A stretch of 64,000 nt of DNA, from assembly GCA_000310025.1 (NCBI GenBank), contig FN649748.1:741072-805071 (forward strand). Direction: 5' to 3'. The position numbers and the translations under genes are program-made. Position 1 is the stretch's first letter. Each line of letters begins with the position of its first letter. Of the stretch, positions 1 through 64,000 are shown in pieces. The DNA is from Ectocarpus siliculosus (taxonomy: Eukaryota > Sar > Phaeophyceae > Ectocarpales > Ectocarpaceae). The notes below the pieces were generated by a model. The model was not told the origin of the DNA and searched no databases. It saw only the letters and a list, made by a program, of their open reading frames with translations.

Positions 1-361
1 GGGGGGGGGGGGGGGGGGGGGGGGGGGGTAGCAGAGAGAGAGGAAGCGAGGGAGAGAGAGGGAGACGGAGAGCCCGACAGTATTGGCAAGTGTGAAAGGT
101 GGTACAGTGCTAATACTGTCGAGAAAAGCAAATCACCACGTCTTCGGGCCTTCAACCGCGCGGCGAACTGTCTAGTTTTCACAACAGTTGCACTTCGAAT
201 CAGCGTTGCCGACAAGCAAGTGAGTCACCATTTTTTTTGTTTTTTATTTTTTTTACAAGTGAGTCACCATAGTCGGCATTGAACCATTCAACAGGGTCGT
301 GGGAAAGAAGTATAAAAGTATCAAAGTGCAAAGGGAATGATAGTCCACCGGCAGGTTTGTC

Positions 362-3300
362 TTAGTTGAGCACGCTACCTACGGTGCTGGGGAGAGCTAC
401 ACCGTGCGTTTGTATGAGGACCACAGCAAGCATCAGACCCAAATATGCAATCACAAAACGTTCCTCCTGGGATACCTCGGTACATCCATGTGGCTGTAAA
501 TATTTGTTTAACGCGCGATTTAGTGAGTGAAAACAAGATGGTCCTGCCCTGCCACACCTGAGCCACGAAGACCTTCGAGTGGTCGAAGACGACCTGGTCT
601 TGCAGAACCTGTGGGGTACGTCAGTCACATCGACGCGCGTCAAGCCGAGGAGAGGGACTGAGATGATACAGCAGCTCGGTGAGTGTGTCCGTTAGCTGCC
701 GCTCAGGGTTGTCCACAAGCCTCCCGACGCCCGGTTGTCTTCGGACAGGGGCTCGGGTGCGGCTTACAACAATGATCTCACGCCGTTTCGGGGTTGGCAC
801 GACAACGAAGCCGCTGTTGATTAACCGCATCCAAACATGGTGTCCGCCATAATGACGATTCTACTGTAGCCGGTCCCCAATGCCTTCATTTTAGGCTACG
901 GGTAGTTTGTTTGAGGGTGGGTTTCACTCTGCACCGGCACCAAACGCGGCACCAACTGACCCAGTAGGTCGCACACCTCACGCCAACGACTGGCCACGCA
1001 ACTAAAAAAGCCAAGAGGAATGCGCGACACGTTCCCAGAAATGTTGATCAGCGGTGACAACAGTCGAGGCGATAGAAGGGAGAAGGGTCCTAGCGAGAGC
1101 TAGAGAGCTTCCGTAGACGAGCTCTCCCTTAGACACAACACCGGGCACCAGGCCGGCAAGCCACACACAACCTTCCCGTGCCAAAAAACACGACACCCCA
1201 CACACGACACGACGCCCATACGGCTGGCAGGCTTTTGAATCCTAACCTAACCTTGTCTCCTAAAAACGTCACGTCCTGTTTCTGCTTTCGTGCTTCGCCA
1301 CCGAAAACCGTGAATTCGTGCTTCCACTCTCAAGCAGGAACGAAAACGCAACGTTTGCAAACCCCCTAGCGAGTACAAGACATTTTTCCAATTACATGTG
1401 GTCCCTGGAGAGTACGTCACGGCCGTAGAAAATTCTTGGGAAAATGGATCAAATTCGACCTACCTCACGGGAGGACGCAGACAGGACCGTGCTGAGGGTA
1501 GCCTGCACCTTGGGGTCCTGTATGACCCTCGAGGCAAGATCGACCACGGCACCATACACCTGAGACGAATGGATTGAAAATGGTTGCGTTACGGTTGGTG
1601 TTCGGGACTGGAGGCACCCTTGGAAATGATTATGAAAGCACGCATCATGTTTCTCGGGAGAAAGTGCTCGCGAACGAGGGTGGGAGTCACGGCCACCATC
1701 CAGGGGGTGCAGGCGTGAGTGAAATTCCAGCCGAAACGTGGGAAGGGGCATCGTGAATATTTCTGCAACCATTTTTCGGAAGCCTTGTCTTGTCATACCA
1801 CACACACCTCTTGGCTTTGTCCCAGGGCTACGACGAGCTCCGATGCGCCTTGTCGGAACTGCGGGGTTCTGATAACCTTCAGGACCATATCCGTCACCTG
1901 TGACACACAACGGCAAAATCGCAGTCAGACACCATGGACAGAGGCATATGCCGCGGCACACGAAAGTCATGCAGCCGCAATCTGCTCAACTCTCAAGAGG
2001 CGTGGGTGGAAACGGCGCGTAGTGCAATCAGCTGTGCATTATACCGTTCCAGGAAAACGCGACTTGTCACCCACGGCATGCTGCGTGTTCTGAGCCCGTC
2101 TCGTACTCCAAGCTTGCAAGCCAGTAGGGAGAAAAAGAAAAGATGTATGACGTCATCGACACCACCACCGCTACAACGACCACCATCACCGGCACACGAC
2201 CACAACAATCCCCACCTGCAACACTGTGTCCGGATCATCTAGGATAGCCTTGATCAGCTTCTTGGCCAGCACTTTGGTTTCCGCTCGGGTATCGGGGTGC
2301 TGCAGGACGTACAGGGCGAGGCTGACCAAGGCCGCCTTGGCAAGAAACGAAAAAAGAGCAAAGAACAGCAGTCGAGGCAAGAAAAAATCGGGTGATTCCA
2401 AGCGTAGCCGGTGGCGCCATCTTTGTGGCCGCTCAAACGCTAGAGATCCTAGGTCCAGAAGGAACAGGATTTATTTGGGTCTTGCGGAGCTGTAAGAGCC
2501 AAGACGAGAGTGTTTTGGAAGCCGGTTCGACAGTAGAGCAGTAGTCGGTGCGAAAAAGCCCCCCGAGACGCAGTCTTTCAACGAAAAAGGTAGCTCTGAC
2601 ACACAAGACTTGGGGGGACTGTACAGCCAAAAGCCTGTGAAATCACCATGCAGCAATGAACCGCGTCTACCACGATACAATAACGCCGACGAAACAACGG
2701 TGTGCGGAGGTCACCGAAGGCGGACTGGAACAAAAACACAGAATTTTCATGAACTTCGTGATACTCGTGACCGCCTGTGACCATAAGGCTCATCTGGGGT
2801 AGGTAAACCGGTACGGAATTGCGGAAAATATTAGTCCCGGATGTTCGTGCAAAGTGACACAAAACCAGTAAACAATAGCACAAACATCGATTAGATGAGG
2901 TAAAACACAACGACTATGAACCATAGGGCTGACCAGAGTGGCCGGCCCGCCTTTCATCTGACACTCGAGGAAAACCCCGATAAAATTCCGATAAAATTCC
3001 CCACCTGGGTCTCCGGGTTTGCAGATGCCTCCCTCAGAAAGAGAGCGCCGGCTCTCACCACCTCCTGGTCGTTAAGAAGTGCCTGCACCAACGCAGTCGC
3101 CAGCTCTTGCGTCTGCACCTGTTCGTGCCCGACCCATGCGAGACCGCCAGGGAAAGCAAGCATTCATTATCATGGATTACATATGATACAAGACGGCCCT
3201 GCCCTGCCTTGTTGTGTGGAACGTCTCGACCGCTGCCACGCGTGTAAAGTAGTGCGTGGATCGTGCATGCGTACTCGCAGACAACACGCGATTCTTGAAA

Positions 3301-6300
3301 TTTTCAGTTGTAATCCTCGCAACTGTGGTTGGTCTGTGATCTCGTTGTTGGTCTTGTCAGGCAGACCACGAAGACGGGTATAGTAACCAACCGGCAAGAC
3401 CCGTTCGCATCGATCGACAAAAAAAGAAAAAATATATCATGCCGTGCTAGCGTGATCAAGTCGGACCGCTTGCCCTGCACTACAAACTTTCTGGTGTTGA
3501 TTATTCACTCCCTGTCCACCCCGGTAGCGCAAGAGTAGTTGGGGGGAGCAACACTGCCCAAGGCGGTGCAGTCAGAGCTCAGCGAACTAATGGTGTAATG
3601 TTTCCTGCACAAGCACTGGCCGGGAGGATCCGCTCTGAACTTGGTTCCAAAATAGAACCGAATCGAACTGCTACGATCGATGTCTATACGCTACAGCAGC
3701 AGGAGACACACGAGTCACCCAATCCATCACTCGCAGCGAACACGCCAAAACAGCACTTGCAGGGCATGTATGCTCTAAAATCCCACATGAGCGCAATTTA
3801 GTTTGTTCACCCGCGCGGCTTCGTTGTTTGTGTCCCAGAGAATAAGTGACGATATACCGTTAACTACGGAGTTTTTCCCCTGGGATAGATTCCCCCCCCC
3901 CCCCCGTATTACCTTTTCAGCCTGGAAGCATGAGTTCGTTGATTTAGCCCCGGGGTAGATCGTTTTCGACCAAAAATAAAAGGATCCCCCCGGGTTTGTC
4001 AATTTCCCCCCGGGGTACCAATTTCCCACGAGTTCCCCCCGGGGGATGCATTTCCCTTATTTTCTGAGACGACTTTGTTGCGTCGCGGAGCACAAAAAGC
4101 ATGATATGGGACGGAAAATTCACTTGCAGATCTGCGCTTCGAGCGAGATTTAGGTGTCCGTTTCTTACTTGGCCCTCGCCGTTGTTTTATGCGTGAAATA
4201 CTTTCGTTTTTTGTCTATACCCCTGGAGTCAGCTGAAACGTACCATGCTGACGAAACCTTGCGCACAAACGGAAAAAATAATCGTATTCAATATTGGATC
4301 TCACAACTCAAGGTACAACCGGCGAAGCATAAAAATATTATTCCTGCGACACACGGCTAATTCTTGTGCATGAGCTTACGCAATGGTACCTCTTGCTGTC
4401 TTCTTTCTCTTCGTCTCTGTTGCTCTTACGTTCCTCCTCCCTCTGCTTGTTGAACGCTTGCTCGTAAACCTTATCCATCTCAGTTTCACCACTCTCTGTG
4501 TGTGTGTGGTGTGTGGACCATCATTATTTTGCACAAACCCCCGGGGGGGGGGCTTCCCCTCGGCGTAGCGTTGGAAAAAAAAAAACTAACCCCCCGCGGT
4601 GCGTCAATTTCCCCCTGAGGGGGTTGGTTTCAGAAACAAAAAACGATCCCCTCCTCGGGGGGAAAACTCCGTAGCTTACGGTAGTTGATGTACTGTAGAA
4701 GTAGCAAACGAGAAGAGGCGGACCGAGTGGCGCAACAAAAGGTTGTGCCGGATTGAACCCCCTGATGGACTTATCCCCCCCCAACCCCCGCCGTCACTCC
4801 CCCCCTCGGTGTTTGCCATCGGGGTTGGATTTTCGTCGCTTGGCAACTACGTTGTAAAACGAGCCGATCACTTTGTGAGTTCGGCAACCAGCTTACCGCT
4901 TTTTTTTTCGCCTTTGTTTTCGCCATAGTGGTGGTCGAGTAGACTATTTTTTGCGGGGTCGAGAACCCTCACTCCGCGCAACGGGGGATGATCGCACCAC
5001 GTTGTGTTAAAATGGTCAAGCACCCTCGAGGCAGTTACACAGTGCTTATAACTGTCTCTGGAAGGGAAAGCACTAGAAAACAAATTAAGTCATACGCAGC
5101 TGTCATCCGTACGCACGGAAGTAAGGACAAGATGCCGAACACCCTTAGCAGGATGCAGCGCACCCTTCATGCGACTCGCCGAATACCTCACGGCGCTTCG
5201 CGCTTGGTGATGTGAGAGTCTGGTCCGGTGAGAACCCGGCATGCTCCGTTTCGGCTTTGTAGGGATGCGAGGTCAATGTACGGCATGCGCGACTATGAGT
5301 ACCCCCCCCCCCCTTCCCCCCGTCACTGCACCATTGCACCCACTCCCCACGAGCGATGACGTGCCCTCGCTGCAGCGGGTGGCCCGTTTTGTTTTGTTTC
5401 GTTTTGTTTTCGTGTGTTGTCTTGTTTGTTTGTTTATCGCTACGGTAGTGAGTCTGGCGTGTCGTTCTCTGAGTCTTCTCTTACCCCCCCTCTGCTTACT
5501 CTTCTTAATAATGTTTTTTTTTTATTCTTTCTATTTTTCCGGATGATAGTTACCTCGCATACAAGCGTGTAGAGGCGAGCGGGGGGTTCTAGGCTATCTG
5601 TCGTTGATTTATCTTGACTTGCGGAACCTTCGGGTTCTTTTTTTCCATGCCTTTTTCTGGGTAAGTTAGCCTGTGACCACGGGAATCGACCGCGTCAAGT
5701 GTTGGACTATTACGGACAGAAGAAGGTATTAGTTGGTGGCTACGGTTTAAGAGACATTAGTAAAGAGACTATTTAACAGAAAGCACGGGTTTCAGAGAGT
5801 AAAACTGGCTTGTCACGCCTCTCGCCTATGTAAGAGAGAAGTTGCCATACTCCTGTCGTATTCTCTCAAATCCAACCCCCGACGCAGGAAAACCCGCACA
5901 ATATACAAAACACATCCAAACCGGTAGGCACCATGCCCTTGTGCAGCGGGCAGCCGTTGCTTGAGTGTCTCCGATCACACACGAGCCCCGCCAGACTTCG
6001 CGGCGCACGAATGCAGGGTCAGAACGTCAGAACGACGAGATGCACCGTGGCTGCGACACAGCTAGCTGTCTGTGCGCCCACCGGGTCCTGGCCTTAGAGC
6101 TCTCTCCTACCGTTGTGCCACGTATCATAAAGTCGTGCACGTCTGTCTGTTTTACTTTCCTCGACCCGTGTTCGCTCATCCGCGCTACCTTAGCCTTACA
6201 AACATGGCGTGGTGCATGCCGCACTTCTTGCTCGGCGATATCCTCGAGTAAACAACAACAACGGTGTTCTGCTACCCTCGAGTCCAATGGCGGACGCACT

Positions 6301-9300
6301 ACGGCTGCCCCCGAGGAGTTGCCCGTTTCTCCTTGTTCAGACTGATCGAGCTCGTCTGTTAATTCATCTGAGACTAAACACCCACGCTACGCATATATCC
6401 GACACGTTAGATATCTGCCTCATTTTATTTTCTACAAGGCATATTTTCATGGCTCGCTGTTGTTTCATGTCATCATGTGCCGAACAAGGCAACAAGGCGC
6501 TGACGCAGTGCTTTAACACGATATATTTCATGCCCTCCATCATGAGCATCTTCATATGGCAGTGTAGGCAAGGTAAGCTTAGACTTATCAGGCAACCCTG
6601 ATTTATTGCCTGACAGCCCCTTTTCAGATCGGGGTTGCCTGAGAGGGTGTTTGGTGCCTGAGATGCCTGACTTTCGCCAGGCAACGCAGCAAACCGCCAA
6701 AACACGTGTCAGGCATCATAAAATAAACGCCAACTCTCATAAGTAGGTATGTAGGGGGCCGAGGGGGGCCCGTGAGACACAGAGAGGGGGAACAAATCAA
6801 GCACGGACCCCCTCCTAATAAAAAAATAAAAAATAGAGATGGATTTGTTGTGCCATATTAAGAAGAAAAAAAAAATGCACGGCCTTGCGCGCTCGACGAA
6901 TGATGCGCCAGTGGTAGTTTAGCTAGCGGTGTGGCGTGCTGGTAGTGTCGTGCTGGCAGTGTGTCGTGTGGTCGTGCAGCAAGATGCTGCCAGCTAACTT
7001 TTCTTGCCCGTGCGTACATGATGAAAGGCATTGCGGGAAAGTCGAGGGGGCGCCAATAATCTGACTGGCTGCTCGCATTTACCTCCGGTCAAACTTTAAA
7101 AATCCTGGCCCCCTAGAGCTCGTTGACTGTTAGCGTTGTCTATTTATTTAGCGCTTCTGCACACACCAAACACATGGAAGTGGGGGAGGATGGTAATTAT
7201 CGGTTTACCATGCCTTGCGTCGGCGGGGAATGCTTTGCTTGTTGTCGAACGTTGAATGTCCGAATCTTGTTTTGAACGTTTGTTTGTTGTCTGGTTTCTT
7301 TGGCATCTATCTGTACAACAACAATCTTCTTTGCGAAGTAATGGTTTTCTCTGTTTCTTTCTGCTCCTCCAGCCTCTGTGCGCTCTCTGTACCTCGCCCC
7401 TCGCCCCTCGCCCGCTTCAAGCAACCTCTTGCTGATGTTGGTGGAGTACTGAGTCGAGACGCATGGGGTGAATGGGGGGAACCAACGTACAGTATGTATG
7501 TATATACGGGGCAAATAAATGTTGTTTGCAACATAAAATAATAATATATATTTTTCGTCAACTACGTGTCTGAATACTTCAGTGTAAGCCCTGAATGCCA
7601 TCACTGCCGGTGCACGTTAGTTGCGCGCTACAGTTGCGTAATGAGGGCGCCAAAACGACTTGAATGGGTTTCAGGCAAGTGTCAGGCAAGTTTTCAGGCA
7701 GGTTGCGTGATTCAAATCAGGCATTTCAGGCAAAAGCCTGGTCTCAGGCAAATGCCTGAAATTTTGCCTGACCCCAAAATTTTTCGCCTGCGGCGGGCTG
7801 TTTTGCACATGCCTGAAGCATGCCTTCGGCGTGCCTGATAAGGCTAAGCTTAAGGCAAGGCATCCACAATAAAACGGCCTTAACTTCATGGGCTACGGTT
7901 TAAGAGGGGAATCCTTCCTCTCTTAAACCGGATAAAAAGAAAACCGGATTCAAGAGATGAATTCTGGCTTGTCCCGACCCTCTCTTACACCGTAGCCACC
8001 GCTGTAGTGGATAGAGAGAACGGAACGGTTTTACGTGAAGACGACAACAACAACTCGAATGTTGGGCTTGTACTGTAGGTTCGGTGGATGAAGATGCAAC
8101 TACGCAAACATGATGATTTCGCCTGCGCGATTTACTGACCGAGAAGTAGCGAAAGCAGTATCAACAATCACCATACCGCCAATACATCCCACCACCACCA
8201 CCAACAACAACTTCAGAAACGACGGCAAAAGAACCATCAACAACAAGCCCATCCCACCTGCAGTGCTTCGACTTTGAGGGTTTCTCTTGCCACCTCCGCC
8301 GTCTGGCTCGCGAAATACCGCCTGATCTCCGTCCCGAACATGCTCAGTACCCATATCTTCCAAGATCAAAACAACGCGAGGGCCACGACAATGGGGGGGG
8401 GGGCATCATGCCTCAAAAAATGTTGCGCGGTGTCAGGCGTAAGCGTCACCCCCAGTCCGGCTAGGTGGTGTTAGGTGGTGAAAAAAACCGGGGGCGGAAA
8501 CTACTTGAGTGTTCACCACCAACCCAAGAACCGGAAAAAGTGGGAAAATACCCCACCAGCAATAACAAACAGCCAGTTTCCCAATGTCCACCCTCTGATC
8601 CCTGGTTTGACACACACCCATGCACACTCGTCACACCAACCCCCCAGTACTCCCCGGTGAACACGGGACCAAAATCCCCCACACACTCATCACGTAACCA
8701 AACCCACGAAGATCCCACGAAAGCACCTTCCATCCACATGCTCAAAGCGAGTTCGTTTGGTTCACCCCATCCTTGAATAAAACGTGCTCTCTGCTGTAGG
8801 AATAGGTCTCTGTTCTATCCACGTTGCTTCACCCAGACCCCGCGCATATTCATGCTACATTCAAGCCGTGTACCACTAAAACACTCGAAAACACCAGTTC
8901 AAGTTCGTCATTTCTACCACAACAAATTGCGAGTACTACTTCCGGTGCCAACCAACAAAAGGTGACGGCACTGGGCTTGTTCCCACGCACGGATTCCGCT
9001 TCAAGCAGAGCGTGGCGGGTAGACTACCCCCTCTGCTTGACCATCGTCTCTCACCAAGATAAGTACGCTGGAGAGGCCAACAGCACGGAATCGGTTCTTG
9101 TCCTGCGCGTGCATCCTGGACATTAAATTACGCTCCATCTCTGTGATGTCACGTTGAGTACGTCGAGCAAGAGTTCCGCCGCAACGGATTGTGTAGCATC
9201 GAGCAGGTGGACAGAGGGGGAGGGGAGGCGCGAGGGGCCGGTTTGGCTCAAGCATCAAAGCGAAACGTCGGGGTGAGGGTTGGAGGGAACAAAAATCAAA

Positions 9301-10279
9301 ATGCTATCCTCGAAAATCAGGAAAACATTACGTAGCAATGAGGGTCGGCACATCCACGCTCTCGTGAAAATAACCTAGACGCTCTATTTACATTGCACTG
9401 GCATGGAGTGGTGGCCAGGGCACGAGGTTCTGGTAGTATTATAGTCACAACGTGCATCAGCAGCAACCACGTAGAGCACAGTATTCGCGAGTAAAATGAT
9501 CCTCAGAGCAACAAATCACGATCAGCGGACAGAGGAGGAGTGCAAGAGCTAAACCAATGATGCAACGAACAACACGTTGGCGCTACTGCTCGCAACCACC
9601 TCACGCCGGCACAGAGCCCACACACTTAGCAGCATGCAGCAGCAAAGCCCCCGAACGCCCGAGGCAAATGCAAAGGCGACAATAGGCGCGGGCGTGCACA
9701 CGGTGTCCAATCATCCATCCATCAACAATACGCACCGGCGTAGAGCTCTGAAACCTGATGTGGCAGATCCCCGACAACCCCTCCTGCTCCAGATCCTGTG
9801 GAGTCCCCGTCGGCAGATCCCCCGCCCGTCGCCCTGGCCCCTCCTCCTCCGTTCCCAGCCCGCCTTGCCGCGGAGCCCCCGCCTGTCGCCGCCGCGGCCG
9901 CCCACCCTCGCTCTTTTTTCATTCCCGAGGCATTACCCCCCTCGCTCCCTACTGCGGAGCTCCCGTCGTTTTTCTCTCCCCCTCTTGGTGGTGCTCCGTC
10001 GGCAGACTTTCCGGCGCCCGCACCCTCTCTTCCCGCAGCGGAGAGGCCTCTGCTGGTTCTTCCCCACGCGGTACCGGCTAGGTGTCGCTGCGGCCCTGCA
10101 TGGTAGCAACTGGCAGGAGATAATCCCGCCGCCGCTGCGGCGGAACTTGTGTTCCGTTTCGTTTCCCCGGAGCCAGATGCGCCGTGCTGCTGGGATGAAC
10201 GCAGCGGTAAAGGTCGCACACGGTACTGTGCAGACAGGAGACGCGAGCTCTCGCCGAGCCCACCACCCCTACAGTACAT
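362..10279 (-). CDS. Multi-exon protein with short alpha-helical repeats (function unknown)
   Basis: Proposed exons, 5' to 3' on the minus strand: 10279-9755, 8356-8258, 3118-3005, 2335-2216, 1559-1464, 608-558, 493-362. All join in phase 0 with AG acceptors and donors gtttca, gtggga, gtgggg, gtgggg, gtaggt and gtgtgg. They give about 378 residues. Exon 1 starts MYCRGGG and is Gly/Ala/Ser-rich, probably disordered, ending GDLPHQ. The next exons are short amphipathic helices of similar design (IWVLSMFGTEIRRYF; ATALVQALLNDQEVV; AKKLIKAILDDPDTVLQ; VVDLASRVIQDPKV; VLQDQVVFDHSKVFVAQ), each with a hydrophobic LxxxLL face and a D/N-D/P turn. The last exon has a hydrophobic stretch (VIAYLGLMLAVVLI) and a TAA stop. 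I do not recognise a named family, and no catalytic motif is visible. The four middle exons are well supported. Exon 1, the last exon and the link across the 5.1-kb transposon-filled intron are inferred. Further exons may be missing. Confidence 0.5.
3005..3118 (-). CDS. Helical-repeat exon (best-supported single exon of the left-hand gene)
   Basis: A 114-base exon of 38 codons, bounded by acceptor cgaacag and donor gtgggg. It encodes two predicted helices around LLNDQEVVRAGALF and ends in NPETQ. The exon at 2216-2335 follows in the same phase and repeats the pattern (LQHPDT..., AILDDPDT), so the protein is probably a solenoid of helix pairs encoded by modular phase-0 exons. Confidence 0.6.
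3846..4692. mobile_element. Non-autonomous inverted-repeat element rich in CCCCGGGG palindromes
   Basis: The left end (ACCGTTAACTACGGAGTTTTT from about 3858) recurs inverted near the right end (AAAACTCCGTAGCTTACGGT, about 4663-4682). Each arm then carries many imperfect CCCCCGGGGG blocks alternating with AATTTCC spacers and a GATCGTTTT motif. The middle is AT-rich and encodes no protein I can recognise. It lies in the long intron of the minus-strand helical-repeat gene. The exact ends and target-site duplication could not be fixed by eye. Confidence 0.45.
5735..5834. mobile_element. MITE, copy 1
   Basis: It begins GGTGGCTACGGTTTAAGAG and ends near CTATGTAAGAGAG, a decayed inverted version of the start. 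An internal block ACTGGCTTGTCACGCCTCTC matches CTGGCTTGTCCCGACCCTCTC of the copy at 7887. No coding capacity. Confidence 0.45.
6563..7867. mobile_element. Non-autonomous DNA transposon with TCAGGCA subterminal repeats
   Basis: The two ends are inverted copies. The left arm has GTAAGCTTAGACTTATCAGG, and the right arm read in reverse complement has TTAAGCTTAGCCTTATCAGG. Just inside each end the heptamer TCAGGCA/TGCCTGA is repeated in both orientations: about 8 times at 6590-6715 and about 15 times at 7670-7845. The roughly 950-bp core between (6720-7670) has no recognisable transposase. Dense short subterminal repeats inside TIRs are typical of CACTA and hAT type elements, where transposase binds them. 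The superfamily here is not proven. Confidence 0.6.
7887..8000. mobile_element. MITE, copy 2 (intact TIRs)
   Basis: Terminal inverted repeats GGGCTACGGTTTAAGAG (left) and, in reverse complement, GGTGGCTACGGTGTAAGAG (right) bound about 110 bp. An inner secondary hairpin, TTTAAGAGGGGAATCC then TTCCTCTCTTAAACC, lies at the left. The same ends occur at 5735 and, partly, at 24626. It sits immediately beside the 1.3-kb TCAGGCA element. Confidence 0.6.
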
Positions 10280-12439
10280 ACGAGCGACAAAGAATCGACG
10301 TCAAAGCGTCAGCGCGTGGGTAGGCTGGAAGCCCGAAAAAAAAAGCAAGCGCATTGGCGTTCCTTCGTTCGGGAGGAGAGATGATCGACCGCACAAAAAG
10401 GGTCTTTATCAAACGCTGTCCATGAATTGGATGGCACTACTGCTGTGTATGCGTACATATGTTATGGAACAACAACATGTAGAGTCCCGATGACATGCGG
10501 TGTGCCATGTCAACAACGTGGAAGTCGACAATCAGACGCTGGGTCGTGGTTGCTTTCGGGCGAGATGTACACCTTTCTAGGCAGGCCTCCGCACCTGCGG
10601 GCGCACACATCCACCCGGTGAGGGAGGAGGTGGGGGGAGCGACCAAGAGTGTACACAAGCGAGCACGAAGCACGAAATCGATGTGGCACATGCATATCAC
10701 AACACAACGGCACAAGGCGGTGGTTCTTTCTGAAAAACAGCAGTGGTATTGTAGCAGTGACCAATCACCACAATCTCGGTTGGATTGAGCCCCTGCCTAT
10801 AACCACTCTGGTCGACTGGGAAGTTACGGGTGATATGCGGACCACCGCTGCGAAAAGTTAAAGGCTCCTGCACGCGCACCGTAAGGCAAGTGGCAACACG
10901 TTTCGTGTGTACGCCATCCATATACATACAGCAGTACGTCTTCAACCGTCATCTGGGGGTGGGTTCTTCGACATATTTCCCGGTTTCTACAACGGTATAT
11001 GGGACAGCCATGTCCCGTCCGAACGTTTCTTTCTGCACTTCCGTCTCCGCCGTTGGTTCGAAGATGGCATTGGATGACCCACACAGCGCGCAAATCTATT
11101 GCTGGGATTGCTTCTAAACCGTGTCGCACGATGCACAAGCTCTCGTGTGTGCGGTGCGATTTGTGAGCAGCTGGTGGAGGCAGCAGACACACGATCAATG
11201 CTTGTGATGTACCACATATATATCCGGGCTGTTTTTGGTGACCACGCGAACACAGGCTGCTCATTTCAGGGGCATCGCCACAGAGAAAGGGAGGGAGGGG
11301 GTGGTGACGAGGCTAGGGCCATCAGAGCCCCAGGAAAACCACAACAACCCGCATCACTACGCGTTAGTTTAGCACCTGCTGTCTGCCCCAGAGCCCGCCG
11401 CAATGAAGGGACCTGATATACACAGAAGAGCGCACACACGCCGAAAAGAATGACAGAGATCGACAGATATATGTGCCCTGGGGAAAGAAGCTTCGTCGGA
11501 TGGCAGACGATCGCACCATTGGGATGATTCCTTTCGATAAACGTGTACACTCCGCCCCGGGCATTCTACAGATACACAGCCAATGTTGGATGTTCACTAA
11601 ACCCACCTCGGCAACGGCGGCGGGCGCTGTAGATCTCTGCGCAAAGCAGCTGCTGCGCCTCTCTCCGTTGTTGATTCCACAAGGCCGTTGTGCGGACACG
11701 ACTTCCGCCTCGCTAATGCCCGGCCGATGGGATTCGCCACCACGTTTGCGGTTTGCCTCGCTCGCCTCATGGTCCCAGCGGCGCTCTGCAACACACCGCC
11801 GCTGGCAATGTTGTGTGTGCTGGGTGCTCGGTGCTCGGGGGTAGGACCCAACTTTCGAGGACTCCCAGGGGTTCCGTCGGTATAAACACCCCCAATAAAT
11901 GAAGGACAATATCCGCGAAGCCCCCTGGCCCGTTCTATTGCGTTCTACTCCACTACTGTTGACTTCACCCGCCCCCCTGTCCGCTGATTCCCCTCGAGTC
12001 CCTCCAGCTGCTGTGTTCATTGACTGAGAGATAGCACCTTCGTCAGTGGTGAGTCAGGTTGTGAGTTGCCTGCTGCACGACTCCCCTCCCCCTCCTCCTC
12101 TCCAGATCAACGTCGAAGTGTACACGTGTCCCAACTTTTTCAGAGCTTGAAAATCATTTTGTTCGTCGTGTCCGTCCCACAATAGACTCTCGTTGTTGCA
12201 CCTAAACGACGATGAGCCGCGCGCGTGCTTGTCCCAAACAGAGAGGAAAGACACCACCAGTTCGCGGTCATCGCAGCAGGTTAACCAATTGGACCCCCCC
12301 CCTCCTCCTATTTCCGTTCAAAATGCGTCCCGGATGCTGTATGTTCAACGGCACGAGCAACAGGTGCGGGGGAACAACACCCTTCCTGCTTCCTGCTGTT
12401 CGATGCCTTACAATCAATAGTCCACACTTGAAGGACAAG
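10280..12439. other. Intergenic region between divergent genes
   Basis: About 2.2 kb separates the start proposed for the minus-strand helical-repeat gene from the start proposed for the plus-strand EDR2-like gene. It must hold both promoters if the models are right. A 218-codon minus-strand open frame (11364-12020) and a 123-codon plus-strand frame overlap here, but neither shows splice support, a domain or convincing composition. No clear TATA box or other element was identified. Confidence 0.4.
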
Positions 12440-12698
12440 ATGGAACAAACCAAGACATACGGTCCTCTGCGGTCTGGAGGAGAACAGCAGGTGACGCCAT
12501 CAACCCCTCCCGCCGTCGCTGGGCTGGACGCGACGGAGTACGCCAGCGACCCGGAAAGCGCTGGGGTGGGCGGCCGAAGAGTCCGGCGACTCGGTCTGCC
12601 GGGGAAGATGCGCGTTGGAAAGCGGGGGCGGGGAACCACAGCAGCAGCGTCAACTTCGGCGGGCGTGGTCGGGCATATCGACGATATTACTGCACCAG
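12440..12698 (+). CDS. Probable 5' coding exon of the EDR2-like gene
   Basis: ATG in context aagATGG opens 86 codons ending IDDITAP, then a donor CAG/gtgcgc in phase 1. The acceptor gattggcag at 14525 supplies the two missing bases and continues into IGADAATGAAAAA. Composition (GC-rich third positions; Gly/Ser/Arg-rich protein) matches the rest of the N-terminus. The intron would be 1.8 kb. The frame is open upstream to 12212, so an earlier ATG is possible. Confidence 0.45.
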
Positions 12699-15600
12699 GT
12701 GCGCGGCCGGATAAACGGCCGCTTGCTTGCGTTTTGGTGGCGTTAGTCTGCTCTTAGAGGTTGCGGAAGTATGGAAGGACTTAGCTCGTGCCCAACCGGA
12801 GAAGGGAGCGAGTCGTTTTCGCGTCTTGCTCTCGGAACCGTTTTTTGGGCCGATGTTCCAACAGCAGGCAAGGTGGTTTTCAGTCGTTTATTAAGGAATA
12901 ATAAAAACACACACAGAAAGACTTAAGTATACTGCTGTACCCCTTGATTGTACCAGATGCGCCTTTTTTTTTTTTTAATATGACACAACGAAAGCCTTTT
13001 TGAATATTGAAGGACTCAAGCTCACCTCCTGCTGATATCCCACAATAGAAACAGTACATAGCACATAGAATACACACGCCAGCCTTTGCACCACATCGGA
13101 GCACACAAACTGGTTATATCGTCGCAAGCAAGATACAACGCCGTTGTTCAACGACAAGTATTTGTATTAATAGTCAACCATGGAGAATTTCGCAGTTCCC
13201 GTCTCAATGCTAGCAGTGTACTACAGTATAGGATTCGCATATATGCGTACATATGCTATGCGTCACTGACCTGCTGCAAGGCAGATTAAAGAAGATTACC
13301 ACCTACGGCCAGCCATTTTCACGGAGGCTTGGCGTACAGCAAGGAATTCACCATGCTAGTGCGTAGCTGTTGGTGATCGTGGGCCGAGACTCTTGGCGTT
13401 TTCGTGGAGACCGAGGGAGTGTTCTACCGCCGGTTAGGAGCATTTCGATATGCAAGCGACTAGCGCGATCGGTCACCGGGGCTAGACCTGTGTGTTTTCC
13501 GTCTGCATGAACACTTGGTTCTCCATGCAGCTTTGAAGAACGCGAGTGCATTGCCGCTTTGAAAAGAGGGCACTGGTTGTTGTTCCTTCTGCGCAAGATA
13601 GCCACAGGAGCTCACTCGAAAGGCCACGTCGTACGCAACGCTGCGTGTGAGACAACCGTTGCACCTACCTACCTTTAGTACCCTCTGTGTTCGAGGGGTT
13701 GCCCAACATGTGAAGTACACAACATCCGTGGCCTGGGCACTACTATTCAAAGTCTCATCACCTCACACCTTACGCAATAAGAATTACCTTTCCACAGCTC
13801 TCCTTGATTCGTTTGACGCATCGGCCATTCGTAAGCATAACCTTTGTATTATAGTACAATATATTATGTACTTTCACGAGGGCGAAAGTGGTCCTTTCTC
13901 CACACGTAGGTTTAGGGTTTCACATCCACCCGAAGACCAGACCGGAAACCGGCGTGCCGAAGATGCTCTCGACGAACGTCGCTGTAAGCACCTATGTATC
14001 CGGCGACTTCCCGCATCACCTTTCGGACTAAATATTTTTGAAAGGACACCATGGTTTTCCCTTGATTTTACATATTGGCAGAGCTCATCAGATGAGACGC
14101 ACACCCACGGTGAGACAGAGAGCATTTTGTAGTCTAAAGCATGCTTGCATACGCCGCGGTCGATAGCTAGGGCGAGGGAGCTAGGAGAGTCCGAAGCATG
14201 CCGCGATATTCCCCAGAGGTGCTTATTCTCTCCTAGTGCACGCAGCTCTTGGGTCCATCCCGCTCTTCTCTCGGTGCTGGCTGTGCCTGTTATGTGTCTC
14301 CAGCCCTCGTCATGAAGTGTTGAATCGCTAGCGCGGTCATCCTCAACACCGCACCGGACGTCACTACGACTGCGCAGTCCACCACACCCAACATACCCCT
14401 TAATATACACCTCCTGTTTCCCCTCAAGCTGGGTTCGCTTTTGCTGATGACTCGTGTCCCGTGTTCCATCCTACAAAAACGGCGTTTTTCTCTGCTGGTT
14501 TGTCGCCGGGGTGCTCGATTGGCAGATATTGGTGCCGATGCAGCGACGGGAGCAGCGGCGGCGGCAGCAACAGCAGCGGGTCCGGATGGAAGAGGCGCAG
14601 GGGGAGCGAGACGGCCATCGGCCGGGAGCAGATTAGGGGCGATGCTCAGGAGGGGTGCGCCCAGCTTGAACCATCTCCGCAGGTGTGTCGGGTGACGTCT
14701 AAGCGTGGAGGACGTCTGAGAGAGCAGCCGACCGTGTGATTTCGCCCGTGAAGATTGTTACTGCTGTGTTGTGGAGTGGGTGGGGGATAATCTTGTTGTC
14801 GCACATGCCGCCCCGGTACGCTGACCGTCGGCCTACTCCACGACTTGTCTGGCGGAAAGCAGGTCTTGCTGTGTGCACAGGTTTCGAAAATTGTACCCGT
14901 TCTCCTTTGCCGTGTAACACCGATTACTTTTTTTTTTCCCTTCCTTCCCGCAGGAGCGGCTCCAAAGCGAGCTCTCTTTCTTCGCCCCAGGCGGAAGAAG
15001 TCGGAGACCTTGCCATACCGGCGCTTGGAATATCCCCTCGCGGGGAGCTGGACGACCCCCCCGAACGCCACGCCAGTCACGACAGCGACCGCAGGGGGGG
15101 GGCTGCGGTTGCCCCCGAAGTCAGCACAACGTCGTCGTTAGAGCCTAGCTCCAACTCTTCTGGTCGACGTCGATTTCATCGGAGTAAGGGCGCGGCCGGC
15201 GGAGTCACCCGAGTCGTGTCCCATCGGGATGCCCGCGCGGGGAGCGACATCGGCCCCCGCGGCGACGGTGGTGGTGGTGGTATCGCGAATGATCAGCGGA
15301 GATACCTGGGTGCGTCTTCTGCGGAAGACGCGCTCGAGTACAGCGACGGAGGGCGACACGGTGGTGGAGGAGGAGGCGTGTTCGCCGCGGCGAGGTCCAA
15401 CGCCAAGGTGCCCTCGTTGCTGGCCCGAAAGAGCAGCAGCAAGACTTTGGCGGCGGCGCGGAGGCACGGCGACTGCGACGAGCAGGTGGCGTTTTGGTCG
15501 GGCTCCGACCTCGACAGCAGCGGCGACAACAACCGGGGACGGCGGCCACCACCACCAGCGGCGGCGGCGGCGGCGTCGCGGCCTGACAACGCCGCTGCCT

Positions 15601-18600
15601 TGAGGCGCGATCGCTCGGCCCCGCCTTGCGGCCACAGCGCTGCCGAGGTCGCCGGGGAACGGCGTGGTATTCAGCAGAGCATGGGTGAGGCACGCCACAC
15701 GCTAGATGGTTCTGCGAGGCCGAAGGACGATCCTCCCGGGGGGCGGAAGCGCAACGGCGATGCCCGAGGTCGCGCCGCGGACGGGTATAAGTCCGCCCCC
15801 GACGACTTGCACCGGGAGAGCGGGCGTGTCGGCCCCGCCGCCGCCGCCGCCGCCGCCGCCGCTAGCGGTGGCGGTGGCGGTGTGCCCGTGCCGGACGGCG
15901 AGTGCATCGCGATCGCGGAAGCGGCCTTGTTCTCGGCCATGGACACCACCAGCGACGCAGAGGTTGGTGCCGGCGGCGGAGGTGCCGGGGGGGGCGGTGG
16001 TTTCAGCGGCCAGGGGCAAGGGTCGATGGCGTCCAGCGACGAAGACGACGACGAAGAGGAAGAAGAGGACGACCCGCTCTCGTCACGCGGCACCAGCACC
16101 GCCGCCGCCGCCACGGTGGAACGCTCGGCGACGGCGTCCGCTGCGGCGGGGGGCGGTAAGGCAGCCACCGTCCGCAAGCGCCGGAGAATCTCGGAGCTGC
16201 TGGGGTTCCGCCGACGGACTACCAGCGGCGTCAACGCCTCTTCCTCCCTCTCCTCGTCGTTATCGGGAGCCCCAGGGGTTAGCGCTTCTGGCGCCGCGGA
16301 TGACGGCGCCGGCACCGGCGGTGGCGGCAGCGTCCCCCGCAACGGCGAGACAGCGGAAGCGATGAACAGATCCACGGGCGGACGAGGGACATCAGCCTCC
16401 CGGCGCGGGACGACTTCGACGACCGCCCCGCCCCCCCCCCGCCGCCAAGTACTTTACAGGTCCAACTCCACGAGCGCTCTCGACCGCGCTGACAGCGGTA
16501 GCTACGGAGAGGCGGAAGACGTGCCCGCGGGAGCGGGGACCGGGAAGCCCGCCGGCGGTGGGCGGAAGGGGGCCAGCGGAAGGAGGCGGCTGCTGCCGGG
16601 GGGGTCGTCGTCGGTGGCGACGGCGGCGGCAGCAAGCTCTGGCTCGGCCCGCGGGCTAAGCGCGAGCCCCCTGAAGCACCGGCGGCATCGGCACCGGGAT
16701 TCGCTCCTCGAGGCCGGGAAGGACAAGCTCCGGCGGGGCAGGAGCAAGCTCAGCCGCGGGTCCTTCGGCGGCCGGTCGTCGTCGTCCTCGCAGCGGCCGC
16801 TTCGTGCGCCCTCGCCAGTGGCGGACACGGCGTCCACGGAAGGTTCTTCCAAGGGACGGAAGCCTGTCACCGAGGAGATGGACGGGGGCGCCGCAAAGAG
16901 GGGGCCGGTGGAGCCGGCAGAGCAAGGTGTGTACTGTTACGGCGCCAGGTACGAGTGATCTACGCACCTCCCCATAGACCGACGTATGTAGAAGGGTCTC
17001 GAAGGGTGCCAATGCCTACCGCGTGTGAGGAAAGCTCTCGACGAGATAGATCTCTTCGAACCCGCTCTTTTTGCAGCCCCTGGGGCCGTGGAGCAATCGA
17101 GTCTTGTAGGGCGTGTGCTGTCACTCGTACGCTTTTGAGAAACCTCGTGGAATATGGATTTGTGTCTTGTGAAAGTCGTGCAGTTGGCATACGGTGAGGA
17201 TGCTCCGGCACGGACTTACGAGTCGTCGTCCCCGTTGGCGCTCAACTGCAATGTGCGCGTGTGTGTGAGTTTTATCAGCCGCGCTTACCTCTGTCCGTTA
17301 CCTCCTCCTTCTTCGCGAAGACACGTTGAGTTGGGATCGCAAAGCTAGCCCCAAATGGTGGACAACGAATATCAGAGAACGCCCCCTATGCTTCGCGCGC
17401 TGAAAACACGTTCCTCGAGCACCTCAAGATCAGAACGACAGAAAAACAAGGGTAACAGCAGTGCATTCCAGAGCAATACTGCTACACACGCCGTACAGCG
17501 GCGGGCACACAAACACCCGTCGCTGTCCCGCCCACTCTTTCCTTCCTTCCATGTTCCGGTGGCGCAGGGCCGCCGGCAAAACCCCAGCTAGGAACGACGT
17601 ACGCGAAACGGCCGGACTCGTCGCCGCTCGATCCCGGCGCACCGGAACCGTGGAACTCTTGGACGGTTGGGAGCGGGTCGCAGTTCAACGTCAGGACCAA
17701 AGGTACGGCCGCACACGCAAGACAAGACAAGACTTGCACTGCGTTCGGGCTAGTGATGTGGTGCTCGTTTTTGGGAACTGATGCGGGCCTTGATATCGCG
17801 GTGACGCCAGGTTTAGGATTTCGTGCGTGTTGACGAGTAGGTGTACCAGGTGGTATACCTATGCGTTTTTGTTCGACTTTGGCGTTGGACGTCCTAGAGT
17901 TTGTCTTGGCTTGGCCGACCCTGGAACGTGCCGCAGCCCCTCGTACATCCTCACAACAGGTTCTACTCGTGTGCCGTGATGGGCGCGTGTGACTTTGCCA
18001 GCATCCCACGCCACCAGCAGTGCAATGCGGAGTGTAGTGTAAATACCCTAGCGTAGCACAGACGGAGCGCACTTTTTACGTAATTCTTCCCTCTTTTTGT
18101 GCGTTGTTGGTTCGATTGAAGCGCCCCCTCTCCCCCCCATCCCCTTGTTGTCCTTTCGGTCGCGTTGTCGCTGAAGGATACGGCCGCACAAAGGTCAAGG
18201 CTCCCTCCGCGCCGGAGCTGTACCAGCTCATCAGCATCGACGCCTACCGGAGCCCCGCGGGGAGGATCTGCGGGGTATACCCCCTGTTCACCCCGCCCGC
18301 TTTCCCCACTGCGGCGACTCCCGCGGGTGGCGGTTCAGCTACCGACTCTGTGGAGGGGGCCCGCCGGACCGGAACGGGAGACGAAGACCCCCCGCTCTCC
18401 CAGGGCCCCGGCGGCTGTGGTGGCGGTAGCAGCAGCAGCTGTTGCAGCGGCACCGGCGACGATACCGGACACCCGGACATTCCCCCGGTGCTGGTGGTGA
18501 ACTTCCAGCTCCCGGACCTCCCGACCCCGTTCACCGTGCAGGGTGACGGTCCGACCTTGCACATCATCCTCACCTTCCACGCCACCCGCCGGCTGTGCCG

Positions 18601-21600
18601 CTACGCCGCGCGGGTGTGGGCCGAAGAGCGCTCCGCCGCCGCAGCCGCCGCTGGAACGGGGGGCGGGGAGGAGGGACAAGCGGGCTCCCCTGAGGCGACG
18701 CCGGCTGCTGCTTCGGAAACGGCAGCGGTTGAACCGCTGGGGTCGGGGGCGCCTTCCGGAGATGCCGCTCCCGGCGGGGGCGACGCTACCGCGAATGGTG
18801 GCCCAGTACCCCACGGACGAAGCAGCCACGGGGCCCCGCCGGCGGAGGGAGGAGCTGGGTTGGGGGAGGGTGACGCTGAGGACGTTCCCGAGTCGGTGCG
18901 GCTGCTGGTGGAGTGGATGCGGCGCGCTCAGGACGACGGGAACTTCCGAGGGAGGTTCAAGGCTATCGGGGATATCGTCAACATGGACGAGGTGTGTGTG
19001 TATGTGTGTTTCGGTGATTTTCAGGCCAAAATATGTGAAGAATACATGTGAGACAGACCTGGTTTTCAGGTTCTACGCTACGGTCTCTCGTGTTCTATTG
19101 TATGTTCGTGGCGTGGAGTGCGCGTTGGACTCTACGTCTCCTCTCATGAGACAGGGAGGGGCCACATGGGACGGGATGAACAATGGTATCGGTTTGGGTA
19201 GAGGAGAGGCAGAATGTGTATAGAGTGAGTGGTCATGAAACGCTTGATTGGCACCACACACGGCCCTCGCTCTAAACACCGTGGGGCTGCATACATAGCT
19301 ACACGAGACGCAAACTTCGTTCGGGTGCGCCGCCCCGGGTGGGCCAATCAAAGTCGTCGAAGACTCTTACCTACAGTGGGGGCGGCGGTTGAGCGACCCC
19401 TAATGTCACACCGGAATGTAGCCGTTATTCAGGGCAGGTCGCTAAACCGAACCACCAATTATGTAGCAGTTATACTACTGGGGTGCGGCGGTGCGACGTG
19501 GTTTTGTGGTCGCTCAACAGGGCATGTCGCTAAAACCGGCCCCCCTACGTATTCGCACCTCTTTGTGCCTGTTCGTTTGTTCGTCTGACCGATGTCAGGT
19601 CGGCCTCCCGAGCATCGCGAGGCGATTCAGCGGGAAGCCGATCCTTCTCTACGGCAAGGAATCGAGCATGGTCAAGGGACCGGGTTACGTAGAGCTGGAC
19701 CTCAACGCTCACGCCTTCTCCTACGTCGGCCGCAAGGTAATATGACCTCAACCTTAGCCTTGACCTTTCCCCAAGCAATGTGCTGGGTTGTTCAGCGCGC
19801 GCAAAGGTTTTGGAACCGGGCTGGTTTCTAACGTGGTTGTTTTGAAGGAGAAGTTTCTTGAATTTGCCTCGGAGCTACCGATGGCCGTAGAGAGATGTGT
19901 CCGGTTTGTCAGCAGTGTGGGCTTTGTTGTCCCATCCCACCTTGCCGTTTTTTTACCATCCCATTTTATCGAACGTGGCTTGCAGCAGCTGCCACAACTC
20001 TTGAGACCTTGCCTCTCCAACTGCGAAAGGCCACTGGTCAAAGCGTATTCTCGCGTATACCCTAGTCAAGCAATGCTTGTTCTGTTGATGCACGTGCCCT
20101 CACAGACCTCGACGGTTCAGGGCTATTTCGGTATTGTCGCAGTATTTTCTCTTGCTTTTCGATTTATTGGGCGCTTGAGGATCGGGGACTATGTTTCGCA
20201 GTGCAGTCGGGAACGTAGCGTACTCTATTCGCTGGATACCTGATGTGGAATGAGATTTTGTTTTCACCTTTGAGCGATTGAACCACGCTGGTTGTGGCCT
20301 AGCCTGTACCCGCTCTTGTGTGCTCTAGTGCGTGACGCAAAGCTACGCCCTTGCTGCGCGTTCTAACTTGGACCAACGTCACCAATGATATCGCGGCGCA
20401 TTTCGGACCTGAACAACATACGTCAACAAATAATGTCGTGACGCCTTTACGGTCTGAGCAACGTACGAAACCAATGATGTCGTGGCGCATTTAGGGCCTG
20501 ACGTACTTCTGTTTCCAATGATATCGTGACGCATTCTAGGGCCTGTACGTGACTCTGGAGAAGTGGAAGAGGGCGGTATTTCGCATCGGATTCCTTCTGG
20601 AAGGGAGGACGGATGAGGAGCAGCCGGAGCACATCTTGGGCTGTGGCGTTTTCCATGGTGAGGTTGTTGTTGTTGTTGTTGTTGTTCGCGATACCAATGG
20701 CATCTTCGGATCCGCCCTTGCTTCCTTGTGGGCAGCAGGTGGCCCTGCTTCTCTCTTGTTTGCCGTGAAAGTCTACTTTCATTTTGTGTACCTTGGTGTT
20801 GTACCCCTTTCACTCTTTCGGGTTGTTTTTTTGTCCCACCTTTTCAACCGTTGCTCGCAGCAGCTACTGCCAATCCTGCGCCACACCCCGGAGAGGTTCT
20901 CTGGGCAAACTGTCGTCCGGCATACCCAATATCTCAAGCACCCCTCTGCCATTCAATGTACCTGCCCCCCCACCCACCCACCACAGGGCTCGACCTAGAC
21001 GTCCTCAGCGAGCTGTCCCTGTCTGCGGACGGAGAACGACTCATCGCGACGAACACCGCGGACGGAGAAAACGCCGCTGCCGTGAGCGACATCTCCGAGA
21101 GCGGGTCCGGCAGCATCGCCGCAAATAGCAGCGCGGCACCGAACGGGCGTGCCCGCGGGTCCGCCGTCGATTGGAGCTATGCATCGGGCGGTCGAAGCAA
21201 GACACGCCGATACGGTGATGTAACTCCACCGTCGGCGTCGTCGTCGTCCAGTGCTGTGGTGCCTTTGGTCCCGAAGCGGCACATGGATTTCCTCTTGCGC
21301 TGTCACATTCGAGGAAAGTCCTCCAGCGGAGATGGCGGCGGCGGTGTCTCGTTTGATGTCAACCCGGATAAGGTGAGTAGACTCCATTCCTACTACAAGT
21401 GGTGGTTGATTTGACGACCAAATCTGTCGGCGCGAGGTTCGGTAGGTAGGTAGGTAGGTGGGTGCCTTCCGTGACAGGGTGCGCGTGTTGTGACCATGAG
21501 AAGGTCATTCTTGCATGTTTATTTCTCCCGCGAACTACAATCCGAGCGGCAAATCTATATATTTCTCCCGCGAACTTTGACTCCCTGGATATTCCGTGAT

Positions 21601-22380
21601 TTTGTGGTATGGGTATGTATTGCACGTTGTTTCCAACCAAAACTGGCGTTCTAACAAATGTTATTTTCCTTATGGAACCATGGCCGTCCTATTGAACGTT
21701 GACCGCAAAAGTCAGATTCTTCAGTTGTCGCCGGTCAAAAGAATACCGCGCATGCGTCGGACGTTTCTGCGGTTTGCCGATACCGTTCCGTTTAGTACCA
21801 CGTGAGGAATGCATCGCACAGCAATAGGTGGAGAACGGCACCCGCGCGTACTGTGTTGCGCGTGGTTTCCTACTAAAAAGAGCGATTGGGGTAGAAGGTC
21901 ACATCGACGGGTACCTGTCCTATGGAACTCTGTACTATTGCTCATATCCAGGTCCGGGTGCTAACGGTGCACCAGGCTTTGGGGATCAAGTGGTGGTCCG
22001 CCAGATGGTTGAATGTCAAGGCCATCGGCGATCGAGCACATGCCCCTATGCCTGCCCTTTTGCGTCACCCCCCTTGTTCACTTGCTCCCCCTCCTGGAAT
22101 CGTTTTTTTTCGCGATCTATATTGTACACAGGCGGTTTTCGGCAACGGGATTGTGGGCTTCGACACACACGACGAAGACGACCAAGATAGCGACGTTACG
22201 GTGACGGCGGTGGCGGCTGCTGCGTTCGCGGGGGGCTGGTTCTGCGCGCTGTTGGCGATGATCACGATTGCCTGCTGGTCGGAACTGTCGGTGGTAGCGC
22301 AACGAGGGCCAGACGGGGGGGAGGGGCCGTGGCGAACAAGCTTCAGCGCTTGGCTAGTGGGTGTGTTTGTCGAGCCTTGA
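12440..22380 (+). CDS. EDR2 C-terminal (DUF1336) domain protein with long disordered N-terminus and C-terminal membrane segment
   Basis: Proposed exons: 12440-12698, 14526-14682, 14954-16926, 18177-18991, 19599-19736, 20540-20657, 20987-21372, 22132-22380 (TGA). All phases match, giving about 1,364 residues. Residues 1-795 are low complexity: poly-Ala, poly-Gly, an acidic run (DEDDDEEEEEDD) and many basic Ser-rich stretches. The EDR2_C/DUF1336 fold runs from about 797 to 1153: YQLISIDAYRS, VLVVNFQLPDLP, FRGRFKAIGDIV, GKPILLYGKESS, GPGYVELDL, FRIGFLLEGRTDEEQPEHIL. These align with the family's VDWF, VVNxQVPG, FKLIP, GKPxLLG, NYLEVDVDI and PExLLG stretches. Two Gly/Ala-rich inserts interrupt the domain within exon 4. 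A hydrophobic helix (about 1305-1330, AAAAFAGGWFCALLAMITIA) lies near the end. In plants, EDR2 proteins bind lipids and act in pathogen response; the role here is unknown. The START and PH domains of plant EDR2 are not seen. The first exon is the weakest part. An alternative start is ATG 14447 read straight into 14682. Confidence 0.82.
12890..12990. repeat. Dispersed repeat fragment, inverted relative to a copy near 61.1 kb
   Basis: A block of about 30 bases (TTATTAAGGAATAATAAAAA followed by CACACACAGAAAGACT, 12898-12933) is nearly identical, in reverse complement, to about 61087-61122. A T-run followed by TTAATATGAC appears near both (12964-12983 and 61037-61055), in the same orientation in each. 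It is presumably a transposon relic. No coding potential. Confidence 0.5.
20382..20550 (+). repeat. 44-45-bp minisatellite, four units, overlapping a 3' splice site
   Basis: Units built on CCAATGATATCGTGACGCAT then TTAGGGCCTG and CAACGTACG recur with periods of 45, 44 and 44 bases. The fourth unit contains the acceptor CATTCTAG and the first bases (GGCCTGTACGTGAC) of the EDR2-like exon that starts at 20540. Unit three retains ATTTAG/GGCCTGACGTAC, a second possible acceptor. Units one and two have lost the AG. Confidence 0.75.
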
Positions 22381-23820
<1,440 letters not shown>

Positions 23821-24536
23821 GAGGTATCCCGAGGAAACTCGAACGATGTGGCGGCGGAGGAGGACGTTTCCCCGATGGATAACATGTGTATGTATGCATG
23901 CAACGCTTTTGAAAGCAGTAGGCTGCTGCGCATGCCCAAGGAAGTTTCTGAGGAATCGCATCCCGACTTCCAGGAGACCACCACTTTTCCGCGGAGCGCT
24001 CGCGCGTCATTCCTTCACATACACAACTCGGGGTCGTTGTGCCGTCCCTCCGCGCACTCACACCCGTTACACCATTTTCCTTGGAGCATCATCAGTAAGA
24101 GACGCTGCAGCATCTCCTTGAGTTGAGCATCGACCGACACCCCAGCACGAAGTGGACGAAGGTGTGAGTGGATGAAAAAACAACCCCATTCAGTCTAGAG
24201 CAGAAAACGTATGTATGCGTACATCTTCACGAGACAGCAGCAGCAACCACCGCTGCCGGTGTGCTTGTTGATTCGGTTGTCAACGAGCATGCGCCCTCGA
24301 ACACTTTGACAACGTCTCGTACACGTGTATGTGAAGTCCAGAAACCTCGCCTTCGCGCATGGCCGAGCCTTCCGGCAGGAACGTCACATGTGACGCTCCA
24401 CCAGTCCAACACCAACCTCGACGGATGTACCTACGTTTTGCGATGGACGCTCCGATTTGATCGGCCCTCCTACTGCTGCTGTAGGTTGGTGCTCACGCAG
24501 TGGCCAAGAGGACGCCTGGATTTTCTCCAGAGCTAG
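23821..24536 (+). CDS. Hypothetical gene, two exons seen, 5' end missing
   Basis: Exon 23821-24094 follows acceptor ggtattccag, reads EVSRGNSNDVAAEEDV... and ends in phase 1 at donor a/gtaaga. Exon 24199-24536 follows acceptor cagtctag, supplies the two missing bases and reads QKTYVCVHLHETAAATTA... to a stop. The joined frame is open for about 204 codons, including acidic and Ser/Thr-rich segments and a Cys cluster (SYCCCRLVL) near the end. The 110-base gap between the exons carries in-frame stops, so splicing is required. No domain is recognised and no initiating exon was found upstream. The opposite strand is also partly open, so this stays tentative. Confidence 0.33.
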
Positions 24537-24625
24537 TAATGCTACAATTAACTTACTACACTGCGTCTACACACACCACGTCCTACTGCTGTAGAACCGC
24601 TTCAATGGATAGAGATAGACTTGTA

Positions 24626-24702
24626 GTGTTAACGGTAGCGACTGCTGTTTAAAGAGGGTCGGGACCAGCCAATTTCCCTCCAGACCGCAACCGTATCATG
24701 AA
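24626..24702. mobile_element. MITE fragment, copy 3
   Basis: In reverse complement it reads TTGGCTGGTCCCGACCCTCT then TTAAACAGCAGTCGCTACC. This matches the right half of the element at 7887-8000 (CTGGCTTGTCCCGACCCTCTC then TTACACCGTAGCCACC). The other half is not recognisable. Confidence 0.4.
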
Positions 24703-25924
24703 CACAAGAAAGTGCTACGATCATCTCCTCGGCAGCGCTCGGGGGAGATTAGCAATGCATCGATAGCGTTGGTGGGCACTGTCTGTATTGCCATGTACGA
24801 TTCCGCGGGCAGCATATTGCGGCATCTCCCCCTGGCGGGTAAACATTTTTTGGCGCCTTGAATCTTCCCCCTCCCAACTCGATCCACTCCTACGCATCCG
24901 GCTGCTGAAGAATGCGATGCAACCCAACCAAATGGATGTGACCATTACCACCACCCCAGTCTCCCCAGTCGCTCTCTCTACACATGAATTGCAATTCAAT
25001 TAGACTCCAGGGAACAGGGAACATGTTGTTGGTCCACGAAGAAACACGTCGCCATGTGCCAAATGTGGCATGTTGTTCGCTCACCGGCTCACCGGTACAA
25101 CGGATGCAAATTTGACAGGTGTCCATTGAATACAGATTCATCAAAACATTATGGAAGGTACAACGGCTACGATCGGGCAGCCAACGACTGCTGAACCGGA
25201 ATGGAAGACACAACAACAGGTGCGTAAGCTTGAGGCCTAAAAGTGCAGCACTGACATCTACATTGATCGATTGTCTTTTCGATCGATGGCAGCTTTTGCT
25301 GCGAACAACCTCAAGCTTGGCCACAAGTGGCAACAAAGTTCATAGACTACGTTTGTTTGTGTCTGAAGGCCCTCAGTTTCGGCACTGCAGAGGGTTAAAC
25401 CCTTACTTCATTATGCGCACTATGCTTTTGAACTTCTAAGCCGTATGGGAGTTTGTAACTCTGGAGTGCAAAAGCATGACGTTCCTAAGAGTACTAGGCT
25501 ACAGAATGTAGTCTACGAAGTACGTAGTCATCGTAGATTACTGTAGACTACTACTATTTCCAAGCTTCTATTTACTATTTTTTCTCATGTCCCTCTGCGG
25601 ATCGAAACTTTAACGAAACTTTAATTGGGCCTTGAACCACAGACGACGACGTCTGTTTTGGAACATCACGTGAGGGATGTGGGCAGAAAAGTGTTGACTG
25701 TTTAGCTCTGGAGACCGAACTACTGACTGCTGCGGTAGGACGCAATGAGCATTCATGCAATGGGCTTCTCCCTTCCCTAGGGAAGTAGCAGCAGCAAATC
25801 AGGGCTCCCGATCATGCGGCGAATGGAGGCCGCACGAGGTGGCCCCGCATTAATATTTTTGCCAGTACGAACGGATGCGATTCAATAGTCTATAGTTCTG
25901 CGCCCACTCGTCCGCATCATTTGT

Positions 25925-26450
25925 ATATGTCATGGGAACTCCATGGAGTATTCCATGGGGGTACTTGGGTTCCATGGAGGATGAAAAATAAAAGGAGACG
26001 TCGCCGAATGTTCGTCAGAGTTAGTTGGTGTGTCGCCTTGCAATATGTTGTGCTGCGTGCAATCTCAACCATTATTATGCACAGCAAGCAGCACAGACTC
26101 TGTCGTAGATATCTACGAGATGGGTGTACCGCAAGACGCAACAGGAGGTAACTTGCACGCGTTGTTTCGCTGTCGGTAACGCAGTTGAGTGATTGGCTTA
26201 ACCCCACGGAAAATGCCACGGCAACTTCCGTAGAATGTGCCGCGGATATTGCCACGAACTTCCACGGCCACACGGACCTCCATGGAATATCTCGTTGTTC
26301 CGTGGAGTTCCTGTGGAACTCCATCGCATCCCACCGCACGCCGTAGGTTCCACCGTGGAATGCCACGAGGTCCTTGGAGCTCCATGGCACGTTCTGCGGA
26401 GTGACCGTGTTCTTCCTTGCCTTCCGTGGCACTCCACGGAAAGTTCCATC
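25925..26450. repeat. Cluster of degenerate CCATGG palindromes
   Basis: Motifs of the form GGAACTCCATGGAAT / TTCCATGGAGTTCC are scattered in both orientations, densest at 25930-25982 and 26205-26450, around an AT-rich core with AAAATAAAAGGAG. The structure resembles the subterminal repeats of the 6.6-kb element but with a different motif. No terminal inverted repeat was defined. Confidence 0.45.
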
Positions 26451-26536
26451 GAACCTCTCACCACAACGCTCAAGATCAAATCCCTGTGCCTCGTTTCCTC
26501 AACTGAAAACGTTCGCATCGGTGGCAGGAGGGTACC

Positions 26537-26680
26537 ATGGGCAGCGCTGGTCGAACGCCTCCTCCGGGTGCCCCGGCAGGAGGCGAATGGGTTCAAGAGA
26601 GATACTGCGGATGTTGTGAAAGCTGTGTGAAGCTGATATGTTGCTGCCTGTTTTGCTACACGCCCTTCGACTCTAGAATG
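26537..26680 (+). CDS. First exon of a small Cys-rich, probably membrane-associated protein
   Basis: ATG in context taccATGG starts 48 codons ending at a good donor (ATG/gtgagc) in phase 0. The product has a Pro/Gly-rich start (RTPPPGAPAGG), then EWVQERYCGCCESC, a hydrophobic Cys-rich stretch (VKLICCCLFC) and YTPFDSR. Short Pro-rich proteins with a (Q/E)-(R/K)-YCG element and a CCC-rich hydrophobic segment ending D(T/S)R occur in protists, often annotated as conserved unknown, and may be palmitoylated or membrane-embedded. That comparison is from memory of the pattern only. The following exon was not found. Read without splicing, the frame stops at 26800 after 87 codons. Confidence 0.4.
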
Positions 26681-29438
26681 GTGAGCGAACAAACGAAAAC
26701 ACACGTGCATGCGGTTTGCCTCGCTCGGAGTGTGTTGTATCAGCGATGTTTCCACTTCACCTTAATATATTGCGGTCCAGCGGAGTCGTCGAACGGTTAA
26801 AGTTTGCATCAGGGCGCGGTTTGAAGCTGGACCGCCCGATACTTGGTCGTCTCGTGTCCCGACTTTTTCGCAACCGAAACCGATCCCTCCTGTACCGGCC
26901 AGAGTGGTGACGCGTCCTCGAGAATGTGGGTGTGTCGGGACAAATATGTCAACATGTGCCGAAGACAGATACATCCGTATGTATTGGGCAGTTTGGAGTT
27001 TGGATACATACAAGATCCGATCTGGAGAGTATGTGTGTGTGGGGGTTATGGCTGCATCAAACCTGCACCGTTTCGGCTGTTCGGTGGGTCTCGCGATAGC
27101 CCTACACCACAGCAACACAGCCGTGCATGTCCTGGCTCGGTTGGTGCCTTGTGGGTGGAGATACAGACGGGGGGGGATTTAGACACGCCCAAAAACTATT
27201 GAGGATCAGTGCGGGGCCCCTCGAGAGAGAGCCCGCGCATGCGAAATGCGTTCTCCTTTCTCGTTGTGTTCTTGTCTTTGTGTGGATGTGCTGTGCGCTG
27301 GAAGGAGCACGGCGGTGTGGTAGTCAGGGATTCTTGTCATCTACTTCGGTCCTGGGTTAATTAACATCGTCCCCAATTACTACCCACTACCATGTGAAGG
27401 CGCGGTAGCCTTCGTGGGAAGGCACGGTGGCAGTTAACATGGGCGAGATGTCGCCGTGATGTACGCTACTTCACTGACTGAGTGTAGGTCGCTTCGCGGT
27501 TCTCTTTGTTTTTTATGCGGTTCAATCTTCTTCATACTCCGCAGGATTTATTAACCAAGTTCATGCCTCTCTCTCCCGCGTGCGTGCGTGCGTGTTTTTT
27601 TCGCCACGGGTGTGGCAGGTGTACGTGGTAGAAGGGAAGAAGTACAAGGCGGCGGCGTAGTAGAAGGCATCTCTTACGCGCGACGTGATGGTGGCCTAGA
27701 CATGAATTTTGCTCTGTGTCGTTCGAGATTTGGCGCAAGTATGTAATGGTGCCGTCCCTGAGTAACACGTGAAGACACGTCAGCCGGTTGTCGTGCCGTC
27801 GTCGTCTTGCCCCGGCATGTAAGGCTGATAAGCACGATGGACGGCGAGTGGCCCATCTTTGAACACAAACGGCAAAGCATGTTTTTACCGAGATTATGCG
27901 CCGTGTCGAAAGTCCGAAACGCCCAGCGGGCGAAGTTTCCGCAGCTGCTGCAGATTGTTTGGTTAATGAAGCCGTATTCATTCGTGAGAAGAGGACGTCG
28001 ATGGTTTCATACCGAAATAACGCACCATTTCTGGATCTTTCGCGAAAAGGCGGTACCAAGTTTGTTGGTAGTTACGATATCACCACCCCAGTGTGCGATA
28101 TCATCTGTACTTTTTCTTCGCGACCTCGCGTCCGCGTCGTCATGTGGCTTGCGTTTCGATGGCCCGATTTCCACCCGCGCTGCTATCGCATGCAACGACT
28201 GAGAGAGATGTTCAATCCTGGTACATATTTTTTTCTTATCAATTTGCAATAGGCCCCCTTAATATAAATGTTTTTTCGATCTTTTTCGAATGCGCATTGC
28301 TGTATATGCACACGCCCGTTTTCTCGTGACACACGGGTGTTTCAATGGCGTTCGATCAATATTTTTTTGTCAGTTGACCTTTATTGCGCCGTTTCCACCG
28401 GAAACCACTTCTTTCAGCGCAACGGTTCGATTATTGGTCGACCTTTCGAGGATTTGATGTTGACTCCATGCCGATCTAGGACAGGTTTAGTTTAGTCTCT
28501 TGGACTTGAAGTGCCCGTTTGGTAGCCCTCCTTCCCGGGACGGTTGGCCATACTTGAGTTAGTATTTGATCGGAATTCGTTCGTGCGGGGTCGTTTGCGG
28601 TTATGCCCTTTGTGATATAGTTGCTTTGTGTCATGGTCGTTTCGGTTCGGATGTTGGGCAATTTTTCCAAGCCCCACCGGTTATATCCACCGATGCTGCC
28701 GCCCCAGGTCATTCTCCCGCTTCCTTGGTTGTAACAACATTATCGTGGTGTGGGTGAGGGTTTTGAGTCGCCGCATTTGATCCACCCCCTCCACTTCCTG
28801 GTTGACGAGAACCCTCCCAGATTTGTTTTTTTACTTGCAACTACGACCACTCAGGGTGGGCTCGTGTTCTTGTGAGGTGGGCGTATGACGGAATATTACC
28901 ATGTTTGCTTTGGGCATTATCAGACGTATTCGCTGCGTTATGACGTCATGGCAAGATTCAGGAGTTTATCGAGAGTCATTACAGAAGGGCTGTCGTGTCT
29001 GTGGTTTGGTTTACATTCTGGCCGCATGGTGTACATGCACAGCGATAGGAAGCCATAATCAAGGATATTAGAAACAACCCGCATCTGCTGTAGCCCCTCT
29101 CAGCTCCAAGGTGATTGGAGTGAAGAGGTTCAAAGAACATTGCATCGATCATTCGCGTCCTGCTCGTTGTGAGGTTGGTGTGTGCAGCTTGTTGTTCATA
29201 ACGTTTGTGACCCAACTTTTCCGAGCACCAGGTGGGAGATGCTTTTAGTGCGTGTTGATTTGCCTGTGTGTGAGATAGTAGGGTGTGCAGTAGATCGTTT
29301 CTCACGGGGAGGTACAGAAGTGAGGCAATCAGAAACAAGCTCCATAAACTATGTGGTACGCATGATCCCTCGTTTATCAAGTTTCAATATTGTTTCTCCC
29401 TTCGCTCTTTCTCTCTCTCTCTCTTTGTCTGCTCTACG
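26681..29438. other. Mostly unassigned DNA
   Basis: Open frames of 100-175 codons overlap on both strands at 27532-28252, but none has convincing splice sites, composition or a domain. The missing 3' exon or exons of the gene starting at 26537 should lie here. A short (CT)n tract (29407-29425) precedes the next gene candidate. Confidence 0.35.
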
Positions 29439-30367
29439 ATGGATAGTCTCGACCTGGAAACAATGATTCGCGAACTAATGATCACCACCGAAAACTGTTT
29501 CCGTTTCCTCGACGAAATAGGAAATATTGCGACTCCCCCTTTTTTCGAAGAAACGTTGCGTTGGGTCGTCGACTCTTGCTCGGAACTTCCTCCTTCGACT
29601 GAGATATCAACAAGACAAGTATGGAGTAGAGGTGCCGCACCGAAACGTTTCTCCTAGTCCGTGAGTTGATCCGTTGCGGATATCAGAAGGTACTGAGCAA
29701 GACCGGAACAGTTTGTACCGTGTAGACAGCAGCAGCAATAGCAAACGACAACAATAGAACAACAACAATAGCAACAACCAAGCGATTCGACTCTTCCAAC
29801 GGGTATAGGGGGGCCAGGAGGAGGTCCATTTGACCCCCAGTGTGTCTGGCATCCCCGACAATGGACTTGCAGAGACCCAAACGCCTCTGGTGAACGTCTT
29901 TTACTCGTGGAACAAGCGTGAGTCGCAATGACGCCGCCCTAAACCAACATTAAGCCTTTGCGTTCACCTGTACCAGCCATAACATATAGAAGTACCGCGG
30001 TACAGTGCGTGCGCATGAAAAAATATTGGGAGACCCCATCATTCGCACCACTCACATCAACACCCACCATTGACCAACAATGACACATTCACGAATATCG
30101 CCATTGACCATCGAACGTATCTCGCGCCTTCGGAGAAGATGCCGTCCGCTCCAACAGAACCGACAATCGACGAGCTGCTACGAACAATCAAGCATGACAC
30201 CCGTGCATGTCGAATCAAAACGTTGTTGTACAGTTTTTCATTTTCGATACCCGTTCCCTCCCTCACTCAAGTACATATATTCACATCGTCAGCGAATGCA
30301 CTGGGCCATCAAACATTTTCTGCGCGAAGAACACTCACTCGCACCACAAGGCACAGCCACGTTGTAG
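29439..30367 (+). CDS. Hypothetical small protein, two-exon model
   Basis: ATG 29439 follows a CT-rich leader and opens 60 codons beginning MDSLDLETMIRELM and ending EISTRQ at donor gtatgg (phase 0). A candidate last exon, 30272-30367, follows acceptor ctccctcactcaag and reads YIYSHRQRMHWAIKHFLREE to a TAG. Together they give 91 residues, mostly acidic then basic helical sequence. No family is recognised. A second possible internal segment (APTEPTIDELLRTIKHD, about 30147-30197) could instead be coding. Without splicing the first frame stops at 29657. Confidence 0.3.
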
Positions 30368-30557
30368 TGATTCTTCATGCTCTTCCCTTGAGCCTTGACG
30401 GCCGCTCCACTCGTTCTTCGCCTCCGTGGCCGTTGTGACTGACTGTGGTCGACTGCAGGGAACTGAGTTGTAGCAGGAACAACCTCTGAGGTATCTGCAG
30501 GCTGCCTGGCGTAGCGACACCCGCACACTATAGCGGAAACGAGATCCACCCTCCCGC

Positions 30558-33500
30558 TTACGAGGTACCACCCCCTTCACCACCGCCACCAGGTACATTG
30601 CCGCCACCAGTCTTAGCAACGGCCATGTCGCCATCCTCGTCGCGCCCTTTTCCCTCATTCTGGGTGCTCCTGCTCCCGTTGTTGTTACCAACACCTCTGC
30701 CCCCCTCTCCCCCCCCGGTGCCGGCATCTTGGGGCGCTGCCGAAGACAAAGAAGTGCGAGCTGGTCCTACTGAAGACGAAAACAACATCCGTCCCACCAA
30801 GGACAAGCGCCTGAACGGGCCCAGCACGCCGTCCGGACTGGAAGGAGAGAGAACCTCCGTGTCAGTCGGTGAGGTCCCGGTATTCGGTAGCAAGAAACCC
30901 TCAGCCTGAAGGAGACGGATCTGTCTCTGCTCCAGCTCGGCCGCGTTGACGATGCGACGGAACCCCTCCGTCTCCACGAAATCCGTCTGGAAGTTGGTCT
31001 ATTCTCGTTGATTTCAATGTGGTTGGAGCAGCGAAAGGGTCGGGCGTGGAGAAGGGGGACGAAAGGTTCTTATCTTGTCGTATGAAGTGAGAGCTAGAAA
31101 TGCCCCGAAGGCGGGTGTCGGTCGTGGACGTAAGCTGTACGAGACCGGTTGAAAACAAAATGTGAGGCGGCAGCGTGGGATGACAGACTGTGACCTACCG
31201 AGAGCAAGGGAAGGTTGGGGACTGTGGCTTGACAAACGCACTTCTCTTCCTTTCTGTCTTACCTCCATAACATCCAGAACCTCGGCCCTAGCGCGGTCGA
31301 AAATGTCGTACGCCGTCACATGCGTTGACAAAATCTCATCCCGGCACTCCCCGGATATGTTTACCTGTGAATGCATGAAACAAGTAGCAGAATCGCCCCA
31401 ACCAAGAAGCGAGGGAGCGCCTCATTGATTGCCGTGCACGTAGGGATGCTGAAGACGAGGGGGGGGTTGCTCGTGCATGTGTGAAGACATACGTGAAGCG
31501 TTTCGATGCCGAAAAAGAAAATCAGCACACGAAATACATTGTGCCTGACATCTCTCCACACCTGGTCGGGGGCTCCTTCCCTGATGTACTGGTCCACAAT
31601 GCGCATTGTCGCCGCCTGCAAGCGGAAACGCGGGGGGTGGGGGAATGGTCGAGGTGGGAAGTACGATGATGTGCTCGTGAGGGTACCTCTTCGTCAAACG
31701 TGCTTTCCAATGTATTTTCTGAACTTTCTCAAAGGCCCAACACGCTGCAGAGAGTGCAGGTTTCCAATAACGGAGATATGTCATTAGTAGGTACTTCTTC
31801 GTAGCAGGGATACAAGAACAGCCTCGCCCCCAAATTCAAGAATTTATTTCTGAAGCGGATGAAAAGATGCCGCAGTTGACAGTATCGTCTTCTATTTTCG
31901 CGAGCAAAGACATTGAATGGCCATTTGTTCTATTTATTCGATAATGCGGTATAGGTGCACCCGATGCGCGATTCTAGTACCCGCTGAATAATGGATATGT
32001 ATTCGATAAGCAATCCCGTCACCTCTTGAAATACATACAATCCAATGCGTATCGATATGTGATGCCAGTACACGCCGAATGTAACCAATAGTTTTGATAT
32101 GGAACTTCACCACCCGATGAAATAAACACCATGTACATCGATATGTGATTCCGGCAACTTGACATTGAAACACTCGATCGGTATGTATGTATCGATATGC
32201 TGTTGAAGGAACTTGCATACATCGGTAAGCGATTCCAACACCTTCTGAACAACCAACACGCCTATCCAATGGCCTATGCTCCAAGGTGTGGATTCCGGAC
32301 GTATCGCGGGGCCTCGGCATAGGACCATATTCTAAGCTATCTTCGTCGTTTGGTGGGTGGGCGAAATTTGACGAAACACGCATTCCCCACAGACCAAAAA
32401 GGAGCGTTCTATGAAGCTTCCTTGCCGATGCCGCTCTACCTGTCTGGCGAAGTACTCCATGATCTCCTCCCTGTCTAGGGAGTCGAGGTAAAAGTCCACC
32501 AGCTCATGGGCCACCTTAGCCTCGATGTATCTCCGAAACTCGACCCGAAGTTGCTCTACGGATAGCTGCTGCGCCAAATTGGCTTTAAGCTACACATTGG
32601 ACGGATGGATGGGGACGCGTAGACACAAGAACCCGGTATTTTGAAGCACGGAATGTGTTGATGATGATATCCTCGTTGATGGTCTCCTTCAGCGGAAATA
32701 GACGCGAACAAACCCGCTATTGTCTCTTCCGTGCTAACTGAACATTTGGGGGGTGGGAGTGTGAAATATGCCCTCCCTCGAGCTTCGACCTGGCAGAAAT
32801 GCGGTACTCTGCAGGCCTAGGAAAAGTAACGCAATGTCGATAGAATGAATGGGCGGGGGAAGAGTCGATAAGATTATGACGAATGCTGGGAACATGCTGC
32901 TATTACCGCAGTATCACGTCTCTTACGATCCAAACCACGAACAACTTACAGATGGCTATCCAAACACGAGTGATTCCGAAAGGTGTGTTTAGAACATACG
33001 GTACTGGTCATGAGCTAAGACAAAGCGACAAACCTAGCGGAACACGAGGGTGCTTCCGCCGATTCAAGGTAATAGAGTGTTGATGCAGACATGCGCTGGA
33101 ACAAACACCTGACAGACCAGGGCGAGAGCACTATGCGTGAATTGCGACACCACCATTGACAGACGCGCACACGCCGAACAGTACAATAGGAAAAAATAAA
33201 CAACGACCAACAACCAATGATTACTGAATAAACCACGCGTCGTGAGGGAAAGGTCCCCGAACCTGTGCGGGGGAAGGCATCTCCGAGAAGCCCTGGGTGA
33301 ACGAGTACAAGTACTCTGCGTTCCCTGTCAGCTTCATCTTGAACGGCTCCCCTATGGAACCCCATAGCAGCGTGTACGTCGACAACACCGGATCTGGGTC
33401 GTGGCATGAGTGCAGGGATGCGAAAGATAAGCCAAGACTATTCGCCACGACGGCATCGTGACCACCAGCAAGGGTTTTATCGCTAGCGCGTGTGTTGAAC

Positions 33501-36500
33501 GAGCACGAATACAAATTTCGGATCGGACGCCTACAGTGAATCGCTGCTCGTTTTCCTAAGGCCAGGCCGCAAACCAAGTGACTACCACAACCTCTCACGA
33601 ACGATGGTCACACAACAAAGAAGCACACAGCAACGTGGATAGCGACTCACACGCGATGGCCACTCTTCTGACGTAGCAGTGGTGGCCGTCGAGAATTATG
33701 GCCACCACGATCGCGTAGCTGAACAGGAGAATAGTCAGGCATGACAGGGTCCACTTCATCGCCTCATACTCGTTGAACTGCTTCCGGACCCACCTCAGCT
33801 GACGGGCACATACAAGCCTGTACTTGCAGCACCACCAGCAGAGAGAAGGACAGTCAATGAAAGACCGGGGTCCAAGGAACGTGTAGTGTACGTGATCTCC
33901 TTCACAGAGACCACTACGCGGACAATGACAACGACAAGGGCGTCGACGGCCCCTATCAACGACAGCCCGAAGAAAAAAAATACGGTGGAAAAGGGCAGGT
34001 ACAAGTTCCATTTCGACTCGACTTCTTGAAAAAGAGGGCCATCGTGGGAGCATAGACCTGTCCGTTCGTATCGCTGTTTTCAAATCCCAACCAACACACA
34101 TGAGGGCGAATTATCAGAAGCAAATCGACAACACGTATTCGCTGCGACTTGCCCTGTCCCACATTAAAACACTGTAGCAGAGTGCCCAGGCTTGTGAGCA
34201 CACTCGCTGGAGAAAGTAAGATCTGGACGGTGTCGGACTTCAATGACTATGGTGTTCACGGCGGATCGGAGCTCTGCGCTAGAAAGGGCGGCACCGTCCC
34301 ACGAAGTGGGGCAATGCTTTCATCATACCCCACGAAATGAGGGTCGCCTGCCCTTTTCTACAGTTTTCCTAAAACGCCCAGGGGCACTTTGGTGCCCATG
34401 GTTGACCCATGGTTGACCCATGGGAAGCCCATGGGCGGCTAATCAGAGCCATTCCAACCGGAACCAGTGTACTCCAAAAACAATTAGAATATCTGCGTCT
34501 GGAACGGGACATCATAGCCGCACGTAACCATGACGCTACCCTTAACCCCAACCCCAAGCCCACACGAGACGTGCTAGGTTGGCGCTGGTCGCTAAGTTCT
34601 AGGTTGATGTGGGTGGCTACGTTCTAGGTTGATATGCCGGTGGCGAAGTCCTAGGATGGGGTGCCCACTGTGGGTACTTCATTTTCATGAAGTGCCCATG
34701 GGTGACCCATAGTTGACCCATGGGTGTCCCATGGACGGTTTAGCAAAACTGTAGTTAGTGCGGGAGATTTTCGAAATGAAGAATAACTTTTTCTCGGGTA
34801 CGCAAGTTCCACTTTCGACTTTCTTCAAGGCCCACAAGGCAACGGGGCTTCTGCGTCGTTCTCGCCATTCGAAAGTACGCACGACAAGTACTTCAGAAGC
34901 AAGGCGAAGAACGCAAAAGCAACGACGTGAGCGACGACCCGGCTGGTGCACCATCCACTTTGTTTTCGCCGTAAGATGAACCCTGACGCCCAGAAAAGAT
35001 ATCACGACACCAGAAAAGATTGGACGACAATTCGCACGAATAGTCTACACACGAAGCAAACCAAAACAGTGATAACTGACTGCAAGTATACCGACCCAAT
35101 CTCTAGACCAAAAAAGAACACACCACCAGGTCCCCCTCCCCTCACCAGAGACACAATATCATGGAGAATCCAAAAGCGTCCATGCCCAGCACCACCCGCG
35201 TCGCGCCCGTCGAGGTGCCGCAAGAGTTGGCAGTTTCGTCGAAGAAGAAAAGGTCTGGGTCCAGGATGGCCAGCAGCAGGGGTATCAGACCGGTACTCGA
35301 TAGTAGCAGTACCTGGACCCTGAAGAGTCGAGTTGGACACGCCGGCACGGCGTCTGTTGACTTTCGAGAATAATATGCGCAGAATGACACGTACGTTTGT
35401 TTACTACGCGGTGGAACGCAGAAGCACAACAAAAACGCCCAGATGCCTACATGGGAAACACGTGGGGCCGACACTGCAGCTAACCAACAGCCCTTCGAAC
35501 CAGAAAAAGTTGAGGCTTGCTCCTCCTCAGAACCCTACACCACAGGCGATACCTGTGTTGAACTTACGTTGCGCACCACATGTTGTCGTCGTGCTTGATC
35601 AATATCCTCCACAACCTGTACACCCGAACGACGAACGACATAAAGTGCGCCATAAGTGTCGTCCACGAAATAGAGACCTTGGGTGTAAGAGAAGGCGAGG
35701 CGAGCAGGGCCGGGAGGGGCGGGAGAGGCGGGGAGAGTCAGGTACACGGAACGTTGGAAACGATGGCCGGGTAACGAACAGCGGGTGTAGTAGACAGAGA
35801 AAGAGACGGGTACACCCAGAATGTAATCGGTGATGATTACACCATGGAAGCCAAACTCCGGTACGCACGCGAGACGAAGGAGACACCCCCGGGCGGGCCG
35901 CACGAAAGATTCTACAGAGCAGCCGGCTCGAGACATGAGCAGAAACCAAGGCTAGGGCGACCTCAAAGCGGAGGCTGGAGTTGTTGGCGTACGACCTCCC
36001 GGCAAAACCTCCAACCGCGTGGTTCCGGAATATATCGCTTGGAAGTCGTTTCATTCTACAACCTCATCGGTCTTCCGCCGACTGTGGCATGTGCGTGTGC
36101 ACGCCATAATCCCGCCGACCGCCGGCCCTTTGACTTGATTCACTGACATGGTGAGATTGTTATGCGCTGTCGCTCAACAAAGGTCGATGATTAATTATAC
36201 TGTGGCCCTTGAAAACCGAGGCAAAGCGAAGGGGCCTAGAGTAACGCGATCGGTTCGTGTTTGCTGAACCCTTGCAGCACCACCTAATACCGTATTCTGT
36301 GACCGCGCGAAGTACACGTACCTCAAAATAGCAGTTGGCGAGGAAGTCGTCTTCGCTCCTCTGAATAAGGCCGTGGCCTACCGCCGCCGCAAATGTCCAT
36401 GCGAAACCCGCGAATGTCTGCGCGTTCAAGGATAGAGGAAACACGAGTGAGGAGAAGAAAAAGGCATCGAGAGCATGTGGGGGTAGATAGATGGACATGG

Positions 36501-37128
36501 AGAGCACTTGGGGGGAGTCACGTGGATCGAGGAGGCGGGGGAAAAGGAAAGGACAAGAGAGACGGGCAAGGGGGTATTGAGCAGTGGAGGGCAGAGACAG
36601 TAGCTAGATATTAGGTAGAGACAGAGAGAGAGATTGAGGTGGAGGCCGAGACGAAGACTGAGACGGCGAGCGAGAGAGAAATTGCGGAAACAGCGTACTG
36701 CGCGTCAACCAGGGCGGCACAGAGAAAGCAGGTTGGTTTTCTTCGAGAAACCGGCAAGGTGATGGCCCAACAGGACGATCAAAACTACCGGAAGCAACAA
36801 GTGTTGCCGTTTACAAAATTGAGTTCTCTATCGTCGAACAGAAACCGAAGAGTTTTTTTTACCAAAACGGTGAAGGTAACTGCCGAAAACGTCAACGACG
36901 TCCACAACTGCGACGGCAACAACGACGACGGCAGCGTTTGGTTTGTTTCGTTCGCGTGCTCACCATGATGATGACGATATCGACGTTCTTGGTGACGTAT
37001 GGTGGCCACTTCCGCCAACGAATTAGATGGATGCACACGCCCAGGGCAAAGGCTTGGAAGGTACACACTATGCCCAGCATGAGGTAATCGACAAAGGCCA
37101 AAGGCTCCCACGGTTCTTTGTCCGGCAT
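30558..37128 (-). CDS. 7TM-RGS protein, paralogue A (most diverged copy)
   Basis: Ten exons: 37128-36964, 36417-36322, 35677-35568, 35319-35146, 33817-33651, 33393-33263, 32589-32440, 31615-31562, 31364-31263, 30998-30558 (TAA). All phases agree, giving 529 residues. Exons 1-6 encode seven hydrophobic segments, including FVDYLMLGIVCTFQAFALG, KNVDIVII, TTLMAHFMSFVVRVYR, VLLLSSTGLIPLLLAIL and WTLSCLTILLFSYAIVVAI, separated by basic loops (IRWRKWPPY, WRILIKHDD, RQLRWVRKQFNEYE). Exons 7-10 encode an RGS domain: VEFRRYIEAKVAHELVDFYL, RIVDQYIREGAPDQ, VNISGECRDEIL, YDIFDRARAEVL, DFVETEGFRRIV. RGS domains speed GTP hydrolysis by G-alpha; the 7TM-RGS layout is that of plant RGS1. Versus B and C it starts MPDKEPW, has EYFARQ for GYFGRQ in the RGS domain, and ends in a Gly-rich tail about 30-50 residues longer. 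The intron between exons 4 and 5 carries a MITE; that between exons 7 and 8 carries a minisatellite. Confidence 0.85.
31935..32290. repeat. Imperfect minisatellite in an intron of RGS paralogue A
   Basis: Blocks built around TATCGATATGTGATTCC (variants TTCGATAATGCG, TTCGATAAGCAATCCC, ATCGGTAAGCGATTCC) recur at irregular spacings of about 40-85 bases. A 149-codon minus-strand open frame over it, with repeated GIAYR/GITYR peptides, is explained by the repeat. Confidence 0.55.
34360..34753. mobile_element. MITE with CCATGG repeats inside an RGS paralogue A intron
   Basis: The left end CTACAGTTTTCCTAAAACG and the reverse complement of the right end CTACAGTTTTGCTAAACCG match over about 26 bases with few differences. 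Inside both ends, the block TTGACCCATGG/GCCCATGGG is repeated several times. The element is about 394 bp with no protein and lies between the exons at 33817 and 35146. Confidence 0.65.
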
Positions 37129-40100
37129 GTTTCGTCACGTCTCTAGGAAGTCCGCGTCCTATTAGTACGTCGAACCGATGGCATGCCCTGAAATATCCCC
37201 GGTAAGGTCGGGGGGTGGGGGGATGGGGTCGAACTTACGCATCACTTGTTGCTTGTCTCTGTCAGGCCAGGCCCGGGGCCAGTTTTCGAAGTTCTGGGAT
37301 GGGAGGCCACACGAGGTACATCGTACCTCCCGCAACTCTCGGTGTCTCTAACGCTCTCTGGAGTACAAGTTCCTTGGTGCCGTCCTGTCAGAATTTCTGC
37401 CGAGGTTCCTATACGGACCCGGTGTGGGGGAGTGCGCTGTAAGGATAGCATGTTCTGTTGAGAGAAAGAGCAATCATCGAAGAAGAAAAATCCTAATAGT
37501 CTAATACCTGAGCAGAAACCCGGGGTGCTGCGAAGTCTTCGTGATACTGAAGTAGGACTGATTCCCTGGGGACTTTCGGAGCCTCCTCGGCATAGAGCAG
37601 ACCAATCTATGCCACAGGTATCCAGCTACGCACTCTTCGAATGTTCCGCTGGCTTTGGCAGGTTGTTTGAATGCAGATATTCGCGTGTTTCAGACTCTGT
37701 GCAGAGTACACACATGCGCCCTTATGCAGGGAACCGTTGTTGTTGCGAACACCATGGCAGATACCATTGTGTGGAGAGTTCGATACATTTGTTAGGCCCT
37801 TCCTCAACAAGGAGTCGACTCGATGACGTTGGAAAAAATGAGAACACTCCAGGAACCTTCGTATTGCTACAGAGTTGCACACCAAAGGTCTCAGAGGCTT
37901 GAGCTTGATTCATTTTCCAAACCTACTGTAGTCTAGAGCGTTCACCTACAGAAATTAAGAATCGAACGCTCTGGAACACTTTTTTTCCGTCTTGAGATTC
38001 AGGGGCTGAGACAAAGTACATAGAGGGCGGGACAAATATGGGTGGTTCCCCGCTTGCATCAACGATCTACTTCTTTTAGTTTGGTGATCCTTGGAAGTCC
38101 ACACCAGCGGATAAACAAAGCGAAACCACACGCTTAAACCCCGCAACAAAATGATTGATATGACATTTGTTCCGTCATGCAGCTTTAGAATCTACTGTAC
38201 TGTATGTACATGCGGCTTCAATATAGATTTGGTTGAAGGTCAGGCCGACGGTTTCCTCTTGGCATCCTCCCCTATTTTGCGGAGGTAGGTTCGAACTCCC
38301 GCTGACATTCCGAAGACAGACGCATCATACCAATCACTGAAAGGACGCATCGGTACATGTGTAGAGGAGGTACTGTACCGCCTTTTCGATTCGAGCCTGT
38401 GGACCGCATGCTTGTGTGTAGACTGGTGTACTACTCAACGAGGGTGTGTTCCCCGCACCATTCGCAACCACACTACACCCACATGCAACATGCACGTGTG
38501 CGATCGCCCTGTGCGATGGTCCGAGCAATGAGAGGGGTTGGGTGGGAGCCTGAGCTCCCGCAACCAACTTCGCGCTGTAGAAGGCATCGTTAAATGTCTG
38601 CAAAAAGTGCCCGGTTCTGTTGAGATCAGGTGTTCATGCGTGCGTCGGGAGTGACACACCTTTACGTCATTCGTACAGAGAGAGGGTGACCCGGCTCACA
38701 TGGATGTTGTTTGACTACGCTCACCGAGGTGGCATCCACTATTTTTCGAGGCCACAAAATGATTTTGTTCGTCTCCATGGTTTAAGACCGTCCAGGTCGC
38801 ATTTGGCATGCAGCGGACAGAGAGGGTGGTTGGCGTCCGAGTGACACAAATATGTGCGCCGCTAGAGCCAGGGTTTGAACGTGTTCGCAATAACTTCGGG
38901 CGTGCAGGTACCACTGCACCGCACACCTTGTAACAACGACGCATTCCAACACCATGGGTCGAGTTTGCCCCATGTCATATGTGCAGTCGCTTGCTCTTCT
39001 CGCACACACAAGATAGGCTACCACGCAAACTGCAGCGCATCGACTCCGACCACACAGGGAGTGAGACATATGCTGGCGTCATCCGAATACTTGCCTCTCT
39101 CTCGTTCGACCACCCTCAGGCACAGCCCGGTTCTCGTGCAGTTTATAAGAAGTCCTCCTCCCGTCTCTCTCCACCCGTTGGATCAGTGATCCAGAGTCCT
39201 GTCGCCAACAACAGCTCCTCGCACGGGGCCTGAGGCGTTACTGTTTTCGGGGACAAAGGCTACGGTAGTGTCGCACAACGATCGTTTTGCATCAGGGAAA
39301 TCGCCGGACCATATATATATATGTGGACGTCCGTCCGTCGTCGACACTCATCCCCTCAAGTAGGAAGATGAGCCCTTCTTCTATTCTTCTTTTCTGTGAC
39401 TGGCATTCACAACGTGCCCCGCCCACGCACACACGTTAACTACTTGCGCATGGATCATGAACAAGAGTCTACCGCGTGTAAAACTTTTGACATTTTTTCT
39501 TTCACTTCCGGACTGATGTAACTGTCGCTGGGGCGTCGTTTTTTTTTCGGTCATCGAGATGCAGTATCGCCCGAGAATCGAGGAGGTGCAGTGTGAGCGC
39601 GTCTCCCCGAAAACTGTGTAAGAGCAGCCCACAAACAGTTCGAGCAGATGAGCAGTTCCTTATTGCCGCCACGGCACAGTTTTTGCCTTCTACCTGCAGT
39701 AACGCGGGGAGAATTAGGGAAAAGCAACGCTCTCTATTAATTTAGGACACCTAACACGACTGTTAGTCGTCACCCGCCTCTGGATTCAAAATTGGGTAAT
39801 GTTCACTCGAGAGAGATTAACGATTAAGTAACCCGCAGTATGTCTTGAGGGAGCCAGAAAGCTTCCCAACGGAGTCGTGAGTTGGCATGAGTAACATGGC
39901 CATAGATAAGGCCATGGCGGCCACGGCCGGGGCGACAGTGAGTGGCGATCAAGGGCGTTTTGCCAACGAAGGCTGCAAGACCTTGCTTCAAATAATTCTA
40001 TCACCATCACATCACTTCTCACGACACAAAATACGAAGGCCATGTGATGCATGATTACCCGCTTCCTTCTTCTGTCGCTTCCCGCGTTGTCTTGCCAAAA

Positions 40101-40854
40101 AAGTACGCCGTATTGGCGAAACACAACACACACCCATATATATATTTAGTCAATTCCAGGCAAACTTGAATAGAAGCACGACAACATTTCTAGTACAATT
40201 GAAGATATTGTGCTTCGGAACCCTACACACGCGAACCTATTGTAACAAGACGGCCGTTTGAATCAACGGCAACAAGAAACGAAAACTTTTGGGGGTCTAG
40301 ACTACAAGTCTTAAATGCTACAGCTCAATTCCTCGCACGCACCTAAATCCACTTATCTACAAAGACACAGACATAAGCTATCGAGTCGCCTTGGACAAAC
40401 CGTTCAGGCCTGTTATTTAGAATGATATTCACACTCCAAAACTCCCAAAACATCACCGTGTATGTGAATGAATCTGTGAGTAGGGTCTTAACCACGGGGT
40501 CATGTCCCGAGCAACACCATACCGTCGATCGCATCACCGGTAGCCGGGCATAACCCCCCACCCGGCCTTCGGCGCCACTTCAATGTCGCGGCCTGCAGTA
40601 GTACGAGAGTCTCCAGCATACGAAGCAGACTATGTAGTAATCCACTTTTCCAACGGCTAACACCGTCCGCAGTCCTTCCGTCGGTGATGCCAGTCGCGAT
40701 TCCCGCATCGCCGTCCTCTTCGTGACCGTTCTTTAATACCATCACACGCTTGACGCTGCGTGGACCGCCTTGTAATATACAGAAGTTGACGCCCCCCTCC
40801 CGGACAGCATCGCACAGCTCCATGATCCTTTTCTTCACGACGACCTCCACTATC
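37129..40854. other. Spacer between RGS paralogues A and B
   Basis: The first 90 bases contain the conserved upstream block of paralogue A. If paralogue B uses the spliced tail described in its entry, its 3' end would reach 40500. The remainder holds overlapping short open frames without splice or domain support. I see no gene. Confidence 0.4.
37165..37216 (-). promoter_or_regulatory. Conserved block upstream of RGS paralogue A
   Basis: GAACCGATGGCATGCCCTG, about 45 bases before the ATG, matches GAACCGATGACATGCCCTG upstream of paralogue B (47463) and ACCTGATGACACGCCCC upstream of C (57884). It is followed in all three by a similar ATAT/GACTT...GTAAGG/GTCAGGC...GGGG stretch. It is probably 5'UTR or core promoter retained since duplication. 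No TATA box is evident. Confidence 0.5.
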
Positions 40855-43800
40855 TCATCTAGCCGCGTCCCCACCCGAAGACGAACAAGCGACGGCGTTT
40901 CCTACGGTTGATGGCGACGAAGGAGAGAACAACCTCCCTACCAACGGCAACCGTTTGAACGAGTCCAACAGGCGGCCCCGTGGAGAGAAAGAGGAGGGGG
41001 GCGCCCTCCGCCGAATAGGGGTCGGTGAAGCGCTCGGGACCAAGACGCCCTCCGCCCGAAAGAGGCGGATCTCGCGCTGCTCCAGCTCGGACGCGTCGAC
41101 GATTCGGCGGAACCCCTCCGTCTCGACGAAATCCCTCTGGAAGTTGGTCTGCACTCGTCGCCAGGTGGGTGGGAGGACAAGCCAGGACATGCAGAGGGGA
41201 ATATGGGTGTTTGTTAAGCTGGGTGCCTCCGAAGCAAGCGCAAGAATCTACTCTTGATATTCGTGTGTCGGAAAGCGTATTGTCCGGCATTGTTGGAGGC
41301 AAGAACAGATCTAAACGTAGAGGTTGAAGTGTTCAATGTGCAATTTTTGCAGAGGAGGGCGGCACTAGCGGGGTGCACGATACAGGTGTAACGGCCGTAA
41401 CAAATCTTCGCATCTGCGGGAAAGGTACGTAAAGGTGCGAGTGATCAGATACGGCTTTCAAAGCTCAACTGCTCCATACCACCACACGACTTTCAAAATT
41501 CAGTCGCGGCATACCCTTTTAGGGTGGGACGAAACTGACCGGTGCTTGCAAGGAAAGACAGACCTCGAAGAGGTACCTCCAACCCAACCCTGTTCGGCAA
41601 TGGCAGGCCTCTCGGCTGTGGTGCAATGCAGCTATGAGAGTCTGTCTGAGGGGTGTGATATCACTCGGACCTTTACCGCATTTCGCTAAAAAAACGAAAC
41701 GTTCCCCATACTTGGTACATCAACGATGTCGAGGTACGCACCAGGACTATCATTGTTTCCTCCTTGGCGCCCAAATCTGTAAGAGTAGCCTGTGGACGGC
41801 ATTGGGGCGTATCATTGTAAACATGACACGGGTGAAATTACAATGGTGGTAGGAAGGGACTATAGACTCAACGGCAGTCATGTTTGTTTCGTGTTACCTC
41901 CATAACGGCCAGAACCTCTGCTCTAGCGCGGTCGAAGATGTCGTAGGCCGTCACGTCCGTCGACAAAATCTCCTCCCGGCACTCCCCCGAAATGTTCACC
42001 TGCCATCCCAACACCGATGCGGTAGAACAAACACGAGAACCTGACAAACAGAACGCTCGTGGAGTAGTGGGGCGTCGTGCTGCTGGTTGACAGATGACAG
42101 GCATGTGTTCAGCGTTTTCGATATAATTTCGCTGGACGCCGTGCGAGTACTATCAGGACGCTGTGTTATTTCGTGCACGTGTATAGGTAAACAGCATCGC
42201 AACAAGCCGCGGTGCTGGGACGAAAAATAAACATTGGCGTCCAACACTTGTCCACACCTGATCAGGACTCCCTTCCCTGATGTACTGTTCCACGATTCGC
42301 ATCGTCGCCGCCTGTAGAACAATCAACCGGGGGGCAGAGTGGTGACATCTACTGTGAGGTATCTGTCAAGGAAATTCGTAGATGAGTCCTTTCACTCCCT
42401 TTACGGGAAAAAAACAGCGGCAGCATTAGACGAGTGTTTCAACCTCCTCCTGGGCAATTACCAGTAGTTCCATGTTGGCGTACCATCGATACTTTATTTT
42501 TTCTTACGACGCTACTGAAAGAAAGCATGGACGGTATGCCAATATCACCATGTACCACGGCCCGTTGAGGCGCAACAACTTCCACAGAAGAAGCAAAGCG
42601 CCAAACTAAAACGAACAAGTCGGGTTTCAACTTGTGCCTACCCGCAAGCAGAGCCAGTCACGGGGGGCTAGCCCTTCCTACGACTACTGCTTACGAAACC
42701 AGCATTCAATCGGCGAGCAACAGTGATGCCTAGATTCGATGCCATCGGCGTGCTACAGGTCAAATTACCTCACGCCAACACACTACGTATTGCATCTGTT
42801 GGCCCACGGACGTGAGAAGCAGCGTATCACAAGCCACGAGGGTTCTATCTCTTCCAGAGCTGTGAAGCGTTTCACTTTCTAAGGACGACTCAATGTGAAG
42901 CTCCATAACAACAAATTGTGGCTCATGTTTAGCACCCCGTGATTCGAAACGTGACTGTGGTAAGACATACGAGCACCTAGCGATAGCCTCTGTGAAAACA
43001 AGGACAAACATCAAAGGCTTATCGGTACGTCAGTGGGCAGGTGGGCGGCAGAACGAGATGAAAACAGGTGTGCGGCAGAAAGAGATCACAAACTTTCAAA
43101 ACCGAGCCAGTCTTCTCACAACTTCAAGGGTCGGCCACAAAAAAAGAAACCCTTGCTTTGAAGCACCCCCGCTACTGCCGCTTCTTCACCTGTCTGCCGA
43201 AATAACCCTTGATCTCCTCCCTGTCTAATGAGTCGAGGTAAAAGTCCACCAGCTCTTGGGCCACCTTTGTCTCGATGTATCTCCGAAACTCGACCCGAAG
43301 TTGCTCTACGGACAGCTGCTCTGCCAAGCTAGCCTTAAGCTGAAATGGTGTGCGTGTGTGATTGCGAACCCAATAGCAAAAAAAACAAAATATGGTGAAA
43401 CATGATACATGTTGTTGTGAAACCACGGAAATTTGTGACAGTTGGTGTCGGTAGAATGACCAACTCCGATGATGCCTCTTTAGTGGGTACTATAGGCTTT
43501 GAATTGTTTTTTGGGGGGGAGTTCGTGTGGACCCCTCCCTCCCTCCCTCCCTCCTTCCCTCCCTCCCTCCCTCCTTCCCTCCCTCCCTCAATACAGTGCT
43601 GCACGAAACCTGTGGCATTCGTTAGGCCTGGGATAAAAGAGTGAAATACTGAAGGGTTGTACATAAATCGGCCGGAGTGCCCTCAGAAATAAGCTCGACA
43701 ACTGCCTTTCGGTTGATTGATGGAGTCCTACCATCCAAACCGCAAATTGCTATCAAGCCACCTTAGGAGTACGAGCACGAAATCTTTCGCAAGGGCAAAA

Positions 43801-45146
43801 GTGTGGACGTCGACGCTTATTAGTGCTCCGCTTGCTCTGCTCTTCCTGCCCGCGTGTGAAAAGGATCCCGGCTGTAGTCCGCGTGCTCAACCCAAGCGGG
43901 TCACGTCTACCGCGCCGGAAGAACGACTGCCAGTCGCGGGCGGATCATGCTCACAGGCGCAGACGCAGCAAGTCCAACCCGTTACAGACATGTCACCCGT
44001 GGGTCGCCAAAGCCGCGAACGCACAATCATTTGCTGACAAGCACATGCAACAGCAGCAACAACAATGACCCAGCAAACAATTTCCTGAAGGCGTGCTAAA
44101 CAGGCGTGAGCGACAGCCCCCGAACCTGCGCGGGCGAAGGCATCTCCGAGAATCCCTTTGTGAAGGACCACAGGTAGCCCTCGTCCCCCGTAAACTTCTT
44201 CACCACGGGCTCCCCTACGGAGCCCCATAGCAGCGTGTAAGTCGACAGCACCGGGTCTGGATCGTGTCATGGCCGGAGGAAAGGGGTAAGGGACGCAAGC
44301 GACAAAGGGGCTGTCACCATGACTTCCTCGCGGTCTTTTGACGCTCTTCATCGCTGATACATTTCTCAATGGGGACGACGGCTTCAGGTCATTGCATCGT
44401 ACCCCATGATCCTGAAGCCAGGCAGCGAACCGAATGCCCACCACAACGATCTCGAACAACGGTCACCGTTAGCAGCAGAAGGACATAGCAGCACACATCA
44501 GTAGCAACACAAGCGGTTTACCACCACGGTGACATCGTGATCGCTACTGCCTTCATCGCTAACGTCTGTATTGGGCGAGGAAGATTCAATCAGGCCAGGC
44601 ACCTTCAATTAACCGCCGTCCCATGTTCCTAGACCACAACCTCACGAACAGTAGTCGCCCTCGAAAGAAGCACACGGCAGCAAAAATCAACAGGAACACG
44701 AAGGCAGACCGCGACTCACACACAATGGCCACTCTTCTGACGAGCACATGTTGATTGTTGAGGATTATGGCAACCACGGCTGCGTAGCTGAACAGGAGCA
44801 GAGTCAGGCATGACAGGGTCCACTTCATGGCCTCGTACTCGTTGAACTGCTTCCGGACCCACCTCAGCTGACGGGTGCACACGAACCTGTTTCGGCACAG
44901 CATCGACGGAATGGGACACATGAAGCCTGTAGATGGAACTCCAAGAACAACAAACAATTAAACTCCAACTCCAACAACGACAATGGCAACACTACGAAGA
45001 CGACCATCACCACCATCACTACCACCACCACCACCAACAACAACATCCCAATAGGACACATGAGGCCTGTAGGTGGAGCTCCAAGAACAACAAAAAATAA
45101 ACTCCAACTTCAACAACACAATGGCAACACTACGGAGACAACCATC

Positions 45147-45178
<32 letters not shown>

Positions 45179-47420
45179 CAACAACAACATCCCGAACACC
45201 AACAACGACCAAGACAACCACCACCACACCACCACCACCACCGACAACAACAACAACACGCCCTCAAATCTGAAGCACACCCTCCTCCGCCTTACTTGAC
45301 ATCACCGCAAAGCCACCCTTTGCGCCTCACCAAAGATAGCAGATGAGGTAGAACCCCAGGGCGTTCATCGCCAGGACCACGTTCCTCGAATCCGTCGTTG
45401 TGTTGCAAGAATTGACAGTCTCGTCGAAGAAATGGAGATCTGGGACAAGCACGGCCGCCAGCAGAGGGCCCAGGCTGATACTCGACATCACCATTACCTG
45501 GTACCTGACGGGTGGGGGGTGGATAGAGCGTTGCGCATCATGCACCATATTTGGACATATCTTGGACCGGACCATGGGCCGCTTCCGTCGCCGTAATCCG
45601 GTCCATGAAATTGTCCACGGCGGCCCATGGTGTTCCGAAGAGGCTCATCGGACGCTCCAAGTCGTGCCACTAACCGGACCGTGGGACGTATTGGAACCCC
45701 AAAGTGGACTGGTGTCATGGCACGGGCCATGACCCGGTTCAATGTCCGGCTCGTGACATATTCCAAGAAGTACCTCAAACGGGACGTGTGCCGAACCGCG
45801 GAACGGACCATGAATCGTTCCCGGACCCCGGGGCATGGGGACGATACGGCACTTCATGGGCGCCGAAAAGGCGATACACACACAAGGGCGAACGCCGAAA
45901 ACGACCACAACCCTCTGGGGGGCAACTCACTTTGCGGGCCACATGCTGTCGTCGTGCTTGATCAAAATCCTCCACATCCGGTAAACCCGAACGGCGAACG
46001 ACATGATGTGCACTGCTAGCGTCGACCACGACAAGGTTGTCTGCAATGCAAGCGACGGCGTTACGGATGGGAGGGGAGGGTAAGATGAAGACACGGACAG
46101 GAAGGGTGACATGACGATTCACTCCCGATTGTTTGTGTAAATCTCCTGCAGGGCCATCGATCTCGACTTTTAACGCTAACATGTCACGCCGTGATCGGCA
46201 ACTAAGTGGAAAGAACAATAAGAAGGGCGTATCCATAGTACGGTGTCTCCTCCCTGGTGTTCAGCACACTCAGCATCCCAATACCACCCGTGCGGAGCCC
46301 CAAGGGGGGGGGGGCAGAAACTCACATCAATGTAGCAGATGGCCAGGAAGTCCCCTTCGTTCCGAGGGATTAGGCCGCTCTGCAGAGCAGACGCAAACGT
46401 CCACGCGAAACCGGCGAGCGTCTACACGTAGATACAAGGGAAGAGGGTGGATACAGCGATACAGTGAGCGCCGGGGGGGGGCAGATATATCGAAGGAGAA
46501 AGAGGGAGAAATGCGTACACAAACGAGAGAGAGAGGTGGGGGGGGGAAGGGAGAGAGACACACGGCGGAGAGTGAGACAAAGAGAAAGGGGTCGAGAGAG
46601 GAGAAGCACTGACCACCCTTTTCACTGTCACGCTTCAAGCAAGCACAGACCTCAACAGCTCCTACGTCAAGACGAACCAGCAAGGGAACACCCTAGCGGC
46701 AGCGGCACTGCTTGCGGTCGTACTTCACAACAGTGAGCCCCCCCCACCAGCATGATGAGATCCGCGCAAGTCGTAGCGCACGGCTGTGTAGATGATCAGA
46801 GAACACCAAAACAACCGACAATGTATGACGAGCGGTTAGGCGACTGCATCCAATGTCTTCATAGGACCACTTGAGCGAGGAGCTCCAGTCACATGTTCGC
46901 AAGGCAGACATCGCCGCCGCCGCCGTACCACCAGCAGCTGCAGCAGCAGCAGCAACAACACCACCACCACCACCACCACCACCACCATCACCACCGCCAA
47001 CACCAACACCAACACCAACACCAACATATCAAAATCTTCTTCAAAACCTTCAAAAATGTTTTGAAATCAACACCACCACCAACACCAACACCACCAACAA
47101 CAACACCAACAACAACAACACCAACAACCAACACCACCACCAAAAATAACACCACCAACAGCACCAGCACCAACACCAACACCAACAACAACAACAACAA
47201 CCACGACAACAACAACAACAATGAAACGCGTGCGTTGCATCATGTTCCGACTCACCATGATGATGACGATGTCGACGTTCTTGGTGACGTATGGTGGCCA
47301 CTTCCGCCAACGAATTAGATGGATGCACACGCCCAGGGCGAAGGCTTGGAACGTGCCCACCATCCCCAGCATGAGGTAATCGACAAAGGCCAAAGGCTCC
47401 CACGGTTCTTCGTCCGACAT
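40855..47420 (-). CDS. 7TM-RGS protein, paralogue B
   Basis: Ten exons: 47420-47256, 46421-46326, 46040-45931, 45504-45331, 44886-44720, 44256-44126, 43339-43190, 42311-42258, 41999-41898, 41148-40855 (TGA), 480 residues. Intron positions and phases equal those of paralogues A and C. Predicted membrane helices: about 11-34, 48-70, 88-107, 127-145, 165-183, 204-224, 230-252. The RGS domain covers about 265-410 (VEFRRYIETKVAQELVDFYL, YDIFDRARAEVLAVME, DFVETEGFRRIVDASELEQ). It would sit in a membrane and act as a GTPase activator for G-alpha; an extracellular or luminal ligand is unknown. The tail is uncertain: an optional 40-base intron (40941-40902, gtaggg...ccgtag) would replace the stop at 40855 with a frame reading ETPSLVRLRVGTRLDEIVEV and ending at 40500. 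Intron 1 and the intron between exons 4 and 5 are full of CAA/CCA repeats. Confidence 0.87.
43537..43589. repeat. (CCCT)n microsatellite
   Basis: A run of CCCT with occasional CCTT units, inside the paralogue B intron between the exons at 43339 and 44126. Confidence 0.95.
44915..45265. repeat. Tandem duplication of about 135 bp plus (CAA/CCA)n
   Basis: GGGACACATGAAGCCTGTAG... GCAACACTACGAAGACGACC at 44915-45008 is repeated as AGGACACATGAGGCCTGTAG... GCAACACTACGGAGACAACC at 45054-45145. Each copy is followed by ACC and AAC triplet runs. It lies in the intron before paralogue B exon 5. Paralogue C keeps a single related copy near 55512-55560. Confidence 0.75.
45550..45850. repeat. Cluster of GGACCATGGGCC/GGTCCATG palindromes
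   Basis: Motifs such as GGACCATGGGCC, CGGTCCATG, GGCCCATGG, GGGCCATGACC and GGACCATGAATCG recur in both orientations in the paralogue B intron between exons at 45504 and 45931. Paralogue C lacks the insert at the same position, so it is a recent insertion. Terminal repeats were not resolved. Confidence 0.45.
46920..47225. repeat. (CAN)n-rich tract in intron 1 of RGS paralogue B
   Basis: Long runs of CAG, CAA, CAC/CCA triplets, ending about 30 bases from the exon 1 donor. Open frames giving poly-Gln, His, Thr or Pro across it are artefacts. A shorter CAA run sits at the same place in paralogue C (57605-57625). Confidence 0.9.
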
Positions 47421-47457
47421 CCTTCTTCACGTCGCTACGAAACCCGAGCTTTTTAGC

Positions 47458-47508
47458 GCGTTGAACCGATGACATGCCCTGCGATATTTCCTGTCAGGCC
47501 GCGGGGGA
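47458..47508 (-). promoter_or_regulatory. Conserved block upstream of RGS paralogue B
   Basis: GAACCGATGACATGCCCTGC followed by GATATTTCCTGTCAGGCC and a G-rich end, about 40 bases before the ATG. It is shared in position and sequence with the blocks before paralogues A and C. Confidence 0.5.
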
Positions 47509-48959
47509 GTTGGGGTTGACGAACGAACGTATTGAAAGAAAAATCACACGCAGCCCACTGTTTTCCCACGTCCGTCCTACAGTACTACATACTTCCTTGA
47601 ACCCGTTGTCTCCAACACTCTGTTGCCGAAATAATATGTTTGGAGTGCCGTCCAGTTGGAAATCCGGCACGGTTCCTATATGGATGATTGTCGTGAGGTT
47701 GGCGGTTTCAGACTGGCCGGAGCCGGATCGTTCAACCCCCTTGTGACATTAGATTATCTGTACTGTAGATTGGACGCGATCCGCAGAAGAGGGCCCCTGT
47801 CTTTTCATGGCCCCCGCCCGGTAGCTACCGCGGTTGATGATTCAAGGAATCCCCTCAAGGGGTCTCTCAACAGGTAGGTGTTTTACCAGAAATAATGATG
47901 GTGAAATCAAGGAGGATGGTGGTGAAAGCACTCCAAAACGAACTCGAGTGCCTTTTAGCAGCCTTGGCAGTTTTCTTCTGTTGCTACCGTTTCTGTCTTG
48001 CACCCGGAGAATTGCTTAGCCTCCCCTGTGCCGCCCCCTCACGGTGTCCTAGTTAATGACATTTAGAAGTGTTTTGTGTTTTCAACCGCACCGAGACTGA
48101 CGTCTTTTCATTGGTCAGCCGGTTAGCGCGGTCGATGTTACTGTAATCTAACAACACACACATGGTCTATTTATGAACCAAAAAATAGCGGAGGGCGGGT
48201 GCTGGTGCCACGGGGATTCGACTACGTAGTACTGTAGAAGTTGTAGCCGAACATCGATCGCTCTCTGCCAGTGGTATCCGGACCTCTAAAGATTATTAGA
48301 TTGTGTCGGGAACAGTTACACGCATCTGCTACCCTTCTGTGCTTCTTTCAGATTACGAACGTAGTGTGTGCCTAATACGACCTTGGTAAATGTATCGGTA
48401 TTGAGCAGATGACTGTTGCCACGGAAGAGGTGCACATTTGGGGTGAAATCTTACACTGCTGGAAGAAAATGTCTACAATGTACGGTAATCCTGTTTCGGT
48501 GACCTTCCGGCGAAATAGGACGTGACCAACAGGTTTCCGTAGCAGTAGAGTACAAAAGTGTGTCTCCCTACCCGAAGTGCAAGACAAGGCGGCCCCCTCA
48601 GCAGTGGCATTAGACTCCGATATCGGAACGTTTATTTTCGAGGGAAACAACACCAGCTGACATTCACGCACCCGTGCTGCTCTGAACTCTCACAAGCGAG
48701 GGCGCGCAAACCCAGAACCCTTGACACGTATAGGTGAGGACTGCACGTGGAGTGAGAATACTTGAGTTGCACGTGATTGCCATCTTGCAATTGCCCCGAG
48801 AGACTGCTTGTGGCGCCCGGCCCGCTCGCTATTTTTCCGTCGCTTCTTGGGCCTGGACCTCACTGAATAATACCTGTCTGTCTCTCCCCGCTTCGCGCGC
48901 GGGTCGACGCTCCCACAACCGTGGGTGGGACCCTCTAGCGGACCACGTCTGGTGCGGTG

Positions 48960-49640
48960 GTGCCGAAATTGAAATGTGGTTGATTGTTGATTGTTGCCGC
49001 GACGGGGCGGAATTTGAATCAACACCGATTGGCCAAGGGCAACTACCAACTTGTTCACCCGTTAAGTCCTAGGGATGCCTCTTACACCATCCCCACACAC
49101 AATCAAACCCCTGGACATTGCGTGAGACAGGCTTGGTTTCGCTGGGTGTCAGCCCGCCACGCTGCACGGCTATGTAGAATACGGTTTAACTATTATAATT
49201 ATTTCTTGCATGCAAAACAACCGTCGGCCGGTCCGGTGTCGTTCTGAACGTCTGCGAGCTGCCGACTGCCGACTGCGGCGGCGGACAACGCGCACAGAGA
49301 AGCTAGCACGTTCCGACAGAATCGACAAACTGACCTCTCTCGTGCAATCACCCTAGGCACGGTGTAGCACGGGTCGCAGCTTGTACCCTCTGCTCCTCTC
49401 TTTTGTGTCCCCGTAGCGGATCTGACCAGGGAGCAGCATCAGGCGGATCGAGGGAAAAGATAAATTTGATCGAGGCGTTTGTACCGGGAGGGGAGGAAAG
49501 GTACAGCGCCGTGTTGAAGACCGTTGGATCCAGGCCCCACAGCCCACAGCCCGCCACCCCAAAACCAAGCGCCTTGGCTGCCCCGAGCCCCGAGAGGTCC
49601 GTGGCTGCTGCTCGTACTCCACGTATGGGCAGCGCAGATA
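48960..49640. repeat. Dispersed repeat, copy 1
   Basis: Several blocks recur in the same order and strand at 60470-61310: GAATCAACACCGATTGG, CATCCCCACACACAATCAA, CAATCACCCTAGGCACGGTG with TAGCAC...CGCAGCTTGTA, and GTCCGTGGCTGCTGCT with CGTACTCCACG. It is probably an old transposon copy. No protein is recognisable. Confidence 0.55.
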
Positions 49641-51540
49641 TCTCATGTACACTATACTTCTGCTGTGCATGTAGACTACAGTAATAATGCAATTGCGATG
49701 TGACAACCGCAGAGTATTCCCACAAAATCCGGTGGCCACGATGTGGCGACGAAATGGTGATTCTTGTACATGAACGAAATTGACGTTTGTACGACTACTG
49801 CTGTACCAGGGATACTTTTTCTTCTTCTGCCTGCTGAGAAAGGTACATGCAGTAGGTGGGCTAGGCCGGATGTATGTTACAGCTCAGGTCCATCCTTCGA
49901 TTAGTAGACTACCCGTCTGTCAAGGTTCTTGAGTGAGGGTGTTTTGATGCTGGAATACTGCGTCGGCCGGTTGTAGATGGATCAAACACACGAATATCCC
50001 TACTACACCGTTGCCGATATGTAGACTATAGATTGCGAAAGATATACAGATGTTACCCCCACTATCGATATCGACCTGCTTGAAGCCCGATTACTCCACG
50101 ACGAAGAGGATGCCACGGCAGTACATACAATAGTCAGATGATGCATTTTGGGGACGCTCTCGACGGGACGGTTCGAAAGCCGTCAAGTTGTTAGCACCGT
50201 TCGCGCTTTGAAAATCGCTCCTCCAGGCGGTGTGTTTCATAAAACACCGAAAACACCGATGTTTCGACGGGTGACCGGACGTGGATCACCCTGTTTCAAG
50301 GATTCATTCCGTGAAGACATACTGTATACGTCGTGCTCAATCCATTCGCCATCAACCGGGCAATCGCATTGATACGATCTTCATGATAAGATCAGGCAGG
50401 AGTTGACTAGAGAGTCCAAGGCAGAGGGGACTCCGTCCCTCACCAAACGATCAGGCCACGTGCATACCAAACTTCAGAGGCATACCGACCGCTGGGTACA
50501 CAAACAACTCATCTTCAGCAGGTCGTTATCGATTTTCAGCGGGATGCTATTTTGCTTGCCAACGCGCAAGAGAGAATAACGCGTTGCCAAGAACTTCCGC
50601 CTTCAACACGCCCCCCGATGAGCAACAAACATGCTGGGTTTTCGATTGTCAGCACGAGCTATCGCAACGTTTCTCGCTCTCACCCATCTCTTCTTGACAT
50701 CAAAAACGACCCCCGAGGCAAAAGGTTTCTGTTTTTCTTAAACGTCATGGCCGTGGCGGCGATGAGGGCTAACCAAACAAGCTTGATCTGAAGGCGGAAA
50801 GGCCTTCCTTCAAATCGCCGTGTGCACAGTAATACCAATCTAAGTGAAATGTCCATATAATCTCAACTTTCTTCTCGTTCCCACAAACGCATACACAGTA
50901 CCTCTGTTACAGTACCTCTGTTCTACACGAAACACCACCCAATACATACATTTCTACCATGAGGTGTGGTTTCATACCTACAAACGGGGGCATACTAACG
51001 CAGGACGGCCGTCGAGACGTCAGCAAATATCAACAAGATACACAAAACAACACAAAACTTACAGCACAATTCCCCCAATCAAAACCCAACCCCACACCTT
51101 CAGTCGACACATGCGCTATGGAGTCGCCTCGGATGCGCCGCCACCTCGCTAGTGTAACAACTTACCTTTGAACACTCGTCCTGGTGTGTGTGAACCATTC
51201 AGTGCATCGGCCCCAACCCCCGGCCTAGAGAACATCCACATTAATTTGTCTTCGTACTAAAAATTTGCCACCGATCGAAGACCTTTGCGGCATCATCAGC
51301 GGTAGCAGGGATACCTCCCACTCGACCTGCGGTAAGAACGGAACCCTCCCGAAATGTATGTGGTATGAGCTTGTACCGCCCCTCCCATACAGCTCCCGTC
51401 GGTGCCGTTAGGCTCAATGCCCAGATATCGCCGTCCCTTCTTATTCGCAACCTTCTTTCGAACGATCAAGCCACCGGAAGGAGGCGCCGAGACCCTTAGT
51501 GGACTGAGCGCAGACACTGTCGGCCCGGATATCGACAGCG

Positions 51541-54500
51541 TCATGCAGCCCCAAACTCCTCCTCACGATGACCCACACTATTTCTTCTAGCCGCGACCTC
51601 GCCACTTCCTGCACCCGGAGTAGACGACCTAGAGACAGCGTGTGCCACGGCTGAGGGCGACGAAAAAGAAAACAATCTCCCCACCAAGGGTAAGCGTCTG
51701 CACGAGTCCAGCAGGCGGCCCCGTGGAGAGAAAATGGAGGGGGGCGCCGCCAGCCGAACCGGGGTCGTTGACGCGCTCGGGACCAAGACGCCCTCCGCCC
51801 GCAGGAGGCGCATCTGTCGCTGCTCCAGCTCGGACGCGTCGACGATTCGGCGGAACCCCTCCGTCTCGATGAAATCCCTCTGGAAGTTGGTCTACGCTCG
51901 CCGCCATGGTGGTTGGAGGGGGCAAGAGAGAGGGGACGGGGCGAGGGAAACGGGTGTTCTTGTTTCTCAGCTGGGTGCTTTTGAAGGAAGCGTAAGAATC
52001 ACTCTGATAAGCGCGTGTCGAAACTATTTCTTCGACAGTGAGGTGGCAGTTTTGAGTTTTGGATTCGTGTCGAGGAGGGTGCTCCTATAGGCATCCATGA
52101 TGCCGGTAAAACCTTTGCGGCTGGCAAAAGTACGGTAAAAGAGTGCGAGTGATCGTCCGCCACCCAGCCCGACTTTCAAAGATCGATTGCTCCACAGCCA
52201 AGAGGACACGAAACCTACACGCGCGAAGAAAACTCTCCTCTACACCCTTTCAACAAATGCAAACTTGTTGCCGCCGATTTGCAGGCCTCTTGCTTCTTGT
52301 GTAATCGACCCAAAACGTCGCGGGAGATCGTTCGCACGCTTGCGGTACATTGCCTTGTTCTGGGAAACCCCAGACTTTCGCCAGACTTGGTAAATCGACA
52401 GCAACGATCGGCACCACTTGTCTTTCCTTACACCAAAATCAGCAAGATAAGCCTACGGGCCGCATTGGCGCGCACATCACGGTGTTCACGTGATACGGGT
52501 GAGTTTTGGATTGCAAAACTGGCAAGTGGAAGAGGCTTGGAGGCTCAACGACGGTCACTTTTCTCCCGTGTTACCTCCATAACGGCCAGAACCTCTGCTC
52601 TAGCGCGGTCGAAGATGTCGTAGGCCGTCACGTCCGTCGACAAAATCTCCTCCCGGCACTCCCCCGAAATGTTTACCTGCCAACCCGACACCAACGCGGC
52701 AGAATAGACCAAACGGAGGGAATGAGAACTACACGTTTTGTGCAATAGTGTGGCGTCTTGCTGCTGCAGGTGTGCCTGCAGGTAATTGTTCAGTATTCAC
52801 GATCACTTCGCTGGACTTGCTGTTACCACCAGGACGGCGGGTGTGTGTCACAGCATAGGTAAGTCACAGGGGATACAATACCCCAGTGACAACATTTTGG
52901 TGCCGTGTCTGAGATACTCTAGTGATCGCACGCTGTGGTAAGCTGGTTTTCCGTAGCGGACGTCATCATTTACAATGAATTGGCTGCGGCGCTGGGAAAA
53001 AGACAGTGACATCGGACGCTTGTCCGCACCTGATCAGGACTCCCTTCCCTGATGTACTGTTCCACAATGCGCATCGTCGCCGCCTGTAGAACAATCCGAC
53101 GGGGGGGGGGGGGAGCGTCCCCATCTATGGTGAGCTATCTGTAAGGGCATATCTTGGGTAGGTCGTTTCACTCCGTCCGAGGAACAAGACTCAGAGGCCA
53201 TGGGTTTGGGAGACGCGTGTTTCTTTCCCCCGTGAGGCTCCTCCGCGAGTCATCGCCACTGCCATCACAAACCGTTCAACCTTCTCTGTGCCGTCGGAGA
53301 GACACTCTCTCCAGAACCTTGAAAGGTACCTCCTATTCCCTTGTTGGCTTACCACTGGCCGTCCACTTTTTCCGTGACAACGGACTACGCGTTCAGAACG
53401 TGTGAAAAGCCGGACGCCCTTGTGGATCAACGTGCAATGAAGAAGCAGCACTGCCGAGCTATGTATGTCGAAGAAGGCAACTTACGAGCAGAGTCAGGGA
53501 CGGGGATTGACTAGTCCTCCTGAGGCTAAGGTTACTGCTTTCACAGCCGACCCACAATTGGTTCCTTTCGTATCGTTTAGATTCAACGTCATCATCGGCG
53601 TGCTTTAGGTCTAACGTAACCATGCCGACGTTACACCCGCTGAACCAACCATTGAGAACCTACACATTTACATGCAGGTCCACAGAACGATGGAAGTGTT
53701 TCGTGTTCTCATGGCTTCGTGATGCATTGCTACGGCACACGCCGAAACTCCACAAACACCTCATATGTAGCTCACGTTCACCGTCCAATCTTTCGGAATT
53801 TCGATGTGGAGTAGGACGTAGCGACTACGGTAGTCTCTGAAAAAAAAAAAACGTCAAGGGTCCTGGGTAGCGTGTTGGTGGGTGAGTGACTCGATCAACG
53901 GCACATGGAAGTCGCGTGCAATACACAACTTGGGGACAAGCCTTCGTTAAGCATCCCTGCTACTGCCGCTTCTTCACCTGTCTGCCGAAATAGCCCTTGA
54001 TCTCCTCCCTGTCTAGCGAGTCGAGGTAAAAGTCCACCAGCTCTTGGGCCACCATAGTCTCGACGTACTTCCGAAACTCGACGCGAAGTTGCTGCACGGA
54101 CAGTTGCTCCGCCAAGCTAGCCTTGAGCTGTAAAGGTGCATGTGTGATAGTTAGTTCGAGACACGGGGCGCCAAACAAAGTAAGGTAGATTCACTAGCAT
54201 GCCACGAGTTGATGAAAACGCCGGTTGTTTGCCACCGGTAGTGGCAGTATAAGTGAACAACTCCGATGAGGCCTGCATTGTGCGTACAATACAAGAGGGC
54301 TTGTACTTGGGGGGGGGGGGGGGTGTTCGTGAGAATCTCTCTCTCTCTCTTTGTCCTCCCCTCTGCGTCATCCGTGAAAGTCGGGAGGGAAATACAGAAT
54401 TAATATCGAATAGACGGGGAGTGAAACGAAGAAAATAAACTTGACAATCATTATTGAGCTGCTGGACGGAGGTCTACCATGCAAACCACGCACATCCTGC

Positions 54501-57244
54501 AAAATCCCATCCAGCATGAGCACCACATACGCTTTGGGAGTAATGACGTCTTGGCGTTTGGTGCTTACTTCTCCCTTGGCTGCCTGAGAATGGAAATATG
54601 TCCACATCTGTATTCCGCATGCTCAAACCAAACGGATCATCACGCTACCGGGCCCGCCCATCGACTGTCGGGCGTAAATGACGTACTCGGGCGCTCTCAA
54701 AAACACCTGCCAGCTACATATTCAAGCCAAATATCCAAGCCAAACTCGGTACAGATATGTCGCGCGTGGCTCGTCAAGCCGCGATCACACAATCCTCTGC
54801 GGACAAGCACACGCAACAACAACGATCCAGCGGCAACAACAAAAGTAACAGCAACAACAACGACCAACAACAACCCAGACCAACCAAAACAAGATCATTG
54901 CTGGAGTCACGAGCTGCGAGCGGCGGTTCCCGAACCTGCGCGGGCGAAGGCATCTCCGAGAAGCCCTTAGTGAACGAGTACAGGTACTCCGTGTCCCCCG
55001 CCAGCTTCCTCTTGATTGGCTCCCCTATGGAGCCCCACAGTAGCGTGTACGTCGTCAGCACCGGGTCTGGATCGTGTCACAACGGGAGGTAGGGGCAGAG
55101 GGATGTAACCGATAAGCGGTTTGCCGCCGCGATGGCATCGTGACCGCCACTGCCTTTATCGCTAACGTGGGTGTTGGACGAGCAAGATTCTTTCAGGTCT
55201 GGCACCTTCAACTAATCGCCTCCCCATGTTCCTAAGCCACAACCTCACCAACGATAGTCACCCTCAAAGGAAGGAAACGGCAGCAAAAATCATCAGGAAC
55301 GCGAAGGGAGACAGCGACTCACACACGATGGCCACTCTTCTGACGTAAACGTGTTGGTTGTTGAGGACTATGGCCACCACGGCCGCGTAGCTGAATAGGA
55401 GCAAAGTCAGGCATGACAGGGTCCACTTCATGGCCTCGTACTCGTTGAACTGCTTCCGGACCCACCTCAGCTGACGGGCGCACACAAACCTGATTCGGTA
55501 CAGCATCGATGGAATAGGACATAGGAGGCCTGTTGATGAAACTCCAAGAACAACAAAGGCCTACGGCAAGGATGGCGACGACATCTACCGCCACCCCCAA
55601 CGCAACCAAACACCCTCAAACGTGAAGCTATATACCCTCCACCGCTGTATTTTCTCCACCGCCATCCTCATCATCATCACAAAGTCCTTCCTTCGCCTCA
55701 CCAAAGATAGCAGATGGCGTAGAACCCCAGGGCGTTCATCGCCAGGACCACGTTCCTCGAATCCGTCGTTGTGTTGCAAGAATTGACAGTCTCGTCGAAG
55801 AAATGGAGATCTGGGAAAATAATGGCCGCCAACAGAGGACCCAGGCTGATACTCGACATCAGCATTACCTGGTACCTGACGGGTGGGGGACGTGGACATC
55901 GCTTAGCGACGTCTACTGACTACCAGGACATCAAACGTCATGCATTAAAAAAAAGATCGTGAATGTTTCACGCAACTTGTTTTTGCCTTCCCTCGAAGTT
56001 TCGCACGGCAGAGTACAAACAGAACACAAAAACTTTTCAAAGCTGATGAGTCTCTGAAACAGCCTCGACAATTGTGGTGTTATCTAAGATAACAGCGTGC
56101 GCACTTTACATCGACCCGGTGCGCCGATGGTAGACGCCGATAGAGACGTGACACACAGCCTCCTGGTTATGGAAGGTCGAACAGCGTGACTAGTTTGACC
56201 TCAACTCAGTCGCCCCCGGAATTATGAAAACAAAAAAACAGTGTGTTGGGACCGTACTCTAGGTCTAGGACCAACTCGGTGAACAGTTCGGCAAGGCCTC
56301 TTGATAGTCGAAAGCGATGAGGTTTGCTCCGCAGAAAAAATGATTAGAGTACGAACGAAAATCCCGGAACCGACCACAACACCAACCGGGAATGCTCACT
56401 TTGCTGGCCACATGTGGTCGTCGTGCTTGATCAAAATCCTCCACATCCGGTAAACCCGAACGGCAAACGACATCATGTGCGCTAGTAGTGTCGACCACGA
56501 AAAGATTACCTTGGGGATGATGAAAAACAGTGAGGGGGGGGGGGGGGAGGGTAAGACAAACACACGAACGCGAAGTGGTCACACAAAGGTGATGCCTGGA
56601 GCAGCAGATGGAGAGAAAAGGGCACACCAAAGCGCTGAGAGGGAGAAGGGAAGCCGACAGAGCGGAATGTGGAGTGCAAACAACGACATGGAACCCGCTT
56701 GAAAGAGCCGCCGATCTCCTCTCTACACACGAAACGAGGACACATGTACCACGCAGCGCCGCCCGAGACAAGCCGCAAGGACGTCGTGTCGCGCTAAAAC
56801 AAACGCAACGCTTCACATTAAAGGGAGGGTCCGACCTAACGTTCGACAGTCACACGGAACTGGAACATGCTCATACAGTCCCGCACCCTTGCCAGCCACT
56901 AGGTTCTATGTGACAATAGAGCGCGATCCCGCGGAAGTGGCTCCGATCCATGTCACCCTTCATCCGCCACCTGGCACAAGTGACCGCCGCCACCACCTCT
57001 CCACCCCGTACACCGCCCGTTTGACATTCACTCCCAGTTTTGCGAGAGTCGATCTGGTGCCGTGCCGCCTGCGCCTAAGTTCGACACCTGAAACGCTAAC
57101 ATGTCACCACGAAAATCAGCAAAAAACCCAGAGAGCAGGACGAAGGGGTGCATGCAACAGTACGGTGTATCCAACTCGTCCAAAGCGCACCGATGTGTCG
57201 CCGCCCAATATCCTCAGTGATGACCCACGACGGATAGAGAGAGA

Positions 57245-57280
<36 letters not shown>

Positions 57281-57834
57281 TGGAGAGAGAGAGATAGAGG
57301 CTCACCTCAAAGTAGCAGTTGGCGAGGAAGTCGCCTTCACTCCTCTCGATGATGCCGGTCTCTAGAGCAGACGCAAAGGTCCACGCGAAACCCGCGAGCG
57401 TCTGGACGAAAATACAAGGGACGAGAGGAGAGAGAAAAGACAACGGAAAAGTCAGCGCCTTGGGGGGGAGGGGTTTCGAAGGAGGAGGTAGTGGGAGAAG
57501 GGCGTAGAGGAAAGAAAGAGAGAGAGAGAGCGGATAGGTAACTTCGAGGCACTTTTTTAATTCTGCTTCAAGCACAGACAAGACAGAGCTAACCGCCTGA
57601 GAGAGACAACAACAGCAACAACAAGGACAACGATCAAAAAGGCGTGCGTTGCATCATATTCCTACCCACCATGATGATGACGATATCGACGTTCTTGGTG
57701 ACGTATGGTGGCCACTTCCGCCACCGAATTAGATGGATGCACACCCCCAGGGCAAAGGCTTGGAACGCACCCACCATTCCCAGCATGACGTAATCGACAA
57801 AGGTTAAAGGCTCCCACGGCTCTTCGTCCGACAT
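51541..57834 (-). CDS. 7TM-RGS protein, paralogue C
   Basis: Ten exons: 57834-57670, 57401-57306, 56509-56400, 55875-55702, 55489-55323, 55066-54936, 54127-53978, 53083-53030, 52676-52575, 51891-51541 (TGA), 499 residues. The first exon starts MSDEEPWEPL, as in B. Core motifs: KNVDIVII, HMMSFAVRVYRMWRILIKHD, FFDETVNSCNTTTDSRNVVL, RQLRWVRKQFNEYEAMKW, YTLLWGSIGEP, VEFRKYVETMVAQELVDFYL, GECREEIL, YDIFDRARAEVLAVME, DFIETEGFRRIVDASELEQ. Exon 4 is nearly identical to B, differing mainly in the helix after PLLAA (IIF for VLV). Same predicted topology and RGS role as its neighbours. The exon 2 donor (57305) is followed at once by a roughly 60-base CT run on the coding strand. The C-terminal tail after LPLVGRLFS is not conserved with A, and its reading frame is the least certain part. 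Confidence 0.87.
57236..57298. repeat. (GA)n microsatellite beside a splice donor
   Basis: GA run broken by single GATA and GATG units, seven bases from the exon 2 donor of RGS paralogue C. On the transcript it is a polypyrimidine (CU)n tract immediately downstream of the 5' splice site. Confidence 0.95.
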
Positions 57835-57879
57835 CCTTCGTCACCTCTCTCCGAAATCCGTGCAATTCTAAAGCGTGAC

Positions 57880-57927
57880 TTCAACCTGATGACACGCCCC
57901 GCGAGACTTCCTGTCAGGCCACGGGGG
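57880..57927 (-). promoter_or_regulatory. Conserved block upstream of RGS paralogue C
   Basis: ACCTGATGACACGCCCC then GCGAGACTTCCTGTCAGGCC and a GGGGGAGATGGGG end, about 46 bases before the ATG. It matches the equivalent sequence before paralogue B and, less well, A. Confidence 0.5.
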
Positions 57928-60469
57928 AGATGGGGACGTAGTTTCGAGCGTATTGGGCAGGATATTACACGTGGGCCACCGTTGTGTGCTCCTTCCACCG
58001 ACCGCGAGGTTTGACAGAAATATTTCCAACTTTGGGATTCTGGGTATCGTTCAACATATGTAAAATATGGTTGTTCTCCATTTAATAAACATGAGCCAGT
58101 TGCAGTAGATAAGGGAGACAAGAAGAAGACGCTTATTAGTGGGAAATATCGTCTCTTTAGGTGGTTTGAGTTTGTTTTGAAGATCGGCGGGGCTTATCCC
58201 TCAATCTGACTTAGCCCCACGACGGAGCAAGTGCTTAATCCCGCTACGACATGGACTGGTGATTCGGAGGGCATATTTTTATTTGAATGCCGTTTGCGTC
58301 TCTCTGAATCCCTGTGACAAGTACGGTTCAACGAGCTCGCTCTTTGATGAAGCATTTGATGGGGTTATTCCTGCGCAACATACATTGTTGTTCATTGTTT
58401 TCTGCCCAGTGAAACCGTTCCAGGCTCTGCTCATTGGTGCCCTTGAAACATTAGCACCGGTCCGACTGACGTGCTAGGTGGGGAAGGAGCCAGGTACTAT
58501 CTACCACGCACAAATTGAGAGTGTGGAGGAAGACGGCTGCGGTGGCAGTGCTCTATCGTGCTTCCATACCGCCACCCTGTCGGACTTCCAGCGTGGTTCA
58601 ATTTTTCTCTTTGTTCGTAACGTCCGTGTTTCAGACTGGACGGGCAAGGTTGTGCTGCTGTAGGCTTCATTCGCGTTGTGCATTGCCTCCTAACGAAGAT
58701 GCATCCAGGTACGGGCGCGCTTCGCCGAAAATGGGCCCCGCATTTGTCACGGCTAGGGTGGCCGATGACTGAGGAAATTTCACGCACTGGGAGACGTAAG
58801 GCCTCTCGAGATGTCTCTATTGTACCGCATGGACTAGACGACATAATAGAAAAACGTGCCAAACGTCGCTAGCGATTCAATATTTGAAGCAATATGTACG
58901 CATCAAGGCCCGCTTGTACTTCAAGGGTAAGGAAACATCACAATAAAAACAAAACTAGTGCGTACAATTGTATAGAAAAGAAACAACACCTGGTGGACGT
59001 TGATAATACCCTACTACTTTGAAGCTTGGACGGGGGCAACGATTAAAAAAAGTCAGGCCTGGGGCCGAAATCGACCTTTGTGTTCCGACGGGCACCCCAA
59101 GAAGGACTACAAGTATATGTGTAGTGCTGTTATGTACCAGTATGTGCTTACGTCAGGGAACAATCTCTGAGACTGTCGGGCACACGCATACCATATGCAG
59201 GAACAAGACGGGCGACGGGATGGCTTCCGGTACGACGGCGATTTTGCCAAATGCAAGTGCGTGGTCTGGCCTTCCGAACAACAATTGTTGCTGTTGTTGT
59301 TGCTGTCTTCACATTAAAAACCGTTCCGATCTCTCTCTACCCAGTACCTTCGTATGTCCGTACTGATCCAACACTCGACGCGGTCGATTCCCGTGGTCAC
59401 AGGTTAAGGTACACTCAAATAAACTGGCCCCGAGGGGTCCGCAAGCCAATAGAAATCAACGACAGATATTCTGGAGTTCTCCATTCCCTCCGCGCGCTAT
59501 GCGAGGTATCAACTGAGACTAGGAGTCACTATCACGGGCCGGAGAGAAAGAGGTACACCCCCTTGGTTCAATCTTGGTACTTCACAACGCAAGCAGAGAC
59601 AAGGCCATCTGGCACAGAAAAAGAGAGAAAAAGAGAAAACAGAGAAAAAGGAAACAGTAAGGCAAGATGGGACGCCGCAAATGGTGTCTGCACAGCAGAC
59701 GCCGCTAAAGGTTGTCGGAACCTGAACGGTTGCACACGTCAACTTGCGTAATGTTGGTGTAACGAGTACAGCCGAGTCAATAGTCTATAGTAAACGCTGT
59801 GAGAGATCGGAACGCTTGGTGACAACATCAACGACCATAGCGTAGCAACAGCAGTGTGTACTACGAACACCAACGTTTCGGTTCGACGACGCTGCCGAAC
59901 ACTGCCTCCCAGCACGGGGACACCTGATGATGGGCGTTAGGCAGGTACTCCTGCCTGAGGTGTAGCTCTCAAGCGAGGTGTGAGATTGGTGCGAGACACC
60001 TCGGTGATCGGAGACTGGAGACCGCTTCGCTTCAAAAGTGTGGTCGTACGGCCATCTTTCTCTCTCGCTCGCAAAGGGCAGAATATGCGCATCAGGAGGC
60101 GCCTTTTCCTCCAACAAGTCCTCACCTTGAACCCCTTTACTACAAGTCGTATGCACAGCACACGTCATAGGTCGTCTCTGCAACCCGCACACATGACAGA
60201 CCTTCTCGGCACAACGCCCCGCCGCGGTTGAACAAGGACAAGAGTTTTCACTTGTCTTTGCCATGCCAGGCGTGCGGATGCGGACCCTCGTGTGAGTCCA
60301 CATGTATAAGTATGTACGTCCCCGCTCGACACGCCCCCTCTCTTTCCCTCTCTCCCTGCCTAAGTGCCAGCAGGCATGGAACTCTGCCCGCCCTCGGCAG
60401 TGCGTCAAGCTAATAGGATATTAGGTCGAAATTACCCTCGTTTCCACAACCGAACCTCGTTGTCGTGCG

Positions 60470-61310
60470 TGACGGGACCGGAAATAATTGAATCAACACG
60501 GGATGGGTAATTTTGAGAAGAGTTTATTTTTGAACGACCGCGCGTTGTTTACTCGCACCGGTGCAATCAGGGTCCGTTGAGCATCTTACACCCCGCGTGA
60601 CATCCCCACACAACCAAGCACCAATACAAGCACACGAGAACGGGCTTGAGCGTGCCGAGTGTTACTTAGCTTGTTCTCCGCTCTCCGTCTCCTGATCATA
60701 CAGCAGCATGCAAGTTCGTTAAATCTTGAATTCGAAACAAGCGTTGACCGACCCGGTGCCGACTGCTGCAGATTGACCACCGCGGCTGACTGTGAGCAGG
60801 TTTTCTGACAAACCCACCTTTTTCGTCCAATCACCATAGGCACGGTGTAGCACCGTCCGCAGCTTGTAACCTCCTTGTCCCAGTGCTTTGTCCTCACCAG
60901 TCACCAGCAGTAGATCAACTACTCGGAGGGAAAAAATGCCGCCCCTCATTGATCAAGAAGAAGGATGAGCAGGCGTTTTTAGGAAGGGGACGAACACCTT
61001 ACTTTACAGTAACCGTCCCGTGGTTGGTCAACTCATTTTTTTTTTTCCTTAATATGACGAATCCATCTCTATAAAAATAGAAAAGAGTAGTCTTTCTGTG
61101 TGTGTTTTTATTATTCCTTAATAGAAAAAGAGTCTTTTTTGTTTTTTCATCAGTTTTATTATTCCTTAATTAATCAATTATATGCGTACGTATGACCCAA
61201 CGAATCCAGCTTTTCCAAGAAGATCCCGATATCATGTCCCACATCCCCACAAACTCTTGAGGTGCCCCAAGCCCGGGGTCCGTGGCTGTTGCTGCTTGTA
61301 CTCCACGCAC
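60470..61310. repeat. Dispersed repeat, copy 2, with AT-rich insertion
   Basis: It shares ordered blocks with 48960-49640: TTGAATCAACACGGGATGG, CATCCCCACACAACCAAGCA, CAATCACCATAGGCACGGTG, GTCCGTGGCTGTTGCTGCTT. A segment of about 340 bases (60890-61230), including an AT-rich part that carries the block shared with 12898-12933, separates the last two blocks here. Confidence 0.55.
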
Positions 61311-62493
61311 ACATCCGCAGACAGACCAACAGCATGATGTGGACAATTCTTTTCCTGTGACTCGTATTCTTCCAATGTACACGCCAGCAGAGAGCGATTC
61401 GAACATGCCGGCAATCGAAGACACACTCTTCTCGTATGTATGCGCTGGCAGATACTAATTAATATATAATGTACAAAGTATAGTCCACAACCAACCACAA
61501 CGCATGTTTTGTAGTGGATGCATTTGTGTTGGCGTTTCTTCGTATCGCTACAAGAGTAGCGTATTTGCGTATCCGCCTTATTTGGCGCTGTCGATACTAA
61601 AAGTAAAAAATATAAGTAGGGGATGGACACACCGTACGGCAGTACAAAGTTACTTCCGTTATGGGGGTAGCGCACGGCCTATCGATGCCAGATAGATGCA
61701 CTCTGTCAATATAGTACAGCAGTAGTAGCAGTTGGTTGCGGCACTTGCACGCCCACACGAAAACCCAGAAAACTGCACTGCCTGTAGCGTGGTTATTATT
61801 ATTATGACTGCCGTCGGGTACACCGCCGTCTTAGATGATTGATTGATTGTTATCTCTTTGACTTCCTTCTTCCTTCCATTTCGCGGAACGGACGACATGA
61901 ACGGACAAACAACTTGCCAGCCAAATCGAACGACCGTGGCGGGAATAAAAGATTGGCTGATTCTTTATGTGTATGTGTGTAAAAAGCGGTAGCTATAGTT
62001 GCTATAATACAGTATTGTAGGTGGTAAGCGGTAGGCGGTAAGCGGGTGCATGATCGTCCCGATTGTCCGAGATGGACCACAACTGTTTGGCAGCTTTTTC
62101 AACGTCAACCTCCTCGCTCACACAAACGAGCACCGGACAACACCTTGGACCTTGGACGCTTGGACGCGACTGAGAGGTACATTACAGTGAGCTTGATTGA
62201 AATATGCAGTGGGGCCTCACCTCCGACGGTGCACAGCAGTGTATCTACTGCCGTAAGTAGTGTACATATACGGTAGTTCCCGCCTGTTGCCGAATGGATT
62301 TGTGTGTCCAGATCATGTGCATGCACGCGTGCATACAAACCGGGATGACTTCACAGAACCAGGTTATCATTGTTTGCTTTGTTGGTGAAAACACTGCTGT
62401 ACGCACTCTGTTGCTCGTGCGTTCCTCGCCCGGTGGTTCCATGATGCCCCACCAATGGGGTACCATTAACGCTCATCCACTCACTGCCTCTCT

Positions 62494-62870
62494 ATGTCCC
62501 CCTACCTGGATTTTCTGCTGCACGCTGCGTATGATGGTGATACCCACACTCACTGTCGTTTGCTAGGCAGCAAGACGCGGGTAAGGAGGTTCCGACCGCG
62601 GGTGGCGACGATTCGGTTGTGTGCCTGCTCTTACGTGCGCATTTCTTTCCCTCAAGTCAATCAACCACCTCTGTCAATCTCGTCCACGTTCCACAGGATC
62701 CGATGACGGTCCCCGACACCCACGATGATGATGTTATAAGTAGTCCCCTATGGCTGACGGACCATGTTCTTCCTTCTTCATTCGTTGTCTTCTTCGAACG
62801 TAAACAACGACACAGTCTAGTCTATGTGCGAGAACCCCGGTCATTTGTTATGCCTCCCGCTACGCCTTAG
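62494..62870 (+). CDS. Hypothetical small protein, two exons
   Basis: Exon 1 (62494-62580) starts at ATG, reads MSPYLDFLLHAAYDGD... and ends LLGSKTR at a strong donor (CGG/gtaagg) in phase 0. The 116-base intron ends ccacgttccacag. Exon 2 (62697-62870) reads DPMTVPDTHDDDV... SFVVFFERKQRHSLVYV and stops at TAG, giving 86 residues. Donor, acceptor, phase and stop all agree. No domain is recognised and the start could lie further upstream if another exon exists. Confidence 0.4.
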
Positions 62871-63630
62871 ACAGACAGACGTTCGGGAGTATGCATAAGT
62901 AGGATTGGTCTCCACAGCTGTCTTGTAGCGTGTCTAATTGTATGCACATTGTTTCCGTTTTCCTCATGAGAGACACCCCCGAGCCTCTTGTCCGCCGTAG
63001 CATGGGACTCGACCTTCATGAAGAAAGATTTTGAGAGACGAAAAACTTGGGAGAGGCCCGCTGGGAATAAATAATATCTGGGTGCTCGGACACAGAATAT
63101 TAACCGTTCCGGGTAGACTTCGCGACCCAACTTACTTCCTTCTTGGAGATGCCATTCTGTGCTCGTCGTTGGTCTGATTGAAAATCCACACCAACCCGTG
63201 CTTTCTCGTTCTCTGTATTGTATGCGACCCAAGCCTACGGTACGACGAATGGTTTCGGCTGCATCCTGGTAGATCCGACGACGCCGCGGTATTGAAGTCA
63301 GGATTAGATAGATATGCCGACCCGTTCGGCCAGCTTGCCATTTTGGGATCTTGTGTGATTGTCACTATCAGTAAAAACGTGGTGGGGCACCTGTACCACA
63401 GATTGTAAATTTCCCTCGATTGTTTTCATTTTGATATCTACTATGCTGAGGTGCAGTAACGTACTGTAAAATTGTCCGCATGAAAAGGGCTGTGGTTCCA
63501 CAGCGGAGGACTCCATAGGGATAATATCATGATACACATGCATCAAAATTGGAGTCGTTTTTCATTCATACGGAGGGAGCCGCATATTCTTTGTTTTTAT
63601 CGAATTGGCTTTGATGTATCTTCCTAACAG
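62871..63630. other. Unassigned region
   Basis: Overlapping frames of 75-120 codons on both strands (62867-63408) give protein-like stretches on either strand, such as YDEWFRLHPGRSDDAAVL on plus and NGSAYLSNPDFNTAASSDL on minus. Neither strand can be preferred from sequence alone. Confidence 0.25.
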
Positions 63631-63894
63631 CTAACGTTGGCGAAGGTTGTGAGGGTCGTAGACAAACGACATGGGGTTCACCGATGTCCCGAACAATTCC
63701 ATCAAGCACGGAATTGCAGTACATATCGGCGGACACCCTAGTATAAGGCTCGCACAGCACGCAACCTGATTTTCAAACCCTGTTTGCTCCAGACAATCAA
63801 CCCAAAAGGGTGGTGTTGGACAGATTTGCCGATAGGTTTCCTTCGACATGTCGATCGGCTTTGGCGACCTGTTGGCTACGGAGCAATCGCTCAT
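63631..63894 (-). CDS. Hypothetical protein, single open frame or first exon
   Basis: ATG 63894 opens 87 codons to a TAG, beginning MSDCSVANRSPKPIDMSKET and containing PPFWVDCLEQTGFENQ and a Cys/Pro-rich hydrophobic stretch (VACCASLILGCPPICTAIPC). It may instead splice after FENQ (gttgcg) to a segment at about 63394 (acceptor gtggtacag, VPHHVFTDSDNH...). No family recognised. Confidence 0.28.
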   Translation of the reverse strand: MSDCSVANRSPKPIDMSKETYRQICPTPPFWVDCLEQTGFENQVACCASLILGCPPICTAIPCLMELFGTSVNPMSFVYDPHNLRQR

Positions 63895-64000
63895 AGCGAA
63901 CGGCGAAGGGGGGTGGGGTCCTTCGGGAGCTCGTGTGACTGAATTCAGAGAAAATAGTTGCGGCTTTTAACTGCGGGAGCCCACTAACTCCCTTAGGCGC

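Follow-up and report, generated by a model that had tools for sequence, protein, structure and literature searches.

A tandem array of genes for predicted seven-transmembrane RGS proteins in Ectocarpus siliculosus

Three similar genes stand in a row on one strand of an Ectocarpus siliculosus contig. What do they encode, how far does their repetition reach, and what could such a set of proteins do? To answer this, we analyzed a stretch of 64,000 nucleotides (C23:741072-805071, hereafter the window) and searched the whole genome (189.5 Mb, 492 contigs).

Gene models and the extent of the array

Exon models of the three genes, A, B and C, were obtained by aligning open stretches among the three and inspecting exon edges. 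Positions in the following list are those of the window.

30558-37128, minus strand: gene A, 529 amino acids, spliced model with GT-AG introns
Gene A exons 1-10, minus strand: 36964-37128, 36322-36417, 35568-35677, 35146-35319, 33651-33817, 33263-33393, 32440-32589, 31562-31615, 31263-31364, 30558-30998
33263-37128, minus strand: exons 1-6 of gene A, encoding a short N-terminus, seven hydrophobic segments and a linker (hydropathy)
30558-32589, minus strand: exons 7-10 of gene A, encoding the RGS domain (residues 292-398) and a variable tail (PF00615, E 3.6e-11)
40855-47420, minus strand: gene B, 480 amino acids, spliced model with GT-AG introns
Gene B exons 1-10, minus strand: 47256-47420, 46326-46421, 45931-46040, 45331-45504, 44720-44886, 44126-44256, 43190-43339, 42258-42311, 41898-41999, 40855-41148
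44126-47420, minus strand: exons 1-6 of gene B, encoding a short N-terminus, seven hydrophobic segments and a linker (hydropathy)
40855-43339, minus strand: exons 7-10 of gene B, encoding the RGS domain (residues 290-398) and a variable tail (PF00615, E 5e-11)
51541-57834, minus strand: gene C, 499 amino acids, spliced model with GT-AG introns
Gene C exons 1-10, minus strand: 57670-57834, 57306-57401, 56400-56509, 55702-55875, 55323-55489, 54936-55066, 53978-54127, 53030-53083, 52575-52676, 51541-51891
54936-57834, minus strand: exons 1-6 of gene C, encoding a short N-terminus, seven hydrophobic segments and a linker (hydropathy)
51541-54127, minus strand: exons 7-10 of gene C, encoding the RGS domain (residues 288-398) and a variable tail (PF00615, E 2.4e-11)

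All nine introns of each gene start with GT and end with AG in the spliced models, the intron phases (0,0,2,2,1,0,0,0,0) are identical in A, B and C, and the spliced frames are open. The first exons repeat at exactly 10,292 and 10,414 bases, and the proteins can be aligned over their full length, with the C-terminal tail as the most divergent part. The preliminary description of the window had placed three minus-strand genes here; their place and strand were right, the outer limits of 30558 and 57834 were exact, and the spliced models bore out the shared ten exons, the phases, both periods and the end-to-end protein alignment. With a coding identity of 82-91% and a dN/dS of 0.26-0.28 (up to residue 405), the likeness among A, B and C goes beyond chance. 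In blastn comparisons, out of roughly 8 kb per gene pair, exons included, only 1.4, 1.7 and 2.9 kb were alignable, and introns and spacers are therefore far more diverged than the exons.

Other features of the window are a long CAA/CAC-rich tract inside intron 1 of gene B (46956-47221), a (GA)68 microsatellite (22527-22662) and, in the left flank of the array, a plus-strand frame with an EDR2_C domain (18038-19048, E 5.5e-7). No tRNA genes or Rfam families were reported within the window.

Using protein B as query, the genome search scored 89 out of 105 first-look candidates and returned 91 matches at the exon level. They identify at least eight copies on C23 (A-H), all on the minus strand between 771.6 and 896.8 kb (about 125 kb), and at least three on C8 (I, J and K).

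C23:812289-819220, minus strand: copy D, from exon modelling
C23:826102-837391, minus strand: copy E, from exon modelling
C23:847576-850556, minus strand: copy F, exons 1-6
C23:855637-861760, minus strand: copy G, from exon modelling
C23:886578-896822, minus strand: copy H, from exon modelling
C8:1638764-1642020, minus strand: copy I, exons 1-5
C8:1669230-1674837, minus strand: copy J, exons 1-9
C8:1705523-1713335, plus strand: copy K, exons 4-10
C15, exons from 4434208 to 4442396, plus strand: distant paralog, from exon matches

The earlier term "triplication" was thus wrong in extent, as the window cuts the array, which continues past its right edge; the proposed local expansion of the family was borne out and is larger than claimed (at least eight, plus three, plus one copies). 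Every exon edge of D-K fitted a GT-AG site in register with A-C, and the spacing of copies is uneven outside the window. Weak single matches to protein B were also detected on C9, C489 and at C15:4438572.

Seven of the C23 copies, including A, B and C, are complete and open, and copy J carries an in-frame stop within exon 4. Copies F, I, J and K are incomplete, and each adjoins a run of N (3.8-12 kb):

C23:840152-847341: N run beside copy F
C8:1634343-1638108, 1656364-1668401 and 1693587-1704978: N runs beside the incomplete copies of C8

These runs could hold the missing exons, and the copy count is therefore a lower bound. For the same reason we dropped a real truncation of F, I, J and K, with F as a copy reduced to its seven-transmembrane (7TM) part.

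Haem peroxidase frames on the plus strand (PF00141, three of three scanned) interrupt the array between copies C and D (C23:805706-809628, L024), and intron 2 of copy E holds a plus-strand reverse-transcriptase frame (C23:833916-836060, L026 and L027; RVT_1, E 8.9e-13, scanned in part). On C15, the second exon of the distant paralog is present twice in near-identical form around a 100-base N run (L043, 4130-4700), probably an assembly artefact. A single scan of viral contigs for relatives gave 27 pattern matches, none of them confirmed.

The helix part, the RGS domain and G-alpha genes of the same genome

Hydropathy, at a threshold of 1.1 set by us, delimits seven hydrophobic segments in each of A, B and C. 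Five are strong (Kyte-Doolittle means 1.76-2.67), and the third and seventh are weaker (1.19-1.43); from hydropathy alone, seven membrane segments are likely, not certain. The preliminary description had seven membrane segments joined to an RGS domain, and this holds in spliced A, B and C as seven hydropathy segments, two of them weak, in one frame with a near-complete Pfam RGS domain. The loops joining segment 1 to 2, 3 to 4 and 5 to 6 abound in Arg and Lys. Arg/Lys-rich loops face the cytoplasm according to the positive-inside rule, and the RGS domain would therefore be cytoplasmic. Ahead of segment 1, the N-terminus comprises about 13 residues. An in-frame stop lies two codons upstream of the ATG in A, B and C, so that no large ectodomain is visible in these three.

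The class C GPCR profile 7tm_3 (PF00003) matched one of eight helix parts (B, A, C, D, E, G, H and I; E 5.8e-6). In a Pfam scan of longer models from seven copies (D, E, F, G, H, I and K), the full-length model of copy E aligned with residues 17-238 to profile positions 11-237 of 251 (E 3.4e-5), at 24.1 bits and thus below the cut-off of 33.5. In A, B and C, Pfam gave no 7tm_3 match at E up to 1 (0 of 3), and comparison of the helix part with solved structures, by single sequence and by profile, returned no relative at E up to 10. Weak Pfam matches to IL10, DUF3392, Abhydrolase_9_N, NdhL, CoV_E, DUF4271, bCoV_NS6, DUF3953 and FA_desaturase were read as chance, being under the cut-off wherever one is given.

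Among the marks of class C receptors are a cysteine pair, two basic residues that close helix 3, an acidic residue where helix 6 reaches the cytoplasm and, within helix 7, a PK motif (PMC3727952, excerpt). In the array, Cys84 (before segment 3) is invariant in 10 of 10 copies bearing the site and Cys157 (in the predicted second outer loop) in 11 of 11, a putative pair that fits the class C feature. Arg105 and the Glu of an FNE motif, both invariant across the eight aligned helix parts, may represent the basic helix-3 and acidic helix-6 features. The PK motif is absent from helix 7, where the alignment reads YPxLTT or YPxLST. The helix part looks class C-like, its membership being unproven: it shares with class C GPCRs the 7tm_3 match of copy E, the cysteine pair and possibly the basic residues following helix 3, whereas a large N-terminal ligand-binding domain (in A, B and C) and the PK motif are missing and the profile match is confined to one of eight helix parts, below the cut-off. 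GABA-B-like diatom candidates lacking a large N-terminal domain exist, and for the class C-like candidates of diatoms the RGS domain is given as complete in one of four diatoms (PMC3727952, excerpt). A C-terminal RGS domain as found in the array is not reported for diatom class C proteins in section 9 of that paper.

These features bear on the possibility that the proteins are true GPCRs, i.e., exchange factors that turn a G protein on and have an RGS domain of their own as a built-in off switch. The profile match in copy E, the invariant cysteines, the conserved basic residues after helix 3 and the FNE motif before helix 6 would agree with such receptors, but the stop just ahead of the ATG, which leaves no large ligand-binding ectodomain, and a helix 7 without PK motif speak against them. 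Sequence alone cannot tell such receptors from regulators; we regard true GPCRs as unlikely.

As recommended for checking, the translated models were searched with PF00615, and exons 7-10 matched in all of A, B and C (43.5-44.5 bits against a cut-off of 23.9; E 2.4e-11 to 5e-11). Copies D, E, G, H and K also exceeded the cut-off, giving eight of the eight RGS-bearing copies scanned (J was outside the scan). The closest solved structures by sequence are animal RGS16, 18, 5, 2, 8, 4 and others, with a best E of 8.5e-6 (RGS16).

For the G-alpha contact we used what we take to be the contact positions in RGS4 numbering, mapped onto the array through alignments to solved RGS domains. The equivalents of E87 and N128 are retained in 9 of 9 copies. 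N88 is replaced by Leu (9 of 9), S164 by Phe (8 of 8) and R167 by Asp, Glu or Gly (8 of 8), and the D163 equivalent varies (6 Asn, 1 Glu, 1 Asp). By this mapping, the contact positions are in part non-canonical, and since the N88, S164 and R167 equivalents are altered, GAP activity of the array domains is not assured. Compared with animal R4-type RGS proteins (RGS4, 16, 18), the array thus shares the domain by sequence and the E87 and N128 equivalents, but differs at these three positions and in the fusion to membrane helices.

A search for G-alpha genes in the same genome, also suggested beforehand, gave 22 exon-level matches to PF00503, which most plausibly represent at least five loci (C1, C3, C7, C19, C479), plus single weak matches on C2 and C11. 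DVGGQ is present in all five G-alpha exons read. Switch I reads TTG at C1, TSG at C3 and C479 and SSG at C19 (it was not seen at C7). Serine thus stands in three of the four stretches read where G-alpha-i has Thr182, and the altered positions of the array RGS are presumably those lining the Thr182 contact. Thr182 of G-alpha-i1 is described as central to RGS contact (PMC3386157, excerpt). Changes on both sides of one RGS/G-alpha contact would be suggestive only.

Mosaic exons and constraint among the copies

In a maximum-likelihood tree of 11 proteins, in which copy I has residues in fewer than half of the retained columns, I, J and K are separate (100/100) and A, B, C and H fall together (100/98), with weaker pairs D-E (81/94) and F-G (93/91). 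Identity compared exon by exon is mosaic: F and G resemble C in exon 5 and E in exons 2-4 (maximum chi-square, permutation p = 0.0002 each). Five of six triples tested for mosaicism gave p < 0.05 (0.0002, 0.0002, 0.0142, 0.0246 and 0.0040) and A with H and B gave p = 0.099; the triples were picked after the exon-identity table had been seen, no correction for multiple testing was applied to the p values, and F is closely related to G. This pattern would most simply be due to gene conversion or unequal exchange.

Variability was calculated from the seven complete C23 copies of the 11, excluding the incomplete F, I, J and K. Mean pairwise amino acid difference was highest in the predicted outer loops (0.394, 45 sites), followed by the helices (0.313, 150 sites), the inner loops (0.200, 45 sites) and the RGS domain (0.173, 117 sites). 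Outer loops differ from inner loops (p = 0.0005) and from the RGS domain (p = 5e-5), and helices from inner loops (p = 0.010); these p values are rough, as we drew the segment borders on gene A from hydropathy and the sites share ancestry. What does not suit a simple outside-in picture is that inner loop 2 (0.314) is almost as variable as outer loop 1 (0.325), and that helix 3 (0.514) is the most variable segment of all. None of the segments has a mean dN/dS above 1 among the seven copies (highest 0.68, helix 6), and positive selection on the outer face is thus unsupported.

The preliminary description had seen room for specialization toward ligands or G-alpha. Divergence of the copies on the ligand side fits the data, as the outer loops are the most variable region. 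Specialization among copies toward G-alpha is not favoured, because among the four pooled regions variability is lowest in the RGS domain, though a few RGS contact positions do differ among copies.

The same measurements weigh on the idea that the helix part is a mere membrane anchor, or that the RGS domain lacks GAP activity and acts as a scaffold. In all copies bearing them, three contact positions depart from the canonical residue, and the RGS domain alone can complement Aspergillus oryzae class VI receptors (PMC10794492, excerpt). However, purifying selection acts on the helix part as well (dN/dS 0.32-0.34 among A, B and C, with 0.10-0.17 in the RGS part), the variation of the helix part is structured by face, and the E87 and N128 equivalents are retained. 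We consider a plain anchor or scaffold quite improbable.

A proposed role and its relation to known systems

We think it likely that the array is an expanding family of membrane-held, probably ligand-tuned RGS regulators of shared G-alpha, built by duplication and gene conversion. The window would then be the left end of a tandem array whose proteins have a very short N-terminus, seven class C GPCR-like helices and a C-terminal RGS domain. Each protein would keep its RGS GAP membrane-bound and close to a shared G-alpha, whose GTP hydrolysis it would accelerate, and GAP output may be tuned by a membrane cue or a small ligand that acts on the helix bundle and the divergent outer face. In this way the copies could route different inputs to one conserved output, while the array would enlarge by tandem duplication and gene conversion would reshuffle it exon-wise. 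For this scheme we infer topology, GAP activity, ligand sensing, expression and choice of G-alpha alike.

To our knowledge, the receptors of the volatile gamete attractants of brown algae are not known. A chemoreceptor-like, lineage-specific array, e.g., for these attractants, in which many divergent outer faces feed a single conserved RGS output, gene conversion shuffles the exons, and signalling works by relaxation of GAP activity and not by G-protein activation, would be a long shot. Extremely improbable is an array consisting mainly of decaying duplicates with few working copies: the in-frame stop in copy J and the missing exons of F, I, J and K could be taken that way, but all four adjoin N runs with room for those exons, and seven C23 copies are complete and open with dN/dS well under 1 in every segment.

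The reading as membrane-held regulators draws on plants. In Arabidopsis AtRGS1, a cytoplasmic RGS domain comes after seven membrane segments (PMC3386157 and PMC3718340, excerpts), and plant RGS restrains a self-activating G-alpha (PMC3386157, excerpt). By analogy with plant RGS, the array proteins are most likely membrane-held, ligand-tuned GAPs. The likeness to plant RGS1 drawn in the preliminary description is one of described architecture, which is a separate matter from common descent of the helix part, whose only relevant family match is to class C 7tm_3; the array differs from AtRGS1 in being a tandem multigene family in a stramenopile. Fungal class VI GPCRs (GprK, GprR) also carry an RGS domain after a seven-helix domain (PMC13308352 and PMC10794492, excerpts) and are likewise alike in described architecture; A. 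oryzae has three class VI genes (PMC10794492, excerpt), against at least 11 array copies here. The architecture (7TM plus RGS) is therefore a known one, described from plants and fungi, and occurs here as a larger array than first noted with a class C-like helix part. Our literature search found no paper on a 7TM-RGS array in brown algae, within a coverage that mostly leaves out subscription journals; a GRK has been reported from Ectocarpus, with no mention of a 7TM-RGS architecture (PMC3307776, excerpt).

Conserved output with divergent input is the pattern expected of an expanding sensor family. The array offers natural variants for asking whether 7TM-RGS proteins sense ligands via GAP control, it supplies candidate sensors for a lineage with independently evolved multicellularity, and with at least five G-alphas in the same genome, coupling is directly testable.

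Two further observations were made in the genome. On C14, adjacent open frames match RGS (E 3.3e-6) and PAS_9 (E 5.9e-18) and include an NCRFLQ stretch (L002, 1489-2732), which we take to be typical of LOV photosensors; these frames are possibly an RGS-LOV photoreceptor. Additionally, the EsV-1-7 motif (PF19114) is abundant genome-wide, with 150 of 150 scored candidates over the cut-off (of 880 in total), and is often repeated within one frame. The EsV-1-7 family is described as expanded in brown algae, with the motif patchy elsewhere (PMC7457493, excerpt).
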